A stretch of DNA of 64,000 bases from Polytrichum commune. Its lineage: Eukaryota; Streptophyta; Polytrichopsida; Polytrichales; Polytrichaceae. Both the position numbers and the translations under genes were made by a program. This document shows positions 1-64,000 of the stretch, one piece after another. The notes beneath the pieces are model-generated. The model was given only the letters and a program-made list of their open reading frames with translations. It was not told the DNA's origin and did no database searches. Location of the stretch: positions 43,306,440 through 43,370,439 of the forward strand of contig OX485807.1 in the NCBI GenBank assembly GCA_950295325.1, read 5' to 3'. The stretch's first letter is position 1. Every line of letters starts with the position of its first letter.

Positions 1-1020
1 TATGGGGTTCGGGACCGAACCCTTCATTTGGAGGTGCCTAAGTGGCGTCATTTCATGTTAGAAGCTAACGAATGAAGCCTCGGTTCTAGGTTCAGATTTC
101 GGGTGCTCACTTTATATAAGTCTACATGGCCTCATTTCAGGTTAGAATCTCACACCTTGAAGGAGGGCTATAGGCTCAGATTTCAAGTTCTCACATTATG
201 TGGCTGTCCAATATATGGGGTTCGGGACCGAACCCTTCATTTGGAGGTGCCTAAGTGGCGTCATTTCAGGTTAAAAGCTAACGAATGAAGCCTCGGTTCT
301 AGGTTCAGATTTCGGGTGCTCACTTTATATAAGTCTACATGGCCTCATTTCAGGTTAGAATCTCACACCTTGAAGCCTCGGCTCTACTTTGAGAATTCGG
401 GTGCTCACTTTATATATGTCTAGTTGGCGTCATTTCAGGTTAGAATCTCACACCTTAAAGGAGGGCTATAGGCTCAGATTTCAAGTTCTCACATTATGTG
501 GCTGTCCAATATATGGGGTTTGGGACCGAACCCTTCATTTGGAGGTGCCTAAGTGGCGTCATTTCAGGTTAGAAGCTAACGAATGAAGCCTCGGTTCTAG
601 GTTCAGATTTCGGGTGCTCACTTTATATAAGTCTAGATATCCTCATTTCAGGTTAGAATCTCACACTTTGAAGCCTTGGCTCTACTTTGAGAATTCGGGT
701 GCTCACTTTATATATGTGTAGTTGGCCTCATTTCAAGTTGGAATGTAGTATTTGAAGCTGGGCTCTAGGCTTAGATTTCACGTTCTCTGATTATGTGGCT
801 GTCCAATATATATGGGGTTCGGGACCGAAACCTTCCTTGGGAGGTCCCTTGGTGGGCTCATTTCAACTTAGAAACTAACACTTTCAAGCCTCGGCTATAC
901 TTTGAGATTTCAAATGCTCACTTTATATGTATGTAGTTGGCCTCATTTCAGGTTAGAATGTAGTACTTGAAGATGGGCTATAGGCTAAGATTTTAGGTTC
1001 TCATATTATATGGCTCTAAT
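1..1020 (+). repeat. Family-1 palindrome array upstream of gene A
   Basis: Diverged tandem units of roughly 85 bp. Recurrent phrases are CCTCGGCTCTAG, GTGCTCACTTTATATAAG and GGCCTCATTTCAGGTTAGAA. Every few units carry a short palindrome whose arms are GGGTTCGG and CCGAACCC around a central GA; copies lie near 4-22, 218-237, 514-533 (one mismatch) and 814-833. The same unit fills two introns of gene A, so this is one repeat family. It ends about 140 bases before the gene A start and may be part of its promoter region. Confidence 0.9.
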
Positions 1021-1162
1021 GGTTAGAGGTTAATTACAAAGCAACATTATCAATTTGGGTCAAATGATACTTACTTTGATCTACAATGTGTTGACTCTTT
1101 GGTAGGTGCATGGTATATCTTCGCCACCTTCGACATAAGTATCGGAGGGAAAGCTTCCAGAT

Positions 1163-4100
1163 ATGGATATACTAGAGGACGAGCATGAGGTAGAAGAAAA
1201 GTCTCTTGGAGATGATGCTCACTTTCTAGGTAGTGAGGATCAGATTCAGACTAGGCAAAAAGTTAACTCTGTGGCCACGATTACAAGCTTGAGATTTCAA
1301 CCAAACAGTTCTTCGCGATTTAATATTCCGTTGTGCAGATTGATGGCAATGCCAATGGTACGGCCAACTCTGGCATCCGATCTTGCTAAGCTCGAGCAAG
1401 AATTTGTACACGGATACAGGGAAGGCGCTTCGGTCTTTTATGTTACAATCACCAATGAAGACGGAAATACCCATGAAGTGACGGAAGCTGATAAAGCTTC
1501 TTGGGGTCCTATTTGGGACGCCAAAAACGCCATTTTCAACTCATTTCTCCTCTCGGATCCAGCGTTGGCTCCATTCACAAATTTGATGTTTTTTGTGTGC
1601 GACGGTAACCATAGGCGTCAAGCTTGGTTAAATCACATTGACAGACTTCACCGAACTGATGAGGATTGGCATTATTTGGTGGATTCAATTCTCCTGGACA
1701 CAAAGGGAAAAAATGGACTTGTTATGCAAGTCATGCACAACATAAACAAGTATGTTCATTCTCTTTTGATATATAATCTTTCATTGAAAATTCAATATGA
1801 TTTCACTTTCTTTCTTACTATGATAATCTAATATCTTCCATTTGATTTTTGTATTTAGACATATAGAGGACTCTCATGTGAAGACCAACATTGTCTATAC
1901 CCTCTTCGGGGTTCAGAAGTATGGTCTTATGTCAATTGAACAATTCAATGACATTTTGAGTCCAACCGACCTCAAAAAGGGCAAGAAGTCTCAGAAGACT
2001 TGGTATTCGTTACCATTACATGTATTTACAAATTTCATATTTCAGGTGCGTCACGGAATAGTCCTAATGATTTTGTAAAATATGTGAACTTTGATGGTGG
2101 GCTATAGGTTAAGATTTCAGGTTCTCACATTTTGTGGATGTCCAATATATGGGGTTCGGGACCGAACCCCAATTAGAAGGTTCCTAAGTAGCCTCATTTC
2201 ATGTTAGAATCTAACACTTTGAAGCCTCGGCTCTAGTTTGATTTTTCACATGCTCACTTTATGTTGGTTTAGTTACCTTCATTTCATGTTAGAATGTAAA
2301 TCTTTGAAAGTGGCCTATAGGCTTAGATTTCAGGGTCTCATTTTATGTGGGTGTCCAATATATGGGTTTCGGAACCGAAACCTTCCTTTGGAGGTCTAGA
2401 AGGTCACATTTTGAAGCCTCGGCTTCAAGTTTTAGATTACAGGTGCTCACTTTATATTTATCTAGTTGGCCTCATTTCAGATTAGAATCTAACAATAAGA
2501 GGCCTCGGCTCTAAGTTCAGATTTAAGGTAAACACTTTATGTTGTTTTAGTTGGCCTCATTTCAGGTTAGACTCTACCTCTAAGTGGCCTCATTTGAACT
2601 TAGAAACTGGCACTTTGAAGCCTCCGCTCTAGTTTGAGATTTCAGGTGCTCACTTTATGTAAGTCTAGTTGCCACATTTCGAGTTAGAATCTAACATTTT
2701 GAAGCCTAGGCTCTAGTATGAGAATTCGGGTGCTCACTTTATGTTGGTTTGGATGGCCTCATTTCAGGTTAGAATCTAACACTTTGAAGCCTCGCCTCTT
2801 GTTTGAGATTTCAGGTGCTCACTTTATATAAGTCTACTTGGCCTCATTTCATGTTAGAATCTAACACTTTGAAGCCTAGGCTCTAATATGAGAATTCGGG
2901 TGCTCACTTTAAGTTGTTTTAGTTGGCCTCATTTCAGGTTAGAATCTAAGTCTTTGAAAGTGGCCTATAAGCTTAGATATCAGGTTCTCACATTATGTGG
3001 CTGTCCAATATATGGGTTTCGAGACCGAAACCTTCCTTTTGAGGTCTAGAGGGTCACACCCTGAAGCCCCGGCTTCAAGGTTCAATTAAAGGTGCTCACT
3101 TTATATATATCTAGTTGGCCTCATTTCAAGTTATAATCTAACATTTTGAAGCCTCGGCTCTAATTTGATATTTCGGGTGCTCACTTTATATATGTGTGTT
3201 TGGCCTCTTTCAAGTTAGAATCTAACACTTTGAACCTTCGGCTCTAGTTTGATTTTTCACATGCTCACTTTATGTTGGTTTAATTAGCTTCATTTCAGGT
3301 TAGAATGTAAATCTTTGAAAGTGGCCTATAGGCTTAGATTTCAGGGTCTCATTTTATGTGGGTGTCCAATATATGGGTTTCGGGACCGAAACCTTCCTTT
3401 GGAGGTCTAGAAGGTCACATTTTGAAGCCTCGGCTTCAAGTTTCACATTACAAGTGCTCACTTTATATTTATCTAGTTGGCCTCATTTCAGGTTAGAATC
3501 TAACAATAAGAGGCCTCGGCTCTAGGTTCGGATTTAAGGTAAACACTTTATGTTGTTTTAGTTGGCCTCATTTCAGGTTAGACTCTAATTCTAAGTGGCC
3601 TCATTTGAACTTAGAAACTGACACTTTGAAGCCTCCGCTCTAGTTTGAGATTTCAGGTGCTCACTTTATATAAGTCTAGTTGCCACATTTCAAGTTAGAA
3701 TCTAACATTTTGAAGCCTAGGCTCTAGTATGAGAATTCGGGTGCTCACTTTATTTTGGTTTGGATGGCCTCATTTCAGGTTAGAATCTAACACTTTGAAG
3801 CCTCGGCTCTAGTTTGATTTTTCACATGCTCACTTTATGTTGGTTTAGTTAGCTTCATTTCAGGTTAGAATCTAAGTCTTTGAAAGTGGCCTATAAGCTT
3901 AGATATGAGGTTCTCACATTATGTGGCTGTCCAATATATGGGTTTCGGGACCGAAACCTTCATTTTGAGGTCAAGAGGGTCACATTTTGAAGCCTCGGCT
4001 TCAAGGTTCGAATTACAGGTGCTCACTTTATATATATGTAGTTGGCCTCATTTCATGTTAGAATCTAACACTTTGAAGCCTCGGCTCTAGTTTGAGATTT

Positions 4101-7100
4101 CGGGTGCTCACTTTATATAAGTCTAGTTGGCCACATTTCAGGTTAAAATCAAAGACATTGAAGCCCTGGATATAGGTTCAGATTTCAGGTCTCACTTAAT
4201 GTTTTGGATTTGATGGCCTCATTTCAGGTTAGATTCTAACAATGTGAAGCCTCGGCTCTAGGTTCAGATTTCGGGTGCTCTCATTTGTCTAGCTCTAGTT
4301 CAGTTCTTTTGTCCAAAACATCTTGTCCAACTTATTAATTTCATTTTCATTTCAAAATTTGGTTTCCTCGTTCTTGTTCTCTCTTTGTGCAGCATGAGCT
4401 GGGTTTCGCTGCCGACGAGGGTGCACGTCAGCTTGTGGAGCAATCAGAAGGAGAAGTCTCCCCTGCTGACAAGGCGGCTGCGATGAAAGCCGCAGTTGAG
4501 AAGAGATCTCTGGCACTTCGCATGAAAATGGGAAAATTGGTTGCTGTGGCGAACCCGGAGCTTACCGACGGTTGGCTACGTGAGGTACGCACCCTGATCC
4601 TTTGTCCATATCAATCTTTTAAGCTTATCCGTTTGACTGAGGAACTCACAAGAGCTCTGTCTTTCAGATTGAGCGACATTACACGTTAAACTCACTTTCC
4701 CCGGACCTCAACTTAGAGAAGTTGCAGCTCATTGCAACTTCAAGGGCGTCTCCGGCAATGAAAATAAAATGGCTAGAGTACTTTAATTCATCTGCTTCCA
4801 CTCGTGAGGCCCGAAAGCTACCTCCCAAGCCTATCAACGAAGATAAATTGGCAAATTTCTTGGCAAAGGCTTGTTTCTGGGCAGGAGTAAGTCCACTGCT
4901 TCTATTCAATTTTCAGTTCATTGAATTCATCTTTGGCATGTAATTTACACAACTATCATTCTTTATTTCATCGACTTGATTTAGAAATTGGTCCAGCTGA
5001 TGCTTATTTTCTTGCTTAACAGATCTCAGAACATGCCAGTCTCATTTTTGACGAGACCATGCGTCAAGACCGAGTTCCTATCAACATGAGTATTGCCAGT
5101 GAGCCCATGTTATTGCCAGCGTATATCGAAGACTGTCGCATGAAGTTATGGGACCATGCCTTCAGCACCTACTTCAGAGGACAAGATTCCTTCAAAAAAG
5201 GTGACGAGTTTGTTGGATTTAACGGAGCTGACCTAGTTGTCCGCCGAGTTCTTTTTCGGTGCGTCTCTAATCTTTAAGGACTTTTCATTAATTTTAGTAA
5301 TTGGTTCAGTCCATATTCTTTGTTTTGCTAGTTCGGAAGTTGTTGATGTTAATGTTATGTGCTATTTCGTAACACAGGTACTTTAAGTACGAGCTTTTGG
5401 CGAAAGGAGCTATTTCCAAAGATGACCTTCCTGTATTCTTGAACACATGGCTTGATAGATCAAACTCAGCGTGCATGTTCTCGGCTCTTCAAGAACGCAC
5501 GTGGACAAGTTCTCACCTTACCGGCGGTGCCTGGTATCTTGATTGCGCTTTAAGTTTCACTCCTTCTTTTGAGACTGAGCTCAGGAAATCAAGGGAGGCT
5601 GTAGGTGAGTCTGGAATTGAAATGGTTGACTTACAGGCCATAGAAGATGAAAATGAGAGGGCAAAGGCGATGAAACGACGCATTGAAGAGGACCGAAAGA
5701 AAGCGCTGAGGGTCAAGGAAGCTGAGGAGAGAGCTGACCAAAAAAAGCGGGAGAAGGTGCAGAATTCGTTGGATAAGTCCACTAGAAAGGGGAAAAATAA
5801 GATGAACCCCCCTCCGGAGCCACAAGGTAAGAGTCCGGTTGCTCCAAGTCCCACATATGAATCTGGTTCTCATGCTCCAACATTTTCTAGAGGCACAAAA
5901 CGCGACTCGTCCTACGAGCAGTTGAGTCAAATACCTATTATGACATCTGGGGAGGAGCTCGACATCCATATTGAAGAGCTCATTCTCAACTCCTCATTGG
6001 ACGACGTTCTTGGCGGTGACACGGATGAATTCACCCCTTCCTACAACGACTTGAAAACATTCATGCTCAAGGTACTGCTCTTCCTTTAAATTTATGCATT
6101 TCAATCTTGTCAATCCAATGGTGTGACCAGTAGAGTTAGAAAATTTGAGTATTTTCTCAACCTAGAACTGAGACTTCAAAATGTTTGATTCTAACCTGAA
6201 ATGAGGCCGACTAGACTTATATAAAGTGAGCACCCGATATATGAACTTAGAGCAGAGGCTTCAAATTGTTAGATTATAACCAGAAATGAGGCAAACTAGA
6301 TATATAAAGCGAGCACCTGTAATTTGAACCTTGAAGCCGAGGCTTCAAAGTGTTAGATTCTAACCTGAAATGAGGCCAACTAGATTTATATAAAGTGAGC
6401 ACCCGAAACCTCAACATAGAACCGAGGCTTCAAATTGTTAGATTATAACCTGAAATGAGGCCAACTACATATATATAAAGTGAGCTCCTGTAATTTGAAG
6501 CTTGAAGCCGAGGCTTCAAAATGTGACCCTCTTGACCTCAAAATGAAGGTTTCGGTCCCGAAACCCATATATTGGATAGCCACATAATGTGAGAACCTCG
6601 TATCTAAGCCTATAGGCCACTTTCAAAGACTTAGATTCTAACCTGAAATGAGGCCAACTAAATCAACATAAAGTGAGCACCTTTAATCTGAACCTAGAGC
6701 CGAGGCCTCTAATTGTTAGATTCTAACCTGAAATGTGGCCAACTAGACATATATAAAATGAGCACTTGAAATCTGAACCTAGAGCCGAGGCTTCAAATTG
6801 GTTGATTCTGACCTAAGATGTGGCCAACTAGACTTATATAAAGTGAGCACATTAAATCTGAACCTAGAGCCGAGGCCTCTAATTGTTTGATTCTCACCTG
6901 AAATGTGGCCAACTAGACATATAAAATGAGCACTTGAAATCTGAACCTAGAGCCGAGGCTTCAAATTGGTTGATTCTGACCTGAAATGTGGCCAACTAGA
7001 CTTATATAAAGTGAGCACATTAAATCTGAACCTAGAGCCGAGGCCTCTAATTGTTTGATTCTAACATGAAATATGGCCAACTAGACATATATAAAATCTG

Positions 7101-10100
7101 AACCTAGAGCCGAGGCTTCAAATTGGTTGATTCTGACCTGAGATGTGGCCAACTAGACTTATATAAAGTGAGCACATTAAATCTGAACCTAGAGCCAAGG
7201 CCTCTAATTGTTTGATTCTCACCTGAAATGTGGCCAACTAGACATATATAAAATGAGCACTTGAAATCTGAACCTAGAGCCGAGGCTTCAAATTGGTTGA
7301 TTCTGACCTGAAATGTGGCCAACTAGACTTATATAAAGTGAGCACATTAAATCTGAACCTAGAGCCGAGGCCTCTAATTGTTTGATTCTAACCTGAAATG
7401 TAGCCAACTAGACATATATAAAATGAGCACTTGAAATCTGAACCTAGAGCCGAGGCTTCAAATTGGTTGATTCTGACCTGAAATGTGGCCAACTAGACTT
7501 ATATAAAGTGAGCACCCGATATATGAGCTTAGAGCTGAGGCTTCCGATTGTTAGATTATAACCTGAAATGAGGCTAACTACATATATATAAAGTGAGCTT
7601 CTGTAATTTGAAGCTTGAAGCCGAGGCTTCAAAATGTGACCCTCTTGACCTCAAAATGAAGGTTTCGGTCCCGAAACCCATATATTGGACAGCCACATAA
7701 TGTGAGAACCTCATATCTAAGCCTATAGGCCACTTTCAAAGACTTAGATTCTAACCTGAAATGAGGCCAACTAAAACAACATAGAGTGAGAACCTGAAAT
7801 CTTAGCCTATAGCCAACCTTCAAATTCTAGATTCTAACCTGAAATAAGGCCAACTAAAACAACGTAAAGTGAGCACCTTAAATCTGAACCTAGAGCCGAG
7901 GCCTCTAATTGTTAGATTCTAACCTGAAATGAGGCCAACTATACATGTATAAAGCGAGAACCTGAAATCTCAAAGTAGAGCCGAGGCTTCAAAGTGTTAT
8001 ATTCTAACCTGAAATGAGGCCAACTAGAACAACATAAAGTGAGAGCACTTGAAATCTGAACCTAGAGCCTCGGCTTCAAAGCTTTAGATTATAACCTGAA
8101 ATGAGGCCAACTAGATATATATAAAGTAAGCACCTGTAATTTGAACCTTGAAGCCGAGGCTTCAAGGTGTGACCCTCTAGACCTCAAAAGGAAGGTTTCG
8201 GTCCCGAAACCCATATATTGGACACCCACATAAAGTGAGAACCTGATATCTAAGCCTATAGGCCACTTTCAAAGACTTAGATTCTAACCTGAAATGAGGC
8301 CAACTAAAACAACATAAAGTGAGCGCCTTTAATCTGAACCTAGAGCCGAGGCCTTTAATTGTTAGATTCTAACCTGAAATGAGGTTAACTAGATATATAT
8401 AAAGTGAGCACCTTTAATTTGAACCTTGAAGCCGAGGCTTCAGGGTGTGACCCTCTTGACCTGAAAATGAAGGATTCGGTCCCGAAACCCATATATTGGA
8501 CAGCCACATAATGTGAGAACTTGAAATCTAAACCGAAAGCCACTTTCAAAGAGTTAGATTCTAACCTGAAATGAGGCCAGCTAAAATAACATAAAGTGAG
8601 CACCCGAAATATGAATTTAGAGTCGAGGCTTCATATTGTTAGATTCTAACCTGAAATGAGGCCATGTAGACATATATAAAGTGAGCACTTGAAATATGAA
8701 TTTAGAGCCGAGGCTTCATATTGTTAGATTCTAACCTGAAATGAGGCCACGTAGACATATATAAAGTGAGCACTTCAAATATGAATTAAGAGCCGAGGCT
8801 TCATATTGTTAGATTCTGACCTGAAATGAGGCCACGTAGACATATATAAAGTGAGCACTTGAAATCTGAACTTAGAGCCGAGGCTTCAAAGTGTTGATAT
8901 GAATTTGAGCTTGACTGTGGGTTGAGGGAATCTGGTTTGGGGGTTAGGAGTTGATATTTGACTGATTATGATTTGAGTCTAAGGGTGGGTGAGGGAAGAG
9001 GGGATTCTGGTAGGGGGTAGATGTATAAAGTTTTGATTTTTCTAAGACTCTGAAATTGAAATGTAGGACTCGTAAGAGGTCTCTCGGCCCCGACACACTC
9101 TGTTTAGGGTCTAATATGTTAGTGATTTTGATATGAATTTGAGCTTGACTGTGGGTTGAGGGAATCTGGTTAGGGGTTAGGAGTTGATATGTGACTGAAT
9201 TTGATTTGAGTCTAAGGGTGGCTGGGGGTTGAGCTGGGTGCAGCACTCAAAAGACAAAATCCGGCACTACAAGGGTTCTCCGGAGGACCATCCCTGTTTG
9301 GACTTGATTCTTGCAGATATACCGGAAGGTCTTCCTGTTCCTGGCATATCAGACCCACCGTTGTCCATTCCCGCTTGGAATCAAGAATCGAAAGAGTGGT
9401 TACAACCACTCTTTGACTTTGCCGACGAACATCTGCACGACGACGGGGCAATTATTTTGTTTCACCCTTTTCGCATGAGTACGAAGTCCAATATTCTTGG
9501 ATATTGCAAATCGTATGGTTTTGCAATTCGGAAAGAGTGGTGGGGAATGAACCGCCTTCATCTCACATCCCCATTAAATCCAGCATCAACTGTAAGATAA
9601 ACCTTATGTCTTCTTGCTGATCACCGCATTCAGTTTCAATTTAATCCTTGAGGTAGTTCTGAGTATAGACCCACCTAAGTATTATACTCATGCAGTTGTG
9701 TTGTTTACTTTGTAAACTAATGTTGTTCTTTATGTTTGGTACATTGTAGACCATGAGGTTCGGTATTTCATTGGCGGTCAGGAGCGTGCCGGGGTCACCT
9801 GCATCGAAGTTTTCATTTCGCCTTGTCCCTGCATTGGATCCTTATGGGGTGGATGTTGCACGGGATGATATTCTCCAGAACTTGGTCTCTCGTGAGGACC
9901 AGCTAACTAATGGATCCACACCATGGCGAGGGCCTCGTGAAAAATCCGTGCTTCTAATGCAAATGCTAATTGAAGCATGTAGCTCCCCATGGGATATTAT
10001 TCTAGACTGCACGGCAGCGACCGGTATGTCTTTGTAATCTTCCATTTCAGTTGGTTAATCGTTAATATTGTTTTGGTCTACAAAATTCATAGTTATTTTT

Positions 10101-10727
10101 GTACTAAGTTTTTTCCAACTTCTTTATTTGCAGGATCTTCCATTCATGCATGCCGCAATTTGCACCGTCACATTGTGGCATTAGAGGCTGATGTTGATAT
10201 TTTTGAGGCCTTACTTGCTCCATTGATTATCTCTAGAGCAGCCTCTGAAGTCACTCTTGAAGACCGTGTCACCAGTTTAGAGGATCCTGAGGGTGAAGAT
10301 ATCCCCGTAGAGAGGATTGTGAAAAGATCTCGGTTTACTAAGTGAGTAAGGTCCACAAATTCTCTTACCTGTGTTATGTTTTTTGCTGTCATTTCTTATA
10401 AAGTTGAGTTATGAACATGGTACCATTGGCATTTGTAGATGCGATAAATTGGGCTATCCTATTCACCGGCCTTTTTTGTGTGACCCTAAATTCTATCCCA
10501 GCCCTCCAAAGTCTTGGCAACTTCCTACATATGCAAATGATATTGCTAATCAACTAGCTGGAGGTTCTTATCAGACTTTTACATCTAAATATCGTCCGGG
10601 AAGAGTTTTAGAGTTTTTGGATATAGAAGCTTTAGAATCTGATGGCCAGGCCTCCTCTGATGCAGATATTACTGATTCTAGAATGTCTTCATCATCAGGT
10701 GATCACAGTGATTCGGATCTGATGTAA
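1163..10727 (+). CDS. Gene A: ParB-like/N6-N4 methyltransferase-like fusion protein, 10 exons
   Basis: Predicted exons: 1163-1749, 1859-2045, 4393-4584, 4668-4886, 5023-5258, 5378-6071, 9244-9591, 9750-10023, 10134-10341, 10439-10727. All introns are GT...AG and phases match, giving about 1077 aa. The ATG follows an in-frame TAA. Residues 140-160 carry FFVCDGNHRRQAW, resembling the ParB/DGQHR motif (DGxHRxxA). The middle is helical, then comes a lysine/glutamate-rich coiled-coil-like stretch (about 540-640). Residues 725-734, DLILADIPEG, sit where N6/N4 methylases have DPPY; residues 903-925 (DIILDCTAATG...) and ALEAD resemble the SAM-binding motif I with its following acidic residue. ParB-methylase fusions are common in bacteria and phages. 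Gene B shares the exon plan. Introns 2 and 6 (2.3 and 3.2 kb) hold family-1 palindromes. DPPY is not intact, so the protein may bind DNA and SAM without catalysis. Nuclear location and function are inferred. Confidence 0.82.
2090..4300 (+). repeat. Family-1 array inside intron 2 of gene A
   Basis: About 2.2 kb of the same 85-bp-type units in the same orientation as the upstream array, filling the intron between exons 2 and 3. Palindromes with TTTCGG/CCGAAA or TTCGG/CCGAA arms around a 2-bp centre occur near 2153, 2364, 3017, 3375 and 3940. Within the intron, larger blocks are duplicated: the stretch around 2240-2960 resembles 3240-3900. Confidence 0.9.
6170..8890 (-). repeat. Family-1 array in inverted orientation inside intron 6 of gene A
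   Basis: About 2.7 kb of the family-1 unit, here as the reverse complement (TGAGCACC, AGAGCCGAGGCTTC, CTAACCTGAAATGAGGCC). Palindromes, now with TC in the centre (GGTTTCGG-TC-CCGAAACC type), lie near 6548, 7660, 8195 and 8468. A sub-array at 6760-7480 is a more regular higher-order repeat of about 180 bp. The opposite orientation to intron 2 means the gene carries a large inverted repeat across its middle exons. Confidence 0.9.
8893..9243 (+). repeat. 100-bp direct duplication at the acceptor of gene A exon 7
   Basis: A segment of about 100 bp beginning GATATGAATTTGAGC at 8895 is repeated at about 9129. The second copy runs straight into the polypurine/GTGCAG acceptor of exon 7. The duplication is not part of the family-1 array and differs at only a few positions. 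Confidence 0.8.
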
Positions 10728-11500
10728 TAGCTTCATGTGAATGTCTGTGTACTATCTAATATACCGTTTTTTCTTCCGTTGGTTTTTCAGTTTGTGCACT
10801 CATTCCGCATGGAATTCGTTGTATGTGTATCACTTTCGGAGTTTTTGGGATTGCATATATGAAATTGCATATTTAAGTTAACTTTTGACTTCGTTTTTTT
10901 TTATATTGTTCAAAATATTTTCTAACACCACTTGGTTACTTGTTAATGTTTGAGTGTTTGGATTTATAAAGTGTGGTGTGGTTTTTAATATTCCAATTGT
11001 CTTGTTGAATGCATCTTGTCGTTGTTCTCAAATAACACTACACTTTTGTGGTCGTCAACTAGTAGACAATCTAAAGACAAGTAGCCAAACCAAATACACC
11101 TAACATTTTGATTTCTCAAGCATATCCTACCCACAAGAAAGAGGCCTCGGATCCGAGGCCTCTTTCCAAACCTCCTCCTCATGCTAGAACATATAAGAAA
11201 TGGCCAAATGCAAAAACAAGTAGCCAACTCAAATATACATAACATTTTGATTTTCAAGCATAAGCTACCCACAACTAAGAGGCCTCGGATCCGAGGCCTC
11301 TTCCCATAGGTCCACCATCTTCTCAACCACACTGAATTTTCCCACGGCCATAGGGACTTGTTGGTAATTTTAAGAAACTTTTGGTCCTAAAAATTAGGCA
11401 CTCCATAAATATCGGCCTCATAATTCCAAAATTAAACTTCAAATATGTCCTAAATCCACGGTCATAGGGGTCCTAACTTTAGTTAAATGGAGTTTTAAAT
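10728..11500. repeat. 3' flank of gene A with two family-3 palindrome units
   Basis: There is no gene here. Two copies of the perfect palindrome GAGGCCTCGG-AT-CCGAGGCCTC lie at 11141-11162 and 11279-11300. Both sit in a unit of about 138 bp that also contains AACATTTTGATTT and AAATGGCC. Nearly identical units occur around 60.55-60.75 kb beyond gene B, so family 3 is shared between the two loci. The remainder is A+T-rich. Confidence 0.85.
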
Positions 11501-11950
11501 TTTGATTTTCTGCTCACGAGATCTGCTCACCGCTCACCGCTCACATCGTAGCATTCCTGATCCTGGGTGGAAGGTTGTTCTACGCAAAGAGGCACGAAGT
11601 GTGAGATTGACCTCCATGGCTGAGGGAAGACCAGATCTACACTGCCTAAGCTTACGCAACGATGCTGAAACTCAGGGATTGATGGCACAAAATGTCACTA
11701 ATGATACCGTAGCAATGCCGCCTGTTTTATCAAGTTCCAGGGAGTTTTCTAGCAACGAGGTGCAGCTTGCTCTGCAAATGGAGGATACAGAGGCGGACTA
11801 CAATGATGAGTCACCACAGTAGGACTGTAGGAGCCCAACTACTATCTATAGAATTTTGGTACAACAAAGGAGTAGTCACAGAGATTGCACAGTTAACAAA
11901 TTCGAGTTGTATGGACAAAGGGGGTTCATTACCAATATAAGTATAGGAAA
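11500..11950. other. Short open frame of unknown nature
   Basis: An open frame at 11502-11822 (+) would encode about 106 aa with no recognisable domain. It starts in a CTCACCGCTCAC repeat that recurs, diverged, at 13431-13465, suggesting repeat-derived flanks rather than a gene. I do not call it coding. Confidence 0.3.
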
Positions 11951-12753
11951 CTGTGTCGATGACTATGTTATTTCGCAGTCATGACTAAATCCAGTAAAGA
12001 AAACTGTCCACATGACTACGTTATTTTGCAATCACTTTGACATCTCAGAAAAGTATGGGAAGGTGATCAATAACGGCTTTGTTGTGAGCATGGGAAATCT
12101 GTAGCCTGGTTAAGCATACAAGGCAATTTCGTGCATCTGGAAAGAAAGTGGAAAGATAGAGCAAGTGGAATCATGATTTTTGGACGTCCAACCCAATTAC
12201 TTACTAATTTTTGAAGGTGTGTTTAGTTGTTGTTTCTAGAATGGTGCCCTAAAATGACACATGATCAGGTTTGCGCGCAGACATGGTAGTGTTGAATAGA
12301 CAAGCTATTATGTAAGTGAAGATTATGGACCTACTCCTATTTTACAGCACTCACCCATTGAGCCAACGAGTAGAGGACTTCAAAATCATCTGATTGAAAT
12401 ATATGACTACTATTAGTCATGTTATTTACTACATGAAGTCATGTAGTCACCCAAACCAACTCTCTTACTACACTAAGACATACATAAACCATATACCCAT
12501 ACAATCCGACCACATTAGTATGACTACACATAGTGAGCACTCATAGCATGACTCTGGGAACCGGGCAGGAGAACATATGTCCCGTTCCCGTAGACGTTCC
12601 CACCCATGTCCTCAAAAATATGACTACGTATATGACTAGTCCATGACTGGACCCTCTTAGGACTGATTTTAGACTAAACCAATGACCGAGGTGACTACAT
12701 AGTCATATGCGTTTAGTCACATCCGGTCACATTGGGCTGGTTTTCTTGTAGTG
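11950..12753. mobile_element. CACTA-type terminal and subterminal repeat region
   Basis: The segment ends at 12741-12753 with TTTTCTTGTAGTG, the reverse complement of the CACTACAAGAAAA terminus typical of plant CACTA (En/Spm-like) transposons. Upstream are about a dozen copies of TGACTA or its complement TAGTCA in both orientations (near 11957, 12014, 12402, 12436, 12520, 12625, 12690), some paired as short palindromes such as TGACTA-CA-TAGTCA. Clustered short motifs of this kind are normal for the subterminal regions bound by CACTA proteins. I could not find the opposite terminus. Confidence 0.55.
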
Positions 12754-12923
12754 AATTGTCATCTCCTCCGAGGTCATTGTTGCTTCCTGTATATGCGGAG
12801 AGCATTGCTCTTGCACAAGCAGCCACATCAACACCTACACGTCAGCCAAAGTCTCACAAGTTTAATTCCAATGTGGAGATGTTCTTTCATTTAGAGGCAT
12901 CAGAGGACAATGGAGGCATTTAG
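12754..12923 (+). pseudogene. C-terminal exon fragment of a third gene A/B-type paralog
   Basis: The frame from 12753 reads ELSSPPRSLLLPVYAESIA and ends in FFHLEASEDNGGI and a stop. It matches the last exon of gene B (SSPPKPFELPPYASTMA, then LFLLEANEGEE) and of gene A (SPPKSWQLPTYANDIA). No other exons of this copy are visible nearby. The fragment begins exactly where a CACTA-type terminus ends, so an insertion probably separated it from the rest, which was lost or lies outside the window. Confidence 0.65.
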
Positions 12924-13512
12924 ATAGTTGAAAATACCATCCACCATATGTTGGATTGGATTGGATTGGATTGGATATGGTTGGTTTGAAATGTGATATG
13001 ACATTGAATTTGGTATTCCAATAAAACAAAAAAAAAATTGAAGCCGCTCTTTGCATTATTTTTGAATTACCACAACTAGTGGAGACTGATTTTATGTGAG
13101 CAAATTCCTCTTATTTATAAACGATATGCCCAAATAATTTAGTCCCCCCCCCCAAACGCCTCCATCAATTCATTTCTCAATACTTGAAATGTGGTGTGTT
13201 GAATCTAGTAACAATGTTGAGATTCATCATGAAACTCTCATGCCAATCTTGTGGTTATTGATTTTGAAAGTAGAATCATAATAAATTCATTAGGTTCGTT
13301 GCATTTTGTTTGCACTACCCACTTCTAATATTATAAAGAAATATGCAATCAATTATGCCAAAATACCACGGTTATAGGATAATATTGGGTGTAATTCCAA
13401 ATATTTTTTCCACCCTCCCTTCTCAAAACTTACCGCTCATTGCTCACCGCTCACATGATAGCACCCCTCCATCCGACTTGAAGAAAAAGAGAGATGCCCT
13501 TGTATTCTCAAA
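12924..13512. other. A+T-rich stretch, no gene seen
   Basis: Holds a (TTGGA)n microsatellite at about 12952-12977 and homopolymer tracts (A at 13027, C at 13143). I recognise nothing coding. Confidence 0.6.
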
Positions 13513-14252
13513 GGCCAATTGCTCACAAAACCCATATTGAGTACACCTCAACTTCAAGGCCCCAAATCCAAAATATATGTTCACATTCACTTAATAATGA
13601 GCATTCACTTGATTGGGATTTCATTCCCGAAGTGAAACTATCAATAATGTTGTAATCAACTTGGAAGTTAAAATTATGACAAAATCCTCAATAGCAATCA
13701 GGTGATTAATTTTTTTGACTTACCATTTGATGTGGCCCTTGTCATTTTTTATTTTAGATTCAAAAGTTGTGCTAATTTTAGACAACTAATTTTCCGAAAT
13801 TGCAAATAATGCCTTCCCCTTTCAGAAGGTAAATGTCTACAACATTCACACTAACTTAGCATAATTGAATGTAATCAAACTTAATGAAGCCTAATTAATT
13901 AAGCTTGGCAATTTTCCTAACACTCCCGAAGTAAACCCGTCAAAAAAGTATGTAATTAACTTGGAAACTCAAAGTATGAAAAAAATCCTCATGAGAATTG
14001 AGATGATAATTTTTGTGATTTACCATTTGAAAGGGCCTTTATCATTTTAAACTGAGCTCAATAGAATGTGCTAATTTTAGATAATTTAATTAATGTCTTC
14101 TCCTTTCACAAGGATTCGTACACATTTAGTTAATTGAGCTTAATCAAATGTAATTAGTCTTTCAAAAAAAAATAGATACCAAAATAGGCACCAAGCTTAA
14201 GCCTTGCACTTGATTATGGACTTTAAGTTTAGGTGCACTCAATATGGGTTTT
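13513..14252. mobile_element. Candidate non-autonomous element with inverted ends
   Basis: The sequence CACAAAACCCATATTGAG at about 13517 recurs as its reverse complement at about 14232. The inverted similarity extends over roughly 38 bp with mismatches. Inside are two diverged direct copies of a block of roughly 200 bp (about 13625-13840 and 13925-14120; shared phrases AACTTGGAA, TTACCATTTGA, GTGCTAATTTTAGA). No open frame. This may be a MITE-like element; the target duplication was not identified. Confidence 0.45.
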
Positions 14253-16690
14253 GTGGACTAGGTGATAGCCTTCAAGAATGCAAGGAGAACGGTTTTTGAG
14301 GTTAGGCGGGGCATGCAATATTTTTTGGTCGGGTTTATAAAAGTATTTTTGGGGTTGCCCAAGGGTTGTGGGTCAAGGGGCCCAACCCTTATCCTATCAA
14401 GGGACCCTTCCTTAAAATGCTCATTGGGGGTGTTTTAGCATTCAACCAAGGTTTGTAGCAATGTTTTTGTTTTTATAAAAGAACATTTATGAAAATTTGC
14501 ATGTAGACCACACATTAGAGTTACTTGTTAATTAAAGCGGATAAAACCATGGGGCTGAGTCCCAAACCTTGAGTTTATGGGAATCAAAACAAAGTCACCC
14601 AATGAGCATACACAAAATATGGTGTTAGGCTATTAAAATATGGCTTTCTAAATAAACCTACTAGGATAGATGGGCCAAGCTAGCCTTGTATAGGCCAATC
14701 CAAGATTTAGGAAAGTGGGTCACACATGCATACCTTATTTTAGATTCTAAATTGTCTCAAAGTTTCGCTCAACTTTCAAGTAGGCTGAAATGTACGACAA
14801 GCTAACAAGCTCTTAATAAATAAAAACTTAAAGAAGGATCAAACCCACAGTTTCATCCCTCTTTGAGAGACTTTACGAATAACTCTAATGCATAGCGAAG
14901 GATTTGGCTTTCTAAGTAATGTTTTCAAGTTTTAATTTGACGATGGGTTACAATTTCCTCCTAAAACCCATAGTTAGGTCATAAGGGGGTACTAGAATGG
15001 GAGACATGTTGGTGATAACATGGGGCGTATACATGGCGTTTGATGTTGGGTATTACATTGCTAGCATATATATTGGTCACAATTAGCAATCCTTCTCAAG
15101 GTATTGTGAGGACATTGAAAATTAGAATAATCATTTTACAATTAGATATTTTGGGAACTCCTAGTAGGTATTATCCTCACATGGAGGTCACTCCATTGTC
15201 AAGTTGAACACCACGTGCGAACAAAGTTTGCTACCCCTATATTACATGCCATAGATAATTTAAAATTTTACGATATTTTTCCTACATATACATAAACATT
15301 GAGAGTATCTTTTGTATAATTTTGTATAATTTCTAGTCATGTTCATTTTTTGTTCAACTTAGCGTTCATTTCATGTTTTTAGTTAGATTCGGCGTCATTC
15401 TAGTTAGAAATAATATGTTTTATAAATGAAACAAATCATCAAATTTAGTTATCATTTTTTATTATGTATTAGATACCGTGTATATCTACTCATGAAAAAA
15501 AAATGATAAAAGGTTGACTCATCTTGGTGATGCTTTATGTAAAAAGCAAGATTTTCTATATGTAAAGTGTTTGCATGTGATTGTTCAACTTTACAATGGA
15601 GTGACGTCCACGTGACTTACCCTAGGCCCAATAAACCCGGAGGGCATGGGGTCAAAAGCAAAGTTCCCTTTAGTCCATGTGGACTTCCCATGAACCTCTC
15701 TCAAAGGGGTTTCGGGGGGGGGGGGGTAGTGGGTTTGGGATTTGAAGCACTCCCATTCCCATCCAAGGAGAACATGTCCCCCACACCCACAAAATTCTCC
15801 TCATGTGCTTGTTCTCAAAAGCATCATGGTTTTTGTGGGCTTTATCTAAAGACTATAGAGGATTAATGGCATCATCATCATCCAATGATGTATGACATGC
15901 ACGCTTAATGAAAGCAAAGGTTCTCCATGGGAACATGTTTTACAATACCATTAGGCAATTCCACAACAAATATGCTTTAATCCAAAGATTCATCTAAGAA
16001 ACTACCAATGATCACCCCCAAAACCTACAGAAAATCAATAAAAGTCCAAGGCCCTTCACAACGCTCTCAAGCACACGCACATGTTGCAGCCATACCATAT
16101 GTACCCATAGATTTGCATAATGTGTTCATGTTATTAACATGTTAATCATATATTTCTTACATTTCTTCAATCAAAGTGGAATGGTCCACAACAATTGGTG
16201 ACTTCCAGTTGTCTAGATTGACTAATGCCCATCTAAAATTGGTGGAATGCCCCCATGTGCACCTAAAATTGCAAAACAAACCTCCAAGCAAACATTGATT
16301 TTTCTCACCAATTAAAGGAACCCTTGTGTGGAATGTGATAGACTTTCATTTTGGATATAAATAAATTAGAAGGAAAAAAGGAAATTATAAGATAACTGCT
16401 GTGATCTTCAAAACAATAAGAGCCTTTTGTGGCATGTGGATGAATTATCGAATCCAACATTTCTAGATGAAACGAAGGTTATGTATTTCTCTAATAAATA
16501 AGAATAAAATGAATTTCTAGTCAAGAAGCAATTGGTCATTTCAAACCCAATTAAGCCAACCCATGGATATTCTTTCCACATGAGGCACTTAGTGTGGAGT
16601 ACGAGGCACTTATGCTCTCCTAAAATCATGAAAATCAATTGACTCATATTGCCATGGATATTCTTTTAATCACTAAAATGCACATGTTAT
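14253..16690. other. Gene-free A+T-rich DNA
   Basis: No convincing gene or repeat. A G homopolymer at about 15713-15726 lies inside a short open frame (15567-15866) with no recognisable domain. It probably consists of old decayed transposon sequence. Confidence 0.5.
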
Positions 16691-17600
16691 ATATGTGTGC
16701 CATGTAAAATTGCCTTTGAAGAATAAGAATGAAGTAAGATAAAACAAAAAATGGACAAAAATATAACAAACAAATAACTTACCCAAGTCTTGTGACATCC
16801 ATGCTTGGAGTTGCTTGCGACCTTGACGATTCAAAACAAGTTCTCTTGAGATGCTCCCTTGCTTGTCAAGGTTGTTTGTTCTTCCTTGATTTTGTGACCA
16901 TTCGCATTGCCTCACCCCATCCATCGCCATTGTTGGTGTATGTAGCTCAAATGTTATGGAGCCCCTCCCCCTTCCTTAACCCTTGCTATTCACACCAAAT
17001 ACCTCCAAACTTGTATCTAACTCAAATTTTAAGGCCTCCAAATTTGGGAGCATGTTGGAGGCATGGGCGCCAACCAATCCCCTTCACCTTCCCCAACCTC
17101 TCCATTGTTGGTCATGGTTTGTGCCTCCAAATTTGAAGTTGAGCCCTTCAAATTTGGCAACATGCTGGAAATAAGGGCTTGGAGTTTGTTAATATCAACT
17201 CCCATGCTAAATATGCAAACAATTAAAAAGCTTGGTCGATGTGGGGAAAGAAAATCCTCCTTGCACCCTAGCCTAGGAGGTTGGCACAATGCCACCTCCA
17301 TATGTAATTCAACTATTTGTTTTTGAAAGGCGGCAATCTCAACCCCAATGAGCCTTCCGCAACTTATTCAAGAAGAATTCCTCCACATGAGCCCAAAATT
17401 TGTTGTTTCCACCACTCAAGCACAACCAATCACTCTAACCAACTCCAAATCATACTTCTCGCTAATCCCAAAGACCCCTGAGCGTAATTCGCCGCAAGTG
17501 GAGCGAAATGAATGAAAATTGTCTCTCAAGTAAGGGTGGATGGGAGCTCCACTACAGGCACCAATTTTATGCCACATGTAACGTCACTCATGAAGGCAAA
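16690..17600 (-). mobile_element. Possible remnant of an LTR retrotransposon leader/gag region
   Basis: Read on the minus strand, 17570-17530 gives TAAAATTGGTGCCTGTAGTGG. It resembles the TGGTGCC-type primer-binding region just inside a plant LTR. It is followed by broken open frames down to 16.7 kb. No protease, RT or integrase motif is seen, so the call is weak. Confidence 0.25.
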
Positions 17601-17814
17601 TTGAAATCTTCTCAAAGTGCTCTAGATTTTGCTCCAAATTTTGAACCTCCATGATCGAATTCCTCAAGCCAAAGCAAATCACTTTGTGCTTGTAGGTGAT
17701 TTTAAAAAAAAATTTGGATCTAAGCATAATTACAAATTTGGTGCACAAATTTCATCAAGCATAGAATATGAACTTGCTCATTAGACTACATGAGTGTGGG
17801 ATGCTGTAGAGCAG

Positions 17815-19265
17815 ATTTTTAGGCTATAGTCTGAATGTAGGTTTTTTGAGCCAAGTTTTTGGACGAATGGATGGAAAAATCGGACTATAGTCAGATGAAA
17901 GGACTTTTACAGTGGTTTTAGAAACCAAATGACCTCAGGAAGGAGTTGTAACCGCCTGAGAAGATGAGGACGATAAGAGACTATCGGCCGAGAGAGGAAA
18001 CAGGCCATAATCAACGAGTGTTTTCAGGCTATAGTCTAGAGTAGTCGCTGATAAGCGAGGGATGAGTAGGATCGGCCAAATGCCGAGTGGAAAACTTAGC
18101 TTCAACTCTGTGATAGAGTGAAGTCTTGATACTGTAATCAATTTGAAAGTAAGTAAGTTATGTTGCGGAGTATGCAAGTGTATGGAAATAATGTCAGGAT
18201 GTGCATGGAATGATTGAAGCAAGTGAGAGAATAGGAATGTAAGTGAGAGATTGAAGTCACAGAGTGGTTGATAAATTACGGAATTGATTGTGTGAAGAGA
18301 AGAGTAATGTGATAGAGCAAGCAGGAGCGTAAGTATTTTGGAATACGAGTAGACACATCAAAGAAGGAATATATGAAAATAACAAAAATCTGAGGAAGCA
18401 AAGCGAAAATGAAATAAGCAATGGAAGGAAGAATAAAATGTTGTAAGAGCGATAGGACTATAGTCAATCAGAGCGCTACAGGAGAGGCAAGGACTGAGAG
18501 AAATGCGGAAAGACAAACCTGATTAGCGTTATCGAGAACCAGGCACGACCAAAATCTCTGCGCAGAGAGAGAGAGAGATAATGTCGCAGAGTTGAGCCTT
18601 AGCGTGAGTGTAAAGAGCCGCGAAAGACTATAGTCAGGACAGTGAGGGTTAGCAATATGCGAGGAAGGAAGGTGGAAGAGACAGAGAAGGAAGCATACAT
18701 GGATGCACAATACTTTAGAAAAGTGAGGACATACTTATCAATTAGGTTCAATGTGGGCAGGAGTGTTGTTTAATGATGGGAATACAGATAGGCTAACCCA
18801 TGACATGATAGGAATGCAGGCTGAGAGATAAAGTGGTCATCATTGCCGAGCATGTGAGATTACATTGCAATGTTGAGATAATGAGTTGAAGAAGAAGTGA
18901 TTGAGATTACATAGTTGATTGGTTGGAATAATACTAAGATACCTAAAGCTTAGAACTAATATGGAATATAGTCCCGTGTTGTTATTCTATCTTGGAATGT
19001 GCAGAGATTGTAGACCGGAATGGAATGGAAAATGGTTCATGATTGAGATAAGTTATTAAATGAAGATTAATATGAATAAAATAATTAACAAATCCATTGT
19101 ATTGAATGAGATAATTTGAGTTTGAATTGAAGATCTTGTGATGTTGTTTTATGGAAATCAAATGATACTAACCCCAATAGGATGAAAATCCATTGGATGA
19201 CTATGGACCGGATACTCAAAGACAATAGTCCAAGGTTACGAAATTTATGAGACTATAGTCCAAAT
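17815..19265. repeat. Cluster of GACTATAGTC palindromes
   Basis: The 10-bp palindrome GACTATAGTC or its 8-bp core CTATAGTC recurs near 17823, 17882, 18028, 18448, 18627 and 19251, with degenerate copies near 18963, 19200 and 19223. The surrounding DNA is purine-rich on the plus strand, with no recognisable coding sequence. Copies are 60-600 bp apart with no obvious longer unit. Confidence 0.6.
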
Positions 19266-20600
19266 TCACGACGGAAATAGGTCGAACCTTAGAGTGATAG
19301 TACCTACCTGAAAGATAGGACAGACAACACTCACTACCGAATTATCACATAAGAATTAATAAAGAAGAAAAAAGATGGGATAAATTAAGAGGGAAGGGAG
19401 TCAAGAGTGAGAATTACCCCATAATGTTATTGTGAACCTTAATCCAATGTGACATTAACCCTTATAGACACTATCTCAGTCTTCCTAGAGACTTTGTTCC
19501 CTGGGTTTTGTTGTTTTTAAGCCCTAGCAGAAAACTCACTACAGATGCTACCTTGTTTTTAACCCACCATAGGTCAGCATCTCAATTGCCAAACCGCTCC
19601 TCTCCCAATGTCTCACAAATCCGCCCACAAGCAAGCATGATTGTGGGCATGGGGATGCCAAGAATTTTGACCTGAGATAGGTGGACCCTCTTCCTTGCTA
19701 TGCAAACCCACCCATAAGACTTGGCAATCTCATTTGTTGCAGAGTCAAGGTTTTTTTCTTCTTCTTCTTCTTCTTCTTTCTTTTTCTTTTTTTCTTTTGG
19801 AGGGGGGGGGGGTTGCTAAGCCTATCCATCCTTGAACTTCTCTAGCTACCCTATGGGTTGGCAACGAACTCCCAATGCGTGCGACTTCTAACATTTTTGG
19901 CACCTTTAGCCCCAACATGCAACTAACCATGGTCTCGCTGATGGTCAAGGATTAGGATATGAAGTTCTCAATGCATATCAAACGCAAAATTTCCCTTCAA
20001 GGAAATATTTTCCTATTTAAATATTTTCACATATGATGCAAGGTCATCCATCCATTTTAATAGTATATATCAACTATAAGTTTGTATTTTAAATCATTCC
20101 AAACATGTCCCACTAAATTGATTTTAATCTTTAAGCTTATTGGGACTTCAAATAATCTTGATAAATAGAACATGAGGCTTTTGAAACTCAAGTTAGTTCG
20201 TTGACTTTAAGCTTAAGTTGAATTACATCATGTTTTAAAATACAAACAAATTGTTAGTAAGCTTCTCATCAAGTTTTTTCTCTACCTCAATTGGGATTAA
20301 CTTGGAGATGGACTTGATCAGCATGCCAAATTGGTTGTCAAAACATGGGCTAGTATCTTTGGAGTTATTTTTTGTGACAATAAAAACAACCAGTACTTAT
20401 GTTTCTCTTGAATTGGAATCATAGTAAGAATACACAATCCCTCATGTTTTTATGATCAAAGTATGTCAAGTTTGAATAAATTGTTGTTTTGAAGTTTCGT
20501 TAGAATGTTGATAAGTTATTTAGTATTAAAATGATTTGATGCTTAGACCGACTATTTGCCTTTGACATTGTGATGTGTAAGTAGTAAGTCTAGGCAATTT
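19266..20600. other. Gene-free DNA with a TTC microsatellite
   Basis: A (TTC)n/(T)n tract lies at about 19750-19797, followed by a G run at 19802-19811. I see no gene. Confidence 0.55.
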
Positions 20601-22249
20601 TGTGATATGACCCTTGCCGGACCCTTGCCTTTATCTCCACATCACCTTTCCCTAGATCCCCCCTTTACACTATAGGTCAAGTTGAGACCTTGTACTTGCA
20701 AGAGTTAGGAGTTTGATACTTGGAGTAGATGAGCTCTCATCCAAAACTCAAACTATATGAAGCTCTTGTCGTAGTCATGCCCCAATCACATCAAACTTTA
20801 TGTCCTGTTCTAGCCGTGAAATTGATGGGGATTATGTTCATAAATAGGTGTTGGCCCACCAATTTTCACATTATTATAGCCGAAGGTGCTAACGGATCGT
20901 GTCATACGTGACTGGTGTGGTCAGCCCTTATGAGCCCAAAATGGTTGCTCATATTTGTTTTATGTGTAGAATTTATTTAGAATTGCATTTGAGACCATTA
21001 TTGAAATATCAAAAAGTATAAAAAGAGTGAGGCTTGGTGTGGAGTTATGTTTTAGGCCTTAAGCCTATTTTGTGTGGTTAATTAGAAGCTTAGTGGCATT
21101 AGGGAGTGTTTTGGTTAACTGAGTAGTGTTTGATGAAGCAAGGGGAAGGGCCTTGGGTTTAAACGTTTGATTTAGAACATGTTCGTGTTGGTTTAGGGGG
21201 TGAGAGTTTAGTGGATAGGATAAGGTCCTACTGAATAGGAGAGGGTTTAAGGGGCTTGTGGTTTTGGGAGCCTTTTTTTTTTTTTCTCTCACCTCTCTTC
21301 CTCCTTCTCCTTTCTCCCTCTTCTCTAGGAATTTGAGCTCTTAGAGCTAGGAAAAATGTGGGAATTAGGTAGGGGGCTTAGTGGAATTAGTGGGCTTAGG
21401 TAGGGTAATTAGGTAGGGGGCTTGGTAGAATTAGTTAAGAGCCTGCTGGGATTTGGTGGAGACTGTGGCCGAGTTAGGAGCCTGCTGGGATTCGGTGAGA
21501 CTGTGGCCGAGTTAGGAGCCTGCTGGGATTTGGTGGAGACTGTGGCCGAGCTTGGGACCCTGCTGGATTCGGTGAGATTGTGGCCGAGTTAGGAGCCTAC
21601 TGGGATTTGGTGGAGATTGTGGCCGAGTTAGGAGCCTGCTGGGATTTGGTGAGACTGTGGCCGAGTTAGGAGCATGCTGGGATTTGGTGGAGACTGTGGC
21701 CGAGTTAGGAACCTGCTGGGATTCGGTGAGACTGTGGCCGAGTTAAGAGCCTGCTTGGATTTGGTGGAGACTGTGGCCGACTTAGGAGCCTGCTGGGATT
21801 TGGTGGAGACTGTGGCCGAGCTTAGGAGCCTGCTGGGATTTAGTGACCGGGTAGGAGGCCGGGTATGGACCCTTGATGGGCCCGGTCGTGAGCTTGATCG
21901 GATATGGCATTGGCCAAGGGCCAAGGGCCTAGGGCATTAGGGGGATTTAGTTTCACATAAATAAGAGAGTGGCATAAGGGAATAAGTCTTAGTAGGGATT
22001 TGATTGTGGGGTTGTGAATTAGTGTAGGAAGAAAGGGATAAACAGATAAGAGCATTTTTCAATGCTTGTACTCTTATTATGGAATAAATTGGTGTGCAAG
22101 AATTGATGGGAATTGAAATGGAGTTTTATGAAGTTGATAAGAGGGAGCTATGTGAACATGAATGTGATACCCATTCCCTCACCCGGACTAGGACGCTTAA
22201 GGGTGGGTGGTTTGGCCTCACAACCCCTCAATCTATATGAGATCCAACA
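20601..22249 (+). mobile_element. Candidate LTR
   Basis: The segment starts TGTGATATGACCC and ends GATCCAACA; TGGTGCCATCT follows immediately, like a primer-binding site. TG...CA ends and an adjacent TGGTGCC are LTR hallmarks. It contains the minisatellite at 21.43-21.85 kb. No matching second LTR or target duplication is visible, and 22250-23212 downstream has no retroviral-type reading frame. It could be a truncated element or coincidence. Confidence 0.35.
21425..21850 (+). repeat. Minisatellite of about 39 bp
   Basis: About ten tandem units read approximately AGGAGCCTGCTGGGATT then TGGTGGAGACTGTGGCCGAGTT. Units alternate between forms with GGTGGAGAC and GGTGAGAC. The open frames here on both strands are produced by the repeat and are not genes. 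Confidence 0.9.
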
Positions 22250-23212
22250 TGGTGCCATCTAATGAGCATTATAAGCTCGTTAAAAAAACTCAAGCTCTCG
22301 AGTTGAGAGCTCATGTGTAAAGTGGACTTGTGTGGGTGAGATTTCGAAGCACCTACCAAATGGGAGGGTGGAATTCTTGATTGCTATATAGAGCTAACGG
22401 GCTATTATTGAAGCTAAATTAACACCTCGATTAGGGTTAAAGACCTTGAATTAGGATGAATCAACAATATACATGCATGGGGCATGCTTTTACCATACCC
22501 CTACGGTAGGTGCTGGGAAATGAAATTCAACTTGAATGAACAAGCATGTCTAAGCATGGATCCTCACCAAAAAGAATGCTCAATATTCTGAGCACTTGAC
22601 CTTTCTAGTGGAAATGTGACCTAATTATAGTTTGGCATGGTTATAAAACACATGAAATAAGTGTATACTATGGCTGCTATACGGATGAATAAAAAAAACT
22701 TATAATATTTTTGTTGTATGATTTTGACCTAAAGTAGTTTGCATGGGGAAAGAGTCAACCTCTTTGCAAGGTCAACCCTAATTTGCACAAATCACTGTAG
22801 AAATTATGCCCACCAAGATAAGCACAATTTATCGTCAAGAAATAATAAACCAAATAAATTAAACCACAAACTAACCATACATTTAATTAAGAAATAAAAA
22901 AATTATGTAATATGTTAGGATGACACACCGATTTATTTTTTTGGGTGAACATTTTGAAAGTAAAAGATGGAAATTTTGCCAAGTGTCAATCACGGCAAGC
23001 CATAGGAGAACTATCCCACACACTCATACCTCCATGGATGGAAGTACGGAGGATGAGGAACCAAGGCTTGTCAAATCATTGTCTACGAAGCATCTTTATA
23101 GGGATAATGTATTGGGAATGCGTCATTGCACGGAGCATTTTATACCACATCTCTCCACTTTTTTAACGATCCTTTAGGTGTGTGGTTCATAAGGGCCGGT
23201 TCACGGGTCGGA
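22250..23212. other. No gene seen
   Basis: A+T-rich DNA with only short open frames. It might be decayed interior of a retroelement beginning at 22250, but no conserved motif supports that. Confidence 0.5.
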
Positions 23213-23334
23213 CAGGACATCCCCCAAGCTGGGACTTACCACGCCCCCTGCGTGGATGAATGCCGTCGGAGTCCACGTCCCAAGTCGAAGTGCCGCTCAA
23301 TTTGCAATACCTGCTGCACAATATGTGCCACGGC
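23213..23334 (+). repeat. Left terminal inverted repeat of the MULE-like element
   Basis: Pairs with 30458-30577 in inverted orientation. Contains AATACCTGCTGCACAATATG near its inner end, a form of the motif repeated in the subterminal regions. Confidence 0.8.
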
Positions 23335-23999
23335 CAAAAGCTTTAATAAAAAAAAATTGGGCTGCCCAAATTTTGAAGGAGGTTAGGGTTTGATATAAAG
23401 TGCGGGTTTTGAACATTCCGCCTCCCCTAAACATTCTTTCCTTCATGAAATGAATGAATGTTTCAAAAAAATTGAAATGAATTCACTCATCCCAATCAAT
23501 ATGGGCCCTTGGATGTGAAGCTTTCATTCAATACTAGGGAAGAAACTATATAATGTGTTTGTAAGGATTTAGGGTTCTCTTCTTCACTTGTAACTTTGCT
23601 TTCATATCTAGAGGTAATAGTGTTTACACTAATCCTTCTACTTTAACTACATCTTGAATTACTTATTTGAATGAAAAATATTGTTATTTTTCCTTCTTAT
23701 TTTATGGTGCATTTGTTCTACTTTAGATACTAGATTGCACCAAGTTTATGGAGCATCAAATGAGATTTGTGGCACATTTATTTTGCGGCAGGTATTGCAC
23801 TGTCTTCCCTATTCTTCATTTAAGCAAGCATGGAAGGTGTCAAAAGAGCGTACAATATATATATATATATATATATATATGTTGCGTCAAGTATTGCATG
23901 GTTGCTGTGATTTGTTTTCATGTTGTGTTGATACATTAATTAAGATTAAATCTCTTTGTTGGTTGCTTAAGGTAAGACAATAGCCATAGGCAGAAAAAA

Positions 24000-26580
24000 T
24001 GAGGTACCACATATTCAATATCCAAGTCAAGGTCCTATTCATTACCAATATTTGATATGGACTCAAGGGATGAGACGGGGTTCAAAGGACTCCTCTATTT
24101 GTACAGTGATGACGGCCTATATTTTGTGGGAAAAAATAAATGACTTTATCGAAGGGCAAGTCATGGATGACAGTTCTTCAGTTGAATGGGCCAAGGAAAA
24201 TAGCAAAAAGAACAAGAAAAAACTCAAACGCATACAACTGACTTCATCTACTGTTCAAACATGGTATGTAATATTTTTATTTATTTATTTGTTTACCATT
24301 TAGTACTCCATTGAAGGAAAAATATATATATGGTTTTACAATTGAAATTAAAACAACACCTTGTATTTTTTTAGGTTTTATTGTCCTTATGGAAAAGAAA
24401 ATCACCGATTCGATCCTAAGCATTAAAAAAAGAAGATGTTTAGAATGATTTGTTGTAAGGCAATTGCAATTATATCCTCATATTGGTGAGGTAATCTACT
24501 ACCATAGTGAGCATATCAGGGAGAATGGTGAAGTTGCACATGTAGTAATGGATCTTGATTCAATAGCAAGGAGAAGTGAGGTAGCTCCTCGAATATTTGA
24601 AGAGTTGAAGAGGTGGTTTATTAAGCATTTGGATGACGGGCTCACGGCTAGACAAGTCTTTAAAGAACATAAGAATGTATGATATGAAGGTTGGACAAAA
24701 AATAGGAAACATTCAAAAGATAATTCTTTACTTCTTAAGCATGTTCGTTACTATGAATATCAAAGGAAAAAAAAATTGGTACAGACACAAAAATGCATTG
24801 GTAAGTGTGAATATGTGAAAATTGGAGAATCTTAATGTGGTCTTCTACTATCAAAATGGAGACGCTACTGAAGGTGTTCCTTTCACCATTGGTATTCAAA
24901 TTCCATGGCAAAAGATAATTATTTTGAAATATGAAAGAGAAAGATGTATTTCTATGGACGCAATTTTTAGTACAAATGATTTGATGTACCACTTGTTTAC
25001 TCTGGTGGTTTTTTATGAGTGGTACAATAGAATCCCAATTGCATGGATTATTACTTCACGACAAAAAAGAAGATGATATTTATGATTGGCTATGGGCACT
25101 AAAGTTGTTTGTCAATAACGAACACTTAAATTGAAAACCATCGTATTTCATTGTAGATGATGCAATACAAGAACGACATGCAATCAGATAAATATGTCAT
25201 TATTATTATTTTCTTACATTTAAGATATTTTCATTTAAGATATAATTTTCTATTGGTCAAAAATGACATTACAATATTGTTTTTGTAGGAGGGTATGAAA
25301 TGATGCAAAACTTTATTTATGTACATTCCATGTTTTGAAGAATTGGAAAGAAAAATGTAAAAAAAAGTACAGTGTGACTAATTTGCGAAGTGGGAAGTAT
25401 TTTGGGAAATGCAACAAGTTCTCTACCTTAACATTGAATACAAAGAAACGGAGGAGTATTTTATTGAACGTGCTAAGAATGCTATGAATAAGATATTTGA
25501 AGAGTATGATGTACCCGCCATCAAGAAATATTTCGAAAAACACTATGCTGAGATATATGGTAAGTCACCCTAACATCTTCATTTTCACAAGTTGTATTTG
25601 TGTATGAAATGTAATACTATATTTTATTTCATTTTTGTCCTATATGTATTTTGAATTTTAATAATTAAATTGTTTATTCTATATAGAATTATGGCTGGTT
25701 AGTTTGCGTCGCTTACCTTATGCAAATCATGATACAAACAATGACATTGAGTCTTACCATGGTGCTCTAAAGAGATGATTTAGTGAATTCACAAGAGGTG
25801 CGTCGGGAAGAAAATTGAATTGGTTAGTGTTGCGTTTGACAATATCTATTGTCTCTCACTACATGTACATTAAAGAATAAAAGTTCAAGGGTTTATTCCA
25901 AACAAAAAAGTTGAAACAATTGTGGGTAAGAATATTGAAAAAACCCGTAATATTCCCAATAATGATGTATTACAACCTACATCTTCGGAAAATCGATGGG
26001 TGTTGAAGTCTCAAACCCCTCCAATTCTTAGTCAATGGTATTTTTCAGAAGTAATCCATTTGTAGACTATGCTTGTTGTTCTTGTGAACATGCTTTGAGA
26101 GGCAATTTCTGCAAACATCAGATTGCTATTATTCTAAAAATTTTGCCAGATTGCCGTAAAAGCTCTATATTGGAATATTATGGAACTTACTATGACACTC
26201 AACGTGGGGGCTTGGAGGCTTTATATTTATATTCAAAGCCACACGAAATTAGTAATTTTGAAGAAGAATTGGATTAAGACGCAGACGGACATGGACATAG
26301 AGAAGAAGAAAAAGATAGTAATACTGATGATGAGAAAATTAAAGATACATTGACAGGCCCTACACCGGAAGGAGTTGTATTGAGGACGAAACAACTTTTG
26401 GAGGGGATATAAGAAGAGTCTCTTAGTGAAGGAATATTTTTAATGCAACATACAAATGCAATTTTGGAGAGGCTACTCATTGATGTGAAAAATTTATGAA
26501 GATCAAATGCCGTTGATTTTCTCCACCCTAATGTATATTTTGAAGCAAGGATATATATCACTTCAAAATCCATCAAGCGG
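24000..26580 (+). pseudogene. Decayed MULE transposase with SWIM zinc finger
   Basis: Several frames together give a typical plant MULE protein. HIGEVIYYHSEHIRENGEVA and IARRSEVAPRIFEELK lie near 24.47-24.68 kb. IPIAWIITSRQKRR and then YFIVDDA (around 25.03-25.16 kb) match the catalytic-core region. NHDTNNDIESYHGALKR follows near 25.73 kb. A C-terminal CSCEHALRGNFCKHQ (about 26.08 kb) fits the SWIM pattern CxC...CxH. In-frame stops and frameshifts occur throughout (near 24.68, 24.82, 25.07, 25.13, 25.78, 25.88), so it is inactive. The expected catalytic Asp of the GIPVAW neighbourhood is not evident. The family catalyses cut-and-paste transposition. Confidence 0.85.
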
Positions 26581-26719
26581 ACTAGAGACCATATGGAGAT
26601 TTATATAGAGAGAAAACAAAAATGAGCAAGAAGAACTAGGGGTGAATAGTAGAATATACATACTAGGCACTTCATTTATTTTGAAAACATTTTGAATATA
26701 CATATTTATGATTACCATT

Positions 26720-26960
26720 AAAACAAGTCTGAAAGTTTGCAATATATGCTGTATTTTTTTTCAGCCACAATATTTTAGAATATTAAGTACCGCATGTCTG
26801 TAATACTTGCGTATTTTTCCTACCACAATGTTTTTTGGCTAGTAGATACCACAAGTCTGCAAAATCTGCCGCGGTTTTTTCTGCCACAATGTTTTTTGGA
26901 CCAATAGGTACCGCAAGTCTGCAATTCCTGCCGCGGTTGTAAATGCCGCATGGTTTTGAA
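26720..26960 (+). repeat. Subterminal repeats of the MULE-like element
   Basis: Three to four diverged units of about 60 bp, each with TGCAAT..CTGCCGCGG-like text followed by CTGCCACAATGTTTTTTGG and TACCGCAAGTC. The complementary motif GCGGCAGGTATTGCA occurs at about 23793 and in both terminal repeats, in keeping with transposase-binding sites. Confidence 0.7.
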
Positions 26961-27168
26961 GCATAAATTGTTTATAATGTGTACACTTTTAGTATAATAT
27001 GTGTATTGTTTAGAGACTGTGAATCATTGTTTTCATAAATTGTGCTCATAAATAAACAATGAACATATAGAAGAGATATCATCATATATTGATAGGAAAA
27101 ATATTCCGTGTTGAATAATTTGAATCGAACACCACACGGTCAATAAAAATCATACTATGCTTTTACTG

Positions 27169-28524
27169 ACGGAAGTAGCGAGGATATTGAGCGTGATATT
27201 CTTCTGCCTTCTCTTTAACCTTAGTCCTAATTGAGGTGGATTTCATATTCCATAAGTTTTCTTCCACATTGAACATATCTTGCTCAAACTTCTTCCATTC
27301 AAAATTGTATCTTTTACAAAAAAAAATTGGATGTTAAGAAAAATTTGAACAATAATAATATACATATACAATAATATAAGAAATTATTGAAGCCTAATTA
27401 TTGAAATTCATATAATTTAATAGGAGCGTACCAATAGAAAATTTCTTGGTCTTCGTGATACGCAAGCAACTCCTCCTTGAATAGCTTGCTCTCATGAGAA
27501 ATATGATTCTTTGAAAATACCTTTACCAAATTTGCATATTTTGATGCCTTCGTAGTTGCAATTTTTCGAAAAAAAATATCATTTGTCTCCATTGAATTCT
27601 ATTTCTCGGAATTAATCAAGCCCACCCCCCATTCACTAATTCCAAGAATCTCCACTTTCTTTTAATCAAGAAAGTTACAAAGAAGAGGTTTAGGAAGTGG
27701 TTTACGATCTTGTGCATTTTCTTCAATCTCACTCCACGAAGTCAATGCCTTCTGCCTCCAAACCTCCACTTGTTTGCTATGAATTTTTCGTAGCCGTTTC
27801 TCCACATCTCTCATGATCTTCGAATTCATTTTCTTGTGATCTTGCATCCGAGGGCGATAATTTGTTCTTAGTATTTCTGGTTCTGTTTTCTCTACAAAGA
27901 GATTGTGTTTCTTCTTCATGTGTCCACGGAGGTTTCTTTAATTCTTGAATTTGCGGGTGCATTTTCCATGGCGACACTAAAAAGTTGAGAATTTTTTTCC
28001 GGTTCTCTCGGTTTTCAAGAAACCAATAATGAGTCCCGAAGCTCGCAAAGGGCAAACCATTCTCTATACCATATAAATAAAATACAACTTTAGAATTAAT
28101 TATTATAAAAATTACAATTCTAACAGATATACATCACCACATACATTAATAAATGACATGTGAAATTTCCAAGTACAAAACATTCATAACATTAAATTTA
28201 AAGTGGTTAAATAAATTTTACATATTAAGTACCGTTTGTCCTCATATTTGGAGGAAGATGCATTTATGACTACTCAGTATCAGATATTTCATTCTCCCAT
28301 CCTAAATGTACACCTTCACGCGCCAAAATGGTTGGCACTGCATACATGTGGTTTCACAGTATGAGTTAAGTGGTCAATAATTATCTAATTTTGCAGCATT
28401 GTATATGTACATTTTCAAAGACGAAGAATTTGAAGGAAAAATCACATACCTAGAAAGAGAACTGGTGTCGTTGAAGTGGATGCCGGAGCCGGTAAAAGAA
28501 GAAGGGGAGCTGGCAACTGCGACA
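27169..28524 (-). pseudogene. Second, unidentified multi-exon gene inside the MULE-like element
   Basis: Minus-strand pieces look coding but do not form one intact frame. A first exon at about 28524-28450 begins MSQLPAPLLLPAPASTS. A segment at 28055-27920 has PFASFGTHYWFLENRENRKK. A basic segment in another frame at about 27919-27662 has NYRPRMQDHKKMNSKIMRD, implying a frameshift near 27920. An exon at 27592-27430 begins METNDIFFRKIATTKASKY. A final piece at about 27310-27169 ends YHAQYPRYFRQ. No domain recognised. It may be an accessory gene of the element or captured host sequence. Confidence 0.45.
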
Positions 28525-30457
28525 TAGTGATGTCGATGCAAGAAGAAAACGACCTAAAAACCAACCCTACATGAATTAGATTTCATTCGCAACCCATCAT
28601 ATATCAATCAGCTTTCGTTTTCCAATTTCATAATGTGTTGACTATCGATCCTGGAATGGTTTAAGCATATGTGTCCTATCTCTTTGGATCACATGTCTTT
28701 TTGGAGTCCATTCGCAACTTCAAGCTTTGACATATACCACTCATTGTGTAAGGTGTCCAGTTATGAAAAGTAACCACATAAGGCCCACTTGAGCACTGTG
28801 TAGTCGTTTTACTTGGTGGTTCATCTTCTTGGTCTTCTTTATCACTATCTTCCTCCCCACTGCTATCCATTAGCCTGCATGATGCGTTGTCCGAGTAACT
28901 GAAATTAATAGAAATTGACTAGATAAAAAGGTTTTAACATATGGCAAGTGTCTTCCATCATCACTTCTAAGTTTGACATGTCAAAGTAAAACTTATATAA
29001 GTTGAATAGTGTTGTCATACACAAATGAACATGACAATCAAGAAGGTCCACAATATTTAGCAATTCACAAGAACAATAGCTCATGAAACATAACTGTCAG
29101 TGATAAGATCCCTTGCATATGAGGCAAGGCAACTAGGACCTTGAGATTGTACATCATCAGTTCTTAAATCTCCAGAGAGGTCAAGGTGATCTGAATATGC
29201 ACACTAAGAGTGATGCTCACGACATCAGAGGCAACCTCTTATGTCGTCTTATGTATCAGCACATTTCATCCTCACACCAACACATGCAGAGCAAAATTTC
29301 AATCATCTCTGAGAGGTTAGAATATCTAGCCTAGGACATACAAAGATGAACAACTCGCCATTTTTGTTTTTGCAAGGTCAGTTGTTTCACATGGTGACTC
29401 CCCTTCACATATATAAAGGCTTGAGTCATGTGATACTCTCTACACAGGACAGAGTTACAAACAGCAGGCGGTGACCCCACTATATCGAGGAGCAGTTACT
29501 ACCAACACAAGACAAAAAAGCTGTAATTTCAATGTGGAACTCTAAATCTAGCTAAGAGAGGTATGCACTGAAGCCTAGCTTTCGAAAACCTTGCAGGACA
29601 TCACATAAAAAATCGAGGGAAAGCACATCAAGGCCACTCTCCGTAGCCGCTTAACTTGAAAGAAAATGTGAAAACGATTTGAAAGCACCTAATGACCATT
29701 GGCCTGTTATTGGGAAGCTCACCAACAAATACAGCTAGAAGGAGGAAAAGAAAAGGATGAGGAGAACATGACTCCCTTCTAAATGTAGAACCCATGCTTG
29801 AGCAAGTCTCCACCAATTCTACATCAAGCGCTAAATTGCTGCCACTTTTTCTGCTAGACAGGTGCCTTCAGAATTGAAACCGTGATGAATAAACACCAGA
29901 GCAGGCGAAATACGCATTTAGGCTCGCTCGTACAAAATATATCCAAGCTTTTGAAGGAAAATTAAAGCAAGAAAAAAACAACCCAAATCGGCTATGAACT
30001 TGATGGCAACTGGGAGGCGGAGTCTGTATTTCAATTTGATGAATTCGACCATACAGCCATTCGCAGGAAACACATACAGTGAGCAACTGGGTTCGGGGTA
30101 AATCCGAAATGGGTGCCCGGAGCAATTTCGGGGTTTCACTTGCGATTCGAACACCCATTCCAGCAAAGAAATCTCAACAAAGAAAGTGGCCGACATTCAA
30201 CAATTAAATTCTTGAGCTACTCTTTTGCAGGTGGGTGTGAATGCTCCAGGCACAACGAGGAGCACAACCTTCTTGTCCTTTAGGGTTTCGTGGATTTGGA
30301 AACTCTGGCTACCATTGTTGTCTTCCAATCAGCTCGAAAACATCGTTCATAATCTTGTCATCAACTGCAATAGAAGCCATTTTTGCAAGATGAACGGGAG
30401 CAGGGGCGGGGGCAAGAGCGGGAGCGGGCAGGTTGCTTGAAGTGCCTAGTTCGAGGT
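28525..30457. other. Interior of the MULE-like element without a recognisable gene
   Basis: Only short open frames on both strands with no known motif. The inner edge of the right terminal repeat is preceded by a GGGGCGGGGGC-type purine-rich tract at 30390-30430. Confidence 0.5.
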
Positions 30458-30577
30458 GCCGTGGCACATATTGTGCGGCAGGTATTGCAAATTGAGGCAC
30501 TTCGACTTGGGACGTGGACTCCGACGGCATCCATCCACGCAGGGGGCGTGGTAAGTCCCATCGTGGGGGATATCCTG
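30458..30577 (-). repeat. Right terminal inverted repeat of the MULE-like element
   Basis: Inverted copy of 23213-23334. It includes GTGCGGCAGGTATTGCA and CGCAGGGGGCGTGGTAAG. Similarity stops at TCCTG (30573-30577). Confidence 0.8.
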
Positions 30578-30689
30578 CCAAAAACACTATATTCGTTAAA
30601 TTGAGACTTTTTGGGCATTTTGAGACATTCACATAAATAAGAACAAGGATAAATGGAACACATATTGGAGAAAGTTGTAAGATGCGAAC

Positions 30690-31015
30690 ACTTTGTGTCG
30701 GGTATTTAGAACAAGAACCCCATTAATAACTCATATTTGGGATTGTTTAGGATGCGCAATCCAAACCTTAGGCCAAATTGAAGGGGAAATCTTAAAACAT
30801 TCATATTATCGCACACAAAATATGAGATCTTGTATGAATATGTTTTAGGTAGGGCACTCCAAACCCTTAGACCATATTGAAGGGGAACTATGTGAACCAA
30901 TATAATATAACATACAAAATATTCCAAACTCATATTTGTGATGGTTTAGTTAGGGCAATCCAAACCTTGGACCATATTGAAGGGGAAATCATGTGACATT
31001 TATATTATTGCAAAA
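30690..31015 (+). repeat. Three diverged 100-bp units with a degenerate family-2-like palindrome
   Basis: Units begin near 30726 (AACTCATATTTGGGATTG), 30832 and 30928. Each carries GTTTAGG...CCAAACC around a short variable centre, then CATATTGAAGGGG. A single related unit occurs at 43390-43450, where the core reads GTTTAGGTAGG-AC-GACCCAAAC, close to the family-2 palindrome. These look like old or divergent relatives of family 2. Confidence 0.6.
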
Positions 31016-31139
31016 AAAACATACAAAGTATGGCATGTAAAATGCATAGCATGCTAACACCACACATACATTGGATAGTGCGACCCAAAATGATGTTGCC
31101 TATGGCCCAAAACCCTACGCCTACTATGGCCTATCTAGC

Positions 31140-31215
31140 CTCGGAGACTGCCTCTTTTTCTTTTGCTTTTGCCTCTTTTGCCTCTTTTTCTTTTGCCTCT
31201 TTTTCTTTTGCTGCG
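31140..31215 (+). repeat. Pyrimidine-rich TTTTGCCTCTTTTTC tandem tract
   Basis: Short imperfect repeats of CTTTTGCCTCTTTTT. The overlapping open frames (31030-31346) are products of this low-complexity tract. Confidence 0.8.
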
Positions 31216-31346
31216 GCTTTTTTTGCTCGCATTGCTTCAACATTCATGAAAATCTCCGCCCCGCGACTATAGCCATTCTTGGGGTGACCGCCATCCATGT
31301 GAACCCTTGGAGTGGTCCACCACTCTGCGGGATCACTTTTAGTTAG

Positions 31347-33190
31347 AATGTTAGGATTAAAAGTTAGAATTGATAGGGAATTTAGGGAAAATTAGTTCAT
31401 TTAGCATTTAGCCTAGAAGAAGGAAGGTCAAAATGAAACTAAGTAGTGCTAGAAGATAGCAAAGTAGAAAAAATGTGCTAGCTAGTAAAAACAACTAGCT
31501 AAGCAAATATTAGTAGATGCTAGTTATTAAGCAAATGTTAGTAGATGCTAGCTAAGCAAGTGTTAGTTTATTAGTTAGTGTGAGGCACACAAGACTATTG
31601 GAGGTGTTTTACGTAAGAAGATCAAATCGGCGTGAAGAATTTTGAAGAAAAAAAGAAAGAGAGCAAGGGGGATACTTGCCCACTTGCCCCCTTGCCAACT
31701 CGATGGCGGAAAATTAGAAAGATTTCTAAAGGTTTTTTGTCGGAGCCACCTCGGCGAGAGGGTGGCAACCTCAACCGGGAAAACCCCCGAGCCAAAATTT
31801 CGGGAAAGGGTTTGAAAAATGGATCCGGTGGAGGAGGGGTCCAACCCTTTTGTGAGAGGGTTTAAAAACCCCTCCTTCCACCTTGTAGCTCTCTCTCTTT
31901 CTCTAGTTTTTGGGCGAAGCCCTGCTTCAATGTAGTTAGGAAAAAATCCTTTAGCATGTATTCTCAATGGTCTAAAAGAAAGGCTTGAGAACCTCCTCTA
32001 CTCTCTCTCTCTCCTAGTTAGGTTGTGTGTTTATTAACACACCAACAAAATTATTCCTTCTTTTGTAGAGGTAGGTTGGATGGTAGAGTTTTGAGTAGAG
32101 GCATTATAGACCTCATCTGCCAATGCCCTGAAGGCTTAGTTCAAAAGCTAGAACAAGATACTTATCATTTTTCTCTTAGAGAGATTTCATATAGCTATCC
32201 ATAGCCGTTTCCCATTTGTGATTTGGTTGAGATGACAATTAGTTATGGATTTTCAAAGATGGAGTAGAAAAACTGGGTGGTCTTGTGGGTAGCGGCTGCT
32301 GGATCAGACCTGCGAGCCCAATAGGAATTTTAATTCCAAGAAATTATATTTTTTCCAAGTAGAACTTTTGTGTAGCTTTCCAAAATGGCTTAGAACATTT
32401 GATTTGAGCATGATTTGAATTAGATATGAATTGTGCAAGATGGGACACATAGTTTGAGAACTTTTGGTTGACTGCTGCATTACAGAGGACCTGCTGGGTT
32501 CACTTCGGCTTACCTTTCTAATCACATATTTTTATCAAATACATATTTTTAATATCTCTCCAGGGTCATATAGAACGTTTGATTTGACTAAGATTTGAAT
32601 TAGATATGAATTGTTGAAGGCGAGATACATAGTTTAAGCCTTCTTGATTGACTGCTGTGTTACAAGGAGTCCGCTGAATTTCTATTAGCTTAACCTGCTG
32701 ATGTCATAATTTTTCTAGTTAGAGCTTGTTCATAGCTTTCCAATGGTATAAGGAAAGCCTAGATCCAAGTAGTAAGGAATGTGCTATGAATTTTTGAAGT
32801 TAGAAGGTAGATAGGTAGGTTGGAAGGGTCGGTTGAATCGACCTCACACTTCCAACCCTCATAACTTTTGCATTTCTTATCCGATTAGAGTGATTTTTAG
32901 ATCATTGGAAAGATAATTTGGTGCACTAAGTATAAATATTATGCTTAGGATTAAATTACAGGGCAGAATAACACTTTATATTTTAATTGTTAACTAAGGT
33001 ACGCTTACTACCAAACTAGTTACAAAGAAGGAGGCAAGGTCGACGCTCGGAAAGTGGAGCAAGGAAGGAGGTAGCGGCTCGGCCTACATCAAGCCCAAAT
33101 CAACCGAGGAAAATTGAGGTAAATTAACTAACCTTAAGCCTTCCATTTAGGATTGGAGGGAGCACGGCTAAGGTACGCATCTCTAAACCC
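31347..33190 (+). repeat. Retroelement-like non-coding DNA with diverged 200-bp tandem units
   Basis: A TGTTAGGATT sequence at 31349 resembles a plant LTR start, but no matching end, second LTR or target duplication was found. From about 32280 to 32830 there are about three diverged units. Each has a GACTGCTG-type segment, a TTTTT-AGT-GAGC-type segment, AGCTTTCCAA and GAATTAGATATGAATTGT. No open frame has a recognisable domain. Confidence 0.4.
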
Positions 33191-34014
33191 ACTCACCTAT
33201 CTCGTAAGGTCAAGTGGCTTGACCACTTGACCGCCAAGGGAGTACCCAATTCCATTGTTTTCGGGGCCCTTGGTATGTTTTGTGGTAGTAGCTTCATTTA
33301 TTAGCAAGTTTCGTGTGTGGTAAGTCGGATTAATCACCGACACGACCACTCTGAATGTTGTTGGTGGAAAGGTGGGGTTAATGACCCGCGAATCCACTAT
33401 TATGTTGTTGGCCCCATAGATTGGGAGTAATGGCCCCAATTTATGAAGATTGCGCAACAGGTTGAACCTACAGGTCGCCCGTCACCCTGGTCCCATTGAG
33501 TTGCATTTCGTGGTCTATCCAGTGTAAACACATTTAACAATCAAAACATACAAAATAAATCGTAAACCCTTGTTGGCAAGAGACCCGAGGTAAGGGGTGA
33601 TGCCTAATATGTTAATGTAGTAAGTTAGGACGTGCAAACAAAAGTAAGTAATTAAGAAGGAATTTGTGTGAAGGGTGGGACTTAGGCCAAGTTCCCCCGC
33701 TTAGAAAACTAAATAGAACTAAATAAAGAAATAGGAAGAATTGAATGGTCCATCAAATTGTCGTTATTCCGTTCGTTGAGTTAGGGTGGTATGAGTCACA
33801 CCCGGTTGGGTGTATCAGAACCATCCCAATTCACAAATTAGGATTGCCTTGGTTTCAAGGCTGGTGCGTCTGCGCGTAGAATAGGTTGTAGGTTAAGGTT
33901 AGAACTAGATATGAAATTGGTTAGTGGAGTTTAAAGCCACACTAGTAAAAAACTAAGGCCTAACCTCCGGAGGTACTACGACGCATATTTAATCTCCCTT
34001 AAAAATCTAACTAC
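33190..34014. other. No gene seen
   Basis: Moderate-GC intergenic DNA with no motif I recognise. Confidence 0.5.
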
Positions 34015-34813
34015 TCACGTTATACACCTATCATCTGGGTTCGGCTTGGGTGCCTGCAAATGCAGGCCACCTTCACCGAAGGGCTTGTATGATACTTTTA
34101 GGCTCCCTCGAAAGGGGGTGGCCCAAAAGTACCACAATCCATAAGACATTTTGGAGTCCGTCGGCCGCCCGAAATATACGTCGAAGAATTCGAACACGAT
34201 GAAGTGGATTGTCTCGCATTTCTGGTCATGGCGTACATACGCTCGAACTCGATGGACGCACTAGACCGCATAGGTTTACGGGTGGGAGCAACCTGCAACG
34301 CGTCATTGCAAGACCACATGTGTTAGTTTAGGGAGGAAGACCCAAACGTGTCACACGATCATTTTTTAAGTGCAAAATGATTGTAATGCGCGGTTAACCA
34401 TGTTTTAGAGAGGGGGGGGGGTTCACCTTGTCACCGGGGGCGTTCCCATCGGAGTTGGCAAGGAGGGGCAAGGCGTCCCGCAAAGGAATAGGAAGGGTTC
34501 CACTCTTCGTTGGCCGTGCGTCCATCCGCAGCCGCCGTTGAGGTGTAATACTTCCGCCGGGCCGAGAGGGGGATGTCCGGACGCATTTGCGATTTATGCC
34601 CTTGAGCGGCGACGGGGACGGAGATCGCCGTAAGATTTGCTTGGGTGGGGGGCTATCGACGACGCCGGCGTCAATAGGCTCCTTGGAGTAGTCAATGGTT
34701 GACGCGGCGTCGTAAACGGTCTCGTAGAAGAAGCTCCCCAACTCTGACTCGCTGACGATGTCAATCGAGGGCTCCAAACGCTGGCGCAAAAAAGGAAACG
34801 AAACAAAACCCAA
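34015..34813 (-). other. Possible exons of an unidentified gene
   Basis: Minus-strand frame 34813-34430 reads as a plausible exon (LGSFFYETVYDAASTIDYSK, then a serine/proline/arginine-rich tail) ending at a GACAAG-GTGAAC donor-like site. Two further segments, 34303-34200 after a TTGCAG acceptor and 34210-34015 (EFFDVYFGRPTDSKMSYGLW), also look coding but lie in different frames. I could not join them cleanly and recognise no domain. They lie downstream of the HAD-type gene on the same strand and may be decayed. Confidence 0.35.
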
Positions 34814-34888
34814 AGGAAGAGGGTTTGCTAGAGCGCGTGAAAATCAAAATACATATGAAGCATATATTACACAAAGTGGGCGGGCGCA

Positions 34889-34915
34889 TACACACACACA
34901 CACACACACACACAC
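34889..34915 (+). repeat. (AC)n microsatellite
   Basis: About thirteen AC dinucleotides just beyond the 3' end of the HAD-type gene. Confidence 0.95.
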
Positions 34916-34923
34916 GTGCTGCC

Positions 34924-35673
34924 TCAAATGAGCTTGTTAAATTTTGCGTGAGAGAACAACTCTCTGTACAAATGGTCTCGTGGATCCAAGTATCTCTCGC
35001 CTATCGGATTATTCCTAACAAAATTGTTTACAGGTAGTCCGCTTCCCCTGAGCGCCTGGAGGTATTTACTAAGGTCTAACAAAAATCGGTCCCGGACCTT
35101 CTCGACCGTCCACGTAGGGCAAACTATTAAGTTGGCCGTCGGGTTCAACATGTTCTTTGCGGCGCTGTCGTCCACCATGAGCGTGTTCTCCCGGGTGGGA
35201 CGGACGTCGTAGGGGACACCTATCAATGACGGACGCTGGTCCCAAAAAATGGGCTTCAAGACCTTGAGGTATTGGGGGGAAGCGGGGTTGTTTGGTTTTT
35301 TGACGACTTTGCCGTCCGGTGTGTACAATATTCTACAGGCTTCCTGTGCTAGGACCATGCAGGGGGGCTCGATGCCCTTGAAAATGAACTCCACGACTGC
35401 ATTGGTGTTCTCGGCCTTCATGGAGCTCCACACGACCACCCACCATCGTTGTTGGGCGATCTGGAGGAAGGTCCGAAGCCACGGGCGGAGGTGAACTAGC
35501 TTGCTCTTTATGAACGTGGGCGGCCCGTCGTAATTCGCGTCCTCGGGCTTGCAAAAGGGCACCGTGGGGGTCCTCGGGCAATGAACGCATTGGACGAGGA
35601 CCCCGTTGAGGTCTAACACCAGGAACCGGGTCTTAGGCGGCAAAGGTGGAACGGGTAAAATGGGGGGGACCAT
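34924..35673 (-). CDS. FCP1/NIF-type HAD phosphatase-like protein
   Basis: An uninterrupted 249-aa frame from an ATG. FLVLDLNGVLV (about residues 17-27) is HAD motif I (DxDx[TV]), with Asn in place of the second Asp; DLNG is also seen in a plant FCP1-like subgroup. WWVVVWSSMKAENTNAVVEF (about 77-96) is motif II with its Ser, and NTLMVDDSAAKNML (about 164-177) is the DD motif. The family removes phosphate from protein Ser/Thr residues, classically the RNA polymerase II tail, in the nucleus. The missing general acid suggests altered or lost activity. It lies about 540 bp downstream of gene C on the same strand and may have upstream exons I did not resolve. It could be a host gene or cargo of the mobile region. 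Confidence 0.75.
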   Translation of the reverse strand: MVPPILPVPPLPPKTRFLVLDLNGVLVQCVHCPRTPTVPFCKPEDANYDGPPTFIKSKLVHLRPWLRTFLQIAQQRWWVVVWSSMKAENTNAVVEFIFKGIEPPCMVLAQEACRILYTPDGKVVKKPNNPASPQYLKVLKPIFWDQRPSLIGVPYDVRPTRENTLMVDDSAAKNMLNPTANLIVCPTWTVEKVRDRFLLDLSKYLQALRGSGLPVNNFVRNNPIGERYLDPRDHLYRELFSHAKFNKLI

Positions 35674-36184
35674 CGCGCTACCTTCCTCGCTTCTTGGAGA
35701 GGCCCGGCGGGGAGCCGCGACGCTATGCTCCGATCCCTGTGGAGACGAGCGACATAAGGCGGGGGAAGACTATGTCATGCTATGTCCACTTAAAGTGAAT
35801 ACAATATTTTCTGTGAAAAATACAAGAACCACTATGCATAGGCGGCCATACAAATGCAAGAGGGGGCAAGAGGAAAAAATATACATTTGAACACGGAAAC
35901 AAACATAAGGGCACAAAATAATAATTTTATTGTTTGCAATGCTCTATGTACAAAATGCCTAGGGGTGCGAAGCCGCGTTGAACGATCCGTTCAAACTATC
36001 CTAATTCAACATCTACAAAATTGTGTGCACGCCTCCAAGTTCGAGTAAAATCGTGGGACGGGCGACGTTAGTGATCGTCGGGGGGGGGGGGGCTGAAGGG
36101 ATGCGAGAGCGGATGGACGGGGTGGGGGCAGTTCCTCCTAGCTAGGGGGGACACGACCACGGCAACAAGACAATAGACCAGGAG
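35674..36184. other. Gap between the HAD-type gene and gene C
   Basis: No gene seen. It has a G homopolymer at about 36080-36092 and, at its edge, a family-2 palindrome at 36185-36206, placed just after the gene C stop codon region. Confidence 0.6.
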
Positions 36185-36215
36185 TTTGGGTCGAGCGACC
36201 CAAACTGAGGAGGTC

Positions 36216-39200
36216 TCAGTGTATTACCTCTCCCTGGTCATGCCTGGACGCCATGGAAGCCTCCACCGCCTCCGCTTGTCGTTCTCTCTTGCCACCGCCT
36301 TCTCCGACGATGTCAGCACCCCTCTCCTGCAAGCGCTCAGTGTCAGGACCTTCTCCTAACCCAACCTCCGCATGTGCATCATGCATAGGTTCATCGATTG
36401 GGATAGGAGTAGAGGTATCACCAGGCCCTCGAGGACCTTCAACATCAGGCATGGGTGTGTCTCTTTCAGACCCATGCTGGTCCATTGAAGACTGAGCGGT
36501 AACGGGGTTTGGGTCGGCCGACCCAAACTCTCGTGCATCATGAGATTGGCCTTGTTGCACTGTAAGGGGGGGCGGGTTTGGGTCGGACGACCCAAACATG
36601 TGGGGGTCGTCCTGCTGATGGGGCGGGGGGATCACCAGGGGCGGCCGAAGTGGTGGGGGGGTCACAGGTCTAGAAGACCCGGGAAGGCGCCATATATTGG
36701 GGTCATCCGCTTGTTGAACCGGCGGATACGGACGGACGTGGGGGGGAACCATGTGCTGAAAGCTGAAGGAGGATTGCGGCACGGGCTGCGGAGGAATGTT
36801 CTGGGGAGGGAAGCCGGGGGGCAAGTGTGGAAATGAGCCCGGGGGAGCCACCACCAAAGCCTGCGCCCACATGCCTCGAATCACTTGCGTGATCAAGTCC
36901 GCACTAGTTGGAGGTTGCGCCAATGCCCGCAGTCGCTCTTGCTCCAATAAGAGAGCCCTTAGCTCTGCCACTTTGTTCCGCACTGAGGGTTCTTCAGCAG
37001 CGGCCTTTTGCAAGCGGACGCGTTGTTCTTCGTCCCTTAACATCTTCTCGTTGGCTTCTTGCACGGTGAGGACTTCCGGCTTCACCTTCACCATCCCTGC
37101 GAAGGCACTTGGAGAGGGAGGGTCCGACCTGAGCCGTTTCGCGAGCTCCATGTCGTCCTCGTCTTCGCTGCTAATGGCAATTGTCTCCTCGATGGCATAG
37201 TCGCCATAGAGTTTCTTGCCTTTTAGTTTCCTCCTCTCCCTGAACGCGGCAGTCGCATCCCTGGAGTACATGTCGCGGGCATCATCAACCGTCAGGACGG
37301 GCACCAACTTACTTTGTGGAGTTGCTACCCGCATTGCCTTCTTTCGTTGAGGGGCTTCAGATTCCTGAGTGAAGCCTGTTCCCCCTTCTTCGACCTCGCC
37401 CTCCACTTTAGCCTCTTCTTCCTCCTCTTCCACCTCCTCATCCTCCTCCTCCTCCTCCCCCTCCTCGTCACGCGGTCGCCGAGAGGATGTGCCTGGATGC
37501 ACTTGGACCAGAGGCTCTGGTACAGCAACTGGAACCTTTATGGCCAATTCTTCAGGGTTGACACGCCTCGCCTTATCCAGCGGGCTCTCACCCCCTTCAA
37601 CAGTCTCCTCGGCGTAGCTCCCAGGGATCCAGTCTAGTATATCCATCTTCTTCGCCAATGATTTTTGGGCCTTGTAGAATTGGATGTCATTAAGGTCTAC
37701 ATAGCTGTACACGTTCAGCCCCAGCATCTGCAGAAATCCCACCAGATGTTATTATATGGCATAACATGTGATTCCACCGAAAAGGGGAAGTACGTACAAG
37801 ACCTAATATCAATTGCAAAGGTTATAGTTTGGGTCGAGCGACCCAAACTAGCATCAGTGTTAGTTTGGGTCGAGCGACCCAAACTAGCATCAGTGTTAGT
37901 TTGGGTCGAGCGACCCAAACTAGCATCAGTGTTAGTTTGGGTCGAGCGACCCAAACTAGCATCGGTGTTAGTTTGGGTCGCTCGACCCAAACTAGCATCG
38001 GTGTTAGTTTGGGTCGCTCGACCCAAACTATGAAAACAATTATGGTAATGAGCTTACCATGCCAGCGAAGACGGGCTTGGTGCCGCCGAAGACGTTGAAT
38101 ATACAGTCCCCTCTTCTCGTCAAGGCCCTCATTATTCGGAGATAGAATTCCATCCGCAACTCGTCCGAATGGTATATGGCATATTTTGCCTCGTCGTAGA
38201 GGGACTTTCTTGCGCCCAGGCCTTCTGGAACTTGGAATAGTTTCTGCATCCGGGTTATGGGGTGGTTGTCCACCTTCAGCAAGGTTGCTTTGAACACAAA
38301 GTACAAGCACAACAAATTCATGACTTTGGTTTTCTTGTCCTTTAGTGTCGTGTACACCCCCTCCGCCGGTGCAGCAATGTAGTGAGACTTAGACACCGCA
38401 TACTCAGGCTGCAATTTCCTCACAATTTCATACACCTGCTCTGCTCTCCTATCCTCTACTATCCACAGCCACATATCGACCTCCCTAAGCTTAGGGCTTG
38501 CATACTCCACGAACTTCGACATGAAGGGCTCGTAGAAGGGTGTACCCATTGTGCCCTCAAACGTACTCCCAGGAATGCTCCGGAAGTCTATTATACCAAA
38601 GGGGAACCGGTCCGCTGCTCTTACTCGTATTTCTTTCCTGGAATCAAGGCCGGGCCATCCCTGGATTTTAATAGGGTCAAAAGCGACAAGGTTGAAATGC
38701 GCATCCCCCTCAAAACTTACAATCTTCTTCTCCTTTATAAAGTTTGAGAAGGCACGCGTCGAGTGTTCTGGAAGAGCCAGGTTCTTCCCACCCTTCACCA
38801 GTTTTGACTTTAGGAAGTCTTCTCCTGCCTCCCTGATCAGAGCTGCCATGGATGCACTGGTGAAGTTATATTCAGCCTTGAACGCTCTCCAGTTCACCTC
38901 GTTCACCTCGTCATCGACAAAAATGTTCTTTTCCGGGATTAGCTTCTGCAGCTCCTGGACGATCGTTGTTTTTTTCTTCCTATTCTCCGCCCATTCCTTC
39001 ATTGTGTAGCATGAAGGAACAAAGGATTTCGGCTTGGTGAAGACTATTTTGGGGTACACCCAAAATCTCTTAGGGGTCGGGTTGTTGTGCAAGATGTGCG
39101 TTGCCGCCTTCCCCATTTCCGCCTCCGAAAGACCCTGCAGACTTCTAAAGAATTCTCTCATGAGAGGCTTCATCGCCTTGAATCGAGAGGACGAGTTGAA

Positions 39201-40951
39201 GAGGTTGCATGTGTCAGGATCCATGAGATCCCCTGTCTCGTGTTTCTCAAACACTGTCTTCCACTTCTGCCAAACCATGTCGGATGATGTAATCAAGTAG
39301 ATCTCTCCTCTTAGCTCATTGTACTTCTTTTGCTTGTGACTTGAATTGTTAATTGAGGAGAACTTGTTTATCATTTGGTATTTGAAAAGCTGCACAAGAG
39401 CATAGAATGCGTGTTAATTCTCAATATGTTGTTTCCAAACAAAGAAGAAAAATGATGAACAACAAACTGCGTAGACAAACACAAACTAAAACATAAGGTT
39501 TGGGTCGAGCGACCCAAACTGTATGAAGAAACCTAAAGTTTGGGTCGAGCGACCCAAACTGTATGAAGAAACCCAAAGTTTGGGTCGAGCGACCCAAACT
39601 CTGTTTGAGAAACAATGCTCACCTCCCACTTTGGATTCTTGTCTTTTGCATTCTCCCTTTCCTTGGGAGGCCGGCCGTAGAACTCCCACACATCCCGCGA
39701 TGCCATGATGTTCCTAATCCAAGAAGCTTGATATGCCCGCTTCTTGTTATTCATGTTGAAATAGCGGGAGATATCGCTCAGCCGGGTTTCGTCGTCCGAC
39801 CACACGACCAATGCCTTCCATACCTTCAATTTTTCCTTTAGACCATTAGGATCATTCCACTCCGTCATCAGTTGAAGTTTCTTTGAAGCTTCAACACTGT
39901 GCTGACCGTCAATCAGCCAAAAATCGCCTTTCTCTATAGAAGGCCACATATCCGGTGTAGGCATTCTTTTGTGTCCCTGAGGCATGACAACAATAGTCTG
40001 CCTATCATGTTTAAACTGGTCGCTCACCATCTGGGCGATTAACCAATCAACATACGCATCTTCCTTTGCCCGAACGCACTTCTCTGGTGGCGCTAGGTGG
40101 CATTGTGCGATGTTGACATCAAACTTGAATTCTCTGCCCATGAAAAAACAATGTAAACACTTGGTGTCGAAATTGTTGAGTATTTTCTGGATCTCCGATG
40201 GCTCCACTCCTTCCCCGGGCTTGGGCATACGTAGCTCCGGTGAAACAGGCTCATATGTCATGGCAGATACTGACTCTCTCGGCCTCTTAGATGGTGTCGT
40301 CTGCCGGCTTTGTGATGGCGTCGGTGTTTCACTATCAGCAGGAGTTGCCGTAGGTGTTGTTCTCCTCGAGTCAGCTGGAACCGGTCGGGGCTTCCTCACT
40401 GTTTGAGGTCTTGACGACCCTGCGCCCTCTTCAGCAGTCGCCTTGCGCCTCACAGCTTGTTGAGATTTTGACTTGCTTTGCTGGGTCTTGTTTATTGCGT
40501 TGATTGCCTGCTTAAGTTTAGTGAACCTGGTTGCAACCTTCGTGTTTGAAATGATCGCATCTATGAAGATTGTATCCGGTTTAACAATGTCTGGCTCAGC
40601 GCAGGATTCCTTCACGTATACCGGATCGAATGGCTCGGCTTGCTCATGCATGAACATGTGCACATTTTCCAGAGAAGAGTTTTCCAGGATGACGTCAACG
40701 TGCTCTCCTAGAGCATGAACTGATGCCACCTCCCATCCCGTCAAAGCATCCCATGTGTGTTGCTCCTCCGTGCCAACCTTCAAAACAAGGAGGATTTTGA
40801 ATTGAGCTGCCTTTACTACAAGAAAGGACCATGCAATTACAAGGTCTTCTTTTGCTACGTAGGATTGGTTTTTAGGAGTTTCGTGCTCCTGCCAGATCGC
40901 GTCTGGTGCCGGCTTGAACCATCGTTCTCCAGGTCTTTTCTTGGGGGGCAT
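36216..40951 (-). CDS. Gene C: divergent ParB-like/methyltransferase-like fusion, 3 exons
   Basis: Exons on the minus strand: 40951-39623, 39389-38058, 37727-36216. All junctions are GT...AG and phase 0, giving 1391 aa. The ATG directly follows a TTGCAG acceptor, implying a 5' UTR intron. Residues 343-356 (DFWLIDGQHSVEAS) match the DGQHR/ParB motif, with Ser for Arg, followed by SRYFNMNNKKRAYQASW. Exon 2 has FNLVAFDPIK (675-684) at the DPPY position and RGDCIFNVFGGTKPVFAG (869-886) resembling the SAM-binding motif I, continued in exon 3 by NVYSYVDLNDIQFYKA. The tail is disordered: acidic run, ISSEDEDD (a possible SUMO-interacting motif), Pro-rich segment. Introns hold 3 and 6 family-2 palindromes, and exon 3 contains two in frame. 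Domain order matches genes A and B, but sequence similarity is low. Catalysis is uncertain. Confidence 0.75.
36507..36597. repeat. Two family-2 palindromes inside the coding exon of gene C
   Basis: 36507-36528 (centre GC) and 36576-36597 (centre GA) carry full GTTTGGGTCG/CGACCCAAAC arms. On the coding strand both read FGS[AS]DPN, in frame, separated by about 16 residues. Confidence 0.9.
37827..38028. repeat. Six family-2 palindromes, 36-bp period, in gene C intron 2
   Basis: GTTTGGGTCG-NN-CGACCCAAAC repeats six times at an exact 36-bp spacing with linker TAGCATC[AG]GTGTTA. The centre is AG in the first four and CT in the last two, that is, the same site flipped. Confidence 0.95.
39498..39599. 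repeat. Three family-2 palindromes, 40-bp period, in gene C intron 1
   Basis: Three copies with centre AG and linker TGTATGAAGAAACC[CT]AAA. They occupy most of the intron between exons 1 and 2. Confidence 0.95.
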
Positions 40952-40975
40952 CTGCAAGTAGAAATACATATGTTA

Positions 40976-41845
40976 GTTTCGGTCGGGCGACCCAAACTCT
41001 TTCAAATCATATAGGCTTATGTCTGGGTTTAGTAACATTTATATATGGGGTTACTTTTCACAGGTTTGGGTCGAACGACCCAAACCTGTGCCTACAATGG
41101 CTAATGAATAATATATTATTTGGCTACGAAAACCAATCTTTAAGTTCATGGATACAACAATCATCACAAGCTACTGTTCTAGTTGTGGGTCATTTCATTA
41201 TTGCTTGGGTGTTTGAGTTGTTGTTTATAAGTGTAAGTATTGTTCGTAAGCAGTAAAAATGTACGCAGAGTTTGGGTCGTTCGACCCAAACTTTGTAGCG
41301 GTATGGAATGATCGGCTATGGCCTTAGATCATACCCAAGATGATGATTACCTAAATTATGAATTACCATTTCATGCGCTGTTTGGGTCGAACGACCCAAA
41401 CTCTGCAGATGGATTGGGTCGAGCGACCCAAAGCATGTGCTAGTTTGGATCGAGCGACCCAAACTCTGCAGATGGATTGGGTCGATAGGGTTAGATATTC
41501 ACCCAAGATGATGATTAAATTAATTATAAATGAACATTTGATGCGGAGTTTGGCTAAACCCTAGACCCAAACAATGCTTATGGTTTGGGTCGAGCGACCC
41601 AAACTCTGCAGATGGATTGGCGCCCACGACCCAGAGCATCTGCTAGTTTGGGTCGAACGACCCAAACCATCTTTAGAGTTTGGGTCGAACGATCCAAACC
41701 AGCTGGAGAGTTTGGGTCGCTCTACCCAAACCAGCTGCAGAGTTTAGTGTTTTAGGGTTTCAAACTGAAGTTTGGGTCGCTCTACCCAAACCAGCTGCAG
41801 AGTTTAGTGTTTTAGGGTTTCAAACTGGAGTTTGGGTCGTCTCTC
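40976..41845. repeat. Dispersed family-2 palindromes upstream of gene C
   Basis: About ten complete or slightly changed copies at irregular spacing (near 40976, 41064, 41270, 41380, 41442, 41583, 41645, 41679 and, with a TCTACC variant half, near 41710 and 41770). Centres include GG, AA, TT and AG. The copy at 41064 has arms extended to 15 bp. They lie in the probable promoter and 5' UTR of gene C. Confidence 0.9.
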
Positions 41846-41849
41846 GAAA

Positions 41850-42420
41850 CACTTTTGATTCCAGAGACCTTTATAATGTGTTTACGCAGCATATACAATG
41901 CTTATGCATTGTAGATGCTGCGAAACTCTAAAGAAATTGACACACATAAAGAAGTTGAAGAAATCACCTTGCTTTGCAAACTACACAACAAGCTGCTGTT
42001 GGAAGCAGTTCTAACAAGCTAGTCTTGGAAGCTGATTCTAGAAAGGATTGGATATCAGAAAACTAAGAACGCCTCACAAACATTCACTCTGAATTGAAGA
42101 AGCTTTCACAAACATTCACTCAGAATTAAACAATCCCTCACAAACATTCACTCTGAATGTAACAAGTGTTTACAAACATGAACAAAGAAGCTATCTGAAG
42201 GCCACACATGCATCCTGATTTTCGAACAATCATTCTAATTTCGAAATCACTCTACACTCACACATGAATGTTTCTAAGACCAGGAGGAACTGACACAACC
42301 ACTTTGAAACAACACTCACACTCCAAAACAACAAAGACGTTCTGAAATGGCTAAAATGTATAGACTTTAATACAAAAACAAACCCTAAACTCATACTACA
42401 CTCAGAACTCGGTCAATGCG
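41850..42420. repeat. Upstream region with a CACAAACATTCACTCTGAAT repeat
   Basis: The 20-bp phrase recurs three times within 42073-42175 in slightly different forms. No gene is visible. Confidence 0.6.
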
Positions 42421-45400
42421 CACTCAATGAACAACAAAATAGATCAAAAGAAGAGGAGGAGTGAAAGAGAGAATGAGATAATGATGAAGAGGGAAGGAGA
42501 GAGGGAATGCGAGTTCGACAAGGAGAGAGAGAATGCAAGGGAGGAGGCGGCGCTTTCAAGAGCGGCGGCGCCTCCAGAAAGTATGAGGAACGTACAAAGG
42601 AGGAGGAGCTTGGAGCGGAGGAGAGAGAAGGAGAAAGTGCGGAGGGGAGAGTGAAAGGGGGAAGGTCACTCAAGGGCGGGACCCATTCGGGCCGGCGCCT
42701 TTCGTGTCCGTTCGGCTCATGGCCGCCACGTGTCACGGGGCGCTCCATGGCCCAAACGAATACACAATCTGAGCCATTGGAGAGCCCCAGGCCCATCGAC
42801 AGTCGATAGGCCTCGCAGGTGGGTATCCTTTAGCCACCTATCCCATACCATCCTTGAGGATACTAAAAAACCTTTATAGCCTAAGGTTTTTAATTTAATG
42901 GTCCCCCAATGGATTTGCTAATATCAAATAATGAAACTGTATTGGTTTTGTAATTTTAGTAATCTACACATATGCATGAATCGAGAATGATAGATACTAG
43001 ACTAAGAGGAGTATTTAATAATTATATTGCAATCCTCGTAGGCAATTACATAATGGAATAATATAACTATGGTAACCATTTACACAATGAATGGTTTCGA
43101 GTTATATATTGTAATTATCTATGAAGGTTGTTGGTAAAGGACAATGCTATAGCCTACGATGGATCCGTTAACACATACCATTGAACTAAATCTAATTATA
43201 CAAGTTTATGTAGTGTCATTCATTATAATATGGAATTATGCAATATTAAGTGTTGACAACTTAATATCATTGTTGTTTGCGAAAAGCAACAAAGATGTTG
43301 TTTGATTTATAGCATGATGGAACATTAACATACTTATTTACAAGTTTACATATTTATGAGATACAAATATATTGAAGCGGGTGTTTTTGCTGAAGAACCC
43401 AATTAAGAACTCATATGAAGATGGTTTAGGTAGGACGACCCAAACATTAGACAATGTTGTTGTTGTTCATATATTTAGTTGAGACAAGATAAAGTCTACA
43501 AATATTGAATATAGTGATAGTAAATGAGAGAAGCACCATGTATACAAATATGAAGCTATCAAATACTAATATGTGGAGTTCAACATTATATGAAGCCATT
43601 TAAGCAATCACTTTGTTGTTGGATGATCCCTCCACATATATTAAACAACATATCTTATTAGGAAATGAGGCACAAATTACAGTAGATGGTGTTCTATATG
43701 GAAGCCACACGGGTAGGTCACTCTAAGGCATTTTTGTGCACCACGTGCGGCTCAGGGTTTTTTGTTTTGGGGCTATTTACCTTCAAGGGTTGAATTAAAG
43801 CCTCCCTATAATTACTTGAATTTCAAAAATGGCCCATTTGTTTGCACCCTTCCATTACTTATATTGTCCAAGTCACTGCAATTTTTTGTACTCTATATTC
43901 CTTTTAAGTAATAAAAGCTAATCTACTTCCTGTTAAGGGAAACCATGGAAACAAAGAAGGGTGCAAACAATAATATCATTGCAAACAAAGTTATGAAGAA
44001 AACACATAGGAGACCATAGCAAACATTATACTAAACATACCTTCTAGGAACCTTATCTTCAGCCCCTATATTAATTTTACAAAAAAATAATGGCCCACAT
44101 TTTATGTCCATCTAACTTACTTATAATGGGATTGTCTACATTTAATGGCCCCTTCATTATTTGGAATTCCTTTATAATTTTTATTTCAAATGATTTCAAT
44201 CCTCTCTATATTATGCCGCACGTCGTTTTTAAAATGCACTAAGTGACCTACCCGTGGGAAGCAACCCTAAACAACTACGAGGGTGTAGGGTGTAGGGTTT
44301 AGGGTTTAGGGTTTAGGGTATATAAATGTGTCTTGTTGCACTCGAAGCCATAAATGAATGGCGCATAGGTCAAATGAGGGGGCCAAGTCGCTTGTGGTTC
44401 TAAAAACAAATGTATATAGATATCACAATAGTCTAATTCATGAACATGAACGTTGGTTACATTTCATGTTATGTTTGTTATGTATGTTATGTTACGTCGT
44501 AGATGCGTTCATATTTAGTGTATAAATCTCTAAATATCTTATTTAGTGTAGTGACACTAGAACACACCAACATGTATTTAAGGACATGTTCTGCTCAACT
44601 TGCATTGAATAGATACAACTATATATGTTTAGATTTTTCATCAAACATTTGTTAAAGCAAATAAAGTTGATTACATTTTTTTTGGCAAGCCAAATCAATA
44701 AAAACTATAGGTACAAAACACAACTACAATAAGTATGATATTTAGTGTTTGATACACTAAATACAAGTGAATACACAATATATCAATAACCATATGAAAG
44801 TAATAAACATTAAATATAAGCTATAGTAATATGTGGCATTGACATGTTTGAATTTAGTGTTAGTAAGGATGTGAAAAGAAGAAATATACGTGAGAGTAGA
44901 AGGTAGCAACACATTTACTTCTAACACTAACTGTCATAGGATTGAAAATTAATGTTGAGCATGTAAGGGTGGTAACCATAGTCCGCCAAGAGCCTAAGGC
45001 TAGTGTAAATGCAGCCTACAAAATTTGTGACTTAGCCTATAAAATTTTGAAAGTGTAGGACAAAGAGCCTATGGACAATTTTAAAACATAGGATATCAAC
45101 CTATGTGGTAAAAAACATGTAGGAAATTTTGCCTACAAAGTTTTTAAAAGAGCGGATTTTAGCCATTCATCCTTCTTCAAATTGGGAAATTAGTTGGCCT
45201 AAGTACATATCTTTAGGCTAATACTCGGGGCTCTTGAGTGGCACATAGGCGGATATCAATAATAGCCCTGACTCCCTCCCCGTCGATCTTTACAAATACC
45301 ACAGCCCAAGCCCCATCACCGCATAGAGGTTGAATCAGAAGATGGTGAGGACTTTCACCCTTAAACTCATTTGAATTTTAGCAACCTTTCATAACTTATA

Positions 45401-46150
45401 ATCAACTCTTTAAAAAGGAGTTGGTTAATCCTTGGCCTTCAAACGTGGTGAAGGGCTTAGCCAGGTTCAATTCCTGCCAAGGATACCACTTAGTACTCAA
45501 ATTTTGAATTTAAAGCCTACAACATTAAAAGATATGAAGGATTTTAACCTACTAAAAATTAGTTTTAAAGGCAATTGGCAGGTAACTTAAAAACTCAAAA
45601 GGTTTTCAACTTACAAAAATTTGATATTGTAGGATGCAACCTATGCCATGAGGGAAATAGCCTATGCTCTTTTAAAGAGGTAGGCAATTAACCTCAATAA
45701 CTTCAAAAACTTTTCGGACACTGGTGGTAACAACACTACATATAATCAAATCCACACATCATATTTTGTGTAGTTATTTAATAGCGGAATTAGGAGGTTA
45801 GTTGTCCAAGGTCATTTGATGGTTGGCGCCACAAAGAGGCAAGCTAAATATGGATGCTCTATTACCAACAAGAAGCGGGAAATTCTGTTAGAAGGTTTGA
45901 ACTTAGGTTTAGGGTTTACGTTCGGGCGGGAAAGGGATCCAAAGAGGAAGGCGGAGGCGGAGGCGGGTAGTATAAAGTACCAAACCCCCCAAACTTTGCT
46001 CTTTTTTTCTCATCTCTCCATTCTGAAATGGTTGCAAGCTCTCTCAAGTAGTGGTGGAGTGCAAGGTTCGTGTATGCATCCGTTGATGAGTAGCTAATTA
46101 CAACAGCCATGCACGGCCTGAATTCTTCCAATTAGTATCCACGTAGCTGA
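42420..46150. other. Intergenic region between genes C and D
   Basis: 42430-42680 is a purine-rich (AG)n-like tract giving spurious frames. The rest is A+T-rich. It contains one degenerate family-2-like unit (43390-43450) and interstitial telomere repeats. I see no gene. Confidence 0.55.
44284..44320 (+). repeat. Interstitial plant telomere repeats
   Basis: GGGTGTAGGG followed by three to four TTTAGGG units. The plant-type repeat supports a plant origin of the window. Confidence 0.9.
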
Positions 46151-46191
46151 ATATGGAAGATTACCGCAATTTAAGGCGGAATTTGCGGAAT

Positions 46192-46950
46192 GTTTGGGTC
46201 GCTCGACCCAAACCCACCCCCATAGTGAGGTTTGGGTCGAACGACCCAAACCCACCCCTATCACGGGCTGGGCCTGGATTAGCAAGCCCATCCTGTCACG
46301 AGGTTTGGGTCGCTCGACCCAAACCCACCCCCTCTCACGGGTTGGGCCTGGATTGGCAGGCCCATCCTGTAACGAGGTTTGGGTCGAGCGACCCAAACCC
46401 ACCCCTGTCACGGGTTGGGCCTGGATTAGCAGGCCCATCCTGTCACGAGGTTTGGGTCGCTCGACCCAAACCCACCTCCATTATGAGGTTTGGGTCGAGC
46501 GACCCAAACCCACCGCTATCACGCGCTGGGCCTGGATTGCCAGGCCCATCCTGTCATGAGGTTTGGGTCGCACGACCCAAACACACCTCCATTGTGAGGT
46601 TTGGGGCGAGCGACCCAAACCCACCCCTGTCAGGGGTTGGGCCTGGATTAGCAGGCCCATCCTGTCATGAGGTTTGGGTCGAGCGACCCAAACCCACCCC
46701 TATCAAGGGCTGGGTCTGGATTACCAGGCCCATCCTGTCACGAGGTTTGGGTCGAGCGACCCAAACCCACCCCTATCAAGGGCTGGGTCTGGATTACCAG
46801 GCCCATCCTGTCACGAGGTTTGGGTCGCTCGACCCAAACACACCTCCATTGTGAGGTTTGGGTCGAGCGACCCAAACCCACCCCTGTCACGGGTTGGGCC
46901 TGGATTAGCAGGCCCATCCTATCACGAGGTTTGGGTTGCTCGACCCAAAC
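46192..46950. repeat. Family-2 palindrome array upstream of gene D
   Basis: About thirteen palindromes (arms GTTTGGGTCG/CGACCCAAAC; centres AG, CT, AA, CA) alternate at about 37-bp and 72-75-bp spacings. The longer spacer reads CCACCCC...GGGCTGGGCCTGGATT..CAGGCCCATCCTGTCACGAG. One palindrome carries GGGGC for GGGTC, another GGGTTG. The long open frames through here (WVARPKPT.., FGSSDPNPP..) are reads of the repeat in three phases, not proteins. The array ends about 190 bp before the gene D start. Confidence 0.95.
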
Positions 46951-47142
46951 CCACCCTCATGCACACAATGGGGATGTGCATAGACGGATCCTGAATAAAC
47001 TGTTGTGCGCTCCATCTTTTGGGAACCCATCGATATAATATTCATACAACATGTGTTATGATAAGGTTTCTGTGTTTTTCTATTGGACCCTATAGCTTTT
47101 GTCAATTCTTTACAAGGTTCCATGTTCATGTGTGTAGGCAAA

Positions 47143-50100
47143 ATGGATGGGTATACTGGAAGAGGGTATTCGTCTGGAGAAGACATGGCCACTTGGCCAT
47201 CTGCATCTGAGGAAGAGCTAGACATTGTCGGGGAGGCTACTATGGATGAGAGTTCAGATGAAGAGCATTTCGATATACCTTCGCGTTCCGTACCGGACTG
47301 TCCCATTCCAGAGTGTGCCGTGCTTTCAAGAGCTTCATGGGTGAATTTGGATGTGTTACTTCTTAATGACAATGGGGTTGTTGTGGCGGAGGGTATCTGT
47401 CGTAACACCCATCCACAAGATTGCATTGATCAAAATCCGCTTGGCACCGAGGACGTTGGGATTGTCATATTGGAGTCACTCGTTCCTTCTGAGGTGGATC
47501 CCACTCATAGGTTCTCCCTCCGCAGGTGGCCATTGAGGAATGTCACGACTGATGGAGTTAGCTTGCGTGAACATGAGCAACGACACATGCAACTCGAAAA
47601 GGAAATGCAATCAAACATGCGGCCACGCAAGGGTCAAAGAAAGTACGATACTGTGGCACGTCCTTCTCCATCTGCAACTGATTGTAAACGTCAAAGGCTG
47701 CTTGGGGAGGAGTCCATAAGAGAAGTTGCCACAAAGGATTGTTGTGTGCATTGTTGTTGCCAATTGTTTCCAAGGGATAAATTGAAGGCCATCCGTGAAG
47801 AAATGTGGCTTGGAGATTTTCGTCTAAGATCCACAAAAAAACTTGATGTCCATAGGGCAATACATGTGAATGGGACGGGTCGCAAGGTAATCACCATTGA
47901 AAGCATAGACGTGTGTTGTAAGGCATGGTACACCATTTACGGTGTGTCGAAGGCGGACTTCTATAGACAAGCTGCTTATGCCAAGGAAGGCCGCCGGTCC
48001 CGTCACCATGGGAACGTGGGTTTAAAGAAACCTAGGGAAGCAACAAGGCAAACAACGGCAACTCTAGCAACCATCATTGTCCCCCTTGCTGATGCAATGC
48101 CGCACAAAACACGCACACTCACAACCGGTGAAAAGGTTGTGGAGAAAGTTCTTCCCACAGGCACAAAATGGAAAGACATATTGTTGGACGTTAATGCAGT
48201 TGGCGAGAAGATTGGGTTGGAGCCAATTTCATTGTCAAAATTAAGTGCAATCAAGAAACAAAACTTTAGCGAATACATTACAAAAAGACGAGGGGACAAA
48301 TTTGCCAGGTGCTCTAATTGCGAGAAGTTGAAGCGCCTCCGGGATGCACACACGATGGGTACCGAGTCATATGCAGCGCATCAATTGAACTATTTCAAGC
48401 ACGTAAACATGCAAGAGGCACACCGTAATGATTGCTACACAAATAGAGCTTTGTCCATCTCCAGGCCCTTGGAGGTTCTTACGGTCATCCATGACAAAAT
48501 GGACCATGCCAAAACAACCTCCCCATGTTTTGCAAATCGAATCAAGGCCACGGATGGGTTTTTTAAGTTGCCTGTATCGGTTACAGGTGAACTTCGAAAC
48601 AATGTCATGACATACCCTAAATGTTGTGGTTTTTTATTCCGTGATGTACTGGAGAACATGGATTCCTTCATAATGGTTTATTCATACATAGATGCTAATC
48701 ACGTTGGGTTGGCATTGCAGGAATGATTGCACATGGACACGGTGATGTCAAGTTTGCTCATTATGCTCTTGATTTGTATCCAGCGGATTCAAACCACACG
48801 ATAGGATCATTTGCAAGGCTTTTACGTGATTTAGAGAAACCACCAGCCTATTCTTCAGGATTGTTATTTGAGAACACGGGTTCAACACCTTTATATGAAG
48901 CGGTGTTGGATGGAAAAGATGTATGCTTGCATTCGTTGCCCGAGCCACCCAATGAACCCGTGATTGCCAAGAAGTTGCCTCCAACTTTGCGTGTCCAATT
49001 GGACAATTGTGCCAAGGACAATAAAAGCAGATATGTATTTGCATATTGGTCGTTGTTGGTTGCGAAAGGCATTTTCAAGGAGGTTTTTGTGTCCTTCCTA
49101 TTGGTAGGCCACACGCACGATGATATTGATGCATCTTTTGGGCGGTGGAGCATGAAGTTGCGGGAGGAGGATTTTCCTACAATCCCATTATTGATGAAGT
49201 CGTACATGGATTTGGAGAACGTTCCCGTCATCCCCCATATGATTGAGGAGGTGCCAAACTTCAAGGCATTTATAGAACCTTATATTCGAAGTGGAGCTCA
49301 CCGATTGATCGGGCATACGAAGGCACAACAATTCCGGTTCTACATGCGTGACGATGGTGTCCCGGCCATGCAATACAAGTTGTTGTGCACGACACAAGAC
49401 TGGAGCCCGCCGGAGGGTCTTCTTGTGTGGCGCGTGGATGCGGATGGGAAGACCATGTTACCGGATGGGGAGCCTAGCCCTTGTAAGCCAATAGCCATGA
49501 AGAATTTGGAGGATATTTTGAAAGGTATATCAGGCTTCATACAATATTGGGAGAGTTTGAAGATAGTGGATGTTGGCGGATCATGTTGGCATCGTTATGG
49601 GAGTTGGATACATTATTGGACACGTGTTCGTGCCGCCTTGGTAGACCTCCACCAAGATAGCCCTCATACTTTGAGGCATGGATTTTGGCCACAAACACGA
49701 GTCGATGTACAAGCTTCAGAGGCTAGTCTTTTGGGAAATGGAGAGGTTCGAGAGGAGTTTGATGTGGACGACCATTACGTGGGGCCTGCTAGTAGTCGTC
49801 CACCACCATCTTTCCGCATTACAGTGGATTGTCATGAAGGATATATGCTCATTTTGCGTCCTGGAGACGAGACATATGTGAAGCCAGTGTGGGTGGCAAG
49901 AGCTTTGTCCAAACCCAATTTTGTAACTTCCAGCCCTCATTTTCGACAAATACAAGTGGAGTACTACCGACCGACGGCAAGGAATGAAGATGTGATTCGG
50001 CATTATACAGGCTGGGATACAAACCCTAACTTTCGGTGGAAGGTGGATTCTGAGCACGGTCCATCTTGGGTAGATACAGATTCCATATTCATAGCATGGA

Positions 50101-50207
50101 AACCACAGAAAAATCATAGTGGATCAGTGTCCATCCCTCAAAAGTACATAACTTTTGCAAAAGACAACCTTGCTCGGATCGCAGAAGAAGCAACCCACGT
50201 TGAATGA
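47143..50207 (+). CDS. Gene D: DUF7869-type transposase-like protein, 2 exons
   Basis: Exons 47143-48586 and 48721-50207 join in phase across a 134-bp GT...AG intron (976 aa). The ATG follows a GTGTAG acceptor-like site, so a 5' exon may exist. The N-terminal half has a Cys-rich motif (CCVHCCCQLFPRDKL, then DVCCKAWYTIYGVSK) as in long plant and animal proteins with DUF7869. LTVIHDKMDHAKT (about 447-459) is followed by LRVQLDNCAKDNK (about 571-583) and FLLVGHTHDDIDASFGRWS (about 607-625). The spaced Asp residues (451/454, 576, 615-618) suggest an RNase H-like, transposase-type core; this is inference. It is transcribed away from gene C, with family-2 palindromes between and upstream. Only the intron interrupts the frame, so it may be recently active. 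Its cellular role is unknown. Confidence 0.72.
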
Positions 50208-50753
50208 GAAGTTGGTAGGATTGTGTTAGCATGATTATAGTGTAAACAATAATTCTACGAACATATATTACTCATATGTGTGCTCTTCAAAATTGGGGCA
50301 GAGTTTGGGTAGAACTTATGAATACTATATTGTTTTGGAGTTGGATGAATATCCATTTACTATATTTCAATACAAATGTGAAGTTCATTTTTTTATTAAG
50401 TTTGGGACTAAATTGTCCATTGAAAAAATATGCATTTATTACATGCACTTTGTATGTTGCAATGTCTATATTCTATGGAGCATGCTAATAATAGAAATCA
50501 TTATATATATATTTTTGGGTGAAACTTGTTTGGAGTGCTCTACCCAATGTGTTTTTGTTGATGAAATTGGTGTTGAGTGCTCTACCATATGTGCTTATGT
50601 CCGCACATCATAGGTGTGGGATATTAGAACATTTTATATATTTGAGATTGTTGACAATATAGTTTCAGGCATCTTCATGTTGTTTGATCCATATATTAAT
50701 TTGAGACTAGAGAAAGTCTCAATTTAACGAATATAGTGTTCAAAGCGTTGGTT
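50208..50753. other. 3' flank of gene D
   Basis: A+T-rich with short frames. GTTTGGGTAGAACTT (50303) and GTTTGGAGTGCTCTACCCAA (50529) look like degenerate family-2 palindrome halves. No gene. Confidence 0.5.
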
Positions 50754-50966
50754 CACATGGGGTCCCAAGTCATAAGTCCCAAGTCACATGAGGTCAATCC
50801 GTGTAATTTTTCCTGTTGAGAGCATGGAAGTTGGAACTTACCACTTCACATGGGGTCCCAAGTCCTAAGTCCCAAGTCACATGAGGTCAATCCGTGTAAT
50901 TTTTCCTGTTGAGAGCATGGAAGTTGGAACTTACCACTTCACATGGGGTCCCAAGTCCTAAGTCCC
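50754..50966 (+). repeat. 93-bp tandem repeat
   Basis: Two full units and a partial third start at 50754, 50847 and 50940, each beginning CACATGGGGTCCCAAGTC. The first two are nearly identical. Confidence 0.95.
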
Positions 50967-51207
50967 AACTATAACATGAATGCTTATATGGCAGCACTTA
51001 TTGGAGGTGAGGCATGGAATTTATGTTGTGAGTTGGGTCAAGCAAAAAGCTAGACTCAACTCTCAACCCAAGTCCCACGAATAATTTTCCCACAAAATAA
51101 TGAAGACTCAACTCTCATGATATTTAACCATATCTAGTAATTACTTGAAGCTCACAAGTTGGGACTTGCCAACATAAGTGGGACTTGGGTTTGGGACACC
51201 ATGTAAA

Positions 51208-51220
51208 CACTACTAGAAAA
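51208..51220 (+). mobile_element. CACTA-type terminal sequence
   Basis: CACTACTAGAAAA matches the start of many plant CACTA elements, and TTCTGTTG-type short repeats follow. No partner end is visible downstream before gene B, so this may be a relic. Confidence 0.35.
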
Positions 51221-52374
51221 CTGCAACCAAATCAACAAAAATTCAACAGATTTCTGTTGTGTCGGGCAGTTGCGGTCAAAAGTTGGCTTCTTCCACATAT
51301 CCTTGTTATACGGTGTACAGTACCTACCTAATTTGTGTTGACTTTGATGCTAGTGTCATGAGGTATCTGATTGCATCAACGTAGTGACAGGGCATGGGGA
51401 AACTCAAGTATGTGAGCGTAGAGCGGAAAATTTAGATTTTGTTGGGTAATTTTAGGAGAAGCAGTGCCTATTTCCGTGGAATTAGAGATAGTTTGAATTC
51501 TATATTTGGAAAGGTACCCCCATTCCCGTGGACATAATAACCCAGAATTGTTTGAGAAACCAACGGATCCTATAGGCGTGGAAGATTGCATTTGTTATCA
51601 AACATCTTATAGTATATGTTTTCAAATGTATCATATTAAATTAAGGCTGACGTCACCAAATTGAAATCAAAATACCATACACAAAATATTTTATTGGTTA
51701 ACAAAATGTAGCCAACCTCAAGACTTACAAAAATGGGTAGTTAGTTAAAATAGCTATATACTCTAGTTTAGGGCCATCTACACCCTATCTGCCGGGCATG
51801 TCCAATATGGGTAAAATGATCCAAAGAACATGCCATAAAACTCCGTCGCACCATAACAGCCTTCCAATTCAGTCCTTAGCTTAGCCAAAGACCTCAAAGA
51901 CAAATCCCCCAAGTCCAACCTTAGAATCCTCTTGGAAATTTTTGAGGTGACGTGCCGGCTCTTTGAGAACAACATGAAGTTCAATTTAAAAAGTTTGACG
52001 AGGTTATGTTCGCGTGCCAAACAAAACTTCCAATTGCTATATAGCAATTGGGATTGGAAGACGGCCAATGTGATTAGTGTGCACAACCATAAAATAAACC
52101 ATCCACACTAATAGAAAGTATGGTCCCCCTATAACTAAGATCTCACACTAAGAGCCGAGAGCTAGATTGTTTTGTGACTAGAAGTTAAGAGATCCGAACG
52201 ATGAAGAAAAAATAAAGAATGCAATGCGGCCGGATTGACATTATGAATATGAAATAATGGAGAGAAAGAATGAAACTTGCGCCGGATATCAAAAATAAAA
52301 CCAACACACAACTTTTATTAAAGCCGGATAACAACAACAAACGGAGTTATAATCTCCAAAACCAAAATGATAAA
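51221..52374. other. Gene-free stretch between the CACTA-type end and gene B
   Basis: Only short open frames (51376-51591, 51778-52086) with no recognised domain. Confidence 0.5.
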
Positions 52375-55300
52375 CTAAGGGCTTGGAGAACATTCCCTAT
52401 CACTCTCCTCACCCTCATTTGCTTCTAACAAGAAAAGATTTCGTGTCCCACGCGAGAAATGACGAACGCGAGGAGGAGATGGGGACTCCGCCTTCGCAAA
52501 ACAATCCGCCATTGTACTAGCATACGGGGGAAGCTCAAACGGCTTTGGAGGACTTGAAAACATGTCTCGACGAATGACTGCGACCTCCGCTGGCTCTCTA
52601 AATACCCAAGCAAAAGGATTAGAAACATGATGACACTAGAAAATGAGAATTTGAAATCAAGGCAAACATGGCAAAATATAGAAAGCAAACTTACGCACAA
52701 AGGAATCCGAATGCCCTCTTGGTCATCTTTTGAGGAGGATCAAAGATAGATGTAGACGGTGCGGCAACTGAGCGAGATATACGCGCAGGCTGGGGATTGC
52801 GCATGGGGAGTAGGAGTGAATTGAAAATGACGGGGTCACTCTCAAGGGCCACAATATGCCGCTCAAGGGAGCGACATGCTGTAATCGAACCACCTAAAGC
52901 AACGAGAGGTAAAATGTTAGTATGAAAACTAGTCAAGGAAAAATAATAGAAAATTCAAAGTAAGGATGAAGTTGAAAAACAAGGCGTACCTACACCACAC
53001 TGCCAGTCCATAATAACATCATTCTTGTCGGTGAGAGTAGCGAGAAGGATGGAAAAAAAAATAGGATGCTTCTCATGGGCACCTCGCCAAGGTACCCCAT
53101 CACTGCGCATCGTCTGGCTGTTCTCATCGGTGAAGGTATTCAACCATCCATCTCGTTGGAGGTTGTAACCATACTCTTGTATGGCCTCCTCCCGCACTCT
53201 AAGAACGGAGTTAACACGAACAAGAACTTTGATGTTGAACTTCCGAGTCTGCAACAATGAAAATGAAATTGAATTGAAATGAAATGGAATTGAAATTGAA
53301 TTGAAATTGAAATGATAAGCAATACGGAAGGGGAAGAGAGGAAGACTTGCTTACCACTCCAGAGGGAACAACGGGAGATTGGAGGTCCAAATCATTCATT
53401 CCAAACCAATCTTCCGCGACGTAGAAGTCATAAGTGTGTGCCCAATCGAAAATACTCCTAGAAACACTGGCACTCACATAATGGGCAAGAACAAGGACAC
53501 CATGATCATAGAGGTTAGATTTCGCAAATGCAAAAATACACTCATAGTATGATTCATGGAGCTTGTTCCAAGCAGGAACATCGGTGGAGATGTTCGGTAC
53601 CGGCAAATTCTCGGGAATGTCGGCGAAGAGCAAATCGAGGCCCTTGTGAGTTGTAGTCGAGGTGTTCACACGGGAACGACCTGCCCCAACCTGCAATTGA
53701 AACTTGATGAGAAAACAAGAAGGAAAAAAATAAACAAAGCAAAGGAAAAAAAATTGAGAATTGACGAAGGCAAGTATACAAACCTTGGCAATGAACTCTT
53801 GGATGCGGGTATATGCGGGGAGGGGACCTCCGGCAACCTCGGAATCCAGCATTAGTTGAACCATGTCCACATTTTCGATGAGGGAAAGCGTGTTAGGGGC
53901 ATCCGAAGAGGTGGCACTGGTATCCAAGAGAGCGGCCTTCCTCTTGCGAGGCAAAGAGAGGAGAGAAGTGCCACTATGAGATGGAGTGGCAAGAGATTGT
54001 GGATGAAATGCAGATGGAGTAACAGAGGGGGCAAGAGAGGGAGCAACGGAGGGAACGATAGATGGACTGTGTGGGAGGGTGGGTGGCTCAACTGGGGTCT
54101 TAGAAGCAGACCGAGTGAGAACTTGGGAAGATGCTTGAGTGGCGGTCTTCTTTGCTCTGCCCTTTCTCCTTGGTGCCTTAGAAGGAGGAGGGGGAAGCTC
54201 AACGATGTCAGGCTCCTCCAAGGTAACAATGTTATCATCCGGAGCATTACCCACAAGGCTAGCAAACAAAACCTTCTCTTCCCCGGGGACAAATCCTGCA
54301 GCACAATCAAAGTACCATCCACCACCTTGCAAGTGCAATTCAGAGAACTTGTTTGTTTGCGCGGTCGTGTACACGCAGAGGCTAGAAAAAATATTCACCC
54401 AGTCCGAGAGGTAGTCCGGCAAGGAAGATGAGGCCAATGCATTCTTCACAACCAATTCTCTCATGATATACCTACATGACAAAACAAGAATGTAAGAAAA
54501 CCAAGAAAACGAGCAAGAAATGAAATTAAGGAGAGGTGCAAAGTGGAGGATAGATGTATTACCGATAGGCCACACGCTTGATAGCGAGAGCCCTCCTCGA
54601 ACTCCAAGAGATTATCACCTTTGGCAAAGGAGATGTCAGGCTTATCGCCGAGGTAAGGCTTGAAGGCCTTGTCCCAAAGGACAATCCGCCAATGATCAAC
54701 GTACTCACGAGGGCGCAAGATAGTTTCTGATGCGTCCCAATCAATGTCGACGGAGAGGCTCTCCTCTAAGGTCTCAATTTCAACCGCGACTTCCTTCTCC
54801 AACTGCAGAGAGAGAGATGATTAGATATGAGATAAATGGAATAGAGGAAAATGAAAATGAAGAAGGCCGAGGAATGGATTTACCTGAGCCCAGAAGGACG
54901 CCTTGTGTAGCCAGTCGTCCAAAGCCCTCTCCCTCATAGGCTTGTCGACGGGGAACTTGTTATCTAACATTTCATGAAGGGAGGTGTTCCACCAGTAACG
55001 CCACTTAGCTTTGAACGAAGCTTCGATCGGGCATATGACAATTTTTTGCAATTTTTCAATTGTCATGTCCGTCAAAGAGAACTCATTAAAATGGCGGTCA
55101 ATCTTTGCACAAAATAAAAATGATTTGAGTTCAAAAGAGTAATAGAGTTGAAGAGTGATTTGGATGAATTGCGTTCAAGAGTGATTTGAGTTCAAAAGAG
55201 TACCTCATGAAAGAAATCCTCTTCATTGTCAGGGTGTGCAACGGATATGTACTTTTCAAAAGAACGGGCCCGAATACTTTTGATTGTCCTCTCCTGGGCC

Positions 55301-56572
55301 TTGGTCATAACATTCCAAATTTTAGTGGCCGACCTCTCCGCAACGGGTGTGGTCTTACTGTAATGCCTCACTGCAAGGTCTGCTTGAGCCGAAATGTCTC
55401 TCTGCAAAAAATGATCTTGTAAGTTCATATAATCGGCATGGAAATTATCTATGTTGGAAGCTCTAAATGATTGAATGCACAAACCATACCTTGTAAAGAA
55501 ATTTAACGAACACATCCGCGGTCAAAGTGTACCAAGTTGGACGACTCTCCTTTATCTTCTCGCATGCTTTGTAGTCAGATGGCGATATGAGATCCTTGAA
55601 GGTGGACAACTCTAACCTTCCAAAAGTGCGGATTCGAAGGAGCTTGGCCGGAATGTTTGCCTTGACATAATCATGCTCGGTTGACCTGAGAGAAAATATG
55701 TGAGGAACGTGAGGTGAAAAGAATGGAAAAGAATTGAAACAAAAATGAAAAATGAATGAAAAAAATGAGTGAGCTTAACAATTAATGTCGCTCATGGCAT
55801 TGAGAAATACACCGGTGTATCCTCTAGGGTCAACAACAGTGCAATCCACCGAGATATGCCAACTCTTGTCATCGGCGTGGTGGTTATTGATGTGTCTCCA
55901 CCAAGCGGTGAGACGATGATTGCCTTCCCAGACGAAGAACATCTTCCCGGCGAAATGTGCAAGATCCGGATCCTCCTTGAGTTTGGCGTCAAATTCTGCA
56001 GAGGCCTCTTGCCAGAGAGGGCTCCAAGAGGCCATAATGCCAAGGGGAATGGGGAGGTCCACGGGAACGTCGTTGAAAGCAGACACGTAAAGAACCCGAT
56101 CACCCTCTCGGTATCCCATTACAAATTCACATTCCAAGCGCTGCACCTCAACCTCACTTATAGGACGGACGAGAGGGAGGGCTCTCAAGCGGCACAAAGG
56201 AATGGATAAGCGGGACTTACATGTTGGCTTAATCCGGAGGCGTTGGATAACACCAATGGAGTCCTCCTTTTGTGATTTCCGAAGCTCAAGCTCACACACC
56301 ACGGGATCCGTGTCGGCAACTGCTTGAACGGCATCTTCGCTCATTGCGAGAGCCTAACAAAAACACAAATAGTAAAACCATGCTTAGAAAGCTAGAACTC
56401 AAAAAACTTGCTTAACAAATTATTCAACAACTATCCAACTCACCTCTACTTGTAATGGGCCCTGCGAATTGAGACTCTCAACCTGCACAGCTTCAACTTC
56501 AACCGCGGGGGCCGCAAGAACAACATCCTCTCCAGATTGGAGTTGCGATTGCGCAACCTGTGAAGAGTCCAT
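52375..56572 (-). CDS. Gene B: ParB-like/N6-N4 methyltransferase-like fusion, 11 exons, possibly frameshifted
   Basis: Exons on the minus strand: 56572-56444, 56353-55780, 55685-55490, 55401-55204, 55102-54884, 54802-54563, 54471-53784, 53690-53355, 53248-52990, 52893-52695, 52597-52375. It is paralogous to gene A over its whole length: IPLCRLRALPLVRP, FFVWEGNHRLTAW (about 182-194), LLFADIPENLPVPN at the DPPY position, DVIMDWQCGVGGSITACR near motif I, HIVALESD, and a SSPPKPFELPPYAS tail. Exon order and most intron phases match gene A; one exon is exactly 219 bp in both. Two places do not fit. The exon 2/exon 3 junction is off by one base. Exon 6 carries one base too many near 54591-54596, unless a weak GC-GTGTGG donor is used. 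Either the gene is damaged, or splicing or the assembly differs. Introns are only about 80-110 bp, and family-3 palindromes lie upstream. Confidence 0.78.
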
Positions 56573-56744
56573 ATCCTAAGAACATGGAGAAAATGAGAAT
56601 TTCACAGAGAAAAGTCAATAACTTCGTAACTATAAAGAAACAAATCCTCACAAAAACAATACAAGGCCGAGAGCAAACTACAAATGGAAATGGCCGAATC
56701 CTAAGTCAAGTGGTAAACTCTAGCACTAACTTACCTACGAATGA

Positions 56745-58360
56745 GAGGCCTCGGATCCGAGGCCTCTTTTCCTACCTCCTCCTTATGCACTACCCAAAAG
56801 AAAAAGGCCGAGAGAAATCGTATGTGAACATAGCAGTTTGACTTTTAAAGCCCATACATTGTCTCCAAAATGAGGCCTCGGATCCGAGGCCTCTTCACAA
56901 ACCTCTTACTCATGTAGTACCCAAAACAAGAAGGCCGAGAGCAATCTTACACGAACATAACATTTAGATTTTTCTAGCATAAAATTCACACAAACATGAG
57001 GTCTCGGATCCGAGGCCTCTTCCCAAAACACATATTTATTCACTACCCAAAACAAGAAGGCCGAGAGCATTCGAAAATGAACATAAGTTTTTCATTTTTC
57101 AAGCACATACCTTGACACAAAAATGAGGCCTCGGATCCGAGGCCTCTTCACAAAATACCTACTTATGCACTACCCAAAACAATAGGGCCAAGCGCATTTA
57201 AAAATGAGCATAACATTTTAACTTTTCATGCACATACCTTGACACAAAAATGAGGCCTCGGATCCGAGGCCTCTTCCGAATGCCCCTCCTTATGAAATAC
57301 ATACTACAGAAAATGGCCGAGAGAATTAAAAAACGAACCTAACATTTTCATTTTTCAAGCACACAACCTGACTAAAAAATGAGGCCTCGGATCCGAGGCC
57401 TCTTCCAAATGCCCCTCCTTGATGATTTTAAAACCTAACCAATTTACTTGTTACATGGCTCACGGGTGTTCACCCGTGAGGTTCACATTTGATGATGTTC
57501 TAGGGGAGGTCACTCCATTGCCAAGTTGCATCACCAAAATGGGTCAAAATTTTCTCAAATGTTTTTGGAAGGTAGATATACATGATATCTATTACGGAGT
57601 AAAATATCATGACCAAATTTGATGATCATATTTTTCTAGAAAACATACCATTTCTACCTAGAATGACGCAAAATTCAACTAAAACAATTACTAGGAAAAA
57701 TGAAGATGACAAAAAATTTCAAAAAAATAACCAAAAGGTATAATCAATGGTTATGAATATAGAGAAAAAAAATCATAATTTTTAAAAATATTTGACATGG
57801 AGACATCTCCCCGTGATGATGCTAAATCCTACCCAAGTTACTTGTTACATGGCCCACGGGTGTTCACCCGTGGGGCACACATTTGATCATGTTAAAACCT
57901 AACTTTTCATGCACATACGTTGACACAAAAATGAGGCCTCGGATCCGAGGCCTCTTCTGAATGCCCCTCCTTATGAAATACATACTACAGAAAATGGCCG
58001 AGAGAATTCAAAAATGAACCTAACATTTTCATTTTTCAAGCACAAACCTTGACACAAAAAAAGGGCCTCGGATCCGAGGCCTCTTCCCAAAGCTCCTACT
58101 TATGCACTTAACAAAATACAATCCCCCCCCCCCGCAGCTTCAGACCTCCATATCTTCCACGTGTTGTGTCCGAATCTAACAATCAACCACTCTATCGTCA
58201 TCTACGTGAAATGTAGATGCCGATGGACACCTCACTTGCTCCATTTGGGCAAAATTCAAGGAAGTTATGCCTGTTTAAACATTCGCAGTCCCGGGAGCCA
58301 CTCCCTGGGGACTGCTGATCGAGGGCACTAAAAGGAGGCCTCGGATCCGAGGCCTCATTT
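56745..58360. repeat. Family-3 palindrome array, 120-130-bp units, upstream of gene B
   Basis: Perfect or one-mismatch GAGGCCTCGG-AT-CCGAGGCCTC copies at about 56745, 56873, 56999, 57125, 57255, 57380, 57933, 58066 and 58336. Typical units carry GGCCGAGAG, AACATTTTCATTTTTCAAGCAC and CTTATG. The first copy lies about 175 bp upstream of the gene B start codon. Confidence 0.95.
57460..57479. repeat. Palindrome TCACGGGTG-TT-CACCCGTGA, one of three copies
   Basis: A further palindrome with 9-bp arms and a 2-bp centre. Other copies are at 57854-57873 (CCACGGGTG-TT-CACCCGTGG) and about 60407-60426 (one pair changed). All three follow CTTGTTACATGGC, so the unit is longer than the palindrome. Confidence 0.85.
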
Positions 58361-58799
58361 TGAAACTAGTTTACATACTCAAAAACAAGCAAAGTGCCTC
58401 ATTCATACAAGCTATACGTTGAATCAAAAAACCTCAAGTGGCCTCGGATCCGAGGCCTTACACACAAACTAGTTTACATATTCAAAACAAACCAAAGTGC
58501 CTCATCCGTACACATGTTTTGGAACACATAAAAGAGGCCTCGGATCCGAGGCCTCATTCACAAACTAGTTTACATCCTCAAAACAAACCAAAGTGCCTCA
58601 TCCGTACACATGTTTTGGAACACATAAAAGAGGCCTCGGATCCGAGGCCTTATTCACAAACTAGTTTACATACTCAAAACAAACCAAAGTGCCTCATCTG
58701 TACACATGTTTTGGAACACATAAAAGAGGCCTTGGATCCGAGGCCTCATTCATAAACTACTTTACATACTCAAAACAAACCAAAGTGCCTCATCCGTAC
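58321..58799. repeat. Family-3 array, 96-bp units, part 1
   Basis: Regular units of about 96 bp: palindrome, then TTCACAAACTAGTTTACAT, ACCAAAGTGCCTCATCCGTA and CATGTTTTGGAACACATAAAA. The open frame here (58438-58755) is a repeat artefact. The array is broken after CCGTAC at 58799 by an LTR and resumes at 59873. Confidence 0.95.
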
Positions 58800-59872
58800 T
58801 GTCACCAAAAAACCTCCACCCTTCAATTTCGTCCTAGCCCGAATGGAGAAGTTTATAATGACATGTAGAGATTTGTCTCTTTGTAACACAATGTATGATT
58901 CCAATCTATCGTTGGAATATACATAACTTAGCCAAGTCTATACTATGTCTTCTTACACTCCTTAATCCCGAAGTTTGGAAGTTTGGAAGTTTGGAAGTTT
59001 GGACATAGTCTCGGTTTTTTGGCTTTCAAAAATTTATATGAAGTCCAAAAAATGAGTTCTTAGTATCCATGGATAGGTAATGAAGTCCTCTACATGAATA
59101 TGCAATAATATTTCTACTGCCACAAAGTATATGGTCGCAATTCTACGCTGTTCCCTTTGAACCTACACTTTTTCACTAGTTTTTGGAAGTTTGGACATAG
59201 TCTCGGTTTTTTGGCTCTCAAAAATTCATATGAAGTCCAACAAAACTAAATGCTCCAATAAGAGACTTTGCACATCCGCATAAGTATAAGGCTAATCAAG
59301 TATTCAAACAAAGCCATAAATTGAACTTTAAATCATTCACGCCCAACTATTACTAATAAGAGGTCAAGCCCTCTTCAAGGCCAACTAGCCTTGGCTCCTA
59401 ACCTTACATCCATGCACACACACGTGCTCCTATCTTGCTTCCCACGCACCCACACTTATAACACGTTGAGTGCCAAGGAGCACGAAGGAAAGAGAGGATG
59501 AGTGAGAGAAGAATGAGGGATTATATAGTGAGTTTGAGGGGGTGAGCACCCTCAAGGCTCACGATAAGCCCTCGAGATATCCTCCTACTTTGTAGGCTCT
59601 TATCCTATCTCCTAAGCCTTCCTCCTTCAAATGATCAACGAGGATCCTAATTCAAACATTTAACTAACCTTGGCTTTCTACCTACCACACTTTACCAAGG
59701 TTTGTCCTTCTCCTATTTAAATCCACTCCACAAAAGCCTAATGATTCAAACTAAGCTTTCTTCAAGCTTCACTCTTTTAATATTTTTGTGAATAATCATA
59801 AATCACCAAAACACCACTTGTAATGTTTTACAAGTGTTAACAACCAATGTGGGCATCAATTTTGGGCTCACA
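58800..59872. mobile_element. Solo LTR, 1073 bp, inserted in the family-3 array
   Basis: Starts TGTCACC and ends GCTCACA (TG...CA). It is flanked by the direct repeat CGTAC (58795-58799 and 59873-59877). Removing the segment and one CGTAC restores a normal 96-bp family-3 unit (CCGTAC + ACATGTTTTGG). No internal retroelement region remains, so this is a solo LTR left by recombination between the two ends of one element. A TATATAG motif at about 59522 could be its promoter TATA box. Its transcriptional direction is unknown. Confidence 0.88.
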
Positions 59873-60380
59873 CGTACACATGTTTTGGAACACATAAAAG
59901 AGGCCTCGGATCCGAGGCCTCATTCACAAACTAGTTTACATACTCAAAACAAACCAAAGTGCCTCATCTGTACAATTGTTTTGGAACACATAAAAGAGGC
60001 CTCGGATCCGAGGCCTCATTCACAAACTAGTTTACATACTCAAAACAAACCAAAGTGCCTCATCCGTACACATGTTTTGGAACACATAAAAGAGGCCTTG
60101 GATCCGAGGCCTCATTCACAAACTAGTTTACATACTCAAAACAAACCAAAGTGCCTCTTCCGTAGACTTGTTTTGGAACACATAAAAGAGGCCTCGGATC
60201 CAAGGCCTCATTCACAAACTAGTTTACATCCTCAAAAACAAGCAAAGTGCCTCATTCATACAAGTTATACTTTGAATCAAAAAACCTCAAGTGGCCTCAG
60301 CCGAGAGGCCTGGGATCCGAGGCCTCATTCACAAACTAGTTTACATACTCAGAACCAACCAAAGTGCCTCATAAAGACAT
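59873..60380. repeat. Family-3 array, 96-bp units, part 2
   Basis: Continuation beyond the LTR, with palindromes at about 59903, 59998, 60095 (one mismatch), 60189 (one mismatch) and 60305. The 217-aa frame at 59834-60487 is a read-through of the repeat. Confidence 0.95.
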
Positions 60381-61167
60381 GCCTAACCAAGTTACTTGTT
60401 ACATGGCCCACGGGCGTTTACCCGTGGGGCACAAGGCAGAGAGCAAGGAATCAAAAATGGAAGATAGTTGACATTCCATTAGTTTGAGAAATCAAGAACC
60501 TCACCTCTCTCAAAACCCTACCTCTCACATATTCAAACTTACACAAATATGAGGCCTCGGATCCGAGGCCTCTTCCCCTAGCTCTTTCTTATGCACTACA
60601 CAAAACAAGACAAGGCCGAGAGCAATTGATGTGCACATAACATTTTGATTTTTCAAGCACAAACCTACCCACAAATAAGAGGCCTCGGATCCGAGGCCTC
60701 TTCCTATGGCTCCCACTTATGCACTACACAATAGAAGAAATGGCCGAGAGCAAGGAATCAAGAAAGCAAGAAAGTCGACATTCCATTTGTTTGAGAAATC
60801 AAGAACCTCGCCTCTCTCAAAACCCTACCTTTCACATACTCAAACTTACACAAATATGAGGCCTCGGATCCGAGGCCTCTTCCCCTAGCTCATTCTTGTG
60901 CACTACAGAAAATGAGACAAGGCCGAGAGCAACATGATGTGCACATAACCTTTTGATTTTTCAAGCACAAACATACCTTTCCTGACATGTTCCTAAACCC
61001 AAATCAAGACAAGGCCGAAAGCAAGTCAAGCTGATATTCCAAATACTATGAGAAATCAAGGTGATAGAAATTAAGCAAAAACGTTGGCGAACATAGCTTG
61101 GCCGAGATCCCGACACCTTAACAGAATTTGGAGTATACCCTCCACTGAAGCCCCTATATTGGCGCCA
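60381..61167. repeat. Family-3 array, 135-bp units, distal end
   Basis: Palindromes near 60551, 60681 and 60857 in units with ATGCACTACACA, GGCCGAGAGCAA and ACATTTTGATTTTTCAAGCAC. These are the units most like the two copies behind gene A. The last 200 bp before gene G hold no palindrome. Confidence 0.9.
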
Positions 61168-62072
61168 CTATCTTCCGAGGTCCCGTCCTCTGTCGGCGTT
61201 ATTGGAGTGCTTCTCGAATCTCCGAGGTTTACTTGCGCCATTCCTCTCCCGCGGCCATGCCCTCGCCTTGATGTTTGTTGTGTTCCGCCCGCCTTGCTTC
61301 GCTGAAATCTTGAAAGCAGGGGTCACAACATCCACACTTAGGGTTTCTGCGCATGGGTCTCCTCCTTCAGCTCTTTCGCGGCCTCCCAACACATTTGATT
61401 TCAGATCTTCCTTTGCCGCTTTCCTCTTGGACGCCTTCATTTTTTCTCTTGCTTGAATCATTGGTTGTCCCGACATCGGTTCTCGCTCTTCTAACGCCTT
61501 CTCAATTGGTTGTGCTACCTCCTTGTTGTCTTCTTCGTAGATATTTCCACTATCTCCACTCCCCCCTTCTTCCTATATTTAAGATAAAAACAATGTTTAT
61601 AACAATGATGACAAACCATAATATCTAAAAGAAAAGTTGTTTCACAGTTGAATATGTTCTACCATTTTTATTATGTGCTCAAACAACTGAATATATGGAG
61701 AACCCGAAGAATACGTACGACACTTGTAGAGTTTGTCTCTTCGCGTGAGTCCTCTTGGATGCTGTCGTTTCCCAACTCCTCCACTTCTGCCATTGGTTGC
61801 GCTTTACTTCCGTCCGCCTCTTCTACAATCGGTGATAAATGAAAAGGCCGAATCCCACAGTCTAGCCTCCACGAAGGTTTCCGCAGGTCCTTTATGCTTT
61901 GGCTCAAATCCTCGGGCGTCCCACGGCCCTCGATTGGCGCTTTCCTTGCCTGTGACTTTTGTGTCCTCACTGTCTTTCTCTTCTTATCAGTGTAATGTGT
62001 AGACGATCGCCTCCTCTTCTTTTTCTTAGATGGTTCCGTTGTCGGAGGTTGTGAATTGCCTATTTCCTTCAT
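61168..62072 (-). CDS. Gene G: small lysine-rich protein, 2 exons
   Basis: Exons 62072-61719 and 61572-61168 (GT...AG, phase 0) give about 252 aa. The N-terminus has a basic cluster KKKKRRR (about 17-23), a likely nuclear localisation signal, followed by KKRK. The rest is charged and probably disordered (EEADGSKAQPMAEVEEL; KMKASKRKAAKED). No domain recognised. It is transcribed away from gene E from a shared gap of about 320 bp, which suggests a two-gene unit, perhaps a transposon. The 3' end could include a further exon. Confidence 0.5.
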
Positions 62073-62391
62073 GTGTTCAACCCTCCCGCAATTCAGACCT
62101 ATTCGCTCTATTTCCTTTCCACAACCTCACCACATCAAACTCACACATTGGAAAGAAAGTGAGCAATCTCATTCTTCTCAGTATATAATTGCAATACCTC
62201 CCGATGGGAGGCGCGCTTTACTATCTGACAACCATCTTTGTAATTAGGGGTATCTTTTTTTAAGATGCCTGACAATTTTGTCTCCTTCCTGATATTCATG
62301 CGTATTTGTTTATAACTTCATCATCATCACCATTCTCCTTCTCTATGCATCTTTGCATCTTTGTTCCTTCACGTTTGCTTTCTCTGCCTTC
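62073..62391. promoter_or_regulatory. Shared upstream region of genes G and E
   Basis: A 320-bp gap between divergent start codons. TATATAA lies at 62182-62188, about 200 bp before the gene E ATG, a reasonable TATA box for that gene. No palindrome family found here. Confidence 0.4.
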
Positions 62392-64000
62392 ATGGCTTCC
62401 ACCTCAATTCTTCCTCCCGTCTCTGAGATGGCCGAACTTCGTTCACATGGCATCGGGGTCCCTATTATATTCCCCATTGGTGCACAAGGTATTGTTGTTG
62501 TCTCGGAGCTTCATCTTAGCATTAGGTTCTCTTTGAAAGCTAGTACAATATGGGTAGAGCGTGAGATCTACCATCCTGATACTGGATTGCTCGTTCATAC
62601 CTTCCATGAGACCTCCAAGGTAACTGACAATGGCAATGTAGTGTGGGAGTTTGGCGCGGGAAAGTATAGGGTTTGTGGCTGGCCACATTCTCAGATGGGA
62701 GTGTCAACAGAAATCCTTCCTCCTCTTCGATCATCCACTGTTGCCTTTAGCACACCCCCAGTAATAAGCGTCAAGACCGAGCCTGGTGTAGACAACGTTA
62801 TAGACTTGTCTGATTCTTCGAGTGAAGATGTACCAATGCATAAGGCTGCTGTCCATGATTCCCCTCATTTGTTTCCCTTTGCATCCTACGTAACGCCTTC
62901 TCCATCTAGCTCTGTCCCTTCAACTACTTCGGTCCCGAACATCTAAACCTCCTCAAACTATTGTTCAATGTCTTCGTCGTCTTGGCTCTATGCCCGGTAG
63001 TAAGAACGTCCTCAAGAAAATAGACTACGATAAAATCAAAATCCAAGAAGTTAATCACCTTCCCCCTCGTTTCGATGGCACCCAGTTATTTGTCCTCCCT
63101 GCAGCAGAAGTCTCTTCATCTCAAACCAGGGCCAAGTCGTTGGACGGCATGGACAAGCAATATGATGGCCATGTTTGGACTAAGACTCAAACCACCAACA
63201 TTACAAACGACGTTGGCCTTGCATTTCGTTCCTCTACCTGTGTTGGCCATCTCCAATGCCAAAACCCGAGTTGTGATTACCTTCAACGCGCCCATCGTAC
63301 CTCTAAGGTCAATGACACAAAATTTGAAGGTTTCACTAAAGATCCTTTCCGTCTCTCTGGCATTGTGCCATCCGGATCTACTCTTGTCTGCAGGATTTGT
63401 AAAGAGCCTCCCAAATGCATTGCACTATGCGAGGCCAAAATCTTCTACGTCCATGGGAAGGAGTCATCCCAAAAAGCCTGCATTCATCTCGGTTCTCATC
63501 AACATCCAGTGAAGGTTGGAGACTGCAGAGACAGTCGGAAGCGTATCAATGCACTTCTTGAGGAGCACGTTGAACGTACGCCTCAAGCCACCCACAGCAA
63601 GATCGTCCTTGAAGCTAGCAAGGACATTGTTGGTGAGTTTCTCCTTTCTGGCGATAATGACACACACCGTCTCTTCTCTTTAAAAGAGCTTGAACCTGTT
63701 TTTGAGAGCTGTAGAGAGTTGAATTCCCCAAACCTTCGCTCTAAGGTTACCTCTTTCAAATATTTGCGGAGGTTTGGTGTTATGGATGGCATCGCGAAGC
63801 TCCGAGGCGTTAGCAATTGGGCCTACGTCCAACGGAACCAATTCCCAGGACAAGGTGACGATACAGACAAGGTGTTCGTCTTCAAGATGTCGGAGGTTGG
63901 TCCTGGAAGTGGAGTGGATTTGGTTCGTCGGATGCAACCGGGTGGGGACCTGGAGAACGCGTGGATGATGTCAGATCACGTGAAGCGGGTCAAAGGGTGG
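62392..64000 (+). CDS. Gene E: zinc-finger, transposase-like protein, frame break near 62.94 kb, 3' end outside window
   Basis: The first frame, from ATG 62392, runs 184 residues to a TAA at 62944. A second frame, open from 62936 to the window end, continues the coding sequence for 355 codons, implying a one-base shift (or unusual splicing) at about 62928-62939. The first part holds VKTE (127-130, a SUMO-attachment consensus) and VIDLSDSSSED (136-146, a SUMO-interacting motif pattern). The second part has DGHVWTKTQTTNIT, then CVGHLQCQNPSCDYLQRAH, resembling the WRKY-GCM1-type zinc fingers of MULE-like transposases. A second Cys/His group (CRICKEPPKC, CIHLGSHQHP) follows, then MSEVGPGSGVDLVRRMQPGGD before the cut. 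Transposase identity is inferred from these features; the catalytic core would lie beyond the window. It lies divergently from gene G. Confidence 0.6.

Follow-up and report, generated by a model that had tools for sequence, protein, structure and literature searches.

The stretch of DNA analyzed here, referred to as the window, comprises 64,000 nucleotides of the Polytrichum commune genome and contains genes A, C, and B, each carried by a large DNA transposon whose ends were identified and which is designated by the same letter (Table 1). Each element has a transposase-type gene together with a divergent gene for a ParB-like protein. The original prediction had placed the three genes in a parS-like setting, but they are genes of transposons, and none of the features analyzed suggests a role in DNA segregation. 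A partition system of an organelle or bacterium was rejected because of the spliceosomal-type introns, the repeats at 44280 of AGGGTTT, the plant-type telomere motif, and the size of the genome (407.8 Mb in 64 contigs).

Table 1. Features of the window; coordinates prefixed L021 and L022 belong to adjoining stretches.
Feature	Position	Strand	Details
Transposon A, right part	1..11559	+	left end at L022:1525, left of the window
Family 1 array upstream of gene A	1..830	+	extends leftward into L022
Gene A	1163..10728	+	model: 10 exons, GT/AG junctions, 1,077 aa
Gene A intron 2 with family 1 array	2046..4392	+	sites 2154, 2367, 3017, 3378, 3943
Gene A intron 6 with family 1 array, opposite orientation	6072..9243	+	sites 6550, 7663, 8196, 8474
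Two family 3 sites, right end of transposon A	11141..11300	+	at 11141, 11279
Transposon C	30583..50740		each end has the 28-bp terminal inverted repeat AACACTATATTCGTTAAATTGAGACTTT
Gene C	34924..40951	-	4 exons: 40951-39623, 39389-38058, 37727-36228, 35736-34924
Family 2 sites of gene C	36184..41791		introns, coding exon 3, 5' flank
Family 2 array upstream of gene D	46192..46950
Gene D	47143..50207	+	two frames that overlap, the second with DUF7869 (E 2.5e-42); divergent from gene C
Transposon B	51397..64000		continues to L021:3178; total 15.8 kb
Gene B	52375..56572	-	11 exons; relative of gene A, 39% in the ParB-like exon
Family 3 array	56745..60879		between gene B and the divergent transposase-type gene
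Gene T of element B, 5' part	62293..64000	+	transposase-type; continues to L021:2065

Transposon A is flanked on both sides by the 10-bp target-site duplication ATCCTGGGTG, and transposon B has the 10-bp duplication ACAGGGCATG. Perfect 10-bp duplications are present in all three A-, B-, and E-type elements with both ends covered, E being a second element type that combines an A/B-type protein with transposase T and exactly the family 2 palindrome described below. The T genes of elements A and B are homologues (35–54% by piece). These elements resemble MULEs, whose target-site duplications range from 8 to 11 bp, in the length of the duplication and in a SWIM-like CxC...CxH arrangement in T, but differ in that A, B, and E gave no Pfam match to a MULE transposase and SWIM reached just E 0.23, below the cut-off. 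Transposon C has a 4-bp duplication, CAAA, on either side and contains an insertion of ∼2.85 kb at 31294–34140. Its gene D is probably the transposase, for which Sola was considered as a candidate class; DUF7869 was absent from the open-access literature searched, and no domain shared by D and T was detected.

Exon 1 of gene A encodes the motif GNHRRQAW, the middle part of the protein is charged, and the C terminus is an N6_N4 DNA-methylase domain (Pfam PF01555). The model of gene B does not keep the frame at two places (55780/55685 and near 54563). The motif GNHR..A occurs in all four A/B/E-type proteins, which gave no match to a ParB profile; AF2 gave no usable model of A and B (two sequences; pLDDT of 38), and hhalign found no significant relation between the N termini of A/B/E and C. 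For A and B, the assignment to ParB is based on the short motif, and they are termed ParB-like here. A search with the whole gene A protein against 5.8 billion proteins scored none of its 7,993 candidates, a result of little weight because the length limits of the search exclude ORFs the size of exons. The expectation of a ParB-like protein at each gene was better borne out in gene C, where residues 275–405 have a predicted ParB N-terminal fold. The gene C model is open for 1,657 residues, and its C-terminal end is a NIF phosphatase domain that is perhaps a separate gene; PDB and Pfam searches with the gene C exons returned nothing meaningful. The box II motif of ParB, GERR, contains nucleotide-binding arginines. 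In gene C, these arginines are absent (DGQHS in 31 and DGQYS in 1 of the 32 covering rows among 34 aligned), and CTP binding is therefore doubtful.

PF01555 matched all three of A, B, and E at E values up to 1; A scored 29.4 and 31.5, above the curated cut-off of 26.7, and B, with its exons joined, scored 13.4, below it. This domain, like the frequent fusion of phage ParB folds to N6/N4 methylases described in PMC12704722, would fit a self-modification mechanism, in which a ParB-methylase fusion methylates its own palindromes and leaves a heritable self mark. However, as read from the motif, the catalytic DPPY-type sequence is not kept (DIPE in A and B, QFPD in E), and gene C has no Pfam methylase match. 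We consider self-modification very improbable.

The palindromes are 22 bp long, occur in large arrays, and comprise three families. (i) Family 1 (TTTCGG-GA-CCGAAA; full form, GGTTTCGG-GA-CCGAAACC) has 19 matches on both strands of the window with up to two mismatches, at 13 places, as compared with 0.41 expected from shuffles; one of these places, at 62927, is far from gene A. (ii) Family 2 has 37 matches in the window with up to three mismatches and an expectation of 0.01. (iii) Family 3 has 23 matches in the window and an expectation of 0.00. All three families are confirmed as real and far above chance, and they are located at genes A, C, and B, respectively, as had been claimed. An exact search of the 407.8-Mb genome (64 contigs) found, on each strand, 112 copies of family 1, 9,231 of family 2, and 1,903 of family 3; a reversed control palindrome gave no match. 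There were no matches to the palindrome in viral contigs, and a search of Rfam returned nothing.

At exact sites around the window, the center of family 1 is GA (TC on the other strand) in seven of eight and AA in the other, and that of family 3 is AT in 21 of 21. Family 2 is the only family with a free center (AG, CT, AA, GC, GA, TT, and CA). The inner form TCG...CGA with a 2-bp center, proposed for all families, applies to family 2, in which TCG and CGA are 2 bases apart, but not to families 1 and 3, in which the spacing is 4 bases. Across 168 distinct flank contexts of family 2 from eight stretches, the arm positions have 1.4–2.0 bits, the center has 0.13–0.22 bits, and the unrelated flanks have 0.0–0.2 bits, rising to 0.44 directly beside the site; because the sites were picked by arm likeness, the informative part is the low values of flank and center.

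The palindromes had been described as surrounding the genes. The loci are right, but the sites occupy introns as well as upstream regions; family 2 also occurs at gene D, and family 3 also occurs in element A. Introns 2 and 6 of gene A contain nine of the 12 nearby family 1 places in the window; with the left flank included, there are 12 upstream and nine within these introns, and the whole of element A has 23 matches. The family 1 matches at L022:2388 and at 9082 of the window are unlike the others in element A and may be chance. By eye, the surroundings of the two family 3 sites in transposon A resemble the 127-bp family 3 unit, and another copy of the gene A element (L026) has three family 3 sites. 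In gene C, family 2 sites are found in introns 1 (three, 39498–39599), 2 (six, 37827–38028), and 3 (36184), in the 5' flank (40976–41791), and in coding exon 3 (36507 and 36576). All four gene C copies compared retain coding palindromes in exon 3, three copies having two and copy X2 having one; exon 1 is interrupted by a stop in both X2 and X3.

These positions bear on the alternative that the palindromes are transposase sites, i.e. internal or subterminal repeats for the transposition complex, with the ParB-like protein doing other work. A transposase-type protein is indeed encoded by the elements for which the two ends or the two genes were covered, and divergence of T accompanies that of the A/B-type protein. 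The sites, however, occupy introns and spacers in the middle of the elements, in most cases kilobases away from either end; the identical family 2 site is present in D and T elements, whose putative transposases have no detected common domain; and the exon 3 copies are conserved within coding sequence. This alternative appears unlikely.

Association of the palindromes with the genes, as foreseen in the original prediction, holds in the parts of the genome examined: all 13 regions chosen on account of palindromes contain ParB-like genes or gene pieces. In region E16, one family 3 group is 6 kb from its B gene, and no transposase-type gene was seen within the 20 kb opened in regions E16 and E13. 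A palindrome of its own for each protein holds for types A, B, and C, but the pairing is not strictly one-to-one because E elements (with T) use the family 2 palindrome of gene C elements (with D) and A elements carry some family 3 sites.

Among relatives of gene C, intron read-through peptides encode the palindrome or variants of it. Four family 2 variants (GT, CG, CT, and GC) are distinguished, all with CG beside the center, and they largely follow the protein clades of these relatives. The joint divergence of protein and site that had been proposed agrees with this trend, but in the exon-1 tree CT arises twice, with one CT row within the CG clade. Variant labels were assigned by eye to 21 of 39 and 26 of 35 rows. 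The first labeling (19 rows, six classes) required five changes, and 10 of 200 shuffles were equally low; stronger clustering than this was obtained after label classes were merged and two rows were added. P0018 was scored CG from a degenerate peptide, P0061 CT despite a different first residue, and P0024, which is mixed, CT; P0035 (GC) and P0001 (GT) were scored from intron 1 peptides, P0051 from a truncated peptide, and P0045 and P0069 from imperfect peptides. The peptides of P0027 would allow GC without establishing it. Among 85 relatives, tails were taken only from those with a recognizable exon end, and a 77-relative alignment that mixed exons 1 and 2 was left out. Some of the 64 palindrome solutions from the relatives have a different sequence and appear to be chance matches. 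The label tests do not distinguish co-adaptation from simple intron inheritance.

A host DNA-binding protein recognizing each palindrome, and recruited by the elements through promoter or insulator sites, might account for the exact sharing of family 2 by two different element types. It fits less well with site variants that largely track the element's own protein, with the absence of CG and GC copies from a genome that has 9,231 of GT, and with purifying selection on the element protein where dS is unsaturated; we regard it as rather improbable. The inverted repeats are perfect and many are intronic, as would suit RNA or DNA hairpins (intron structure or cruciforms) in place of protein sites. 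Intergenic spacers also hold sites, however, and the 2-base center would prevent the innermost pairs, yet CG adjoins the center in all four variants. The likelihood of hairpins seems close to negligible.

The reading that we favor, with moderate confidence, is that ParB-fold or ParB-like proteins encoded by the elements recognize the palindromes of their own element as a self mark and thereby probably help it to escape silencing. A, B, and C would be accessory genes of large DNA transposons, and each product a putative DNA-recognition protein that uses the ParB N-terminal fold or a similar one, with a methylase-type fusion in A and B. A protein dimer may bind the palindromes in promoters, introns, and spacers of its own element, and the array-bound protein could mark the element DNA as self. 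It would most likely keep the element accessible despite host silencing and may also control its own promoter, like VANC at Arabidopsis VANDAL. Recognition of the palindromes by the encoded proteins is quite probable; the chances that its outcome is anti-silencing or activation are about even. More speculative, and in our view doubtful, is a sliding clamp in the plant nucleus, in which ParB-fold proteins load at parS-like sites, spread, and exclude silencing, the module having been recruited by two unrelated transposon types with matched divergence of protein and site.

To our knowledge, the known case of sequence-specific silencing evasion by transposons is VANDAL/VANC of Arabidopsis. VANDAL elements are described in PMC5735166 and PMC10398659 as having a transposase and an accessory gene, with short tandem-repeat motifs in introns and upstream regions that co-evolve with the VANC protein. 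The present elements likewise combine a transposase with an accessory gene and have motif arrays in introns and upstream that differ between related elements, and by this analogy their proteins probably act in anti-silencing. Here, however, the motif is palindromic, and a protein of this sort accompanies two types of transposase. Its domains are a ParB fold, a methylase, or both, rather than the VANC domains DUF1985 and DUF287, for which Pfam scans of pieces of A, B, and C gave no match at E values up to 1. ParB/parS, Noc, and VirB also place a ParB fold beside clustered palindromes, and VirB offsets H-NS silencing in Shigella according to PMC10653881; the present systems differ in residing in eukaryotic nuclear transposons, in lacking the GERR arginines in gene C, and in their large arrays of 22-bp sites. 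The phage fusions resemble A, B, and E, insofar as PMC12704722 describes them, in joining a ParB-like N-terminal motif to a PF01555 C terminus on a mobile element, but A, B, and E have introns, a long extra middle part, a degenerate catalytic motif, and their own palindrome arrays. The same paper gives sulfiredoxin as the commonest eukaryotic member of the ParB fold, and no ParB genes in plant transposons were found among the matches listed from the open-access literature.

These results suggest that transposons of each kind make a protein able to locate their own DNA, perhaps as a means of escape from host silencing. If this is true, a bacterial-type DNA-recognition fold would do a VANC-like job in two transposon types of another plant-like genome, and a nuclear role would be added to the ParB fold. 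The 22-bp sites would be crisp enough for co-evolution of protein and site to be read from sequence, and the protein clades with their matching site variants would be ready material for specificity tests and epigenome tools.

The three palindrome families, each with a 2-bp centre, are present in the window at the places claimed in the original prediction and in numbers far above chance: 19 matches at 13 places for family 1 (0.41 expected), 37 for family 2 (0.01 expected) and 23 for family 3 (0.00 expected). The whole genome containing the window (407.8 Mb, 64 contigs) has 9,231 exact copies of family 2 and 1,903 of family 3, and GGTTTCGGGACCGAAACC (family 1) is matched 112 times on each strand; the backwards-sequence control gave no matches in any of the three whole-genome searches. 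The expected proximity of palindromes to genes of the A, B and C elements is supported in the regions examined, each of which holds such genes or pieces of them. (i) The family 2 sample comprised all seven regions among the first 100 listed of the 9,231 places, and among these listed matches 7/7 hold such genes: D (the DUF7869 partner of C) with C in L005/6, L007/8 and L009/10, T (the transposase-type partner of A/B-type genes) with a gene of the second A/B-type element (E-type) in L011/12, an E-type gene in L013, a T gene in L020, and a T fragment adjoining the sites in L019. (ii) For family 3, three regions of the listed places were taken, one listed single site being left out, and among these matches 3/3 have a B-type gene (element copies E14, E16 and E18); E16 also has a second group of sites, which stands some 6 kb away from the B gene and for which no separate gene was seen. 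(iii) For family 1, all three regions chosen from the match list have a gene A copy (L024, L025 and L026), with sites in both matching introns in L024 and L026; in L025, where the first exon of the copy was not found, the sites occupy intron 6 and positions farther upstream. Within the 84 kb around the window, counting sites with two or fewer mismatches, 37/37 family 2, 29/29 family 3 (21 in B, 6 beside a second B copy and 2 in A) and 23/25 family 1 sites lie inside elements.

The A, B and C regions are transposons. Other copies of the C region have abrupt ends formed by a 28-bp inverted repeat, AACACTATATTCGTTAAATTGAGACTTT. In elements A, B and E12 the inverted repeats are short, imperfect and of the TGAGCGG type, and the target-site duplications are 10 bp long and perfect (ATCCTGGGTG, ACAGGGCATG and AGTTGGCATG); in a control with 200 randomly paired places, one pair matched perfectly over at least 9. 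The ParB-type gene and T are divergent in A, B, E12, E14 and E18, and T was not found within the 20 kb examined in E13 and E16; in C elements the partner gene is D. A SWIM-like motif in T has a Pfam E value of 0.23, too weak to count. Gene A (plus strand) comprises 10 exons, all joined at GT/AG boundaries, and encodes an intact product of 1,077 residues. Gene B (minus strand) has 11 exons and a likeness to A of 39% in the ParB-like exon, and its model loses frame at two places, where the splice sites are unusual or the gene has suffered small lesions. Gene C (minus strand) has four exons, is open over 1,657 residues in the gene model and ends in a NIF phosphatase domain; exon 1 contains one stop each in the further copies X2 and X3 and none in X1. 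Gene D (plus strand) matches DUF7869. The dN/dS values, 0.11–0.27 for the gene B exon and 0.17 for gene C exon 1 (X2 versus X3, the remaining C pairs being saturated), suggest that the sequences of B and C are under constraint.

The assignment of one family to each gene stands in part. Family 1, said to surround gene A, has sites upstream of it and also inside its introns 2 and 6, in opposite orientations in the two. Family 2 occupies introns 1, 2 and 3, coding exon 3 and the 5' flank of gene C, as assigned, but also lies upstream of D and in E elements. Its exact sites fall into the same compartments, with limits set by the analyst, in all four C elements compared: for the window, X1, X2 and X3 in that order, 11, 16, 10 and 14 are 5' of D, 5, 10, 1 and 3 are 5' of C, 3, 4, 2 and 3 are in intron 1 of C, 6, 3, 1 and 2 are in intron 2, 2, 2, 1 and 2 are in exon 3, and one in each is after exon 3. 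The exon 3 peptide is EFGSADPN in gene C and EFGSTDPN in its relative P0003. Family 3 forms the array upstream of gene B, but two copies lie in element A and more in L026, a hint of cross-recognition or of common ancestry of element ends. The repeat units in which the palindromes are set differ in both length and sequence.

Locations of features in the window and in other stretches of the genome
Feature	Location	Observation
Family 3 sites, element A	window 11141-11300	copies at 11141 and 11279; right end of A copy
Family 3 sites, second A copy	L026 49-347	right end of A copy
Likeness to last exon of gene B	window 12752-12920	E 1.7e-4; apparent relic of another A/B-type element
Tandem array	window 21433-21845	39-bp unit, about 11 copies; between elements A and C
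C element, window copy	window 30583-50740	CAAA flanks both ends
C element, another copy	contig C1 2.1128-2.1298 Mb	ATAA flanks both ends
Extra insertion in window C copy	window 31294-34140	about 2.85 kb; absent from X1 and X3
NIF-type phosphatase domain	window 34924-35736	accompanies gene C in 4/4 copies compared, fused or as separate gene
Family 2 palindromes, gene C exon 3	window 36507 and 36576	coding sequence; one or two kept there in copies
Gene B frame loss, near exon 6 end	window about 54563	
Gene B frame loss, exon 2/3 junction	window 55780/55685	
Second gene B copy	L021 4915-8998	right of window, near first; 88-100% identity to gene B in pieces; followed by six family 3 sites
Stretches resembling gene D (DUF7869)	L015 3979-5468 and 8268-9734	50-64% identity; just past a gene B copy

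Many relatives of gene C are open reading frames running on into introns, and in 40 of 70 such tails there is a peptide whose back-translation can yield a perfect 10+2+10 palindrome (64 hits in all); 20 shuffles gave 3–13 tails and a mean of 7.7 hits. The main solutions, inferred from peptides and not read as DNA, are GTTTGGGTCG (GT), GTTTCGGGCG (CG), GTTTCGGTCG (CT) and GTTTGGGCCG (GC); CG and GC have no copies in the genome containing the window. A variant beginning GTTTCGG (P0004, P0023 and P0056–P0058) has GTTTC...GAAAC in common with bacterial parS. In the tree of exon 2, rows with CG (three), with CT (two) and with GC (two, plus one unlabelled row) each cluster, giving three changes for four states, a value as low as which was obtained in 0 of 1,000 shuffles; the initial labelling in six classes gave five changes (10 of 200 shuffles as low). 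The exon-1 tree gives four changes (4 of 1,000 shuffles as low), with CT arising twice, one origin being within the CG clade. The clustering of variants agrees with the claim that protein and site have diverged together, the two origins of CT speak against it, and such clustering is also expected under plain inheritance. More than inheritance is suggested by the agreement, within one element, among sites that lie in different introns, exons and spacers and whose flanks are unrelated.

The closest known arrangement to these motif arrays is that of VANDAL/VANC, as described in one study (PMC5735166), in which arrays in introns and upstream regions diverge along with the protein, and VANC binds them in vivo and in vitro, with loss of DNA methylation as a result. 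In view of this likeness we propose, by analogy, that the elements use self-recognition with anti-silencing, and infer two steps, from site to binding and from binding to anti-silencing. Family 2 occurs in elements of both the C and the E type, the A elements of the window and L026 carry a few sites of family 3, gene C lacks the nucleotide-binding arginines, and the ParB fold of A and B is putative; these features leave room for a host factor that recognises the palindromes, or for proteins of one element recognising the sites of another. Under self-recognition with anti-silencing, the protein encoded by an element would recognise the palindromes of that element, and this recognition would counter silencing, as in VANDAL/VANC.
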